NCBI GenBank assembly: GCA_014871385.1
Contig: CM026426.1
Location: 85,093,579 to 85,157,578, forward strand
Reading direction: 5' to 3'
Origin: Ceratodon purpureus
Taxonomy: Eukaryota > Streptophyta > Bryopsida > Pseudoditrichales > Ditrichaceae
DNA: 64,000 nt
The notes beneath the pieces were generated by a model. The model was not told the DNA's origin and did no database searches. It saw only the letters and a list, made by a program, of their open reading frames with translations. Made by a program: the position numbers and the translations under genes. Positions 1 to 64,000 of this stretch are shown piece by piece; within the stretch, counting starts at the first letter, position 1; each line of letters starts with the position of its first letter.

Positions 1-1384
1 AGCGAAGTTTACATTGGAGTATGCGATTGAGGCATTGCAAGTCGTACTTGTGAAACAACTCCTTCAAGGTCGGTTACTTAACTGCAGCGGTGCGTAAGGC
101 TGTCTATCTGGAACGTGGTACTTTTGTCGCTCTGGAGTTGTGGTACACTTATGGTAAGCCAAATTCGGAGACCTCATTGGAAACTCTAAGGAGGAGACAT
201 ATATACGCAAGCTGCTGATGCGTACTTGGTTGGAGTGGTAGCAAATATGATTTGGAAGGACGAGGACGACTTCGACCTTTTCAAGGATGCAGCGGGGAAG
301 TCTAGAATTGCAGTGGTGTTGAAGCAGCTCACAAATCCCGATCCCAAGAGCCGCTCACCTTGCAGTTGGTCCACGCTACTCTAACATCCCCTCCCTACAA
401 TTTCCAGATCCCAGAGTGTTGTCATCGCAAACATATTTAGAAGTACGCAAGTAGTGACAGCAATGTGATATTCCCAGTTCTCGATAAGAGGGGACATTCT
501 TTGTAAGTGGTTTACTGCTACAATTTTGCAATACTTTTCAATAAACATTGCACTTCACAATTGCCTCTCTGAAATGCATGGCCTCTTTGTGATGTTGCCC
601 GAGGTCGCTCCATCCCTTCTAACCTGCAGCGCGCTCGCGCTTGACCGCCCGCGTTCGATGCAACGCACTCGCCCGAACGCATGCGCCCAATACTTACGCG
701 CCGCCGCAGCGATCGCGCCCGATCCAGGCTCGCGCCCACATGACCGCGCCTGATAAGTGTGATCGCGACCGTCAACAGGATCGCGCCCGCCGCGACGCTC
801 GCGCCGTTTGCACGCGCACGCGCGCGGCCGAAACAACGCACGCGCCCTCGTACTCCCGCACTCCTGCACGCGCACGTGACATTGCGTTTGCCCGGATGCT
901 CGCGCCCGTCGTACTGCTCGCGCCCACATGCACTCCCCCGTAATTGCGCTCGCGCTCGCACTAATTCAGCGCTAGGTAAATTCGGTTTATTCTTACCGTG
1001 GGTCAACGGTCAACGCTCTTATCTGACAGACATGGAGGTGTGTCTTGTCACCATGACGGACTAACGAACGGCGGTCTATTATGACAACCATGGACTTTGG
1101 CTCTTCCAACTACAAGAATCTAATATATCCCTTCACATAAAGAGTACAAAACACTAAACTTGAAAATGTGACTGTATTTTCATTTCAAATTCGTACTAAT
1201 TATGATGAATTGATGGATGCAAGCCAAAGATAGAAAGAAATCTTAAAAATAGACGAGATGTAAGATTACGCCTAAATATCACTTTTAACACAAGGTTATC
1301 AACAATGGGGTTAATTTACAACGCTCCAAACTTACACATTGCCCTGAAATGCTACCATGAGTGCGATTTTGTACAACTGTAGTG
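1..1384. other. Left flank of element 1, with a GC-rich low-complexity block
   Basis: No convincing gene. Around 190-385 the plus strand reads an open stretch containing AADAYLVGVVANMIW and KSRIAVVLKQL that could be an exon remnant, but I do not recognise it. From about 610 to 960 the sequence switches abruptly to very GC- and CpG-rich DNA built from words such as CGCTCGCGCC and GCGCCCG. Long open frames there in several frames at once follow from the composition. From about 1070 the DNA is AT-rich. Confidence 0.5.
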
Positions 1385-1409
1385 AACACCATATTCATTA
1401 AAATGGGAC
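1385..1409 (+). repeat. Left terminal inverted repeat of element 1
   Basis: Starts AACACCATATTC and matches the reverse complement of 23005-23029 at 24 of 25 positions. A small hairpin (GGGACTTTTGGAAGTCCC) overlaps its inner edge at about 1405-1422. Preceded by AGTG at 1381-1384. Confidence 0.72.
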
Positions 1410-2049
1410 TTTTGGAAGTCCCAAATTAATATAGTGCTTAAAATAGACCTAAAATTGTATCAACTATAATGGGACTTTCATTATATTGGGACCAAAAATC
1501 CATACAGTGTTCTTTTAATCAACCATTTTTTACACATTGCATCATACAGTAGGAGTTGCAATATAAATTATTGTTGCTTATTGCTTCATAATAGGACATT
1601 TTAAGCAATTTAAGCAATTTAAGCATGTCAAATATCATACATGTCACTGTAAAGTGTGAGAGGTTCCAGGGTTAGCTCAGAGTCAACTAATTCCTCATAA
1701 TGACTGTTGCTAGAACAATTCCAACAAATGTAGAATGGCAATTTGCACGATGTTCTCATGAATGGGAAATGACTCTGTTATAATAAAATTAGAGAATATA
1801 AAGTCTTCCACGACAACACAACATATTTGAACTGCATGTGAGCAGTATACTGTCTGGAATTTATAATTAATATTAAACTTCACAACCTTGAAGCTTAAAA
1901 ATGATGTACAAATTAGACAGTTTCTGCCCTCATATCACAGCAGTTTGTCTAAAAATCATAGTGCACATAATATAATCCAATAACGTTTACAACATACAAA
2001 TAGTAACGACTTATCCTCCTAATATGACAAACTTCATTATACAAAGAAG

Positions 2050-2612
2050 TTGTCCTACGATTCAGCTCATATCAAGCTTAAATAAAGATACTTAAACTTC
2101 ATAGCACCGTAGTTCTTAGCTCACATCTAGCTAAATGAAGTAAACTTTAACTCATAGCACAATAGTATTTAGCTCACATCAAGCTAAATGAATTATACTT
2201 TAACTACCTAAACTGCAGTATTTAGCTCACATCAAGCTAAATGAATTGTACTTAAACTTCAGAGCACCGTAGTATTTAGCTCACATCAAGCTAAATGATT
2301 TATACTTTACCTTCAGTGCACTGCAGTATTTAGCTCACATCAAGCTAAATGAATTATACTTTAACTACCTAAAACTGCAGTATTTAGCTCACATCAAGCT
2401 AAATGAATTGTACTTAAACTTCAGAGCACCGAGTATTTAGCTCACATCAAGTTAAATGAATTATACTTTACTTCAGACTGCAGTATTTAGCTCACATCAA
2501 GCTAAATGAATTACTTAACTTCAGAGCACCGTAGTATTTAGCTCACATCAAGCTAAATGATTATACTTACTTCAGAGCAGTATTTAGCTCACATCGAGCT
2601 AAATGAATTATA
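2050..2612. repeat. Degenerate palindrome array (P1 variant), about 11 copies
   Basis: Tandem units of about 50-55 bp, each with TTTAGCTCACATCAAGCTAAA or a close relative, joined by AT-rich linkers ending in phrases such as ACTTCAGAGCACCG. Only the outer TTTAGCT/AGCTAAA arms remain inverted; the centre CACATCA differs from the usual CACNGTG. The array lies just downstream of the 3' end of the minus-strand transposase-like gene. Confidence 0.85.
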
Positions 2613-2622
2613 CTTCAAGGGT

Positions 2623-5493
2623 CTAGAACCTCACCAAACTATTTGAGATAACATTTCTTTGAAGTACAGGAATACGAACTTTTGGATTTAGATTCCCAGG
2701 TTTAATTTTTGATTTCCAACTAGTCATAAGTGAATCGGTATCAATCCACTCAGGGGTGTGATCCTCATCTGCTTCCCATAGGAAGGATCTTCCAGAGTTC
2801 CATCCGACATAACACTCTACGACATCTACCTTGGTAGACACTGGTTTCCAGTACTGGACTTTAATAGCATTGGGATGATTAATTGAGTCTTCAAAAGGAT
2901 TCGACATTGCTCTAGCTACCCAGAAGGGTCGTGAATCATCATCAGCAGGGCGTACAATAAGAAAATATCCCTCAAAAACTCACGAGCCACCCGAAATGAT
3001 GCGTTTGGTCTATCACGGTGTTGCCCGATGAAGGGCTCATCTATACCGAAAGCGTCACGCACGGTGCCGTCATCAAGGTACTCATCTTCAGCTGACGGAG
3101 CAAACCGAGATAGCGGCCAGAACCCATCCCTCAACGTAGAAGGCGATATAATATCCTCTGTAAGTGCCTGATGCACCCCCTTCCAATACTGTGAAATCCC
3201 TTCATTTCTTCTCCGAAACTCGCCTGACAAGTCTTCATTGGCCATGGTATCCCAATGATTGATAAAACCTCCGATTCCCCTAACGATCTCGTCCTTGTTC
3301 TTCATGCACTGCGCTGGTAATGCATTTGGACTCCCTAATGGCAAGCTTGGCCTTCCATCAGCAAGCTCACTCCACAACTTAATGCCACCATTCTCCTTTG
3401 GAAGCCAGTCACTATCGGTGCAAACAATCTTATACTGCATCATCGGCCATCCATTGGCATGTTTATAGAATTTGAATTGTTGTGCATTGGTATGTCCTTC
3501 CAAAGCCTCATCTCCTGAAGCAATATGACCTTCAATAAATCCTTTGAAATCTGGCACTTCTTCAATAAAGTGAGGGATAACAGGCTCCGTTTCGGCATCC
3601 ATAAACGATTTCATGAGCAAAGGTATCGTAGGGTAGTCATTTTTCCTAAGCTTCATACTCCAACGCCCAAACAGAGCATCAATATCATCATGCGTATGTC
3701 CAACAAGCATGAAGTTCACATAAACCTCTCGAAAGATACCTCGAGCCACAAGAAGAGAAAAAAAACACAACATATATCTGTTTTTATTATCAGAGCAGGC
3801 ATTGTCTAGCTGGACATTTAGAATTGGAGGAAGAGGCTTTGCTGGGACAACTGTTCTTGGAATCGGAGGAAGGGATGACCTGCAAATGTCGGCTCCATTC
3901 AAAACGGCCTCAAAGAGAGGTGCAATGCGATCACCAGAAAACAACTCTCCTGAACATGCCATTGGTGTAGACTCAAGGTCACGTAAGAGCTTAGCAAGAC
4001 TCCCTACGGTGTGATTTGAGTCACTAGGATATATATCCAAACCATAGTGAGCATATCGTATATCACCATGTCCGTGAGCAATCATTCCAGTCACTTGCAA
4101 CGGTAACTTAAAATAGGAATCAGTGGCCTTGTTCTTGAGAGTACGCAGGGGACGCAGTTTTGGAGTGATCCATTTTATCATGAATCACAGTGACAACATT
4201 GTCAGGCTCTGTGATAGAGTTGTATCGATTCGCGTAGTACAACTCTCTGTGCGCTCGTTGCGCAGCGAGGTGTTCCTGGAGTTTCATTCCCCATAAATCC
4301 GCAGCTCTTGAACCTTTCGTACTGGCTAATTTCAACGATTTTAGTTTATCACATGTACCGCAACGTGCAAAATTATCTCCTGGTCTCTTCACTGAAAACT
4401 CTGGGAAGGATCGCCGCCTGATATTGCTGATCCCTGAGAGGGAAACCTTCCGCAGCCCCAGTTGACCGTTCACTATATTCACTTGGGGCAAAGAGTCTTT
4501 CCATTTCCATGATGGTGGAAGGGCCATTGACACTACCTTCTCTCCATTCTCCAAGGTTCTTGATCTATGGGGCATCTGATCTGCGACGCTCTCAAGCAAA
4601 CAACCCAAGGTTGCTTTTGCTTGAACGGTGTAAGTACGAGGCTTTTTAGTCCCCAGATTTCCATGATGCTCTGCTCTTACACCTTCATCAGCAAGGCTTT
4701 GGTGCCGGAAAAAGCTAGTGCGCGATACTCCAAGTATCTTGTACCAAGCAACTTGACATACATCAATACCTTCAAGTGTAACGACGCGATTCCCAGCGAC
4801 GTCAGTGTGCATTTGCCTATGAACATCAAGTTGAGTGTGCTTCTTGAAGTACACAGTGCCATCTCTCCAGAACTGATTTCGTAGGGCTTCAATCTTTAGT
4901 CGTGGATAAAACTGAACACAGTTCAACCTACATACATCTTTCGCTGGATACAGAAGCGATAGCCTCAGGAGATAACTTCATCTCTGCCTTCGGAAGGTGA
5001 TTTGGAACCCTCTGGACTCTGGAACTATCATAAGGTCGTACTCCTACACGCTTCCTCCCCCGCATTGAAGAAACAGCAGCATTGTAGATAGCCACTTGAT
5101 CGTGGTCGTAGAGAGATGCACCATTTACGAATACATTCCGGATATGCCAAGCACGTAATGAAAACATCCATCCGATGGTACATCATCTTCACACAAGGAC
5201 TCTGCAATCTGAACAGCTACTTGATCATCTCCAAGCGGAGCTCCATCACTTCCGATGACAAGGTCTGAGTCGATGCTGTGGCAAATTCCTTTGGCAACAA
5301 TAGAGCCATACTCGTTCACTAGCGTAACAGCTTTGTGATCCATGACGACCGAGGCAATCCTTCGCAAGTAACGACATCGTCCGGTAAGGTTGGAAACTGT
5401 GGTGCCAGAAAACTCGTCAGCGCCGGAGAATGACTCCATTCGAAAATGAGATACCAGGTACGCTCTTCGAAACCTGGAAAGAATTAATATCAC
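2623..5493 (-). pseudogene. Transposase-like gene of element 1 (VGHTHDDID / DUF7869-like), frameshifted
   Basis: Reading on the minus strand, the segments in order are: an N-terminal part (about 5441-5160, from the ATG at 5437-5439, MESFSGADEF); a Cys-containing linker (KDVCRLNC, near 4930); a zinc-like CGTCDKLK pair (near 4350); IHDKMDHSKTASP; LQVTGMIAHGHGD; then the core LDNACSDNKNR and FMLVGHTHDDIDALFGRWS (about 3640-3790); and a C-terminal part with FLIVRP and FWVARA (about 2910-2960). The LDN...NK and VGHTHxDxD core is known from a eukaryotic transposon-associated family (DUF7869-like) with an RNase-H-like look. Function as a transposase is inferred. Frame changes near 5160, 4950, 4147 and 2960 break it. 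The second and fourth segments match the homologue at 29.2-32.8 kb, so the breaks are frameshifts and probably not introns. Probably inactive. Confidence 0.75.
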
Positions 5494-5676
5494 GAAGGGG
5501 TTAGAGGCAGTAAATAAGTCTCAGGAGCTTACAAACTTAATATATACTTCTCGCTTTGGTTAAACTTAATATATTGATTACTACAGAGTCTACAACTTCC
5601 ATATATTGTGTTACTAAAAATCACAGTAAAGAATGCTAGCATACAGTATCATTCGCGTACATTTGAACTTATATAA
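5494..5676. other. Probable intron upstream of the transposase-like ORF
   Basis: On the minus strand a polypyrimidine tract ending TTTCCAG sits just before the first long open frame (about 5473). The gene therefore probably has 5' exons, perhaps noncoding, in 5.5-7.3 kb. Minus-strand GTGAGT donor-like words occur near 6895 and 7083. Confidence 0.4.
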
Positions 5677-6665
5677 TTTAGCTCACTGTGAGCTAAATTC
5701 TGTACTTCACATGGAGGTTTAAAAATACAATAATAGTCGACTGCTCATGTATGTAGCTTATTCACCCATTACTAAAACTTAATGAACAATCTTCAATCCA
5801 GGTATCATGTTCCCCGTATGTTAGATTACCATTATCCCGTATTGACTAAAGTTGTTGAGAGCTTACTGTTGTTGAATTGAAAGATAACAGGAATAGGCGA
5901 ACGATTACTTGGCTCACAATAAGCTAGTCTCAAATTAGCTCACTATGAACTAAATTCATTCAGCTCACTATGAGCTAAGTTTAATTAAAATCACTACGAC
6001 CAGATGACGTCTGACTACACGTTTAAAAAACACATTCAATCTCATATTCAGCAGTTTCTGCTATTAACATATACTTCTTCCTCCAACCTAATTTATTTTG
6101 GGTTGGCGTGCAATACAATTTATTTGGGAACTCATCTTAATTGATTATGAGCAGTATCTTCTTTGTATATACTGAACCGTAGTGTATCACAGGGTACTTT
6201 ACTTTTGTTTTACCATAAACACAGCATATTATAAACCAATTTGCATGTCTTCGTTAACTGCCTCAGTCATATCCTAATACTCTTAGTCTACTCCAAATTA
6301 GCTCACAGTGAGCTAAATCAAAGTTAACTCACTGTGAGGTAAATGAAATTGAGCTATCTCTGAGGTATGCCAGATTTGGCTCAAAGTGAGCTAAATACAA
6401 CATAGCTCACAGTGAGCTAAGTTCAATTTAGCTCACAGTGAGCTAAGTCTAATTTAGCTCAAAGTGAGTTCAGCCGAATTTAGCTCACGGTGAGCTAAGT
6501 CGAATTTAGCTCACAGTGAGCTAAGTCCAATTTAGCTCACAGTGAGCTAAGTCCAATTTAGCTCACAGTGAGCTAAGTCCAATTTAGCTCACAGTGAGCT
6601 AAGTCCAATTTAGCTCACAGTGAGCTAAGTCCAATTTAGCTCATTGTGAGCTAATTCCAATTTAG
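5677..6665. repeat. Palindrome P1 array upstream of the transposase-like gene
   Basis: Scattered copies from 5677 become a tight tandem array at about 6365-6665, with a period near 33 bp: TTAGCTCACAGTGAGCTAA plus linker GTCCAATT. At least ten near-identical copies occur here. The position is 5' of the minus-strand gene, in its promoter, leader or a leader intron. Confidence 0.9.
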
Positions 6666-9300
6666 CCCACTGTAAACGAACTCCAATTCAGCGGAAACAC
6701 CACTTTCGTATACATAGATTCAGCGCCCAGTGTGTCAAACTTAGATCGCAAGAAGCAATACATATATATGTCAAATACAATAAGAAGAATTCAGCATTGA
6801 AAGTTATATGTAAGTAAAACTCGTAATGAATTTCCCGAAAATTTAGGAAATTAATCAACGAATTCGTACATTAATTATGAGAGCAATTGGGTACACTCAC
6901 TAATCCCTTGAATCTGATTTATAATCCAGATCATTACAACCTACGGTATACGCTTACATACCAAACAGAAACCAAAATAGGTCCAACACAATTCCATACA
7001 ATGATTACAGAACCTAAGGTATTCACAAAGGCAATCACCGAATGAATTTGAAACGGTACCAACAAGTCTGTATGCATTGACACTCACCAATAAGGAGTCC
7101 CTCGATGCTCTGTAGAAACGACTGTCAATTCATATCAGCACAGCAAACCCAATACAGTCGCAACCAGGGACTTCGATCTCAGTCTACCAGGGGCCTGAAA
7201 GCTGAGAACACAAACAGAATGCTGCTACAAAATCTGCAATCTCACAGTCAGGAAGAGAATTCTAGAAGACCATAACACCGCGTCACTCGGATTCCAAGTA
7301 GAGTCTCAGGAAAGAAAGGCGAGAGTATGAGGACCCACGAAGTGATGACCCTGGACCCCAAGCATTCTCAAACGGCTCTCTGAAAAAAGCGGGAACCGTC
7401 GACATTCCCATTTAGGCGGGAAAGAAGAATTCCTTTTATCAAATTGTCACTGTTGGCCTATTACGGAGATGCAGCACACATCCACTTTGTCCTTTCCCAT
7501 TGTTATCCACACCATTTTAGGCGGCGGTACCTTTGCACAACTTTATTCCACGCTATGGAGTAGGCAGAACCTCAACATGGATGCTTTCAACGACTAAGCC
7601 TAATTAAAGAGAGAGGCATTGTTGTGCTGCGAGAGACTTTCGTGATGTGAGGTTCTTATTAGTAGATCCGGCCTAATTTTGCATTCATGACATAATGACC
7701 TTCTTGGTTTATGCTCTTTAAAGTGGGGAACTTGTGAGGTCAAGATACTATGACAAATAAGTCACTACGGATCTGTTTAGATAGCAAATTAGTTATGGGG
7801 AAACGATGGATCTGTTGTATGTTGGCGGGAAATAATATGATGAACCTGGGAAACGTTTCTGTGGATCTCTATTAGTTGTATTATAAACCGTCGATGCCTA
7901 AAACATCACATACTCGAACTATAGAGGTCTAAATGATTAACTTGTATAAAAATAAAAGATCATGTTGCAATTACTGCTAGATAATAAAATAATACTGTGG
8001 GAAAATCCAGGGGAAAAAATACGATACTCTTTGATATAGGATTTCCAAAAGATTCAAAAATAATTGAACTATTAATAAAAGGGAACATGAATGGAATTAA
8101 ATAATTTCAAGAAATTAACCACGTTTAAAATTAAAGTCATTTTATTTTTTACAAAAAAACAAAATTTTAAAATATTTCTTCCTAAGAAGTTAGAGATCCA
8201 TTACGGTTTATTCGATACTTTACATTGCAAGCAAATATAACAAAGTTAGTACCGTTCCACTTCTACCAAACTTAAATGTTTATAACCACAATTTCAATTC
8301 ATCGTTATTATGGGAAATAATTATAATATAACCATGATTAATGTGTTAGTTTACATAATATGTGATACGTGAATAATCATTTAACACACTACATGTGGCA
8401 AACCTCATGAATATGAACAGACAGAGCAATAGGGTAGACGAGGTCAGTACACACATATTCCATATAAATCTACAGAAAACAATAGATTACAGTTGTATTG
8501 ATGAAATGCATCAACGCCCCAAAACCCTGAACCCCGACCTTAGACCCTAAACCCTAGTTACCCTATACCCTAGGTCCTATATCTTGTACCCTATACCTGT
8601 TACGCTCGACATTTACAGATTATAGTGCATGGTAAAAAAAAGTCTTCAACTTTTTTGGGTGAAGATATTCTTTTGTTAATTGACTTTGTTTCATTCAATT
8701 TTCATGTTACAGAGATTAGTTCATACATAAATTTACAATACTGTATACTACGCGTACCTTCTGAATATATAAAGTATATATAATCTATAAATTATAACAT
8801 ATTGCATGGAAGTGCCGTATTTTTTCGATAGATATGCGAAATGTTCTCGTTTGGACACGTACCATGACACTGCTCTTGCTCTTGATAGTAAGTCTAATTT
8901 TTTCTAATATTGATGGAATTTATAACTACTTATACAAGTTCAAATTCCTAGTACTTCTTCATTTCCTATTTTAATTGTGAAATTTCTTGTATAATTTTTA
9001 TGAATATTATTATATTGTATATGAAAGGACAGGGCATAAGAGAAATGTGCAATTCATTACGATAAGAATTAGAAATAAACATCATTACATTTTCATCTAA
9101 GACGTTGATCCGAATTTGTTTTCCAAAAATTTTGCTTGCGAAGGTTACACACAGTGCCTAAAGTCATTTATTCCATTTTTACAACAGGGAATCCCATAGT
9201 TAGATAATTATTTCCATGTTAGTGAAACCTTTGCTCAATAAATCATGAACATAATCCTTAAAATATAATATCTATGCTTATTTCATAAGTTCCTCGTTTA
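6666..9300. other. Central spacer of element 1, no gene recognised
   Basis: AT-rich and without a supportable coding region. It probably includes 5' leader and promoter of the transposase-like gene (about 6.7-7.5 kb) and a short telomere-like tract at 8513-8590. Confidence 0.5.
8513..8590 (-). repeat. Degenerate telomere-like repeat (CCCTAAA strand)
   Basis: Runs CCCAAAACCCTGAACC, then ACCCTAAACCCTAG and TACCCTATACCCTAGG. These are degenerate copies of the plant telomere heptamer in the C-rich orientation on the plus strand. It lies between the two divergent genes of element 1. Confidence 0.65.
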
Positions 9301-9329
9301 ATCCTACAAAAATTATATTTTCCCGTTAA

Positions 9330-10775
9330 TATTCGTTGTTTAATTTTTGCAATTCTTTTATTGAATTTTTGGTCATCACTTGTGTCGAATTATTTATCAT
9401 TATTCTATTCGTCCCTCACCCTATTTTATTAAGTATTTATTCTTATAATCTCTTCCTTTTTAATTTTATTTTTTATTTTATTAGTCATCTATTGTATTCC
9501 ATTATCCTAAATTTATTAATCCGTTGGTCATCGATTATAGTTTCCTCTCTTTCAGTTGTTCTTACATTAGTCATCCAACCTTACATTCCATTCCTCTCCC
9601 TCTCTATTTTATCAAATTTTTTTCGTCTACTATTCTTCCATTTATTTTATTTTTATTTTTTAAATTCACTTTAATTATTATATTGGGCATCTATTCTATC
9701 CTATTCTCTTTCTATTTTGCGATTGGGATCCTTTGTAGTATATCTCTTTATTTCTGTGGTCCACTACTCATCCTTCCCGACTCACAATTTTTCATCCTTC
9801 TCTACCTCTTTCTCACCGTTTCAGCCTTTTCTAATCTTGTTATCCTTCCATTGACCATTTTACAATTATCATTTTCGAAATATTTTATTGGTCTTCTATT
9901 CTATCCTCCTACATTTTTATTCTTCTATTGGTCATCCATCCTTTCTCTTAGTTTTCCATCCTTCTATTTCTTTTTCTCTTTATTTCATCCCTTTCTTTTT
10001 ATTCTTCAAATGATTTTTAAATTTTACTATTTTCTAGTCGTTTTATTGGTCTTCTATTCTTTATATTTTCCTTCTTGATTCTTTGAGTGGTCATCCACCG
10101 TTTCCATTATGTTTTCATCTTTATATTCCTCTCCTTAACTTGTTTTTTTTTATTTGATATTTTTATTTTACTCCTCTTCTTCTTCCATCGATTTTTTAAT
10201 AATTGTATTTTCTTAATGTTTTATTGGTCTTCTATTCTATGTTTTTTCCTTTTTTATCCTCTAAGTGGTCATCCATCCTCTCCCTCAGTTTTTCATCCTT
10301 CTATATTTTCTTAATATTTTATTGGTCTGCTATTCAATCCTTTTACCTATTGTATACCTTTATTGGTCATCCCTCCTTTCCGTTGGTTTTTCATCCTTCT
10401 ATTCGCCTCTCTATATATATATATATATTTTTTTTTTATTTTTTTTTTTTTGTTCTTCTATTCTTCTACCATTGATTTCCAAATAGTATTATTTTCTTAA
10501 TATTTTATTGGTCTTCTATTCTATCATTTGACCTTTTTTATTCCTTTATTGGTCATCCATCCTTTCCGTTGTTTTTTCATCCTTCTATTCCCCTCCCTAT
10601 CTATCTCAATTTTTTTAAATTTATTTGAATTCTTCTATTCTTCACCATTGATTTTCTAATATCAATATTTTCTTAATATTTTATTGGTCTCCTATTCTAT
10701 CCTTTTACCTTTTTTATCCCTTCATTGGTCATCCTTTCCGTTGGTTTTTCATCCTTCTATTCGCCTCTCTACATA

Positions 10776-10808
<33 letters not shown>

Positions 10809-11345
10809 GTTCTTATATTCTTCTACTATTGATTTCCAAATAGTATTATTTTCTTAATATTTTATTGGTCTTCTATTCTATCATTTTACCTTTTTTATTC
10901 CTTTATTGGTCATCCATCCCTTCCGTTGGTTTTTCATCCTTCTATTCCGCTCCCTATCCATCATTTTTTTTTTTTTTTTACTTCTTCAATTCTTCTACCA
11001 TTGATTTCAAAATAGTTTTATTTTCTTAATATTTTTTTTATGAAAAAGTCCTATTCTATCCTCTTACCTTTTTTATTCTTTTATTGGTCATCCATCCTTT
11101 CCGTTGGTTTTTCATCACTCTATTCCCCTCCCCATCTATCTCATTTTTTTTTAATTTCTTTTAATTCTTCTATTCTTCTACCATTGATCTTCTAATATTA
11201 ATATTTTCTTAATATTTTATTGGTCTCCTATTCTATCATTTCATCTTTTTTATTCCTTTATTGGTCATCCATCCTTTCCGTTGGTTTTTCATCCTTCTAT
11301 TCCTCTCCCTATCTATCTCCTCTTTTTCGCTTTTTATTCTTCTAC
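9330..11345 (+). repeat. Pyrimidine-rich satellite, unit about 175-187 bp
   Basis: The phrase TTGGTCATCCATCCTTTCC recurs near 10361, 10548, 10725, 10902, 11085 and 11260, with more diverged copies from about 9530. Each unit also carries TTTTATTGGTCTTCTATTC and a homopolymer T block (over 30 T near 10779-10807). The plus strand is almost free of G for 2 kb, which creates spurious hydrophobic open frames. No gene. Confidence 0.85.
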
Positions 11346-14300
11346 TCTTCTTCGATTGAATTTTAAATATTATTAGTTTTTATTTATTTAATTGCGTGAA
11401 TAACTAAAGTATTGCAAACCTTTTAGCTTAAAGTGTTGAAAAAAGTAGAATAACCGTAATTATAGCATTATATAGCCTTTTTTTGTTAGTAGAGTATACA
11501 AGTTCATATTTTAGTTAAAATTTCATTTTTATAAGAAAAGTACGTTCATTAACTGTCACAAAAATAATTCATTTAATGCATGCTATTTAAGAGGTTTCCA
11601 ATTAAATTGATTTTTTTAAAGTCATTGTAAATTTTAAAAATAAATATACTATATGGCACTTGTTCATATTTAAAAAAAAAAAAAATAAATAAAAAAAAAC
11701 GTATTATTATGGTGAGTAGTCACCTTATAACCGAGATGAGTCATTAATGAGGGCTCAGAAGAACTACGTCAATGGCACGTGGCATGCCCTCTATGGCTAG
11801 GGTTCCTGCCCGCAGCCGCCATACGTTTGCGGGGCTGCCCACGAAATCACCTCGTGAACAGCCCACGACATGCATCTCCCCAACTCCCGCGGGCTTCTTC
11901 CCTCGCCAGCTTCCTTTGTCGTCTCTCCCAATATCGAGACATGGCGTCCCTGGGTTGTGATCGCGATACGTAGCTGGTTCTCATTTAGGGTTTCTAGGTC
12001 ATACAGTCGATTAGCTGGTTTCTTTCCGACGTTGTTGTAGTTGTAGAACTCCAGTTTTGTTTTGTTACAAGTTAGTTGTTGGTGACAGTTGCAAGCGCCG
12101 TCGGCTCTTTACGTTTTCTAAACTTTAGATCACAGCAAATTTATTCCTCGAACCCTAGGTTTCATCTACTCTGATCGAAATTTGTGTGGACTTTCAACGT
12201 CCATCTTGTTCTCTTTCTATTTGTTAGTTCAAGACATCTCTGGAGACGAGGTGGACGCGCCGCTCCAGTCGACAAAACTGCCTGTTCTAGTGAGTTGGAT
12301 TCTGTTCTTGCAGTTTCGTTGTTCTCTAGAGACTGTGTGTCTTTGTGGGTGCTTTGTAGTTTGTGTGTAAGGTGAGAGTAACATCGTCGTTGGTTGCAAT
12401 TAGTGTTGTAGCTTGTATAATTACACTTCGATGTATGTTTGTTGTGTAACGTTTGGTATGCTGATACACTTGTTCAACATGTTTGTTACGCTTGTGCTTT
12501 TGTCTGACAATTGTTAGCTGTTTTTCAAGCTTTTGGTTCGTGTGACAATGTCGGTTTTGTGCATTATGCGTGATGGATAATTGTTCCGTGGAACTAAATG
12601 TCACTTTGTTATTTCAGTCTATATCCTCTGCAGGGTTTCCAGCCTCTCTTTTGACGTTGTCACCTTGAGAAATTCACGTTTTACAGACCTGTAAGTTGTT
12701 TCATAGATTCTTTCATCTCTTTTCATGTTTTTCAGTCTCGGTATCACATTATTTCGTTGTCGATTCTAGATAATTATTCTTTTCGGTGCCTTCTGTGTTT
12801 ACTGAACCCTGTTGTTGGTTGATGAAGTTGTTGCACTTCATTTCTCGACGTAATGCAGCTTGCAATCTTCAAGGAATCCAAGGCGTGTGTTACCGTGGAC
12901 CTATAGACGTCAGAGCAAGAGAAGAGCGGTACGCATTTTACTCGATGCAGACTTTGTCGTTAACCTTCATTTGAACTTGTATATGTATAGAATAAACTTT
13001 CTACAGTGATATAGGGTAGCCTTTTCTAATGCTTAAATTAGGGTGTTCAGAATGTTGAGTATTCTGTCGTTTGTGGATCATAAGTATATGCGCTAATTTC
13101 TAGGAACTTTGAAATGAATATGTATTTGTTATTTGTATGAATTCTCCTCCTCGGGTAACTGTATTGCTGAGGACAGTGACTGTTGTGAATGTAAATGATT
13201 TCATTCTGTTATGTTTCTACGAATCGATTTGAGTGTAATGTCATTATAAATTTGGACTTCACATATTTTTGTACTCTCTATACCTAACAATCAAACTGAA
13301 GGGATTTATCCGTGTGTTTTAAAAAAGTACACAACTTGTTTTTTTCTTCTATACAATTCTGTCCCACTACTACAGCATATGTTTACTACATACGGATTGC
13401 AGAATTTGTGTTCATAGAGTAACCTTTTCACAAGTTCTGCATTGTTTTACAATATTCTGTATTAGTTGTGGGTCCCGGGGACCTACATTCTTTACATAGA
13501 TATAAGAATTAGCTCAGTGGAGCAAAATTGTAGTGAAACTTAGAAGATTTAGCTCACAGTGAGCTAAATCGTAGTGTAACTTAGTGGATTTAGCTCACTG
13601 TGAGCTAAATTCAAGTGCAAGTTTGAAGATTTAGCTCACAGTGAGCTAAATAATACTGCAACTTAGTGGATTTAGCTCACTGTGAGCTAAATTCCAGTGC
13701 AACTTAACAGATTTAGCTCACAATGAGCTAAATCGTAGTGCAACTTAGTGGATTTAGCTCACTGTGAGCTAAATTCAAGTGCAACTTTGAAGATTTAGCT
13801 CACAGTGAGCTAAATATTAGTGCAACTTAGTGGATTTAGCTCACTGTGAGCTAAATTCTAGTGCAACTTAACAGATTTAGCTCACAGTGAGCTAAATCGT
13901 AGTGCAACTTAGTGGATTTAGCTCACTGTGAGCTAAATACTAGTGAACCTTAGAAGATTTCGCTCACAGTGAGCTAAACCGTAGTGTAACTTAGTGGATT
14001 TAGCTCACTGTGAGCTAAAACGTAGTGTTACTTTCCGTATAAAGATCAGTGTACGCTAACATATGAACCTAAACGATAAGTTTGGTCTCAATAAACTAAT
14101 TTATATGCCCTTATGACCTCTTTAGCTCACTGTGAGCTAAATCCAATGCACTTGTACGATAAACTTTGATGACTTTTGCCTAACTCAAGAAGTTATGTAC
14201 TAACAGTGGCTAATTTGATTTGAGATCTACTAAAAGCTAGAGAACTTTGAGAGTAGTGATGCATACTTATTTGTACGAATTTAGCTCACAGTGAGCTAAA

Positions 14301-14461
14301 TCTTGCACTCAACCTTCAATATTTCCATTGCAGTAAGCTAATTTCATTCATACTGGTCATATTGTCTGATTCTCCATGTTGATGATTGATGTGGATTGAT
14401 ACAAGAGATACATAATCGAGAAACTCGTTAAACTAATAAAGTTCTGTGTGAATGATTTCAG
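11346..14461 (+). promoter_or_regulatory. Promoter, leader and leader intron of the ParB-like/MTase gene
   Basis: From about 11.75 kb base composition rises to that of a transcribed region, with leader-like phrases (TAGGGTTTCTAGG, AACCCTAGGTTTC). GTAAGT at 12691 is a good donor. The coding ATG at 14462 follows directly on TGATTTCAG, so the start codon probably opens an exon behind a leader intron of up to 1.8 kb. The dense P1 array (13.5-14.3 kb) would lie in this intron. Further noncoding exons may exist near 12.8-12.95 kb. Confidence 0.5.
13505..14310. repeat. Palindrome P1 array with alternating centre base
   Basis: About 12 tandem copies at a 41-42-bp period between 13551 and 14025, plus outliers at about 14122 and 14279. 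Each is a perfect or near-perfect palindrome, TTAGCTCAC-N-GTGAGCTAA. The odd central base alternates A, T, A, T along the array, so copies alternate in orientation and the true repeat is about 82 bp. Linkers alternate too, one kind ending AACTTAGTGGA and the other such as AACTTAACAGA or TTTGAAGA. Confidence 0.92.
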
Positions 14462-17400
14462 ATGACGATGGTTACCCCAGTGCTAATGCCAGATGGATAC
14501 GACATGAGTCACCTCGATCCGTTCCTAGAGAGGTTCAAGAACCCCGATCCAGCGACTCCTTTCATTGAGCCGTCGTTGGAGAATTCCTACGGATCCCTGT
14601 GGCAGTTCAAGTCCGAAGTCGAAGGTTGGTCTCTGGCCGTGTCCCGGTACCACAAGTTTGTGAGAATCTTGCATAAAGAAAAGAACAGTCCTAGGTATCT
14701 GGACCTGTCTGTACATGAGCGTCTGAAGGTAATCGAGGAACATCATGGGAAGTACATTGTACTCGTGGTCGGTGCTGTAGACCGAGATTCCGAGTGTGAC
14801 TTGTCACACGTCCACTCGTTAGTAATCGAAGTCGGTGCTGAACATGCTCAATTTGACGGGGATCCGCTAATTAAAAGCATGATTGGAACATCATGCGAAG
14901 ACCTTATACTCGACCTAGAGAAGACCGCCTGGAAAAATGAAGATGGAACACAGTTGAGTGCCGTATCCTTTGGGCGTAGGCTGAATCGAGTTTTCTTGAC
15001 ACTTACTCACTATATAACTGACAAATCCGCCTCCAAGATCAGCACAGTTCCGTTACAGAGCTCAGCATTAGTTGCTGTGCGCGAGGACTCCGCTGCTCCA
15101 TCAAGAGGGAGCATTCAACACCCACGCGCATCACCAATTCCAGCACCTTCGCGTTCACGTGGAAGCAAGCGCCCGGCCAGTGATATTCAAGAAGCCTCCA
15201 CTTCAAGGAAGAAACGGAAGCAGACAGGGAAGGCAGGGAGCTCTGGATCTGGTCTGACGCAGACAGAAGAAACAAAAAAGACGAAGGCCAAGGCTAAGGA
15301 CAAGGACGTGCCGGATTATCAGAAATTCACAGAGATACAGAAGACATTCTGGGATGATTGTGAATCCGCATATGTCTTCGACATGAAGACCACGTTCCCA
15401 GTTAATGTGAAACAGTGCCACATTGCCAAGGATGAGTATATCGTCCGGGACCTAGAGAGAGAGATCGTTAAATCGGTTAAAGAAGAGCTTGTAAGGATGG
15501 GAGATATTAACCAGAGACAAAAGGTCTGTCTGATGCCAGTGACAGACAAACTAGAACTCCTGCCAGAGAAGCCGAAGTCTTGGGGAGAGATTAAAGATGG
15601 GAAATTTATGATTATCAATGGTCAACATAGTATAGTAGCTTCGCAGGAGTTACAGATATCAGGTTGCGGGGAGAAGAGGAAGAAAGAGCTCGAGTACTGG
15701 GACGCATACATTGTGTGGAGCAAAGAAGCTATGATTCTGGTCAGAATCTCGGAGTTCTATAATATGTGCAACCATCTTAATCACGCGCAACCGACATGGG
15801 GTACTAACATACTTAGTGCGCGGAATGTCTGGATAAGCCAAGATAAACCTACTAATATGAAGGACAACAACCGCCATAATGGGGCCCTATACAACACCAA
15901 GAAATATCAGGTAAGTGAACATGAAACTAACACGAGATTTCTTCAAGATGATTGTGTGGAGTGATTATTTTCAATTTGGTTCACTGTGTGCTAAATCAAC
16001 TGCTTGAGTTTACAATGAATACAGAGGTCGCGTTTAGCTCACAGTGAGCTAAATTTGTTATTTCTCTTATGAATTAATGAACTCTTACTTCTATGGTTTG
16101 CTGTATGGTTATCGGATTTCTGTAATTGTAGAACTGTCTGATTCAACAGATTGAATAGTTTCTGGGTGACTATGGTTGTAATCTGTTATGTTCAGGGGTT
16201 CCTATAGTGATACAGTTCCATGTAGTGATGGATTGTATAGCGAAATAGTTGGAGAAGTGCATTTTATTTCTACACATAAATAAATGAAACATGATATCTC
16301 TAATCTAAAAGTATGCATTTTGTAGAAATTCGTCGAGTTGCTTATCAAGCGATTCCAGAACATCGACCCCAGCAAGGACGGAAAGCAAGTGCAGGGGCCG
16401 GCTGATATTAAGAACGAGATGGTTATCATCACCGCTCCCGACGATCATTTTAATCTGTGGAAGGAGTTCATCACGAAGCACAGCACGGGAGAGTTGATTG
16501 ATCCGGAGACTTGCGAGAGGTTCAACCAGAAGAAGGGCTTCAAAGGCGGAAAGTCGTTTCAGCTCCAACGCAGCTTCTTCCGTGGTATGGGCTTCATGAC
16601 CGAGGAGGAGACGAGGTCATTGGTAACCCACTTACTGATGCTGACGAAGAATTGGCAGTATAAATACCCCAAGGTATCCGTACACAAAACTCGTGGCACG
16701 GTGTTGCCACATCACTACTCATCTGGCGACTGGATGGCCAAGAAGAAGCGAAAGCGGATATGCATCCAAGAACTCCATGACATTATGCCCTCTCTTGGCC
16801 TTTGCAACAAGGACATGACCATTAACCGAGAGAAGTGGCACGAGTGGAAGGATGAACACGGTATCTCCAGCGCGACGTTGAATGTCCTTCTAGACCGACC
16901 AGATAAGGGATTTTATGGTTTTCGTGCTGAGAAGAAGGGGATGTTTAAGAGGTCACGTGATTTGACAGATAAATGGCCCAATGTTTTTCCGTTCTTCAAG
17001 AAGTTCCTGGAGGTGAAAGGTAATTTCGTTGCCCCGAAAGGAAGGATTCGTACGCGGTTATTCAATGCTGTTAAAATGGAGTTCGGGCAGCAGTGGCGCT
17101 ATGAGAGTGAACCGAGACTTGGTTTGGCATTACTGGATTTGCGAGATACCCCGGGCCATTCCACCAAGGATGACACTGTCGAGAACCCATTCTTTAAGCC
17201 GTTTATGAAGAAGCTTCTTCTTCTGAAATCTCCAGCTGTCTCCGATCCAGAAGTCTGGGTTTGGATTAGTGCTTCACAGCATAGAAATGCCCAAGCAATA
17301 GCATACGGAGAGAAGTACATGAAACAATACGAGGTGATTCCATCTAGATACATCCCTGCGAAGAACGAACGCCTTAATGATCATACTACTCGAAACTCAG

Positions 17401-20142
17401 GGAAGGATGAGTTGTACCTAGTATTTCTGGTGCGTGCAGGTAGGAGCGACGACAGAAAGAAGGTGAAGTCAGTCTATAAAGCTCCTAATACAAACTATTA
17501 CACAGTGTACGGATTGTACAAGGAAGCTCACCTACGACTGAATGCTCGGGAGCTGCGGATGGAATTCTACATCGAACTGTTGAAGACATTTTGCTTACCT
17601 GGCGAGAACTTCTGGGGGGTGTTCAGTGGAACAAAATGCATGTTAGCTGCTCGGGTAAGTAGTATCTACTTTATTCTTCTTATGTCTAAATTTTGTCATA
17701 GTCAGTAGTGACTGTATTAGCTCATAGTGAGCTAAATTCAGGTCTGAGACAGCAAGCATAAATTTAGGTTACTCTCTAGTTTGAATGATATTCGGTTTTG
17801 TATAGTTACTGAATCTGTATATCCCATATACATTTGTCATTGTAGAGTCAGCATGAATTTTAGCTCATTGTGAGCTATATGTTTCATTATATTTTCAGTC
17901 TAATGAAGTATGTTAGTTCTGTCCAGATCTACGGTATGTTTTATTACGGGATTATTGATCACAACTTCGAAAACTGCTACAAGGATATGGCTAAGCTAGT
18001 GCCCCACCTCGATATGAATGACTTCATTCATGAGGATTCAATCTATGACTTACCGAAGGAGGACGAGCCAATGCCAGAGAGGCAGCAGTTTCTTGAGAGT
18101 GATGAATTTGAAAGGAACGTCACTGTAGAATCGGGTTCGGATGATGAGGCAGATGAGATAGTCGAAGAGGAAGAAGACGATACTCTGGAGGAGGAACCGA
18201 TTGAAGGGACTCTTGGGGCAGGATTTGACGAAGAGACTCTTGGGGCAGGATTTGACGAAGAGACTCTTGGAATCGAGACTTTGCCCACCACACCTCAGCC
18301 AGATACTCGGTCATCAAGTTTAGCTCACAGTGAGCTAAATTCCTCACCACTAAGCCGTCATTCTTCACCACGTGAGACTAGGTTTCGCCAACAGAACTCT
18401 ATACTAGGTCGGCGCCTCGTTCAGGAGTTCGGGTCAGAGCAGCAGGCTCAAATCAGAGTCGGTGGGTCAACTTCGAAAGATGTTGACATGGAAGAGGAGG
18501 AGAACGTGGAGGGGGGAGCGGATGAAGGAGTTCCCGACGATGTTGTAGAGGGCAATAGAGGCGGGGAGAGCAGTGTGAAGACCGTTACGGAGACTCCGTT
18601 GGTTTTGCTCAGCGACTCCGATGATGATGGCAGCGATGAAGACCCAAGTAATTCAGAGGCCAGGGTTGTAGCGAGGGCACCGGTGGTACATCCTGTTGTC
18701 GTCTCTACAGCAGTGGTCCATCCTGTAGTTGTCCGGCAGGAGTTGGTACCAGATGACGGGGAGGAAGTCTTCAATGCTGCGGGGAAGGCACCTCATCCGG
18801 CAGCACCGGTTTCGAAGAGGGACGTGGACTGGTTCGAGTATAACCAGGAGAAGAGAAAGAAGAAGGAGGAGAAGAGGGAAAGGGAAGCCGAGGCAACTCG
18901 GCTTATTGTTGAAGAGGCTCGTTTGGCCAAGGAGAGGGCAGAGAGTCTCCTCAAAATTCAGGAGGAGAAGGATCGGGAGAGGGACAGAGAGATGCGGGAG
19001 AGGGATAAAGAGATGCAGGAAATGCGTCTGATGTTGTTGCAGATGCGAGGTCAAATCATTGCTCCAATCCAGGAGACCGCCATCGTGAAGCCCACTGTGA
19101 TGCCCTGTAGTGATGCAGTTGAAAGTCCTAAAGGTAAAGACTAAATAGTAACAAATTTAATCTAGAAAACATGGATAGTATGGCATTATCGAGTATGAAA
19201 AACCTGGATGTATGGTTCTCTAAGTGTCTCACTGTATTTGTTATAGATTTGGTATGACTGTCGTTTCTGAACGCTACGAGATACGTAGTTGTTTACGTTT
19301 TTCATATTTTTGGAGATTTCCATTTATTCCAGTTGACAGTACTGGTTTCACCATCAAAGGCACAAAATATTACGCCTCTGATTACATTACTTTGATGTAC
19401 GATCCTGTTGCAATAGCTAGGAGGCAGTAGCTCAGATTTTGTCCCATTTTGAAGCAGTGTGTGGGATCTTCTAAGTTCTCACATTCGTACAAATCGACGA
19501 AATATTAGAACTAGGCACATTAGTTTTTAATGTCATTCAGAATGTTAGAAATCTGGATCAACTTATTTGAACTTCATAACTGATTGTAACAGTAAAGAAA
19601 TATCAACGTGCTCAAGGACTGAACACACTATGAATTGCATTTGGTGATCATCTAGGCCTGTATTAAATGATTTAGCTCACACTGAGCAAAATCGTAAAGA
19701 AGTAGCTGACGCTTGTATTTCTAATTATCCAGGTTGTGATGCTTTGGCCACTGCGGATACTACGGTGGAGAATGCCGTTGTGGTCGAAGAGGAGATTCCG
19801 GACGCAGTCATTACGAGCCCTTGCAAACCGATGACTCCAATGTCATCAGGGCCGAAAAATGACGATGATGACATTGGTAGTGGCGGTGATGGATTCTCCG
19901 TTAACCCAGTCACACCTGCAACGAGCCCCACGGTGGACCTGGAGGGAGGAGGTAACCTGTCGGCCAACCCTACACCAAAAGAGACTTCAGGGCCCTCAGA
20001 CTGTTTGGTGGAACCCGAAGCACTTGTCGATCCGGTTGATGAAGAGTTGGTGGACTACGAGGAGTCTCCAGGGGCAAGTCTCTCTCTCCCAGACGCTCAG
20101 AGGATTCACCTGGAGAGTCAGCAAAGTGATGATTGTCCCGAG
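14462..20142 (+). CDS. ParB-like motif plus permuted DNA-methyltransferase-like protein, element 1
   Basis: Exons 14462-15910, 16326-17654, 17927-19133 and 19733-20142 join in frame with GT-AG borders; the first two introns are phase 0 and the third phase 1. Residues 1-170 form an unrecognised N-terminal domain and about 220-280 are basic (SRKKRKQ). A ParB/DGQHR-like box, IINGQHSIVAS, lies at about 384-394, followed by YWDAYIVWSKE. Exon 2 has LALLDLRDTPG (about 751-761), placed where a DPPY motif IV is expected. Motif-I-like VFSGTKCMLAAR (about 915-926) continues across the splice into YGMFYYGIID. The order IV then I is that of beta-class N4/N6 methyltransferases. ParB-methyltransferase fusions are known in phages and plasmids. 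The tail is acidic with a duplicated TLGAGFDEE, then a charged coiled coil. The catalytic motif IV is degenerate, so activity is uncertain. No stop or frameshift was seen. Confidence 0.62.
16033..16053. repeat. P1 palindrome in intron 1
   Basis: A perfect TTAGCTCACAGTGAGCTAA within the intron 15911-16325. Confidence 0.9.
17716..17878. repeat. Two P1 palindromes in intron 2
   Basis: TTAGCTCATAGTGAGCTAA at about 17717 and TTAGCTCATTGTGAGCTAT at 17858-17878, both inside the intron 17655-17926. Confidence 0.88.
18319..18339. repeat. P1 palindrome inside coding exon 3
   Basis: A perfect P1 lies in frame within the acidic tail and encodes LAHSELN. It is the one clear copy seen inside a coding exon. 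Confidence 0.92.
19671..19691. repeat. P1 palindrome (one arm mutated) in intron 3
   Basis: TTTAGCTCACACTGAGCAAAA inside the intron 19134-19732. Confidence 0.8.
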
Positions 20143-20326
20143 GTATGCACCTCTGAGATATATATCAACTTAAAGCTCTGAGTATTACTTCCCCACTGTC
20201 TTATTCTAAAGTAGAGGTCTTAGCCGAATGATAAGTGACTGTATTTACATATATGTAAGTGTGACTATACACATTTTATAAAATTTTAATATTCATTATT
20301 TTAAGTTAATCTATCGTGGCATTTTA

Positions 20327-20347
20327 TTTACCTCACAGTGAGCAAAG
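20327..20347. repeat. Degenerate P1 palindrome downstream of exon 4
   Basis: TTTACCTCACAGTGAGCAAAG between exon 4 and the HAD-domain exon. The centre is intact and the arms are mutated. Confidence 0.75.
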
Positions 20348-20425
20348 TGAAGATGTTAATTTCATTGATTAGTAGAAGAATTTGAATATCTGCTGAATTT
20401 GACTTGTTTAAATTGGTGTGCTTCA

Positions 20426-21399
20426 ATGGATGGTCAGCTGAAAGCAACTGACCATGTTCACCGCCCGGTTGCTGTTAAATCTGTGGTTAGCGACGTGGAA
20501 TTGCGTTCCAATTGTCAAAATCAAAAGTTCAAATTCTCCTCGCCTTTTCGTCCATCTGCATTTCAACAGGTAACGCCATTTGTTTTGTTTTATTGATTTT
20601 CCAGGCTGAAGCTTCTACACAGTTTCCACGAGGTCTTAAGGGTGTAACATCCAAGAAGTGGCTGAACATTGTTTTGGACATTAATGGTATACTATGTAAA
20701 TGCGTCGAGAGGCGTCTTGGGTTGAAGGACTCAGTGACAAACCACATAAACCTTTCTGTTCATAGTCCGAAGTTCGCCACTATTGTTGGACCGAAGGCAG
20801 TGTATGTTCGGCCCCGATTCTCGGATTTCATAGCATTTGTGAACGATTTCGCAAATATTTTGGTCTGGAGTTCAATGAAGAATTCGACAGCGATGGATGT
20901 TGTCAAATATCTTTTCACTGGGCTGCCCATGCCTTCGGTTGTTCTTAGTCAGGAAGATTGCGAACGAATTCAAACTTCTCGCCGTACCTACTTGAAATAC
21001 CCTGACGGAGATAAGCCTATATTTTTGAAAACGTTCTCTTCAACCCTTTTTGGAGCGGGTAGTATCTACAACGTGAACAACACGATTCTAATTGATGATA
21101 GTCCGGAGAAAAGCATCTGTAATGAGACTGGCAATGCTGTTTTCCTAAAGTCCTGGATCGAAAAGGATGACAAAGATGACTACCTAATGTCAGTTTTGGC
21201 TCCATGGTTGTCCAATTTGGTCAAGGTGGTTGCTAATGGAAATCTTCGAAATTATGTTGAGTCAAACAGAATAGGAGTCCCCCCAATGTCCGACGATGAT
21301 CCACTATTCAACCATATTTTAGAGGGAATGGCCGTTTCTACAAGGAATGTGGGTACTGTTTATGATGTTTGCGGGGTTAGCAATCCTCGGCAAAATTGA
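20426..21399 (+). CDS. FCP1/NIF-like HAD domain protein, element 1
   Basis: The main exon, 20605-21399, carries the NIF/FCP1 (HAD) pattern. Motif I is NIVLDINGIL (Asp at 20677), followed by YVRPRFSDFIAFVNDF, ILVWSSM, and the late acidic motif NTILIDDSPEKS, then NAVFLKSW and VLAPWLSNL. Canonical motif I is DxDxT/V. Here the second Asp is Asn, so phosphatase activity may be lost or altered. The exon start is phase 0 and would join in frame to the end of exon 4 (20142), making one fusion protein with the ParB-like/MTase part. Alternatively a separate start at ATG 20426 reads MDGQLKATDH to a GT at 20570, with a 35-bp intron, unusually short for a plant. Either model is open. The HAD fold call is fairly safe; substrate and role are unknown. 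Confidence 0.62.
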
Positions 21400-21418
21400 A
21401 CAATGATTGAGAAGACGG

Positions 21419-21437
21419 TGGCTCACAGTGAGCTAAA
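21419..21437. repeat. P1 palindrome after the HAD exon
   Basis: GGCTCACAGTGAGCTAAAC, 20 bp after the TGA at 21397-21399. If 21582-22379 is a further exon this copy is also intronic. Confidence 0.85.
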
Positions 21438-21581
21438 CTATGGACAAACTTGTAAATGTTTTTGTAAATGTTTATGTAAATGTTATTGTTTTTCTCTACC
21501 GGTTGAAAACGGATTTTGTAAGGTTTGCAATTTGTCGTAATACTAATTTGCCTGTCTTACCGATGTGTAATTGTTCTTCAG

Positions 21582-22379
21582 GTTCAGCCACTGCACTCTA
21601 TTTCTGGTGGGTCTGATTGCAGGTTCGGTGATTCTTTCGGCCTAACGTCGAATGTTTCAAGTGGGCAGTTCGTTGGTACGTGCTCTATATCTGAAGGGGA
21701 GGCTCTCGGAGTTCAACAGTATTCGAAGCCCTTCTTGTTGTTTTCTGCCACAGACGCTGCTTCTGCAGCTATAGATTTTTCAAGGGGAGATGTGGAGCAA
21801 GACGTAGTAAACAGTCCTCCTAGCAGTGTAGGTGGACGAATCACAGTGTCGTCACCTTCCCCTTTGAAATCGGTTGGGAGGTTTACACCTAGGCGGGAAC
21901 GTTCTACTTCTCCCGCACCTCAGAAGTCTATGATCCCTCAAAGACAACTGTACGAGGTTGTTGCACCTGAAATATTACCTCTTAGGGTAGAAATTGCCAA
22001 TAAGCCTTTTGTTCACAGTGAGCAAATTCTGGAGACTAGATCGGTAGGTAGAAATATTTCTAGAACCATGCCTAACCGTGAGCCAAATATAGGAGAACGT
22101 GATGTTTCACGCTTGGGAATACCAACAGTGCCAACTGTTGCTCCCAAACCCCCGCGATTATCTAGATTCCAGCCTACCCGTTCTTGTTCTTCTACAGGTC
22201 CAGATCTAGCAACACTTAAGCGACAAATGAGAGATTCCTTAGCTCATCCTATTCTTCGGCTACAAACAAAGACTTCAGTTTTCGCTGAATCATACCCTAC
22301 GACCGTTTCGCGGAGAGGCGACATAATGAAGGCCTTGGAGGACCTGAAAGCAAAGGAAGGGAAGAAATCTATAGTTTAG
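21582..22379 (+). CDS. Disordered Ser/Pro-rich C-terminal exon, element 1
   Basis: An open frame with no ATG at its 5' end begins right after TTCTTCAG (acceptor at 21580-21581) and runs to TAG at 22377. It encodes a Ser/Pro/Arg-rich, probably disordered protein (PSPLKSVGRFTPRR; PRLSRFQPTRSC) with a short charged end (LEDLKAKEGKK). It may be the last exon of the ParB-like/MTase-HAD gene or a separate reading frame. A phase-0 donor upstream is not obvious: GGG|GTTAGC at 21375 fits the phase but is a weak site. No family recognised. Confidence 0.45.
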   Translation, partial: VQPLHSISGGSDCRFGDSFGLTSNVSSGQFVGTCSISEGEALGVQQYSKPFLLFSATDAASAAIDFSRGDVEQDVVNSPPSSVGGRITVSSPSPLKSVGRFTPRRERSTSPAPQKSMIPQRQLYEVVAPEILPLRVEIANKPFVHSEQILETRSVGRNISRTMPNREPNIGERDVSRLGIPTVPTVAPKPPRLSRFQPTRSCSSTGPDLATLKRQMRDSLAHPILRLQTKTSVFAESYPTTVSRRGDIMKALEDLKAKEGKKSIV

Positions 22380-22790
22380 ATTTCTAGTACCGAACTCAAT
22401 TATACCATGTCATTGCTCATTTATTATTAATATTTCCAATAAAAATACTGATACTGTACTGTATCGTTTCGATATATTTATTTTTTTCATAGTAATGGTT
22501 GGAATGATTGCCTTTTACTTAACCTGACTGTCACTGGGTTTGTCTACCTCATTTACTATGGTGGAAATTGTCTCTTCAGTCCTTTTAGCTCACAATGAGC
22601 TCAATATGAATATGGAATTTTGATCTACTGTATCCATGATCCTATTTTTCATTACTTGTGTAAGTTGGTGGAAAGTGAGACACTAACAAACGCCACTTAG
22701 TCTTTTCTCAAATTTTTTGAAAACTTCACAATAATTTTGCTTCAAAAAAAAGAAAAAAAGAAAAAAATTCACAATAATGATTACACCAAC
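22380..22790. other. 3' flank of element 1 gene cluster
   Basis: No gene. AATAAA-like words near 22439 could serve polyadenylation. A P1 copy (TTTAGCTCACAATGAGCTC) lies at about 22584-22604. Confidence 0.5.
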
Positions 22791-22794
22791 TCAA

Positions 22795-22960
22795 TTAGTT
22801 CAATGCTAGCAATATTAACTTAGTTCAATGCTAGCAATATTAACTTAGTTCAATGCTAGCAATATCAACTTAGTTCAATGCTAGCAATATCAACTTAGCT
22901 CAATGTTAGCAATTATTTAGCTCATTGTTGACTAGGAAAGAGATTTAGCTCATAGTAAGG
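22795..22960 (+). repeat. 25-bp direct repeat, five copies, next to the right end of element 1
   Basis: TTAGTTCAATGCTAGCAATA plus TTAAC or TCAAC is repeated five times, then grades into two degenerate P1 half-sites (about 22917 and 22942). It is subterminal, within 240 bp of the right TIR. Confidence 0.85.
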
Positions 22961-23004
22961 GACATCCTAGAAACTAGGGATCTTAGTCCCACAAATGCGT
23001 TAAT

Positions 23005-23029
23005 GTCCCATTTTAATGAATATGATGTT
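23005..23029 (-). repeat. Right terminal inverted repeat of element 1
   Basis: Contains GTCCCATTTTAATGAATATG, the exact reverse complement of 1390-1409, and ends GATGTT. It is followed directly by AGTG (23030-23033), the same 4 bp that precedes the left terminus. Confidence 0.72.
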
Positions 23030-23265
23030 AGTGTATTTTCACCCTTTACCCAATTGTCTTGAATAGCACACCACTTTTGGTAAATAGACTCCTCTACAAA
23101 GAACAGAGGATGTACATAGAAATGCCATTGTTGCTAGCTTCAGTAAGCTTTGAGTAAGAGTTGGAGAACAGAGCGGGCAGCATATAGGCTCAAGTCTACG
23201 TGCATTCAGACACTCATTCAGAACAACAAAATGTAAAGACTGAATAATATTGTGTAGTTGGGTTC

Positions 23266-23535
23266 TTAGGATCCTATGACGATAATTACATCTAGTGATT
23301 AAGGTGAACTACATTTCGGAATGAGCGTTTAAATGATCATAGGATCCTACAATTTCTCAATGAGCCCCGCTCTTCAATCTGAATGCATTGAGAGATCGTA
23401 GGATCCTACAATCTTTCAAACAGCCCCAAATTGGAGAGCGAAGCTCTACAAGAGATTGTAGGATCCTACAATCCTCAGAATGCTCTTTAGAAACTAATGC
23501 TGCTGAACTCAGAGATGGTAGGATCCTACGATTTT
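23266..23535. repeat. Palindrome P2 cluster, about 5 copies
   Basis: GATCGTAGGATCCTACAATC and variants at about 60-bp spacing (near 23268, 23335, 23395, 23455 and 23515), downstream of the minus-strand ParB-motif gene remnant. The centre GGATCC contains GATC. Confidence 0.9.
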
Positions 23536-23603
23536 GAAGAACGTCACAGATACATCTAACATTTCGGAAACATTCACAAAACTCTAATGCAATGTTTGCT
23601 TAC

Positions 23604-24901
23604 CTTGAATGCATTTGAGTGGGCAAGTCCTGATGTTGATGGCAGCAGCGATCGAGCCTCTTTCCAACTTCTGTGGGCAATTTTTAGAAGAGTAAGGTAG
23701 TTCCCCTCTAACCACACACCTGCAAGGTCTTGATTGAGAACGCGGGAATAATAAACAAGTAGGTTCCAATCGTTTTTTGCTTATACACTAGTTATGATAA
23801 AACTTCGTGCATCTCTCTTATCCTCCTCACTTAGACCACCCTCGTTGATGAAGGCTCTGTGTGCGGCCACAGAGTGTTGTCCGCTTATAATGATGAAGTG
23901 TGTTTGAGGGCTGATATCTTTCCAGGTTGGTTTCTGCTCAAAATACTCGTAAGTATTGGTAGGCACTACTTAGTAGTCCTCTTTGCAATATGGCGGCTGG
24001 CCCATCACTGGCATCTCATAGAGGTGCTAGAGTGACGGCTGAAACGGCATTGCCCGCTTCTGGTCCACATTTGACTAACTCGTTTCTTCTCCAAATTGCG
24101 ATATACAATAGTACCCGCCGGAGCTTGGTGGAGTTGGTCAATGTCCACTAGAAAGTCATCCTTTGACTGTTAATGTTTTTTGATGGGTAGCTTTCTAAAG
24201 ATGTGAAGTTTGGTGAACTTCTTCTCATAGAGAGCCCTCACTTGCTGCAGCTCCTTTAGTGTTTTCTCCGCCACTGTCTTGCTCGTCATGTTGACGACCT
24301 TTGCGAGGGTCATCTCATCAACCTTGGAGTCAGACTTCTTATGCAAAGGTTTCCTTGCTGGAGGCTCCTCTGCTTCTCTAACAGAAGATCTCCTCTTCTT
24401 CTTCAAGGGTGAGGGCGGAACTTTCTTCTTTCGCTCCATGTTGTATTTATGTCAATTTGCCTATAGCTCTGTCCAACCTTGCAGAATCCTTCTTATTGGT
24501 AATTGACTCTTTGAGACTACAAAGCCATGGTCTTTCATAGACTCATTTAGCTTTGATTTCAGAGCGTCTTTCTCAACAACAAGGGCGTATGTGTGACTAA
24601 TGTTTGCACTGGCAACAAACTCCAAACTTACTAATGCAGCATATGTTTCGCCAATTTTTGCCAGTTCTAGAACCTCCATGAATTTTGTCCCAAGCTTATA
24701 AGTATGGCCAGAAAGTGCGTTGTCATCCATGATTGCCTTCACTAGCGCAATGAGAACTCTCTCTGTCTCGGGTTCGACGGTCCAATAAAGGCCCCATTTG
24801 ACAATTTTATCAACGAGAAACCATGTGGTTGGTTTAGGGTCGGTGTTAATGGCCAAGGCAGGCACCCTCATCTCCATAGAAATTGCATCAATCAAAGCCA
24901 C
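23604..24901 (-). pseudogene. ParB-like motif gene remnant, element 2
   Basis: The minus strand reads an N-terminal segment (24901-24461), a basic segment (SPLKKKRRSS; 24439-24170), then EMPVMGQPP and PTWKDI...HFIIISGQHSVAAH (about 23966-23850). This parallels element 1's KSWGEI...KFMIINGQHSIVAS, and the order N-domain, basic region, GQHS box is the same. After an in-frame TAA (near 23791) the frame continues with WNLLVYYSR and IAHRSWKEARS. It then reaches a GTAAGC donor at 23603, the same place where element 1's exon 1 ends. Frame breaks between 24170 and 23966 and the stop mark it as inactive. No methyltransferase or HAD exons were found downstream. The GQHS similarity is clear; similarity of the N-domains is not visible by eye. 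Confidence 0.6.
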
Positions 24902-24994
24902 TAGTTGCCGTTGTTGTTAACGTCCTCAACTTGAAGCAAGTTAGACCTGTCCAAACCAAACCAAGTTATTAGATCTCATTCCATCCCCATATGT

Positions 24995-25200
24995 GATTGT
25001 AGGTACTAGGATCCTACGATCTTCAAGTTTAGTGGCGTTTTAGGATGAGCATTCCAAGGATTGTAGGATCCTACAATCTCTTAGAGAGCCTCGAATTGGA
25101 GAGCGGAGTTCTACAAGAGATCGTAGGATCCTACAATCTTGGAATGCTCTTCGGAAACAAACGTTGCTCAACTCAGAGATCGTAGGATCCTACAATCTCT
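24995..25200. repeat. Palindrome P2 cluster, 4 copies
   Basis: Copies near 25000 (with an insertion), 25057, 25119 and 25177 at a 60-bp period, directly upstream of the minus-strand ParB-motif gene. This parallels the P1 array upstream of its element 1 counterpart. Confidence 0.9.
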
Positions 25201-28200
25201 CTCTTCATTAAACTTTTTGGGGCGCCTATTCGGTATCATTTATGATCGTGTAATCATTAAGGCTGTATTGCTAAGGAACTCCTTGATTTTGCCATTGTTG
25301 GAACAATACCTCCAATTGACAACAATATAAACTATGTCCACTTCTGAATGAATCGTATCACTAGTTTAATGGTTTAACACAAAGATCACTAACTTGTAAT
25401 TGATAGAATGAAAAATTCAATGAATACCTATTGTTCAAAAGAACGATGCGTTGCTTTTACCAAGGAAGGCACCTTAAAGTTGCTCAATTCCAAGTTCCGT
25501 AAACATGAGAGTAGAAAGGATGATCGTTAATTGTTCCTTTGTATTAAACCAAAGTGAATGTTAATCCACTGCTCCACAACAAAGACGTTAGGTTGGTCAT
25601 ATTGCTTGGCATTCTCTATCATGAATAAGCCTTCAACTGACACTCAATTACGCAGAAAGGATGAAACGGAATCACGTAGAATTGAAGGCAACACATGTTG
25701 AGAGACAGTGACGTATCATGTAATTTACCTGATATCAAAGCGTTGCACTCTTTCTGAAGGATGCAATGTAGCAACGCAACACCCTCTTGCGACGTTAAAC
25801 CTTGCCCCGACGGTATACCTTAAAATTTCGCACCTCAAGGGGTTCGAAGAACGCGTAACTTTGTATAGCCAAGTTGGGGAAGCGGATGTAAGCTGGATGC
25901 AGAAATACAGAATGAAAGGTACACACAAAAATGGAGACTAAGACAAAGATAAGAACGATCCAAAGACCCAAAATACCGAGCGGATGGAGAACAAATACAT
26001 TGGAAGAACATTGCTTATCTATGTGCAAAGGTATGAAGGCAGAAATGGCAACGACAAAGGCGCAAGAGAGGGCGAAAGCAAAGACAAACGCAAAACATCA
26101 AAAGCGACGACTCACGAGAGGATCGCGAGAATTCTAGAGCAAAACACTACAGGGAGATGGCACTACGGCAGAAATAGTGAATGCGTAGAAAATGGGAACA
26201 AAACCAAGACGCAAGTCTCTGAGGAGTTGCGAGAATTCAAGAAATCGGGTTTGGGAATATAGACGGGTTTAAAATCTGGCACGAGGTGAAATAATTAGAA
26301 TTCTCACCGTGGCGGCGGTTTCTTGAGAGCTATCTACTAATTATATGTTAATGATGGTTAACGCCATCATATTTAACACGGCTAACCTTGGGCAAAGTGT
26401 ATAAACCCGCCATACTTTCTCAATCTAATTGGAATATTATATATTACATGTCTTAATAATAATCCAATTAATCTTATTGACAAGGGTATATTTGCATTTA
26501 TGTCGAAATAGATGCACAATTATTTTCAATGTATAAGTAAGACCTTGAATATCTAAGTGTATAAGAAAATCTACTATTGTGATTTAATTTATTTTAGATG
26601 TCCACAGAAATAATTATCTTAAAAACATGTAAAATAAGATTCCAAAAAATAAAATGAAGGTAGATACTAATAAATACTTAAGGCAACTTTCAAAAATTAA
26701 AGGAAATAAATATTTAGAAGGTTATCATGAATATAAATAAAACAAAAAAACAAAGACCTAGATTAAGTAAAAAATAACGGAAGAAAGAAGATAAAGAAGT
26801 AAACAAAATAAATATATATAGAGAGGAAGATAAAAAAATGATTAAAAAATCTCAAGAACATCAAAAATAAATATTCAAAAATTCTCGTGGACATGGATGC
26901 ACAATTGTTTTTATTATATGCATAAAAAGGGGATTTATGTTCAATGTTTGAAACTTTAAGTTATACAATGTGATTCACTATTTTTTTGTATATACATACT
27001 CAATACAGTACAACTTACATAACCGGTTAGAACGTAAATATCTTATTCAGTTAATATGAATATAAATAAAAGACAATATACGCATCCTTGTGACCATGGA
27101 GGCACAATCATTTTTATTATATCAATAAGAAGGGGATTTATGTTCAATGATTGGAATTATTAATTTTTATTAATTTTTAATTTTTAACTATCTTATTATT
27201 ATTTTTAGAGAGTTCTATTCAAATTCAGATTTTATTTGTTTTCAATTTGAAATTAAAAATATACCACGTACTGAAAGTCTGTGATATACGACTCTATTGA
27301 AAGGGTTCAGGATTCAAGGTTTAGGGTTTAGGGTTTAGGGTTTAGGGTTTAAGTTTAGGGTTTAGGGTTTAGGTTTAGGGTTAAGGATTCAGGGCCTTAA
27401 GTCACTCTTTCACTCAAAGCCCTCTGTCTAGGAGATTAGAGGGAGTAGAAGACACTTGATTATCATTTTAGTTTACAAGATAGACATGTGGCTAGGACTT
27501 CACAATTGGTAGTGAATTACACTATTTTCATCATTTTTAGTGAATGATCTCATGGTTTAGTAACAATTCTCACTAGTCTATTGCTTCTACGTGCTTTCAA
27601 ATAATTACTTTTTCAATCATAGAGACTTGTTCATTTCTTCAGCTCCTTGAGAATGATTGCATCTCTACACAAGCCTCAAATCTGAACGAGTTCTTGATCT
27701 TGATCCCCGCCATTGTTGCATGAGAAGTAACAACCGTGGTGATTCCAATTCATCAATGCGACATCATTTCCAACAGCGTGCCAGTCAAATAGAATTATTT
27801 CTGAACAAGAACTGAATGCTTGGCGTTGTCTAAAGCAAATGTGAACACAGAGCCATGGATCCTTTGAAAGCACATATGAAATGAGCGCTAACTTGATTGA
27901 GTGCATACATGAACTGAGAGCTTTGCATTTTTTAATAGTGCGGGCCTCATTGAGCGGTTTGTGTTGGTTGAGTGGGTTTATAAATTGAGAGCTTTGCGTT
28001 TTTTTTATAGCAGATATAAAGTGAGGGGTTTAAGCAGATTGAGTGTAGATACAAATTCAAGGCTTAGCTTTGCAATGAAGTAAAGAATCTACGAAGTTGA
28101 AGATTTGTATTAAACATAAGTCGTCTCCATTTTAGGCTTATCGTTATTTGTTTTCATCTACGTGCGTTCTATCGACATCATATTCTCTTGAGCTTCAGCA

Positions 28201-28730
28201 GCTACACACTGTCCTTAAGCTCCGTCATGTTGCATCATCGATTCCGCAGCGTCAATAGCGGGCAATACGGACCAAAATCGATCTCAATCACAGCTATGGC
28301 AAGTTTCCTCGCCATTAAGTTGTTTGCTTAATTAGGTTGATAATTTGTAACAATTGCTATATGACAAACCTTGCATGGACATAAGTCTTGCTTGCTCCCT
28401 CGATTACTATTTGTTTTCCTATACAACACAGGTTCTTGGACAATTAATTTTTTCCAGCATACATCAGGACGCTCGAACCCCTTGCATCTTGCCTTTGACA
28501 GGCGTTGCTGTATTTGCAAGTGTAGATAACATTCAATCGCATGTTAAGTGCATTGGAATCATTTCAATGACAATTTCTTATGCATATTAGAAGTAGTTTT
28601 TTCAATTGATACTTTTAGTTGCCGCTAAGCAAATATGCAAGTTAATGTATTATCACATAAACTTGTAGAGTTTGATCATTACTCCTTGTATGGACCGATA
28701 TTCACGCAAAAGTATGGCGGTTCATTTGTT
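25201..28730. other. Central spacer of element 2, no gene recognised
   Basis: AT-rich, with only short open frames lacking recognisable domains. It contains the telomeric tract at 27318-27390. It corresponds in position to the 6.7-13.5 kb spacer of element 1 but lacks the satellite. Confidence 0.55.
27318..27390 (+). repeat. Interstitial telomeric repeat (TTTAGGG)n
   Basis: About nine copies of the plant telomere heptamer, mostly perfect, with two one-base contractions. G-rich on the plus strand, the orientation opposite to the 8513-8590 tract, as expected if element 2 is inverted relative to element 1. Confidence 0.93.
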
Positions 28731-28732
28731 GG

Positions 28733-28984
28733 ATTGTAGGATTCTACGATTGTCATTAAATTTTTGAGAAGCCTCTGGGCTGGCCCTCGAAAGATCGTAG
28801 GATCTTACGATCCAATGAAAATATTTGCCATTCGCTAACGGCATGAGAAGATCATAGGATCTTACAATCCCATAGGTGGCTTTGCCATCCACTAAGGGCT
28901 TCACAAGATCGTAGGATCCTACAATCTTGTGCGCTGTTGTGCCGTCTGAGGTTTCTCAAAATAGATCGTAGGATCCTACAATTC
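28733..28984. repeat. Palindrome P2 cluster, 5 copies
   Basis: Copies near 28733, 28792, 28850, 28907 and 28963, spaced 56-59 bp. It lies upstream of the plus-strand transposase-like remnant, mirroring the P1 array upstream of the element 1 homologue. Confidence 0.92.
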
Positions 28985-30532
28985 ATTGAGGACATCCACC
29001 ACAAAAACTTGGGGGTGTCACTCCAGCCTTGCTTTGCTATTAAATAGAGGGTCCACGGTGATAATCGTAATATCCAATGTTTTTTTCTATCCTAGGTTCA
29101 CATCACCACTTCTCTGCTCAAAGAATTGCAGTCACTGCATCATGTTTTCTAACGAGATTGATTTCTTGCACACTTGCAGGTGATCAAATATGTCAACAAG
29201 TGTCAGAGAAGACAATGACTTCATGGATCCAACGCGTGATAACTACAACTCTGACACAAACAAGGAGCAAGACCCATTTATACCTAGGCAGAGCGTACTC
29301 GTCTGCTATCATGGCCATGGAATTCTTGGCCATGCCGTTGTCATTTAAGTGAATTCTATTGGGTGTTGACTTGGAGTCGACATTGAGAACACCACTCCCA
29401 AGATGACCCTCCTTTGTTCCATTGAAATAGATCCAATGGCGCTCTACCTGCCTATGCAACCTCTACAAACGAACATCTCAATCTTGGCCGACGCGCTTGG
29501 TAGAACGGTACTTTGGGAGATGAGGAACATGATGCGGAATACGCGCAATGGAGAAAGCTCGGAATCCACAAGTTCTCTCCCATATGTCCCTTAGGCGGAA
29601 TGGGTTGGGAAGGTTGTGAAGCGATTAAACGATAATGCGGATATCTTGGCCTCTAGACAAATCAATTGCGTGCGTCCAGAGGATCCATTTATGGACCACA
29701 CGGGAGTAGGATACATTGAAGTCACATTGTTGGACGTCTTCCTCGAGGATCCAAGTGAAATTATGAGTCATCGTAGGTAGCCCATAGCGAAGTGTGTATT
29801 TAAGAGCGGACATATGCTCAGCGAGTCAGTTGAGTATTTGAATCTTCATCCTGACGCTGTTGACACCCAAGCCCATCTCGGAGGCCGCCCAAAGGCCGCT
29901 TACCAATTTATTCGGCACAAAAAACAAGTTGACGAGAACCTCAATCTCTATGCCAGGCTTCATAGCAATTCAGGCTTTATGTTCCTAGAGTTGTTGTTCC
30001 ACCGAGTGTGTCAGCTTATTCAAACCCCAGAATACACTTTTCATTTGACAAAAGTATTGCTTAAATGACTTTGACAAACGCGAGGATTATGCACAGTCCG
30101 GCAGTGGCCAGTTCCACTATGTGGGGAATAATAGGAAGCAGAAGTATGGCACGCTGCACAGAATGGATGTTTGCGCTACGGCATGGTACAAGATTCATGG
30201 TATACCAAATTCAGAGTTTCACAAATACATGGACTAGTATAAGAGAGGCGTCGTATCTTTGACGCACGGAAACAAGGATGTCAAACCGCCTTGCCTTAGA
30301 GGAGTGCAAGCATTTGGGACAATCACAACCAATATCAATTTGGAGACAACAAATCTTATACCCAATCGGATGAGAATGATAGCACCCGGCAGGATGGACA
30401 CACTGAAGTTTCTATCCTTTGGTCATAGTTGGAAAATGATCCAACAGGACGCCACCTAGGTACTAACTATGCACAACACACCCTCGTGTCAATTTATTCC
30501 TGCGATCGCGGGACATCCACGATCTACCTTCC

Positions 30533-30812
30533 GTCATAGGATCCTACAATCTTACTGTGGATCATCGGTTCATCCGATCTATAGAGAGGTTTAAGTTATG
30601 AGAAATATGTATGGCTACCAATTGCTCTCCTTCATGATTGTAGGATCCGATACGATCTACATGGAGGTCTTATTTGCAAGCCCTGAGCACGGCAAAACTG
30701 CCCTCTTATCTAGGATCGTAGGATCCTACAATCTACATAAAGGTCTTAGTTGAGAGGAAGTTTTACTACCACATTGCCATCTACTCTAGGATCATAGGAT
30801 CCTACAATTTGT
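30533..30812. repeat. Palindrome P2 cluster inside the transposase-like remnant
   Basis: Four copies near 30535, 30638 (rearranged centre), 30715 and 30793, between the segments matching PPSWKW and the CxxC pair of the element 1 homologue. Probably intronic. Confidence 0.88.
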
Positions 30813-31176
30813 CTTCATTTAGCATGGCTTAAATATTGTGTGCCTCTATGATTAACACATTGCTAATGCTTATGAAGAGTACCGGTAGAAGACACTCTTG
30901 ACGAGCTTATTGTTTGGATTGATGTGCAGACCAACTTATAATCTGGGTTACCCATGGTGTCTCAATCAGCTGTTTGTAGGATGAAGAAACAACACTTCAA
31001 AAATGTCGCAATCAAACTTGTCAGGAGTTTCTTTGTGAAGTGCACAGAGTGCGACACTCTTCTCCAGTATATTGACCGATTAGTGAAGGGCTTGCCAAAG
31101 TACCCCTCGTTTGTAAAACAAAAACATGACCATTGCAATCTTCAATTGTCTTGTAGGCGTCTATACCACATTTGGA

Positions 31177-31209
31177 GGGGGGGGGGGGGGGGGGGGGGGA
31201 GGGGGGGGG
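31177..31209 (+). repeat. Homopolymer G tract (G23-A-G9)
   Basis: Twenty-three G, one A, nine G on the plus strand, within the decayed transposase-like gene. It could form a G-quadruplex or be an assembly or sequencing problem. Confidence 0.95.
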
Positions 31210-32895
31210 CAAGAGGCAGAAGGGCGAAATACTTTGTATTATCCACAATAAAATGAATACCGCGAAGACGGCTATCCCTCAAATGCGGGTCTCCACCAAA
31301 CATACTTTACCCTTAGGACACTACCCTATGAACGTAACAGGCATGGTCACGCATGGGCAAGGCGATGGTGCCTACATTCACTTTTCCATAGACTTGTGGC
31401 GAGACGACTCTAACTACACTATCCCCACGCTTGCGAGACTGCTTCGGCGTCTTGAGGAACCACCCATTCGTCAATCTAAAAGACTTTTTCCTCACAAGCC
31501 CGCTAACTCCTTCTTTTGAGCCATCCTAAGGGGAAAGTCCAGATGTATTGACTTACTACCCCTGGTAAGGAATAACTCCACCGAACACGTTTTGCTCCGA
31601 GAGGAGCTATATTTGCAGTTGGATAACTCCGCAAAAGGCAATAAGAATCAATCTCTTATGGGGCTCTTGTCGATGCTGACATATTGGTGAGTATTCAAAG
31701 AAATCCAAGCTGATCTCTAATTGGTGGGACACACACACGAGGATATTGATGCCTACTTTAGCCATTTGTCTAAGACCTTGAAGAGTCATAATACTTACAT
31801 TGTTGCGGACTTGATGTTGTCTTTCATGAAATCGCAAGAATTGAGTTTAATACCCGAGTTTGTTTAGGAGGTTGTGGATTTCAAATCATTCCTTGACGGT
31901 TATCTCATTGACGGAGCGGATGTTCTCGTGGGCTTAGGATATATCCACCTCTTTAAATTCTATGTAGACGATAGCGGGTGGCCTGTCATGCGATTCAAGG
32001 AGTTTGCAGCTGTCTTGCATAGGCTACCTAGAGACAAGTCCGCTATCCGTTTGTTCAAGGTGGATGCTTACAGAAATCTAAAGATACCATTTGGCATCCT
32101 GAATCCAGTCCCTTTCAAAAATTTGTGGAGCAATGAGACTCTTGCGTTCACCGGCAACCAAGACAAGGCAAGAAAACAGGTTTCCAAAAATATCGTCAAA
32201 AGTCATTTTTGAAGGGTCGAATTCAAGGTTATATAGAATTTTGGAAGCGCAGGATGCTTGAATGTTTGGGATTTTGAAAGGATTTTCCTCTATGTATTGA
32301 ATATAGGAAGGACATTCTTGCGGAACTGGAGGAACCTCTTCCTCCTACCCCTATGACCTTCGTAGAGGGTTTCTGGCCTATATATGATTGGTCAGGCATA
32401 GATAGTGAGCCTTTATCACTCTTCCCTATGGCAGATGTTACACCTAAGGATGAAGAACCGGAGCCCTATTGCGGCCCCAAGTCCGCTCAACTGCAAACCC
32501 CCTTGAATCTATGGCAAGATGTCCTACCAGGAGCGTGGATCCTACTTCGTCCCTCCGATCCAGATATTTATCCCATTTGGTTAGGGAGAATATGATTAGT
32601 AGTCAATCGTGAAGAAGGAAATGCGGACTATGGACAGTTCATTATCAAATATTGGGAGCCGAGAAATTGACAAACTCACCGCAGAAGAAGTACAAGAATT
32701 GTTGGGACGCAACTTGGGTACGAGAAGATTGACGTCCAAAAGAAGTTCATGTTACTTTAGTGCTCTATGTAAAATCCACAACAATAACAGACCCTAAGAC
32801 ACAGAGAATCCCAAAGGACTCTCAAGTAAAAGCATTGGCTAATTTTGAAGCTGCAAACCTAATGGATCCGTAGTTGTCGTAAAGTTAGTCGCTAC

Positions 32896-33665
32896 ATCGT
32901 GGGATCCTACAATCTCCACTTCCTAGTTTCTAAGTGCTTCATTTTGCCTAGTAATAACCGAGAAATCATCGTAGGATCCTATGATCCTCTTGAACATTCG
33001 CTAATTGTGATCAGGTTGATACTTATTTTAATCATACTGCACTTATTTTGATGTTTCCTTCAGCTGTCGACAATGTATGAGTATTCTTTGGATGCTTCTG
33101 TACAGTTCATAGAATCCTCTAATGTGATCTGTTTTTACATCTATGGTTGCCAAACATCATAGGATCTTAAGGTCTTACTTACTACTTGCCAATATAACAA
33201 TACCCACATGTTTGATAACTTTCACACATAAACCTGTAGAAACATCGTAGGATCCTACAATCATGTTGTAGTTATATTGCAATATTTTGATGTTCTCGAC
33301 AATTGTCGACAATGTATTAGTACTCTTTGGATTCCTCTTTACTGTTTATGTAATGTTCTAACGTGATATGTTTATATATACCTGCTTGCCGTAGATAGTA
33401 GGATCTTACGGTCTTTTACAAGTTGCAAATATTACAGACCCACATGCTTGATAAGTTTTGCACTTAAACTCGAGGAATGCTATAACGTCCTTTACATATC
33501 ATATTTAAATGGTATCACATGCAACAAACAAATTACTTTACTTGGACTGCCACAATCTTTACATAGTCATTTGCTATATTTTGCATCCCTACAATCTGTT
33601 GTCTCTCTCATTTTTTATATCCATTACTGTCCTTGTTGGATCATAGGATCCTACGATCCACCTAT
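32896..33665. repeat. Palindrome P2 copies at the right side of element 2
   Basis: Copies near 32898, 32965, 33155, 33243, 33395 and 33640, more diverged and less regularly spaced than elsewhere, downstream of the transposase-like remnant. Confidence 0.85.
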
Positions 33666-36600
33666 CCCTCATATTTCAATAGACCTTCTTTGTGCAGATT
33701 TGGACTTTGACCAATCTAGACTTTGAAAGTCCGGATTTTCTTAAATGTGGCATTATCGAATGAAATATAAAGAATCCTACACTATGAATTTGTGGAGTAA
33801 GAAAGACAAACTAAGCTGCAATGGAAGAATCACAAGCATTGGTCAATGGTATGGGTAATTTAGTAGGTTCCCATTGTGGTTGAAAAGCTTGAATATTTCT
33901 TTGTGGAGACAATTGCATATGGAACAATCAACAAGTAATAGTTGAAGAAGCTAAGTATTCTATAATTCAAGTCTGATCAGGCATTGCAAATGACAACAAA
34001 GATAAAGAGACTGACCATCGTTCCAAATTAGTGGTCCAAATTAGACTCCTTAAAGGCAAGTAAGAGGAAATGAGTGGTGGCAGCATTGTGACCTATAATA
34101 GAAGAAGACAAGGCTACATGGGCATCTGTTGTGAGATACCTCAAATAGAAACGAGCATGTGGAAATAATATTTTAAAACCAACATTCTAATGAATTGCAA
34201 AGTGTTGTTCTACCTCTAGCTTCACTATTGAAGGATTCATTGACAGTATTGTTTGTACTATGTAATGTTCTAGTCCCACATCATTCAGTAGTTAATGTTC
34301 CTTGACCAATTATTAAAATCACCTATACACCATGTAATATACATGTTATTATTTTTGGTTTAACATGTTTTGTATACAATATTATTCTTATGATTTTATT
34401 AAATTTTTAAAAGTAAATATGAAGATAAGTATGTTGTAGCCTTGAAGCAATATTTAGACTTTTTACTATAAGGCACTTGAGATCATTTTAAAGAAGTTTG
34501 AAAGACGTGGCACACAGGAGAAACGGATGAAGATAAGCTAAATGATTTGATACAAAATATCATTTGGAAGCTTGTGATGGAAAAGATTTTGTGTATGCTT
34601 GCAAGTTCTTTGCTCAAAAAGCTTTTATCAAAGGAGTTGTTCAAGAAGATGGACTTAAATCTATTTTCCAAATGAAGAAGGCTAATGTTGTTGTTGTAGA
34701 AATGTTTATTGCAATCTTTAAGAGACAAAGTCATTCTATATTCCAAATAAGAAGAATGCACATGCCTGCACATAGCGAACCCTTATCAAGCTTTGTGACC
34801 TACAGAATGCCTTTGATTAACCTAACACTCAAGAGAATGAAACCATTGAGCATTAGAAAAGATGTTAATATGCATGGCTGCGTGGTTGAATCAAAAATTG
34901 GATGGAGACTCAAACCCTAAACCATTACAAAGGTGCAAAAAAATTATACAATTGGATCTTCCATGCATGTTGGGAAGATAAGAAAGCATTTGACCATGTC
35001 ATACAGATTGCATAAGATGGTGATTGTTGTGTTTTAAATTTGAACTTCTAGGAAAAGTATTTTTATGTCTTGAAGAAGAACACAAACGGGCTCTTGTGAA
35101 GTTATTGAAGCCCACTAGTTGAATTATTCATCATGGTACAGGGTCTTTATTGAAAGAGACATCTGCCATAAGGAATTGAATATGTTTGAAAAGCAAAAGT
35201 TATACCAATAGAGGCTCTAGAAAACGTAATTATTATGATGATATGCCTTCAAGATTCTAATCTTGTTCAAAATGTTTAACATAATTAGTTGTGTGTTTGA
35301 CACATATTTCATGACGTAAAGTTGAAGTATGAAGCAAGGACTAGAGAATCCAAAAGATAAAAGCTGCAACAAATATCTTGTTTAATCAAATTATATCTAC
35401 CCAACAATTTGGTGTTCAACAGAAATTTGGGACCCCACTGATTGTGCACGATTTCAGTGCAATTTCCCATATTTCAAGGGTGCGTGTATTTTTCGCATTG
35501 ATTCCGCATCACTGCGTCATGCATCGCAATTGCACAAATAAGACATCATGATCGTACAAACAGATATATCACTAATTCAACACGATTGATACATCTATTG
35601 AAAACATCTGAAACCTTCACTGTAAACCGTTGTCAAATGTCGTGTTTTAATCGACTTTATAAATACACTGATTTAGTGCATTTTCCGTGCGACATCATCT
35701 TTTCCATATCTAATTTTTTTTTAATCAAAATAATCAAAATAATATTATTTAAAAAGATGTAAGATATGCTTACTCTCTGGCCGCTCCATCTACCCAATAC
35801 GCCCAACCCACGGCAGAGCCCACCATGACTTCTCAGCCTCTATACCAATAGGAGGATTCAAGCTACTCACCCCCCAGTCCGCAAGCCAATCTCCTTATGG
35901 CCGCACCACCTCAAGCACCACCTCGAATACTTGATGAATATGTTAGAATCCTTTTGGTAGTTATACAAATAAGAAACCATTGGCAATTTTTTGCCATGTC
36001 TTAATACAGAAAGATTCAATTTTTTTATTTTTTTTGCACTACAACATGCAGACCATTTTCAACACCTTCAAATTTTTTCAAATTTATTCAAATATTTATT
36101 TTTTGACCAAAATTGTCATGGCTCTGAGCTGTTTTATTTCTCCTAGCGGACTTTGAATGTTTTTAATTATATGAAAAAAACTTTTTTTCGAAAACATTTT
36201 CTTACACTAGATTCCAAAAGATTCCAAAAATAATATGAAAATATTTTACACGGATGTCGTACGAAAATAATTTGCATCATCATAGATACTGAAATCGTAC
36301 GTCTATAATAGAAGGCATTGATATGACACGTATACAATACTAGATCCGCATTCAAAGCCATTGCATATTATCCATATCTTATTAGTCTAAAATGTAGATA
36401 CACAATTAACGCATGGATTTTGTAATGCACGACTTCCGTGCAGAAACAACGTGTTTTTTCAGATCCATTGAAAATACACTACATTACCATCCTAGTAATG
36501 CATGTCACTTCCTTACTATAACGACACTTCTAAATACATGTATGTCGTGCGGAATCAGTGTTTAACGACAAACGCACTAAAATCGTGCAGAATGAGTGAA

Positions 36601-38522
36601 ATTCCAAATTCCTGATGAAAGGATTAGATACTAGTCAAACACGTGGATGCGTGAGGGCCTAAGGTGGAGCAAGGGAAGAAGGAAAGAGTGGAACAAGAGT
36701 TCAATCAAAGGAGACAACTAGGGATGGAACAAATGGTGGATCAAGAGGTGAAACAATGGCTAAACAAAGTAGAATTATAGTTGTACAAAAAACACTTTGA
36801 ACAAGAAATCTCGCACTTAATGGTGAAGGTGTTTTAGAAGCACCGTATGGAACATTCATATCTTGTGTTGTAACCAAGAAAATACCTTTGAAGACAACAG
36901 AAAGAACAATTGTAGTATGTATTGATGAGGAGTGTGTATTAAATAATGCAACTACAACATTGACTTTGCCAGCATCATGGGTAACAAACATGGCAAGAGC
37001 TTGTGATAAAGTACTCTGGATTATCATGTTATTTTAATATAATTTATTGATCTTTATATGATGTTAATGTATAATTTATTCAATCGAAGTTTACGAAAGG
37101 CTCATTTCTATAAATTTGTAGAAAGAAGTAATATTCAAACATTTATTTTTTATGTATAAAAATATATTTATTTTATTTAATACAAGTTTCATAAACTTCA
37201 TATGTATGTTTTCATGTGTTCTGAAGGACCATCAATACAATTAACTATTTTGAGGAATCAAGTGAGCTTTGAAGACGCAAAAGCAAGGTGCAAAGATTTG
37301 TAGATGGGCTTAACAGGTAAAAGTTGTTGAATCATATTGAAGGCTAACATGAACGTTATTCATTTGATGATTCAATTGAAGCAAGTGAAGGGTTTCTGTG
37401 ACAATGAAGCATTAGAAAAGGTGGTGAACTAATCCACCAAAGATATCCTTCTTCTTCCTGCTAAAGATGTCTTACAACCAAGAAGTAGGACTATTGAAGC
37501 TTCAATTATCTTTTAAACACCTAAAATTGAATAAAATTATAAAGTTGGTCAAAATGTTTGACTTCTCCATTCTACAAAACTACACTGTAAAGTATCTACC
37601 CAAGAAGTTGTAATTATGGGAGTTGAATTAATGATACCCAATAGAGATGATGATCCACGTCAACTATTTGTAGAACAAATTGTAGAGACAATGACACTTT
37701 GGCAATGAAATTTTAATTCAAGCAATGGATCAGATGTAGCTGTTTCTTTTATAATTATTGAGTGCGGTTAATTTTATTAAATGTTCATTACTTGTTGTTT
37801 TGAACCATTTGAAAAGGTACTATATATGCATTAATATTATTTAAGAATATATCCATGAGTATTATTTGAGAATATATGTATATATTTTGAAATTATTTAC
37901 GACATCAATAAAAAACGTAGAAGTTGATGCATTGAATTACCAATCTAATGGAAATAAATATTTTATATGGTATAATTAAGTGTAATTGACGGAATTGTCT
38001 TGATTTTTGAAGGCAATTCATTTAGCTCTTGTATTTTTTTTAAATCAATGCTCTGCATTGCAAATTCATTGAGATTGAAAATATTTTAGATGTAAAAGCT
38101 GCACTTGGTTAAACGCAGTTTTAATGACAAGTGCAGTTCTAATTATTACTATGTTAAAAATTCTTCCTTCCCAATTGAAAATGACCTCTTGACACATGGA
38201 CCTAACAACACATATTAGTCAATTTGGAAGGAATCTTATTAAAGCATTTTGGCTTTTAAGAATGTCAATCATTTGATCAATTCTAATGACAATCATCATC
38301 TATGTGATGTTTATATATTATAAATCAAGTAAAATTTGCTACACAAGATCTTTTTATAAAGTGCCAAATACTTTCGAGGAGTGACATGTCACAAAATTCT
38401 GGTACAATTTCACATGCTATTATCACAAATTATCTTCAAGTCACTCATGATTTCGAAGAGGGCATGAGAGCATAAATCCTTGCCTTCATGCCCTCCACAA
38501 TACCACAAATTATCTCCAACTC
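33666..38522. other. AT-rich relic DNA, no gene recognised
   Basis: Short degenerate open frames only, for example 34564-34920 plus and a frame near 36815-37030 reading APYGTFISCVVTKK. None match a family I know and all are interrupted. Likely old transposon remains. It includes the candidate TIR element at 35420-36614. Confidence 0.5.
35420..36614. mobile_element. Candidate nonautonomous TIR element, roughly 1.2 kb
   Basis: The left end (CAGAAATTTGGGACC...TGCACGATTTCAGTGC) and the reverse complement of the right end (CAGGAATTTGGAATT...TGCACGATTTTAGTGC) agree through at least 45 bp. Both then carry TGATTCCGCA a little further in. Internal GCACGA/TCGTGC words recur. No coding capacity and no convincing target duplication seen. 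Confidence 0.5.
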
Positions 38523-39390
38523 CACTACTGGAAAAGAGGTGGTTGTACACCCCATGAGTACACTGGCGGAGGAGTGTGCTGTATTGCGGTGGGGTTCCAC
38601 CAATTAGAAGTCTCCATCACTGTTTACGAGAAAGGGTTTTCCGCTATTATCTCAGATCTGAGCGTTTCGGTTTACTGGGTTGCTATTATTGGTCGGGTCC
38701 TATCCATGCATTTCTCTATGATGAATTATGAAGTGAAACTTGAGCGCGTCCACAGAAAACTGTCAACAGAAGCCAATCTGACCGGTGACGTGCGCTCACG
38801 TCATCTCCAAATCACATTGGCAACGAGGGTTTAAAACCACACTTCCGTTGGTATTTTTCAGTTGAATTTGGGATGATTTCTAAGATCTGTGGTCCACTAA
38901 AATGAGGGCACGTGTCATTGTCAGATTGAAGATATCCGCGTGGTTTGCAGTCTGTTGATGCACGGGTTCTGTATATCCGTTGATAACCGGATTCTTAGTT
39001 TTCAGCAATAGAGGTCTGAAATTTGAGAAGAGGAGACCGATCTCAGGAGGGCATCTCAAAGTAGTATCGGCTATATGAGTTGTGCAATAGACATAGTCGT
39101 CGTAGAACTTAATTACAAAGGTTTGTCCTCATCTAGGGAACACCCAGAAGTGTGATCCTTAATTGGAAGTACCTGCTTAGAAGTTCGGTACGTAAGTGAT
39201 GTCTGTTACAAAAGTATGATTCTACAACGAGAGTTGTTCTATTTACAACGAACCATCGTTCAAAGTAAAAGTTTCTAAGGAATCACGTACTGTCCACTCA
39301 GAGTTCAAATTCATGTCAAGAAAGTTGCGAGAGTCTAATAGTTAGAACATGTAAACGTAAACTCATGTGCAGCTACCCGAGGACAACACA

Positions 39391-40465
39391 TCAGAGCTGC
39401 TTCAGGAAGAGCAGAACGGAGTCTAAGTCGGCGATATCAGTGTCTACTTTTGCGCACGCATCTCGGTAAGTTTTCTCAGCTTCTTCGAGGTTTGCCATCA
39501 TTTTTGTAATGAGATCACTCTGCCTTTTTGCCTTGAATTCCAAGCTGTTTATTCTGGTCTCGGCAAGTTCCAGATTCTGAGCCCAGGACTTCTCCAATGT
39601 CTCGCAATTGCGCACGTAAATCTTGTGTGCGGTGATATGGTTCGCATCCGTGGAGACATACTGACGCTTACCCCTCGAACGCGGTCAAATTCTTGACGGG
39701 CCCGGACATGGCTGTCTCTCTTCTCCGACAGCTTTCTGGTGATATATTTCAGACGCGCTTTCTCCTCCATGACCTTGGATTTCAGGGTGCTGACCTCACA
39801 CTTGGATTCATGAGAAGCCATGCACAGGTCGTTGCGTGCATTTTTTACTGCTGTCTCGATTGCTGGCCGTAGTAGAGCTAAACCCGAAAATGTCGAAGCC
39901 GTCATGCTCTGGAACGCATTGTCGGCGTCAGAGGGACCGTCAATTAAACGACGACGACCAGGGTGTTCTTCTATTTCAATCTTCACCACTGCCGCGTCGG
40001 AGGAAGCATCCTGATCGGCCTACACATTTACATTAAAGCAAAGCACAAATTATCCTACAAACAAACGAAAATGTTCACTACGTGTACATGTAGATCTCGA
40101 ATGAATGAGATTACTCAATGAACAGTACCATGCAGGTGCATGAATAGTTTCAAAACCATCGTGGATGTCATGGAGTACGTTCAAGATCAACAAACCAGCG
40201 TAAACCAGATATTCCTTTCGCACATGTCTAACGAAATTACTACAATAAAAAAACAGAGTGCATACCAATATTTTTACGTACCTCGGGGTCTGGAAATGGA
40301 AGCACCTTTACCAGAGGCATCAGAGGAACTTTGGTGTTGACAAACTGAGGAAGTATGCGGGGAATTCGGGAGTTTGCCTGGTGCGGGTGCATTTCTTTGT
40401 ACGCGAACTCCGCCCAGTTGATGTCGCTGCCCTTTGCCTCTGCTAGAAGACCACGTGGGTATACT
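39391..40465 (-). CDS. Coiled-coil protein gene inside the CACTA element
   Basis: A minus-strand exon (start unclear, at least 40465-40282) reads LLAEAKGSDINWAEFAYKEM and ends VLPFPDPE before GTACGT. The next exon begins after TGTGTAG (about 40020) with ADQDASSDAAVVKIEIEE, then runs as a long heptad-like coiled coil (LKSKVMEEKARLKYITRKL; ETLEKSWAQNLELAETRI) to a stop at 39391. The frame changes near 39665, either a one-base frameshift or an implausibly small intron. A 130-bp local duplication (LLAEVKGSDI / LLAEAKGSDI) lies upstream. No family recognised. It sits 3' of Tnp2 on the same strand and could be an accessory element gene or captured host sequence. Confidence 0.45.
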
Positions 40466-41225
40466 TTACTGACAAACTGAGGAACTTTGATGTCGCTGCC
40501 CTTTACCTCTGCTAGAAGACCAAAACTCTTGCATCTCAGGGCGTGTGGGAAGCAATTCCGTGGGGGTCACCGTCGGAGTTAGGCCCTCGTTTGGCAGTCC
40601 CATGAAATGGACAAACTAGGGGATCACCCCGAGCTCTGGGAGGTACGGTGCACGTTCCGACATTGCGCTGTAGCTCAACGAGAACGATAAGGAGGAGGAA
40701 ACACAGAGATCCGAGAAGTTCCGGTACAGCAAGAGACAAGGGACGGTGCGGAGGTAGAAATGACGAAGACTCTAGGAAGATGACCTCTGCTCAGGAATAT
40801 ATGTGAGGACTCAATACGGAGGAAAATGAATATGTGATCGCGCATTCATTTGCTTCAAGGCGCAACCGATTGACAATTAAGATAAGATCTTGGAACCTCA
40901 ATATACATAATTATATTTCGCGCATAGGCTAACCTTGGTATGAAAGGAGAAAAGACGTCCGGGATCGTGTTGGCTGCTGCAATAGATTAGATCGTACTTT
41001 GAAGAGAAACATTAAATACCAAGGTAGTCAGAGTCTGGGCCACAATTAATTAATTGGTACCCTAAAGCATTGACGTCTACGTTCCCTGTTGTGGAAATGA
41101 TCATGAATGGTTCTGCAATGTCATTTCAAGGGGACAAATGTAGAGTTTGTATTGCGCCACATTCAAGACGTGACGTATGACTAAGTGATGAAATGACAAT
41201 TAGCAACTGATAAGAGTGTTGGTAG

Positions 41226-41292
41226 AAGGCGTGGGTATCAACGATATCGGACCACGTGGGTATCAACGATATCGGACCACGTGGGTATCATA
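41226..41292 (+). repeat. Tandem repeat, 26-bp unit, CACTA subterminal region
   Basis: GTGGGTATCAACGATATCGG plus ACCAC is repeated about 2.6 times. Each unit holds CACGTG, and the element's subterminal DNA often holds transposase sites in this superfamily. Confidence 0.75.
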
Positions 41293-41829
41293 ACAATCCG
41301 GGTCAGTATTAGCGGGCGGTTATATTGATCATGGAACATTGACAGTTAGATATAAGGGAGGTTCCAGGTATGTCCTTCTCCGGGTAACAGTAGTGTCTCA
41401 GGTTCTTCTCTGCGTGGGTATTCCTATCTGTTCCATAGACTAATTCAGACAAATGCACCTCATTCGTACATATGAGAAATGTAAATTTAACAAAATGTAA
41501 ATCTACGAACACAGATGCTGACCAGTGCACCTGATTGTATACTAACATGGCATCACACGATAATCATAAATGAACCATTCTTTGTAGAAAATTCATGTCT
41601 GGAAATTCATACTTAACGAGAATTGGCATTTAACGATTCCGGTGCTAGAGGTATGAACACAGGAAATTGCAAGCGTAATTGGACGACGGGTCTGCCACAA
41701 TCTTCTTATGATACTAAACATTCGAAGTATAGTTTAGAGGTAGGCAGATTATGCATTACGATGTTGCTCGAACATGACTGGGATTAAAAGTAAGTTCTAC
41801 ATATCAAATCTAATCAACCTAGAGACTGT

Positions 41830-44800
41830 CTATGGTCCTTCGTAAACAACGTGAGTATCCTCGTACTGGTCGTCCTCAAAATATGCGTCGTCCTCGGGCG
41901 GTATCTCCACAGTGTCAAGAACCTCAACAGCCGGAGCGGGCACTTCCGCCATATGATTCAATCCATTTCCTGAGTGTAGGAAGGAGTCGTGGGAGTTCAT
42001 GGTACCGGGAAACATACCATGAGTTCCCGGTATGTTGCCTGTACCAGCAAATGTGGTATGGTCGTACTCCCCCACTTGACGCTTGCTACGTGGCTCGTGG
42101 GATATAACCACTTTCCAAGCAGGATCACGACCATCGTCCATGAAAAAAATTTGTGACACATGTTTCGGAAAAACATATTGGTTATGGACACAGTCTTCAT
42201 CTTTCCTATCAAGACAAGCCATAAGGAAGCCGTGATTATCTCTCAGAATATTCCTTTGCCCCTGATCTCGGTGCTTAACCCAATCTACTTTCATGACGAC
42301 CGTCTTCAAGGCGCCATAGTCAATAATTAGTATATCCTTTAGGACGCTCACGTCGATACCATCAACTTCTTGTTTGCTAAGTTGACGTGCAATTCCAGCA
42401 TCAAACGTGATGTGATTCAGGATACCCTCTTCGTTCTGGCACCTATAGAGAGCGCCATAAGCATGCATGTACTTGTACGATTCTGCGAATTCAGACGGAG
42501 GATATGAAAGTCGGATGAGATCTTGTGACATTGGAAATTGATCTCGCCGAAGCACCTCAACATGTTGACAGAGCCATACCGGAAATGCTGCGATGTTGGT
42601 GAGTTCCGGGGGGTACACATACTGCGAATTTTGGCTCTGCCTACGCCATGTCAATCTGAATGCACTTCTTTCAGTCTCACGATCCTCAGCTCTTACCTTA
42701 TATTCCCTGAGAATGTACAGTCAAAATTAGCACCAGTCACTCTACAGTTATGATTTAGGCACTCACGGATTTAGATGGAATTGAATTAATTGGAAATTAG
42801 CTAATCGGACGCACCATGGGTTGTAATGCCTAAAACGAGTGAAAGGGCAAGAGAGCTTACTCAAATAACTCCGCTGTGTGCACTGAATGTGTAGTCACAT
42901 ATGTGTGAATTTCGTCCACACTTTGACGACTCAACTTCACTCTTGTTCGCTCACCCATGAGAACCTCTCCTATTACATGTACTTCCTCTTTAGGATCCCA
43001 GACACGTCGTTCACAGTGGAAGTATTCCTTAAAGAATTCAGTGACAAATCCCAAAGCCTCGTCAACTGCATATCCAGAAGCCATGCTTGCCTCCAGGCGT
43101 GACCGATCTCGGACATATCCAGTAAGTGTGCCCATGTATCTCTCAATCGGATAACACCATCTCGCTGTGACTGGCCCACACCAGTATGGTTCTTCGACGA
43201 GATGGATGGGCAAGTGTGACATGATGTCCCAGAACCACGTAGGAAACCACACTTCCAACATACAAAGTGCCTCAGCTACGCACTGCTGCATATCGTGAAG
43301 GTCAGGGGGATTAAGGACCTTAGCACAAATCCGTTGGAAGGCGTGACCGATTCGTATGATTGCGTCACCGGGACCTAGGTCGAGCAAGTGACAAACTGCG
43401 GCTGGGAGAATCTGCTGCAGAAGCACGTGATGATTTTGACTCTTAAAAGCCTGCAATCTACCCTCACCTACATGCTTTTGTAAAGTAGCGCTGTATCCGG
43501 TGGGCACTGGGGTTGTAGCAACCAGATGCAGAAGCTGTTGCTTCTCTTGGTTTGTCAATACGTAGGGAGTTCTAGGCTGGACGAATAGTTCAGACCCTTC
43601 TCGACAGGACAACCAATACTCCCGCCACCGCTGTTGTGGGCGTGAGCGTTCTACATCCTCCATGTCCTTCCTTGTGGCGGGTGTGTCTTTCTCCGCGAAC
43701 AAGTAACCGAGAATGTTTGCTGATACATTTCTCTCAATATGCATCACATCAAGGGTGTGGCGTACTTTAAGTTTCTGCACACATGTAACAAATAAATTTT
43801 CAGATGGCCTGGTGCAATGAAGGGAATACAACCTGTCTAGAGTTTTCCGTGTGCCGACCTGAACTCTGTATCTGAACGATTGCAAAACGTCAAGATGCCA
43901 TAGATGACGCGTCGCAAATGACAATGAATAGCACTAAGACATACCATCCTTACGGACATTGCAATTAATTTTGCTTACAGAAGAAACTATCTTCATGATG
44001 TGATTTTTAATTAGAAGGAGAACATGCAGGTATACATTGGAACAGCAAAGTACCCCTCGGACATTATACGCAGATGGAACAGTGGACGTACCTCCCAATA
44101 CGGGAGTTTCCACAGCGACGAAACACGATTTACTCCGTATAATCCAGCTGGGTCATCGCTTTTCGGGGACGCTCCGTTAGCAACAAAGGTTTCTCTGAGC
44201 CCTCCAAATAAAACATGGTCTTTAGGGGATATGCAAGTAGTGGGAGGGCGCAATTCCACATTGCCGTCAAAGTCAGTAACATTTCGTCTCCATTCATGGT
44301 CGTGGGATAACCATCATCGATGTTGGTTATCCCACACATTCTTGTGAAGGAGTCTGGATCGGCGACTATTAGTACTGGGTCCACAAACCGGGCAACCCAG
44401 ATACCCCTTAGTGACACACCCTGAAACAATTCCAAGGGCAGGAAAGTCGTGTATTGTCCACAGGACCAATGCACGCATGGTGAACCAAGCTGCGTCATTA
44501 TCGACCAAGGCATCCCATGTCCAGACTCCAGTCTGCCATAACTCCAGAAGTTCCTCAAGAAGAGGCTGAAAAAAAATGTTGAAGTTCTGGCTTTGAACAG
44601 ACTGCAGTCCCGGAATTAAAAGCACGAGGATAATATAAAATTGCTTGGTAGTCAACCAAGGAGGAATATTGTAATTGAGCATTAAAACAGGCCATGTTGA
44701 CCATGTCAAGCGCTTGATACTGAAAGGGTTAACCCCGTCTATCGCGAGACCAAGTCGTATATTGCGTGGCTCACTTGCAAAGTCAAGGTACTCTGTATCA

Positions 44801-46185
44801 ATCAGTCCCCACTGCCGTGAATCTGCGGCCATTCGCTGAAGTCCATCTACAAATTTGTTCTCCTTGTGGTAAGTTTGGAACGCAGCCTGAAGGGGAGTCT
44901 GAAACATCCTCTGCAACCTCGGTATTAATGAGAAATGACGGAGAACCTTCAGCGGTACCTTGGAACCTTCATGAATCTTGTAACGTGGAGCTTCACATAC
45001 TCGGCATTGCTCCAAATCCGCGTCAGTTCCCCCTCTAAATAACATGCAGTTATTCGGGCAGCAGTGAATGGCATTGTATGCTAAGCCCATCATTTTCAAT
45101 TTCTTACTTGTAACGTATTCGGACTTCGGCAACGTGTTGATATGTGGTAAAATACTACAGGCCAAGATTCTGAAGAGGTCTGATATGAAGGCGTTGGAAG
45201 TTCCATGTGTCCGACAAAGATTTAGCAGGAGGAGCGTAGCTCCTAAGGACGAAAGTGACGCGCCGGCAAAAAGCAAAGTTCTTGCGCTGTCCTCCAACAA
45301 AGCCTCGGGAGTCAACATTGGATTAATGTCCTCCTCGACAGCGTCCAGGTCGTCGTCCACTCTGTAATGCTCGTCATCTGCATGTTCGATGAATGATCAG
45401 TTACAAGGTACCATAGGTTCCATGTCGGCATCAACATCGGTGTCCATTACTTCTGTTTCTTGCTGATTATCTTGCTCCAAGTGGTCGTTGGATCCAACAG
45501 TACCCACTTCTTTGTTGAAATCCCCAAAAGGGGCCGTACCAACTTCTGTGGGCTCGTTTCCGGACCCGGTTGCTTGGAGATCATCCTCCCTCATGAGGTT
45601 GTCGTAATGATTTAAGGCAAATTGAACGATTCCGGTGGTATCGAGTCCCGCATCCAATTGCACGGCAGCATTCCAGAGACGACCTCCTGCCCTAATACCG
45701 TAGTCTGCTACTATTTCTTGATCCCACTCATCGTCAGATGAGTCTTCCTGGCCATTCCAACCCTGTAATTCATAGAGAGACGGCCACCTTAGGTATGCCC
45801 ATGGAAATATCTTGATTTAGGTCGAACTTTGAGTACATACAGCAGCGTCCAGACATACTCTTTGTCTTCAACAAGCAAACATACAGTGAAATGAATATCT
45901 TACTTGTGTCCGTCTCCGTAGGTATGGGTAGCGCCCAACATCGCGTAAATGCTGGTTCACCATCTCCCGTCTTTGTTTACTATGAATATGACCCATGCAG
46001 ATATTGCATGGGCATCGCATAGTCTGGAGACCGTTTCTCTCACTCACAAACACCTCTCGGGCGAGCACTTTTGCATCTCGCGCACTTACTCGAGTCGGGT
46101 TGTCTATGGGTAGTCGCATTTCTTGATCCATGGATTCCCCTGCCGGAATGGCTAACAACAGATAATCACTCGTACAAGTTAGCAA
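41830..46185 (-). pseudogene. CACTA Tnp2-type transposase gene (Transposase_21, DUF4218, DUF4216)
   Basis: Domain order on the minus strand is as follows. A Transpos_assoc-like start (about 46170-45905: MRCPCNICMGH, HLRDVGRYPYLRR) comes first, then an acidic linker (45758-45397). The Tnp2/Transposase_21 core follows (45360-44100: CPNNCMLFRG, VCEAPRYK, LRHFSLIPRLQRMF, LGLAIDGVNPF, YNIPPWL, TIHDFPALGIVSG, LGCPVCG). Next is a segment with LDVMHIERNV and DUF4218-like FPTWFWDIMSHLPIHLVEE, GPVTARWCYPIER (43924-42857), then a DUF4216-like end (DWVKHRDQGQ, VFPKHVSQIFFMDD; 42654-41830). This is the standard CACTA transposase architecture. An in-frame TGA at 44316-44314 interrupts the core (reading HR*WLSHDHEW), so this copy is probably inactive unless read through. 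Frames continue normally on both sides. Confidence 0.85.
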
Positions 46186-48857
46186 GTGAAACCTTCAACT
46201 TATAAGTTTATTAAGGTTTACTGTTTGGACAGAAGAAGTGCAGTACGTTAGTCTGCAGTACCCTTAACAGTACCTCAGATTAGTCATACCACCTCTCCAG
46301 GTGTAGAAACGGTCTGCCTCAAGGACAGACAGGCCCATGGAGCCTGGAAATTTAAAAAACACGACCGCCCTCAACGTGGTCTATGTAGCTCTATATCCAA
46401 AATACACTATTCGAAAGAAAAAAAATAAAAGAAAGGACGCGCAAATCGCCGTACAAGTAATCAGCAAGACAACGGATAACTGAGCATTTGAAAGAAAGAG
46501 CAAACATGCAACTCCGGGGTAACATCGGTCGAAACAGACATGCGACAAAAGAAACATCTACCCAATTAGACGAGTATGTGTACTGACCTAACTCAGTGAG
46601 CTCAGATACACGCTACTACCGCGCATGTAGTACATGTCGTGCAAAAAAGAAGGAAGAACGTAGAAACGAATCGACAGCCACATTGGAGAGGGGTACTTCT
46701 CTTAGTCACAAAGGTGATTAAGATTTCATCTAATCATCATCGGCGAATTAAGCAATTCTATGTTGAAAATGAAATTAACCGAACCTCAGCACTGGGGGCA
46801 TCACCTGGCAGGTTGTGGTCCTCTGAAATCAGCACCAAATGAGTGCCGCGGGTACCCGTGCAGAAGGATAGCACTCTGCAGACATCACACCTAAGTCACA
46901 GTATGGCAGACGGAACTCATGTCACCAACGTCGACTGCCCATAGCACTGATCGGCAATTCCTTAAACGATCAGTATAAATAACAAAACCTCACCCGCTTA
47001 ACGGCACATAGCAAAGGCCAACGGCTGTGAGATCCACTTCTGGGCGTACCTGGAATTCCATGCGCCGCCATTGCGCATCTTCTTAATAATAGAATAGGGT
47101 TTCGGGGGGTCGTTTACTCAACAGTCCTAACTCGAAGGGTTCGTGTAGTCGACAGACAAATATATGGAGATCTAGTTGCCCACTGGTGGATTCCGCGCCA
47201 TGCTTGCACAGCCCTCCATTAAGACGTCCCAATGTTAGCTATGTGCAGAATTTAGGAGTTCGGGAGTACTGAAAAGTGGGCATCAGGTCCATACTTAGCG
47301 TTGCGGGGGATGCACATAGATATGTCTCTCTGAATCTCTAAACGTGCACAATGACCTCGGATTAGCTCCCTCTGAAAGATGCGTCAGTTGATTGGTTCGT
47401 TGAATTTGCATATTAAATTTTAAGTCTTATACGCATAATATGCGGGCGTACTAGTAAGCATGGAATTCATGAACCTTGCTTGATCGAAAACGCTGCAAGG
47501 GTCGCGGGACACATCTCTCTCCTTCATTCTTCATTGCGTGATTGTCTATCGCCTCTACTCTGATACACTCGTTCAATGTCGCGGAGCTTCCGTAGATGTA
47601 CTTGAGAGTCTTTAGAGTGAATTCTTGTGTCTTCTAACTTATTGTCTTCAGAATGCGCATTCCAGTGTGGAGTTCAAGCACTCATTGTCCGTAATCACAT
47701 CTTAGTGTTTGTGAGGACTATGTACCGAGTTGTTTCGTAACGCCATGTTGCCAGAGACTCCCATCGTTGACGTTGGATCATTAGTAATCCCCTTTCACGC
47801 AGCTTCTCTCACGCATAGAGCCGCTATCTTTGTGTGCATGTCGGTCTAGACTATTAGAAGTTCAGCATCTCAAGTTCGAGCAGGAAATCGCTAACAGCCG
47901 CAACTTCTCATTTGAAAATTCCACTTGAATGTCCAATGAATTATTATCGAACCATATCCACTGCAAACTTCACATAACATCTGCGGCCCATCTTTGTATC
48001 GAGGATCATCCCTCTACCTCTAATAATTGAATATTATGCGTCATACACTCACCGCTGCCGTCACTTTTAATATTCCAATAACACCCAATTCTGGAAAATA
48101 ATACACTACATTAATACAATATGTACCCGTATAATTAGTCCAGGGGGAGTAATGACCAGAGACACGTCATTTAATAACTCTCCCTGCAATGAAGGAAGGA
48201 GGGTTCGTAAGTGGGCTCTCTTCCCATTGTCGTTGTTTCTCAGTATGCACCGCACCTCGCCAGCGCTCTGGCGATGCGCTCCTGCCCCAAACCCTTCTCC
48301 GCTCACTCACATCAATCCTTGTCTTGTTTTCGAGTCCATGCTGCGCCCTTCGGAATTACAATGCTTCGAAGTGGACATGGACGATCCATTCTACGTTAGA
48401 ATGTCAATGTGTTGCGTGTCTCGAATTCCACTATCGAGATTGAACCGTAATTATAGAGTCGTGGGCATTTTCCGGACCAAGCCAACACCTACTCTATGTA
48501 GATTTGCACGCTTGCCTTAATGCACAGCACACGCTACACAGGTGTTTGCACTATTTCTGTAAACCTAAGAGTCCGTTCGGAGCAGAGGGCGCTGCCCCTC
48601 AGTGGGATCTCTAGGGCCGCGTGCATTTCGAGCTCAATCGACCATAGGTGGCGGCCGCGTTTACACCCGACCGAGATCTGAATGTTGGATCTCTAGTAAA
48701 AATGGCAAACCTAGATGCTTGTAGTAGCTCATCTTATTCAATCCCCAACGGTATATATGCGCCGTCGTGTTGTATGTTAACTCACGACGTACAGAGTGAG
48801 TGTTTCTTAGAGAGTAAATTTTCTTTTTGTTTGCCATTTCTAATACATTTGTCAACG
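46186..48857. promoter_or_regulatory. Divergent promoter region of the CACTA genes
   Basis: No supportable coding sequence. It separates Tnp2 (minus) from the TnpA-like gene (plus) and should hold both promoters and leaders. I see no clear motif. Confidence 0.4.
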
Positions 48858-51834
48858 ATGTTGGGACGAGGTGGAGCGGGTTCTCCTTTGTATTCGAATA
48901 GGACAGCAATGTCTCGTCCCAATCAGGTTTGTTGCTCTCCCTTCCATTACCCATCTCTTATGAAGTCATGTTTTCTCTCCTTCATGGCAGTATTCTCTGT
49001 CTCTATGATTAGAAACATAACTCTCTCGCGTACAATTTTTGTGTATAATCGTTTCTGTGATTTCCTATTACAACATCTTTCTAATACTCTTGAATCGTGA
49101 TTTGGCGAACATCTGTGCAATGCAGCAACAGTCGAATGTTCCTTCACCACATACAGGGTCTAATTCGACCTCTCGCGGCAGCGCATTTGGCAGTGGGAGG
49201 GCAGGTTCCTTCCACAGCAGCCCATCTGTAAGGGGTATTCCAAACTCTATCGCCGATCGGAATAGGATGCTACCCATCCGGCCCCGGGTCGCTTACGCAC
49301 CGTCGCAAATGTTTAGTGCACCATCTCCCTCTCGTACTTCCGCCGTGGCAATTCCTCCCCGACACTGTATTTCCGATCCCCTACCGTCAACCTCTCCACC
49401 AGCATCGTTACCTGCACCAGTCCTAGCGAGTGGCACACTTGTTGTTGCCCCTGCTCGTCCTCGCAATGCAACGTGTCCATCGCAAAGGGACACCATCAAC
49501 GCGGCTCAAAGACAACAACGCCAACTAGATCATGCAGCGTATGGGGAGATGCGCGCAGCACATGCTCATGGTCGTCAAGCACGCTTTCCCATCGCGACAA
49601 CCCCCACCGGTGACATCATTGGGCAGCAAACAAAGTGGCATCGTGTTGTTCGTGCAATCGCGAAGAGAACTCTGGATTGGTCCATTAGAGAGCACAAGAA
49701 ACATCCCGTTTCATGGAAATGGAGTCTCTCGACAATTCAACGTGAACTAGACAAGATGTTTACCTTCGAAGTACCAGTTAGAGAGGAAGTTCTAGCTAAA
49801 TATGTCGCAGGCTTCATTAGCAACGACAGGTCGAAGTGGAAGAAATGGTGGGCAGAAAACAATTACACACAACATGAGGATTGCCCCGACGAGGCGTTTA
49901 CCATGTTGGACAAATACTGGAGGAGAAATGTTGGCAAAAGAGAGAGTGAGGCTATGAGAGAGAAAAGAGCTCGCGTCGGCTCTACCTCAAGTGGCAGTTT
50001 CCCATACAGCGATGATTCTCCTTCAGAGAAACAATCACAACGGGACGATGGATCAGATCCGTTTGTTGAGTACCCGGAAGACGATGACTTGGATTTTGCG
50101 CAACACATGTCCAGCCTGGTGAGTGGTATCCTCCAATCAACAGTTCTTTTGACTTTGCATTTGTATGTTCAAAGCTAGACAATAGACCTTCATCATTATT
50201 GCCGACATACCATCCCTGACTCTAATACGCATGTACGCAGGATTACAACGCAGTGACATTTCCTACTCAAACGCCATTCAATAGCTTTGAAAGTGCCCGT
50301 TCTGAACCCTCTGTCCCGCTAAGTCACGACTCCCTAATGGATTTTGATACCGAGATCGCGGACACTGGACTTCCGTCTTTGTACACTCAGAACTCAAATC
50401 CTTCAAGCGCCATGTATGCGTACCATGAAGTAAATTTCTTGACTCTTTGTATACAACTGCTATAATATGTTCTCTGAATTCTACGTGTCTCTGTCCATTT
50501 CGGAATAAGCTCACGCAATGGCCATGGCATCTAATATATTACCCGTTGTTTGGCATGATCAGAATGAGCGTCACACTCATTACCAGCGTCCTGCACACCG
50601 TGAAGGATTGACACAGTACGAAAAGAATTACTTCGAGTCGCAACGGGAACTCGAAGCAAAAGCACGATTGCAAGTACTTGAATCAAGGATGATAAACTGC
50701 GAGGACTCGGCACTAGCAATGGGAAGTCGTCTGGACTTCATTCAGGCTGATGTTAGCAGCACCTGAACAGCCATGCAGGAGCTTATTGCCATGATCAAAA
50801 GAACTGCGTCGGAAGCCAAGGATTCTAACTCAAGGCATACCCGTGAGGAGAAGGGCACTACGAATCTGCGTTCTAGATCAGGTCAGTTCGTAATCTCTTT
50901 CGGGTTCTGTATACGTTGACGTCTTCTATTCTCATGTGCTTTCCATTTGCACATCTTGACTAAATTGTTCTATTTCGCCACAGCTTCCCCTTCTCCTACC
51001 GAGAAGACGGTAATTCTTTCCCCTCAATCAATGGTTACATCATCAGCAGCTAGACCGCCTGGAGTTCAGAACTCTTTGCCTCCATCCCCTATCGCGAAGG
51101 AGTCTGACGATCACATCGCGGCAGCCGCCGAATTGGCTCCTCCACCGGAGGACGCCAACGTCATCTCACTGTTAGTATCTCCGCCTCTTTCAGGCTCAGT
51201 TCAAGTCCCGGCATCACGCACGTCTCCAACCGAAGCCGCGGCCTCTACAGAACAGTCCATGGATCCTCAGAATAACATGGATATCGCGGCAAGTTCCTGC
51301 CCTACGCCCTCTAAAAACGCTACTCCTATTCCGACCTCAAATTCGTCAGAGATGATGAACATTTTATTTCCGAAGGCGCTTTCAGACTGGGACGCAGATT
51401 TCGAACCACTCCCTCCCCGACGCGTTCAACCCGCAGAGAGTGTACAGGTGCAGACACGCGGCCGGAAGAAGGCCAACTCCGCAGCTCTTTGCACAAAAGT
51501 ATCTCTAGCGCCAATCGTTTCTAGGGATGAGGGGTGCGACCCTATCTCAGTTGGCAAGCTTGTGTGGGTTCTCCATGACCGATTCCCTTTGGTAGTTGTC
51601 GCTCAGGGAAAGGCGGGTGTGGCATGGAGAACCAAGTCCAATAAACTGGGGGCACAATGCTCCGAAGGGCATCAATGGAGTCAGGTTCACCGTATTTTTC
51701 AACATGGAGTTCCGTTGATGTTTCCCGAAGCCGAGATCGGTTGCTCCATTCTGGATAGCGCCTTGCCTCCCGCACAAGGCCGACAGAAATCGATAATGTG
51801 GTCGTCACGCCATTTAGTTGCGTTCAAACCATAG
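48858..51834 (+). pseudogene. CACTA TnpA-like (Transposase_24-type) DNA-binding protein gene
   Basis: The start exon 48858-48926 (MLGRGGAGSPLY...RPNQ) joins in phase 0 to 49126-50118 and then 50241-50429, all with GT-AG borders. The second exon has the pattern of plant Transposase_24 proteins: W-rich core RTLDWSIREHKKHP, FEVPVREEVLAKYV, WKKWWAENNY, then YWRRNVGKRESEAMREKRA. The next coding block (about 50512-50880) is charged and coiled (YFESQRELEAKARLQVLESRM) but has an in-frame TGA at 50764. The last exon (after CACAG near 50983) is Pro/Ser-rich and ends in a compact domain (VGKLVWVLHDRFPLVVVAQ; MWSSRHLVAF). In CACTA elements such proteins bind subterminal repeats. The join into the fourth block is unresolved and the TGA suggests decay. 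Confidence 0.65.
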
Positions 51835-52764
51835 GATGTTATAAACGCGGTGAATCTGTACACATCAGTCGCCATTTCGAACGTTCTTTAACTGGAATAT
51901 ATCATATTGTAATCATTCACTCTTTTTTGAGCAACCGTAATACCATTAAGAGCACATTACATTCGCAACGTTGCATTATGGCATCCCAATTTAGACCCTG
52001 CATGTGCATCACAAAAACATTTAAATCATATTGACAAAGTCACATCCCTGTAAATGTACATTATACACCCTAAAAATACACAGAATCTCATAAAGTGATG
52101 TAACATTCGGAAATCTAAAATTACAACTAATCTATGCCACCTATATTCAGCAACACTATATTTATCATCAAGATCACTCTCCTAAATACTTGTAGCCACC
52201 CTACCCCTAGACCGTGAACAGTTATTGGTAAATAACACACACACTAATCGCGTCGACATGAGGAATATTCGTAAACATAACCGGTCCTCTACCGCCACGG
52301 TTCTCAACCTAAGTATGTATGCATATAATCAGTACGTCAATACTCAACACGGTCATGATCTGCATGAACGGTCATATATACCACAAAAGGGTAACGTCGC
52401 TCGATTCTACAAGAACCGGGTAGTATGACTCATCAATCAGGGCATCAACCACCCCAGGAACATACCCTCCTAGCATAGCAGTTCTCACATCCACGGTCTT
52501 CTAAAATGTGGGTATAGATCGCACCGTCCTCGACGGATGAGGATCGGAATCGCGATCACGCAACCAGCGGATGTAAGATTACCAAGGCAGAGTATAGAAC
52601 TCGGAATTCCGTCACGAACTTCTTCACTTTACTGAGTACAGACTCTGACGATGCCGCGTTATACCAGGGCAACTGTCGCAGTAAACCACCCTTGAAACAC
52701 GAGACTCCAGTGTACTGGTCGGTGTAATTGTTGGTGTTTCGCAACCGCCTTTCCACTAGTGCTC

Positions 52765-53221
52765 ACACATGTTATTACCACAAATTATCCCCAATTCCAC
52801 ATGATGAGACTTACATTGAAGGCACTGCCAACAATGTTTCTGGAATCAAATAAAATCTCCACACAAATACAATCACAGCTAAACCAGTTTGACAATCTTC
52901 GCTTAGGAAGTCGAACTGAAACATGTAAAAGTGAGGTATCGAAATTCCACAACAGAAACTCGTTTTTAGAGATAATTCCTAAACATAAAGGTTGTTTAAC
53001 TTTGATGCTCTACATTCACTAAACTTAGCCCCTTCCATTGTAGCAAAATCGAAAATAATACACTACTGACAAAAAATAAATATTGGAACACCTATGTCTT
53101 GCTGTGTCTTGCTGTGTCTTGCTACAACTGATCACTCAACTTACCCACAGCGTCCTCTGCATGGGCTAGAACTCTGTTGGTATTGTGAAGGGCATGAAGG
53201 CATGGAATTATAGCTGAGTTT
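52765..53221. other. Region between CACTA element and DUF4057 gene
   Basis: No gene. It contains a short tandem TGTCTTGCTG repeat (about 53094-53122), probably in the 3' UTR of the minus-strand gene that ends at 53222. The first 30 bp resemble sequence left of the CACTA insertion. Confidence 0.5.
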
Positions 53222-55539
53222 CTAAGCAAGCAGGATGGTGCTGCCACCACCTGGGGGCTTTCGGATACCACCAACGGTGTTTCGAGCCTTGGGCTGATCG
53301 TTGGAGAAGATGTCACTTCCAGACATCTCTCTTACCTTGGCCACGCTGCGTTGGTGGTACAGAGGGGTCTCAGCGCTTGCGTTGTCATGAAATATGTTGT
53401 TTCCTGATAGCTCTGCGCTTTTCATCTCATGCTTCTTTTGACCGTAAGGGTCCGGGTTCTCTTCATGCAGTATGTTGTTGAGCGTTAGTTGGCTCCGCTT
53501 GCCTGCGGGCTGAAAGGCGGATGGGAAGAGAACAAATCGAGTGATATGTTAATAGATCGGAAGAGAACCAAGTTTTTGTCAAGGAAGAACCCTGGTTTTA
53601 AATAGGTAGGCACTACTCAAGTTGCAGCACCAAGGTTTTCTAATATGTGAATTTCCTTCCTTACCTCCCGATTGTGAGCAGCTGCCTTTGCTGAATCCGA
53701 AGGACAGGGCCCAAAAATGTTGTCCCCTGCCATTTCTCTCGCTTTCGCATCTGAGAAAGAGAGTCTACCTGTGAGGTCATTCAAGTTCTCATTGCTACTG
53801 CTAAGTTCCCTATGTTTTGCTCCATCGAAATGGCCAGCTGGTGTGTAATCGCTCCGATCTTCTCCACCATATGAGCGCGGGCTTGCTCCTCTCGACGACT
53901 GTAAATGTACACAGACAGCGATGACGAATGTCAATAATTTTGTTCATTGAATGAGTGCAAAACCTGCAAGTGGACTGTCTTTAGTAGTTGGCAAATATTG
54001 ATGGACATGATTCCTACAAGCAGACAAACCTCTCTTTCAAATTCCTGCACACCATGAAGCAATGATAATTCATTCTTGGTATTATCAATTTTGAGGTCCA
54101 AGGAAGATTACTAACATTAAGATTGTTGGTCGACTGACGTGGAGGAAATCTGTTGTCTTCAGACTCCTGATAAGATCCACGTGATGGTGGATGGTAATCG
54201 TGATTTGAATAACCGAAAATGTTATTTCCATTCAGTTCTTTAGCTTTAGCATCTGAAGTGGGTCGACATCTTGGTTCCTGATACCGGAAGAGTCCCCCCG
54301 ATCCTTCCCTTCAGTAGTGATTATCGTCAACACAGCCGTGACCTTTGATAACAACATGAAGCTGTTGATGGCAAAGCTAAACTTACTTTACTATTTTCTT
54401 GTGAAAACATTAAGAACCTGGTAATCAATGGGCGTGCTTCCAAATAATTCCTTGTGTTTGGCATCTGATTGGATTCGACCTCGTGGTTGCTGTGGATCCA
54501 CATCTCCTGGCCCTCAAGTTTAATGCTTTTTACATCGTGCTTAAAATGTGGAACCAGCAAATGAAAGATGTTGTCTCATATTTATAAAATCTACGATTCA
54601 AAAGGATCTTTATCTCGGTAATTGGACAAAATCGACAACTACCAAAGGAAGGAAATAACCTGGTTCTCTCCTGCAGCAGGCGCCTTATCGAATCCTCCGT
54701 AGCCGGCGTCACCATCACATGAACCACTAGTCTCGTTAAAGATACCACTGCCATACATCTCTTTCCTCTTCTCGTCATAACCAGGCCGCCTGAAACAAGA
54801 TAGAGCAGACAAGCAGAATTAGGCGACCCTGTTTTGCAACTAAAATTTCAACTCAAGCATTGGAGATGGCTTCCGGTCAATTACGCTAGAAATTGAGAGG
54901 CCTGATTCAGTGCACCCAAAAAAGTTGAACATGATGAATTGAATCAGTAGCAGTTATTTAAAGTATCCTGGTCACTTAACATTATAAAGCACTTCACAAT
55001 AAAAGGTTAGAAACAAGACACTTTACTTCTTTTGCAAGGCTTCATTCTCAGCTGCTGTGGATTGTGAACCAAAAGATATCGTGCTGTTCCCACCAGGTCC
55101 CTACACTCCACAACAACGAAATTTGTAAGTTTCCATGAAGACAGCAGTCAATTTTATTTTTATTTACTGTAATCCTGATCGAGACAACAAATTTGGTAAA
55201 GTGGTACTTTATCGGCATCCCAACGGAAGGAGCATTTTCTCTTTCAACGGATTCCATGTATGTGGACTCCCTTAATGTCTAATTTATTGGAAATGAAGTG
55301 CGCACCTGTTGATGTATGCGAGCGATGCCACGGCTGTTGTTGCTCTCACAAAGGCCGGCAGAGGGACGTGATCCGGTGTCCTCGTTTCCGGACTGCGAAA
55401 AGCTGTCGTCGTTCGCCTGGATGTTACGTCGAGATGCTGAAGGTGGTGTAGGATCCGACCAATTGGAGAGATTAATTGTAGAGATTCCCCCGGGAGGGTT
55501 CATTCCCCTGCTGCCTGGTTGCCCCTCGAGCTGAGGCAT
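53222..55539 (-). CDS. DUF4057 family plant protein
   Basis: Eight exons join in frame with GT-AG borders: 55539-55306, 55100-55027, 54789-54660, 54489-54418, 54277-54116, 54044-54030 (a 15-bp microexon), 53898-53665 and 53509-53222. They give about 402 residues. The start MPQLEGQPGSRGMNPPGG is followed by STINLSNWSDPTPP, near GGxSS-type boxes (GPGGNSTISFGSQ). Repeated boxes of the type DAKxKEL/M-x-G-xx-IF follow: KRKEMYGSGIF, DAKAKELNGNNIF, DAKAREMAGDNIF, KVREMSGSDIF. The end is GGIRKPPGGGSTILLA. This repeat structure and C-terminus are diagnostic of the plant DUF4057 family, whose function is not established. No defects seen; the gene looks like an intact host gene. Confidence 0.85.
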
Positions 55540-57294
55540 TGCCTCAAAATTGGAATCTTGTTAACAATCTCGCTCGAAGGGATAATTAACCACCACTCTT
55601 GCAGATGAGATCAGAAGCAATTTGCTCTACAATCCGGCAAGTCTTTGAATTAACTATCAACTCACACTTCACAAAATTTCAATGCAGCACAGTTTGTCAT
55701 ACCACACTCCCACCGACCGCAACGATTTATGGGCCCGACACGTACCGTCTGCACACCCCAGTATTTCCCAAAAACAAATTCTCTCCTGGGAATATACGAA
55801 CTCTAGGCAGACCAAGACTTACTCGGGACCAAGATTATCGAAGCAGACCAAATACCGTATGGCCACTAAGCATTAATCAAACGTAGGAGATACGAGCAAA
55901 TTCACACTCGCTCAACTCACACTCAAAACTAAAAGTTTCTTCAACAGAAAAAAGTCCTCCAAAACATCTGCCGATCACAGCACACAGCAAAATGGAACAA
56001 AAACTCCCACTAACACTGACAGGACGAGTGCCCAGTGAGAAGAAACGAAGAAGCTGACGGGAACAGAAAGGAGGGGGAGGAAGGGAAAATGACTCTAGAT
56101 TGGAAGCTGGTGAAGCAGAACATGCAAAAGAAGGCTCTTCTCAACAGAAAGACAGACAGGCGGTGCGAAGAGAACCGCTCGCCCTGTCCCCACCTTCACC
56201 CGAGCATCGGTACTCAGTCACCTCACCCTCCACAGGTGCCACTTCTCCAATTGCGCGCTCTGTCCGTTGCAACCGTTTCAAATGGAAAATGTCGCGATTC
56301 GGAAGTTCATGCTCATTGAGGAAATTTAGCAACGAAACATACATAGCAAACTAGGTGATTAGAATATCACCCACACTGGCCCTTAATAAAAATCACCCCG
56401 TCTCTGGGTAGTGTGAACTCAACCCCTACCAAACACACTTCAGCTATGTTTTGAACTCAAGAGAGGGACCAAAGTGATGGTAAACACACTACGATTAAGT
56501 AGGAAGGAGAAGTGGCACCTTCACACGCAGACAGTATTGATGAGATAGCTGATATCTAAGAGATTAAAACGTAGGCTTCAAAAAGGTCTGGTGAAAATCA
56601 CAACAGAAGGCATTACTAGGTTTCGGATCTGAAGAATTGGCTATGGACGGCAGTTGCCTCGAAACGGATCACCTCCTTGACCTCTTGTCTTCTGTATCAA
56701 AGTGACCAACTTTCTACTAGATTACTCCGAGGTAGTCCGTCTGGAAATATTTCTCAAGAACAAGGAGCCGTCATGGATGAAAGATATGTATCGTGGTTTC
56801 AGGAAGGTGCGGATTTCCTTTCTGTAAGGATTAAAGTTTCATGCAGTCTACAACGGCACAAGTAAACCCAAACTGCTAAGCTTAACATAACATTGAGGCG
56901 GTGCACAAACTTGTGCTCAGAAGGAATATCTTCAACATGAAAGGAATTCCTTTCGATTTTGTCATTCAAGAACATAATATTACAAATATTGTACAGGGGG
57001 GCCGAACTTGGGCACAGAGGCTATGACCAAGAATATGAGGGTTGCACTATACTTGGTGCAAACCAATTCAAGAGCAGCATTAAGCGACATGGGTACTCCT
57101 CTATTTCCTAATCACACGAATGCGACCACACATCTTTCCTGTAGTGGCCTGTAACTGGGAACTAAAACAGCCTTGGTAACTTGCAATTCAGAGTGACAGG
57201 TGGATGTTAAATTCTGCGTAAAAGGATACTGCAATCAGGCTAAATGTGCCATCTCGGTTTTAGAATGGAAAAGTGGTTGTGAAGAGTATCACAA
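55540..57294. promoter_or_regulatory. Promoter and leader of DUF4057 gene plus 3' UTR of FEX
   Basis: No coding region supported. The two minus-strand genes are in tandem, so this stretch should hold the FEX 3' end (near 57.2 kb) and the DUF4057 promoter and leader (about 55.6-56.5 kb, with purine-rich plus-strand tracts near 56030-56090). Confidence 0.45.
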
Positions 57295-60200
57295 TTAGAG
57301 GTGATCTGTCAAGACTGGCAGAGTGTATACTAATAGACCCATAGAATAAGAGCAAACAAACATTATGCAAAAGTAAGCATAGGCTCGCCAACGCTTGGGA
57401 CCTTGGTGTAGAGAGTGAATCTCGGTAACAAAAGTAGAGACAGTGCTCATGCATCCAAGCAGCCCAGTCTGTAGCCCCTTACAAAGTAGGGACGCATCCT
57501 CCGGTGACTGCATCAAACAGAAATAATTAGATTTTTGTTTTAATAGCATTGAAAAGAAAAGCAACGTGTTCTAGCAACACTACGATTCAAATCCCATCTT
57601 TACTGAAACCGCAAGTCTGAAAACAACAAGACAAAGAAAAACTCCAGATACGTATGTAAAAAAGGTAGTTTTTGTTTTGCAAACGAAGTATACCGCAAGA
57701 AGCACTGTGCCAAGCACAGCCTGGAGAGTTGCCGCAACAACATTGGTCAAAAGAGTTCCCACTGGTAGCCACTTCAGGTATTGGTTCCTTCCGATTCCCT
57801 GTCCATTGAGCCTCGCTAAAAGCCAGCGTGCCCACACACCAGGAGGACCCACCACACATGACAGCCACAGACGCCTTCGTATGGTAGAATTCACGTCGAT
57901 AACTGTGAGAAGCAGAGCAGCTACCCATAGGATAATACTGGTGGCTAAGAAGATAAACAACGAAATCTTCCGGCGACGAAGATTGTCAGGAGAAGGACCC
58001 CATTTCTTTTGCCAGTCTCTACGTGCACGGTCCCTCCTTATATGCATAAGACCTAGCCGTAGTGCTTTGGCAGAGTCCATCCCTACCAAAAGAGACATCT
58101 GCGACAGCTCCATGCCTGCAATACGCAACAAATTCATCGATGATTAAAACGTTGCATTCACAGCAGGATTCGAAGGCAATCGTAGTGTCTAAAGTTGTGA
58201 GAATATTATAAAAGATTGCTGCGATCCGTTCACATTGAGAAATAACACTATGGAAATTACAACCGAACGCTTACCGATGATTAAACCCACGATCGAACGC
58301 ACCCAAAGTCCCTTCGTGATTAGAAAAATCAAAGCTTGGTTCCATGAAGCATACGTTGTGATACTGCCCATGAGCCCAGTGGAAAGCCCAATTACTAACA
58401 GTTCCGAAAACGCCGCTATGTCTTTTTTCAAAACAACTCCAACCCAACCCATAAAGAAACATCCGACCTGCAAGTTCACAACACTTTCAGAACAAGGATC
58501 TGAAATGAAGTACAGGGGAAGAACCACCAGTATGGAATCATAAGTAGGATGTAAAGCACCCAACATATCAATATATAAAATAATGCAGAAAAACTCGATT
58601 AGCAAGAATGAGATATGCGTTCTCGTTCATTAAGAATTCATGAAGATTTGATTTTCTCACCATGTTGGAAGGAAGGTCAACCAATAATGAAGAATCCTCT
58701 GCCGTGATATTTGCTATGTTGGAAAACAGTATTCTCAAGCCATACCTGATGCAGACCTGTGCAGATAATCCGACCATACAAAAAGCGCGTCAATCCCAAT
58801 ACTCTTAGAGTTTGGGAAGAATACATCACATATTACAGAATATCAAGTAGATTCATATTAGATCTGATACGTGAAAACCATTTTCAACTTCTACAAGTAG
58901 TGACACCCTAGACGATTCCTAAACCCTTCAGCTCTTGTCATAACTTATCACACTACGTCCCTACCACACTGCACCAGCAGAGCTCAACGGGTTACACTAT
59001 TCTGTCAGAGAGATTAAGGCTTGGAGACAACAAACAGTAATCACAACAGAGATATGGTAGATTTTCAGACCCCTAGGATGCCAAATGTAGTGAGATGAGC
59101 CAGTGCCGAAACATACTCCATTGTTGGAGTCAGCCTTTCATGGATCACCTGCAGTCATTTCGCTATGAGACAAGAATCTAACATCTGGGAGCACCATTAT
59201 AGTAACTCAAATACTTTCCAAATACAATCATGGCCAACAAATCAACAGCTAAAAAAACAGAAAAAAACAACTATAAAAACCGAAACACAAGAAACATGGT
59301 TCACGGCTATTACCGGATCACCATGGATTGACTGCGGTTCCCGTACTTCAAATGCAGATATGACGCCTGGAGGTGACGAATCGGAGTGATTATTGAGATT
59401 ATATTGCGTCATTAGAGCGCTTATGTTATCATGCGATTCCTTCTTGTCAGTTGTTGATGCCGAAGCAGAAGCATTATCTCTCTCTCCTGCTCCATCCCTC
59501 AACCGCTCTACCTCTACCCTCCTCCTTTCCTCGGTAGCCTCTATTTCCTGCAAATCAAAATAACCAAGAAAATTTGGAATGTGAAAAAAGCGTCGCACGC
59601 AGTGTTAAACAGACCGCGTAATGTACAGTACAGCAAAGATCTGTACACATTTTGGCCTGAACCGTCAACCTCTCCGCTATTGCTAATGCAACCTAAGCGC
59701 ACAATTTCTGTGAATAGAGGGGATTAAAAAAAAGACCGAGGTTAAGTCAACACCAAGGCATGCACATGCCACCACGAAATTGCAAAACCAAACACGAGTA
59801 ACATGCAGCTAGGGTTTATCGCTCCTAATGCCCCTCAACCTCAAGACAAAGACTTCCATATCTCGACACACAAGACTCACTCACAAACACTCTAAACTTC
59901 CCACTATCAGAGTCACGCAGCTCCACACACATCACCCAATCGAAGATCGGCCGCAAAGCCAGCACCAAAAACCTACCTCACCAAACCCACACCACACAAT
60001 ACCCTAAAAGATGCCAAACGAAACCACACCTGGTCGATTGCAATGACAAGAGCACCCGCCTCCGCAGCCAAAGTGGAATGCGAACCCAGTAATCCCGCCC
60101 GTACGGGATGCAAGCATTGCTGCGCCACGGGCTGCATGCGCATCCCTTGCGCCACCACCCCATCCTTCCCGTCCACGACCCCACCCTGCCAATGCAGCAT

Positions 60201-60374
60201 TGCCACCGCCCCACAATCCGCCACCCCACTTCCTTCGCTAACATTTCCTCCCTCCGGGAACCCGGCCATAGCTCTAAGTCCCGACCGCCCACCACTCCCC
60301 TCTACACTACTCCCTGGAAACACCCCTCCTCTCCTCTCCCCACTCCGCACCCTCGAAACATTAGCCCCAAACAC
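57295..60374 (-). CDS. FEX: Fluoride export protein (CrcB/FEX family), two-domain
   Basis: Exons 60374-60030, 59547-59314, 59148-59071, 58756-58661, 58467-58275, 58115-57604 and 57507-57295 join in frame to about 556 residues. The first CrcB-like domain spans VSALAHLTTFGILG, RYGLRILFS, VDLPSNM|VGCFFMGWVGVV, FSELLVIGLSTGLMGSITTYASWNQ and GLIIG. The second spans VVGPPGVWARWLLARLNGQ, WLPVGTLLTNVVAATLQAVLG and GLQTGLLGCMSTVSTFVTEI, with a last membrane span ending in LVYTLPVLT. These are hallmarks of eukaryotic FEX, a membrane channel that removes cytosolic fluoride. The linker has a basic loop (RRDRARRDWQKKWG). The N-terminal 190 residues are soluble and Gly/Ser-rich, and the first exon is the least certain part; an alternative start in 59547-59314 is possible. 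A retrotransposon fragment ends 86 bp upstream. Confidence 0.85.
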
Positions 60375-60459
60375 CCACTACTCTATACCTACACTACGTA
60401 CCCCTCTCCTACGCAATCCCGAAACTCCCTCCTGGTCCCATCAATCGCTACATGTACGC
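60375..60459. promoter_or_regulatory. Remaining gap between FEX and the gypsy fragment
   Basis: Only 85 bp separate the proposed FEX start from the stop of the retrotransposon ORF. No LTR end is recognisable here, and the FEX promoter must lie in or beyond the retrotransposon-derived DNA. Confidence 0.4.
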
Positions 60460-63400
60460 CTACCCCTCCTCAACGGAACCGAAATTCCCCGCATGATGTC
60501 CCCCCTCTCCCTCTCCCTCTCCCTCTCCCTCTCCCTCTCCCTCTCCCTCTCCCTCTCCCTCTCCCTCTCCCTCTCCCTCTCCCTCTCCCTCTCCCTCTCC
60601 CTCTCCCTCTCCCTCTCCCTCTCCCTCTCCCTCTCCCTCTCCCTCTCCCTCTCCCTCTCCCTCTCCCTCTCCCTCTCCCTCTCCCTCTCCCTCTCCCTCT
60701 CCCTCTCCCTCTCCCTCTCCCTCTCCCTCTCCCTCTCCCTCTCCCTCTCCCTCTCCCTCTCCCTCTCCCTCTCCCTCTCCCTCTCCCTCTCCCTCTCCCT
60801 CTCCCTCTCCCTCTCCCTCTCCCTCTCCCTCTCCCTCTCCCTCTCCCTCTCCCTCTCCCTCTCCCTCTCCCTCTCCCTCTCCCTCTCCCTCTCCCTCTCC
60901 CTCTCCCTCTCCCTCTCCCTCTCCCTCTCCCTCTCCCTCTCCCTCTCCCTCTCCCTCTCCCTCTCCCTCTCCCTCTCCCTCTCCCTCTCCCTCTCCCTCT
61001 CCCTCTCCCTCTCCCTCTCCCTCTCCCTCTCCCTCTCCCTCTCCCTCTCCCTCTCCCTCTCCCTCTAGGATGTCCACGCGTTCTTCCGAGTTTCCAAGGT
61101 CTGGCTGGGTGGCAACCAGGGTGGAGCTGGAAGCTATGGCGGTCTCGGCAGGTGCTTTGCCCTTGTTGAGGTGTGGAGTCGTAAGCAGCACCGGGGGCGA
61201 GGTGATTTCAGGGACTATATGGGCGGTAATGGACATGGGTAAGGATGCCTCGGGAAGATCTCCTAGAGGATCCATATCCATGTCCGTTGTCTCCCAATCA
61301 TGCTCCGACTGCTCCAATTCCAAGACCATCAGCGCGTTACCGATACACTGATCCACGTACTGCGAGGGTGGGGTATTGGTGACCGGAGGATGACTGCGAA
61401 GGTAATCGTGTGCATACTGTGCAATCAGGTTAGCTGCGTTATGGACCCATCCTACTTTGCTTGCTTCAAAAGTTTCCTTCACCTGTTCCATGGCTGTGCG
61501 TTCCTGCTGCAGGCGCGCGATTTCTTCTGGGACTGCTGCTGCAGGGACCGGATTTCCTTGGTGCTGCTTCAAGGCATTGTTGTTGGTGACCAAGGCTTTG
61601 CATCGTGCAAGGGTCTCGGCACTCTGCGCTTCCAGTGCCTTGATGCGTTCGGTGAGGAACATCTTTTCCTTGGTGAGTGTATCGACATGGTCCTGTGTGG
61701 CACGGAGCTCTAATTCGAGATTGCGTACCTGCTCCCGAAGGTTGTGGAGTGTCTGAGTGGTTTCTTCCATTTGCTGCTTGGATTCGGTCCTTGCAGCCTC
61801 CACCTGTTTGTGAGCCAGGGCCTGTGCGGCTTGAACTGTCTGAGTTGCCTTGCGTCGGATGCGTTCTTCAAAGTCTTTGTGTGTCCTGTCGATCGTCTGA
61901 TGCTCTTGCTCGGCCACATGAATAAATTGAAACACTGCCTCCATGCAGGTGGAGAGAGCGGCTTTCTTCGACTGAAACTCCGTGGCATGCGGTCCCCACG
62001 TAGGAGCTGTGGCCATGGACGTGGTCGGGGTTGACTCGGTGAGCCGCGGCCTCTTGCTGGAACCGGGTGCTGCATTGCCTTGGGCGGCTGCGCTGGCAAT
62101 CTCACGCTGGACATCTAAAAACGTCCCCATGAGAGGCCCCTGATTATTCCTGCGGTGGAAGGAGAGATAAAGTGCGATGTACGCGGACAGGAACGGACCT
62201 ATGGGACTAGAGTATCCGGGCTTGCGACGGTACCCTTGGAGCTCAATCTTGCAGTGCTCCTCAAGCAGCAATCCCCAATTGATAGGCTCGCCCTTGTCGG
62301 CCACGAACAGGAGACGGAGTTGCTCAGCAGTGATAGCATTACAATCATTCTGAAAGTAAATCTGGCTAAGAATGCCGCGCATCCTAGCAAAGCAAGGGTC
62401 CTTGTAAATCTTCCCCAGGGCGAAAATATCATACCTGCCGTCCTCTCGGATGGTGTGGTCGAGGGTGCTGAGGTCAGGTTGAGGATGCGCACATGCGAGG
62501 CTCCATTCGGTCGCTCCAAGGCCGTCCCAGTCGAAGAACTTGTGCAGGTACCGACTTGAATATTGGACCAAGACTCCCTCGACCATCCCAGATGGAAATT
62601 GCTCGTCTTCTGGGCGATCCCGGTTACTTGCAATGAATTCGTGACAATGTCGAATGTTAACCTTGCCCTCCAACAGCGTGTAGTAACGTCCCAATCCTGT
62701 CTTCGTGGTCCAGATGAGGTCCGGCCTCCGCTTCCACTCCATGATCTGGCGAGGCACAAAAAAGAGTGGGACTGGTTTCTTACGCTCCATGGTGCTACTG
62801 CTACCCTGACTACCTGGGTGCTCTATCGTGGGCTGAACGTGGTGCAAGAGAGCGGGAAGGAGAAGAGACAATGGTGAGCGAAGAGCCGTGGTGTGTGCGG
62901 AATGTGGAGCGCACGCAGCGTGGTGAGCCTCTGCACTGGGAGAGACGCCTGGGTGACCAAGGCCTTTCCTTGGTTGGCGCAAGGGCCCCAAGGGAGATGA
63001 TGGGAGACGTTTGGGGCATGGTGTGACTGGATGGAGAAGACATAGACAGGTAGAACGGCGCTGGGGCGGCTGTAGGTGAGGATGACTGCCTAGCGAGGAT
63101 GGTGGCGGCGGGGTCCTAGTAGTGCGGGGCCTACGGTTGGGTCTGGTTGTCCCATCCCTAGCCTGTCCCTTTGTGCCAAGGTAGTCTAGATCTACTCGAA
63201 TGTGGTTTACATGGTATTCAGGGATGATTTGAGTCACATCCTGGGCAGTTTTTGGAAAATTTTGGCTGCCATGGGTTCCAAAATGTTTGGAAGTAACATA
63301 CGCTGATTGTTTTTCTACATGGTTTGAATGTAATCGTTGGCATCGTGGTGTCAGGGAATTAACCTGTACTTGGGTTTGGTTGGGTCCAGGATCCGAATGG

Positions 63401-64000
63401 GCTGGAAGAGTGGGCTCCCCTTCCTGATGAGAGGCTGAGCTGTCGGTAGCTTGGAGGAGTTCCTGTGCCTCGGTTGCCAAGGTTTTATGAATGTCTCCTA
63501 GGCTGAGTACGGGAAAGGTAATGGATGTTACTGAATGGTAATGTTTCAACTTGGTTGTGTTCACGATAGTTGCTTGTGGATCATAATTCGTGTCATTAGC
63601 TAACAGAACCGTGTTGTTGGGTAACACTAATTGGACTCTGTAAGGCCCATTCCACATGAATTCAAACTTTTGTTTTCTGAACTTGGGGTCCCTGGGGCAC
63701 CATAACACGTGATCCCCTTTTTGAAACAGACGGGGGGGTCTGGAGGCCTGGAAGTACTTAGCTGTCAGTTCCTGTTTGCTTGTTATATTTTTTGTGGCGG
63801 AGGCCCTGACTTCTTCGAGATGATGAATGTCTTGGAGCCGGGCAGCAAGGACTCTATGGGGAGTGTAATCCTTGGCTTGCAGGGTACTAAACATGGGGGC
63901 TATATACTCCATAGGGAGAAGAGGTTGTGTCTCGTAAACTAATTCAAAGGGACTGAACTGTGTGGCACTTTTTGTGGCAACCCGATATGCCCATAGGGCT
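60460..64000 (-). CDS. Ty3/gypsy pol C-terminus with added coiled-coil ORF and (Gly-Glu)n tail, partial
   Basis: The minus-strand frame is open from beyond the window's right edge to 60460. The first part is the end of an integrase: [20 protein letters not shown], then a GPY-type domain ([30 protein letters not shown]). A Pro-rich linker (about 63.5-62.8 kb) leads to [11 protein letters not shown] (ATG 62790-62788). That opens a globular domain with [29 protein letters not shown] and [25 protein letters not shown], similar in layout to the extra ORFs of plant gypsy elements. A long coiled coil follows (about 62.0-61.4 kb), then a (GE)n tract of about 94 units and a short end [14 protein letters not shown]. 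No stop interrupts the frame. Reverse transcriptase and the 5' end lie outside the window. No 3' LTR was found, so the copy is probably truncated. Confidence 0.75.
60504..61066. repeat. (CCCTCT/AGAGGG)n microsatellite, about 94 uninterrupted copies
   Basis: A perfect hexamer array of about 563 bp with no substitution noticed. In the minus-strand gypsy ORF it encodes alternating Glu (GAG) and Gly (GGA). Because the unit is 6 bp, length changes by whole units never shift the frame. Confidence 0.97.

Follow-up and report, generated by a model that had tools for sequence, protein, structure and literature searches.

We analysed a 64-kb window of moss DNA (the whole stretch under study) and found that positions 1385-23029 hold a giant terminal inverted repeat (TIR) element of ~21.6 kb—a genuine, recently active transposon that probably belongs to the Sola superfamily, where it would be Sola-1-like. 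Its most distinctive feature is a 23-bp palindrome repeated in arrays, and our preferred reading, to which we give a probability of roughly 55%, is that the protein encoded by an accessory gene (gene 2) binds these arrays as a mark of self and keeps the element expressed and mobile. The features of the element are collected in Table 1.

Table 1. Features of the moss element, in window coordinates.
Feature	Position	Strand	Basis or remark
Left 4-bp target site duplication, AGTG	1381..1384	.
Left TIR, exact element terminus	1385..1409	+
Palindrome array 1, beyond the transposase gene 3' end	2045..2627	.	About 54-bp spacing; variant ATTTAGCTCACATCAAGCTAAAT is asymmetric
Transposase gene, DUF7869	2623..5439	-	Pfam (PF25273, E 5.1e-46)
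Palindrome array 2, upstream of the transposase start	5676..6744	.	26-bp spacing at about 6266-6744; single sites from 5676
Tandem repeats of about 177 bp, between the two main genes	9653..11394	.
Palindrome array 3, upstream of gene 2	13438..14301	.	41-bp spacing; further single sites at 14120 and 14279
Gene 2, exon 1	14462..15910	+	NGQHS box, read as ParB-like
Gene 2, exon 2	16326..17654	+	Methyltransferase-like region
Gene 2, exon 3	17927..19133	+	Acidic, coiled-looking region
Gene 2, probable last exon	19733..20181	+	Stop 20181; alternative donor after 20142
Gene 3, FCP1/NIF-like HAD protein	20426..21399 (exons 20426-20569, 20605-21399)	+	Pfam (PF03031)
Further open frame	21522..22379	+	Conserved in autosomal copy J, 67% aa over 150 residues
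Subterminal repeats of 25 bp, close to the right end	22770..22919	.
Right TIR, exact element terminus	23005..23029	-
Right 4-bp target site duplication, AGTG	23030..23033	.

The two TIRs are identical at 24 of 25 bp and lie between AGTG duplications, just as the initial annotation had described the ends; a comparable inverted pair has a chance expectation of ~0.0009 and was seen in none of five shuffles. Two further such inverted pairs are present in the window, near 23450/25058 and 38481/53178, and are probably other elements. The same annotation had proposed a TIR transposon with these limits and a 4-bp duplication, and the window's own genome bears this out: a genome-wide end search yielded at least 40 scored left-end matches among 66 candidates and at least 40 scored right-end matches among 48, and 36 of the 38 left ends compared started with an exact AACACC. 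The flanks of these 38 left ends were unrelated—save for three with a common flank (50/50 bases), no pair reached 30 of 50 bases in ungapped comparison—so that homology between copies stops at the element ends. Moreover, an exact 4-bp duplication accompanied 23 of 26 left/right end pairs (it was absent from the other three), against 10 of 650 mismatched pairings (Fisher p ~7e-32). Inverted ends, homology that stops at them and a target site duplication (TSD) of constant 4-bp length are the hallmarks of a cut-and-paste TIR transposon. Over the full length of the element, copy B matches the window copy at 98.9% identity and copy C at 97.7%, and the near-identical copies probably sit on a sex chromosome of the moss. 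Searches of the 64-kb window with Rfam at gathering scores and with ARAGORN returned no match.

The transposase-like gene noticed initially is indeed present, with a broken frame in the window copy, and in copies B and C it forms a single 966-aa stop-to-stop frame (939 aa counted from the ATG); its dN/dS of 0.046-0.079 indicates purifying selection. DUF7869 was the sole Pfam family matched, a solved-structure search returned no match, and acidic residues that are candidates for the DDD catalytic triad were picked by eye. Placement in Sola draws on the 4-bp TSD, which the excerpted literature gives for this superfamily (PMC10741241), on a TIR length inside the reported range and on a size above 15 kb, as in some Sola members, the superfamily being also present in the moss Physcomitrella (PMC10741241, PMC9033089); the likeness is drawn from these features. 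We rejected membership of KDZ, a group of fungal DNA transposons with TET/JBP genes and 7-8 bp duplications (PMC12730594), of CACTA/EnSpm, with CAC..GTG termini and a 3-bp TSD against AACACC and 4 bp here (PMC12730594), and of Mutator, with a TSD of 7-12 bp (PMC10741241), each as characterized in the excerpted sources. KDZ elements do share with the moss element an accessory gene of DNA-modification type, which in KDZ is a dioxygenase (PMC12730594).

The initial annotation had singled out the element as the best candidate for an undescribed system. That claim does not hold, as the same layout is already on record for Sola1-1_Ec32 of the brown alga Ectocarpus, a Sola-1 transposon of 21.5 kb (PMC12477816, as excerpted): both elements carry, on the strand opposite the transposase, an accessory gene read as ParB-like plus N4/N6 DNA methyltransferase, and they are likened here by layout. 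Palindrome arrays and an FCP1-like gene, in contrast, go unmentioned for the algal element in the excerpted account (PMC12477816).

What is new in the moss element is the palindrome arrays—absent from the initial annotation and found during the follow-up—which lie upstream of both main genes, are nearly all noncoding and are conserved amid decayed noncoding DNA. All 53 copies of the 23-bp palindrome in the window fall inside the element. Array 3 contains all five exact 23-mer copies of the window; lone palindromes occur near both element ends and in the introns of gene 2, and the termini show no concentration of sites. Coding exons hold only 2 of the 53 sites against 22 expected, a clear depletion, with one in-frame palindrome at 18318 in exon 3 of gene 2. 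Genome-wide, 446 exact sites were found (the reversed pattern gave 0), and the 50 locations listed among them were all within element copies. Among fifteen single sites picked by hand, information content was 0.9-2.0 bits at 22 of the 23 core positions and at most 0.49 at any flank position. Compared with an autosomal lineage, the palindrome core is 81% identical and other noncoding DNA 56%, figures subject to the alignment of partly decayed DNA and to the choice of sites by motif match; array spacing differs in that lineage, while the core is the same. We rejected an RNA-hairpin role, since compensatory changes were not in excess (16 vs a shuffle mean of 17.05), and double-stranded DNA binding fits better for this reason. 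The palindromes look like candidate docking sites for an element-encoded protein.

Gene 2 is the most plausible source of such a protein in our preferred reading. It matches other proteins along both of its leading exons (38 matches at E <= 1e-3 for exon 1, one at 99% identity to the window; 30 for exon 2, one 100% identical) and is under strong purifying selection, with dN/dS of 0.046-0.073 in exon 1 and 0.023-0.087 in exon 2, the top values coming from A-C, a close pair that differs by few changes. Not every copy keeps the gene: in copy E, its frame is interrupted within exon 2. The multi-exon gene reported initially is present, and its description as ParB-like with permuted N4/N6-methyltransferase-like motifs survives at motif level only: ParB profile scores did not rise above noise, and those for methyltransferase were close to it. 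Pfam and PHROG gave no convincing family match for gene 2, nor did NCBIfam, scanned with exon 1; up to E 1, the Pfam matches included no methyltransferase family. Against solved structures, exon 1 had one weak match (E 0.48), which lay away from the NGQHS box, and exon 2 had none. Viral contigs contained no relatives, whether sought with protein P0001, with alignment A1 (exon 2) or through the palindrome pattern.

In ParB-methyltransferase fusions of phages and bacteria, as in gene 2, a GHGR/NGQHS-like box precedes an FxGxG-like region. Two profile comparisons were made, one against 8 ParB domains and 5 methyltransferases from phages, the other against 75 proteins (5 phage, from loci L001, L003-L005 and L007, plus 70 of the 80 loci L110-L189, the other 10 having failed a motif or length filter). 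The best ParB match was located on the NGQHS/GHGR box, with a noise-level score attained by 4 of 40 shuffles in the first comparison and 10 of 60 in the second. For methyltransferase, exon 2 scored 24.7 in the first, where the best of 40 shuffles reached 22.4, and 24.4 in the second, which 1 of 60 shuffles attained—near noise in both cases. The labels "ParB-like" and "methyltransferase-like" are accordingly motif-level readings of the sequence and, with profile scores no better than this, even the DNA-binding nature of gene 2 is putative.

N4/N6 DNA methyltransferases carry (D/N/S)PP(Y/F/W) as motif IV. No such tetrapeptide occurs anywhere in the 30 rows of alignment A1, some of them partial, whereas DPPY is found in 5/5 phage rows. 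At the places where DPPY and FxGxG might be expected, exon 2 has DLRDTPG and GVFSGTK; DLRDTP or a variant occupies a conserved column of the alignment (DFRDTPG in the intact lineages I and J), and the FxGxG-like motif is likewise altered. These substitutions weigh against the view, put forward in print for the Ectocarpus and algal relatives, that gene 2 is an active N6-adenine or N4-cytosine DNA methyltransferase modifying the element at or near the palindromes, which we regard as improbable, although exon 2 is strongly constrained, its best local profile match is the methyltransferase FxGxG region (scored as highly by 0/40 and 1/60 shuffles) and the excerpted report predicts such a domain for the Ectocarpus Sola-1 protein (PMC12477816). 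In the comparison with Sola1-1_Ec32, the missing DPPY-type motif of gene 2 counts as a difference.

The palindromes could instead be binding sites of the transposase, as internal and subterminal repeats serving assembly of the transposition complex or repression of its own promoter, with gene 2 in another role. An array directly upstream of the transposase start, another past its 3' end and lone copies near both element ends would suit this view, but the array with all five exact 23-mers is in mid element, upstream of gene 2, and single sites in gene-2 introns without concentration at the termini also speak against it; we hold it to be rather unlikely. Far less credible still is that the palindromes are functionless and spread via slippage and exchange between copies: the majority are in tandem arrays that slippage could expand, yet isolated sites lack common flanks, exons are depleted of them and the core is retained across lineages with differing array spacing.

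VANDAL elements are Mutator-type. In VANDAL21 of Arabidopsis, a short motif in tandem repeats is bound by the element-encoded anti-silencing protein VANC21 (PMC5735166, as excerpted), and in both VANDAL21 and the moss element an element-specific short motif is multiplied in introns, intergenic and terminal noncoding regions, mainly outside coding DNA. VANDAL21 motifs are 9 bp in one orientation (PMC5735166), whereas the moss candidate binding site is a 23-bp palindrome, the parallel drawn here being one of motif arrays. The moss element thus has the element-specific motif arrays in noncoding parts that typify VANC-type systems.

Under our preferred reading, the DUF7869 transposase would act on the 25-bp TIRs, a staggered cut leaving the 4-bp duplications. 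The gene 2 protein, presumably as a dimer given the symmetry of the site, would recognise the palindrome and occupy the arrays that precede the transposase gene and its own gene, as well as sites within introns and 3' of genes. By analogy with VANC and VANDAL, bound arrays would mark the element as self, upholding expression against host silencing, and the protein may also aid mobilisation. The FCP1-like protein would be an additional accessory, and the window copy, unable to make full transposase, could be moved in trans by intact copies. A bolder version, which we consider doubtful, casts gene 2 as a non-catalytic ParB-methyltransferase descendant that loads at the palindromes and protects the element against silencing by the host. 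This would be self-recognition as in VANC, but assembled from unrelated components of prokaryote type together with a parS-like array of palindromes, and lineages would have traded the palindromes and gene 2 jointly, as a single cassette.

The FCP1/NIF domain recognized initially was confirmed by Pfam (PF03031, E 9.4e-14, 51.8 bits vs a gathering score of 21.8), in two exons separated by a putative 35-bp intron. FCP1-type phosphatases carry a DxD catalytic motif; gene 3 has DIN (DxN) instead in copies A, E, I and J. A single gene for ParB, methyltransferase and HAD parts was set aside: we prefer to treat the FCP1-like domain as a gene of its own because an in-frame stop directly precedes the conserved ATG at 20426 in copies I and J, a stop that is absent in copies A and E. 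The frame beyond it may be a fourth gene or a 3' exon of gene 3.

In algal transposons, accessory proteins of the ParB-like/methyltransferase type have been suggested to bind the very element that encodes them and to modify it, and the excerpted account names no binding site for them (PMC12477816); the moss palindrome offers a concrete candidate, which full-length elements carry by the tens, which is confined to this element family among the locations listed and which is conserved between lineages. The ParB-like/methyltransferase transposon arrangement appears to be extended to a land plant, where near-identical copies, in part with the transposase frame intact, lie on a probable moss sex chromosome. 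The candidate binding site renders the proposed function of gene 2 testable.

The 21.6-kb element at 1385..23029 is bounded by terminal inverted repeats identical at 24 of 25 positions (1385-1409 and 23005-23029), with AGTG beside both ends, exactly as the initial annotation had described. Inverted pairs of this quality are expected by chance ~0.0009 times per 64 kb and were seen in none of five shuffles. Searches of the whole assembly with the first 216 bp and the last 110 bp of the element each returned at least 40 scored matches (among 66 and 48 candidates, respectively). We fetched 39 left-end regions, spanning all 40 matches, and the best 35 of the 40 right ends. An exact AACACC opens 36 of the 38 left ends in the comparison, from which a fragmented copy was excluded; the remaining two open with AACACT and AAGGTC. 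Twenty-six left and right ends were paired by hand on strand and proximity—with spans of 12.4-117 kb, many of them ~22 kb—and an exact 4-bp target site duplication was found in 23 of these pairs versus 10 of 650 mismatched pairings (Fisher p ~7e-32), which confirms the further copies that had been called for. Of the three pairs lacking a duplication, two are very long (83 and 117 kb) and may join ends of different copies; no partner was assigned to nine of the fetched right ends. Homology running through the left terminus, previously named as an outcome that speaks against a transposon, is not the case: the flanks differ, except for one common to three left ends, the window copy included, and no other pair among the 38 reached 30 of 50 ungapped matches. 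The three copies sharing a flank are probably a segmental duplication. Moreover, two copies (B and C) align to the window copy (A) in a single end-to-end alignment, at 98.9% and 97.7% identity.

The window lies on a 110.5-Mb assembly sequence (C6), which amounts to 30% of the 362.5-Mb assembly and holds 21 of the 26 paired copies and 30 of the 40 scored left-end matches. The excess of paired copies is significant when segmental duplicates are counted as separate copies (binomial p 1.7e-7). According to excerpts of PMC8000587, the U and V chromosomes of Ceratodon purpureus each exceed 100 Mb, ~30% of a 360-Mb genome; C6 is perhaps a sex chromosome that accumulates the element.

The transposase carries a DUF7869 domain (PF25273, E 5.1e-46). 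The full-length protein matched nothing else in Pfam, and a literature search for the name DUF7869 found no mention. Copies B and C encode the transposase in one stop-to-stop frame of 966 aa, and the autosomal copies I and J are open across its 939 codons; the window copy and four others (D-G) carry a broken frame, and copy H gave no transposase match. Since its transposase is broken and that of B, C, I and J is open, the window copy is probably moved in trans. Transposase dN/dS was 0.048 for B-I, 0.046 for B-J, 0.079 for I-J and 0.072 for B-D, copy D having stops.

Genes and exons of the element other than the transposase, in window coordinates
Feature	Position	Strand	Remarks
Gene 2, exon 1	14462-15910	opposite to transposase	splice sites by eye
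Gene 2, exon 2	16326-17654	opposite to transposase	splice sites by eye
Gene 2, exon 3	17927-19133	opposite to transposase	splice sites by eye
Gene 2, last exon	from 19733	opposite to transposase	splice sites by eye
Gene 3, FCP1/NIF-like	20426-21399	opposite to transposase	E 9.4e-14
Further open frame	21522-22379		partly conserved: 67% over 150 residues in copy J

In a collection of 5.8 billion proteins, exons 1 and 2 of gene 2 had 38 and 30 matches at E <= 1e-3, each set including one protein near-identical to the window. Among the 32 other rows of the exon-1 alignment, 21 extend to the exon end and all 21 continue with valine (GTN); for exon 2, 22 of 29 other rows extend to the end and 21 of these continue with valine—as unspliced eukaryotic genes with introns at the same positions would. 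The ParB-like/methyltransferase label given to gene 2 stands only in part. An NGQHS box can be made out, and so can the order of motifs resembling those of methyltransferases, and the best profile alignments of both exons fall on the expected box, but column shuffles reach three of the four scores. Exon 1 scored 16.6 (matched by 10 of 60 shuffles) and exon 2 24.4 (1 of 60) when compared with a profile of 75 ParB-methyltransferases from phages and bacteria; a smaller reference set gave 19.0 (4 of 40 as high) and 24.7 (0 of 40). Furthermore, the tetrapeptide (D/N/S)PP(Y/F/W) occurs at no position of the 30 exon-2 alignment rows, some of them partial, and the conserved column block is DLRDTP in 15 rows, the others having variants of it; the product may therefore not be an active methyltransferase, and the ParB descent of gene 2 stays putative. 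The FCP1/NIF-like domain of gene 3 was borne out. The conserved ATG of this gene follows straight after an in-frame stop in copies I and J; in place of the DxD motif, DxN stands in all four copies compared. A putative intron (20570-20604) has the same length of 35 bp in A, E, I and J, which is unusually short for a plant.

Exons 1 and 2 of gene 2 are under strong constraint: between the window copy and copies D-F, at a synonymous divergence of ~1.0-1.2, dN/dS was 0.058-0.069 for exon 1 and 0.039 for exon 2 (copy E, with a broken frame, being excluded from the latter). These ratios were 0.073 and 0.087 for A-C, a close pair with few changes, and 0.046 and 0.023 for the autosomal pair I-J; for A versus I or J, synonymous sites in exons 1-3 were saturated and no ratio was taken. 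Values were looser in exon 3 (0.18; A-C 0.27) and the HAD gene, gene 3 (0.18-0.38). A-E identity is 0.88-0.94 at the transposase end (up to 4 kb), then 0.68-0.74 (4-13 kb), 0.77-0.85 across gene 2 (13-18 kb), 0.93-0.96 at the HAD end (18-21 kb) and 0.84 beyond it. In window coordinates, the centre (5.8-19.3 kb) is at 68-85% identity to copy E and both ends at 84-96%. The same contrast separates I from J, whose synonymous divergence is ~0.5 in exons 1-2 versus ~0.14-0.15 in the transposase and HAD genes. The central drop could reflect cassette exchange between subfamilies, and from these patterns gene 2 and its arrays look like an exchanged or older cassette.

The element is also studded with a 23-bp palindrome, ATTTAGCTCACAGTGAGCTAAAT, present at <=6 mismatches in 53 copies, all within the element and none in the remaining 42 kb of the window. 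Block-shuffled controls gave no site in 19 of 20 runs (one site in the other) for the window copy and none in 20 runs for copy E. Arrays are spaced at 54, 26 and 41 bp, the 26-bp array lying upstream of the transposase and the 41-bp array upstream of gene 2, as do all five exact copies; single palindromes lie within gene-2 introns and downstream of genes. Coding exons hold two of the 53 versus 22 expected. One in-frame site (18318-18340) in exon 3 of gene 2 encodes part of SLAHSELN. Fifteen hand-picked single sites, located by the motif itself, carry 0.9-2.0 raw bits at 22 of 23 core positions (flank maximum 0.49). Genome-wide, TTTAGCTCACNGTGAGCTAAA occurs 446 times versus 0 for the reversed control, and all 50 of the matches listed fall inside element copies, those on assembly sequences C2 and C4 being placed by left end only.

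The palindrome core is kept in lineages I (47 sites) and J (44 sites), in fetched stretches that include 2,500 and 10,000 N; array spacings there are ~25, 42-84 and 124 bp, T is the commonest central base, and the last base is C in I. In global alignments, 29 noncoding core sites are 84.7%, 85.0% and 81.2% identical in E, F and I, the remaining noncoding DNA being at 70.3%, 70.9% and 56.0% (5,919 of 9,667 such positions aligned in I); picking the sites by motif match somewhat favours core conservation here. Fourteen hand-matched sites, with a stronger selection bias, gave 89.8% versus 69.5%. A role as RNA hairpins is disfavoured, because the 132 distinct sites show no surplus of compensated paired changes (16, where 500 shuffles averaged 17.05), which argues for the palindrome as a candidate DNA site of a symmetric protein.

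Two further inverted pairs lie in the window outside the palindrome arrays (~23450/25058 and 38481/53178). At 23332-25200, GTAGGATCCTAC palindrome repeats flank a 1.5-kb stretch on both sides, with a 25/25 inverted pair at 23451 and 25057; this looks like another small TIR element adjoining the right end. The 24/25 pair at 38481 and 53178, 14.7 kb apart, possibly marks the ends of another element. A CACTA-type transposon occupies 41830-45396 on the minus strand (Transposase_21, E 2.7e-55; DUF4218, E 4.9e-27). An interstitial array of AGGGTTT repeats, which we take to be of plant-telomere type, spans 27302-27394, and at 60503-61066 the unit CCCTCT is repeated 94 times without variation, which produces spurious long open frames on either strand.

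Excerpts of PMC10741241 and PMC9033089 describe Sola elements as having 4-bp duplications, sizes that can pass 15 kb and representatives in Physcomitrella; on duplication length, size and layout, the moss element is probably a Sola member. The proposal of an undescribed system did not hold, since its layout is closely matched by the 21.5-kb Sola1-1_Ec32 of Ectocarpus, whose ParB-like/DNA methyltransferase protein (1104 aa) is encoded on the opposite strand, as given in part of PMC12477816, which also cites green and red algal parallels. A literature search not aimed at palindromes or FCP1 by name found, in the excerpts it returned, no land-plant case, palindrome arrays or FCP1-like partner. 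In VANC21/VANDAL21, according to excerpts of PMC5735166, the motifs build up in tandem within introns and in the noncoding DNA between genes and at the termini; this system would be the functionally closest tested precedent for the moss element, known here from its sequence. For the ParB-like/DNA methyltransferase proteins themselves, a possible role put forward in the excerpted PMC12477816 is to bind the very transposon that encodes them and modify it.
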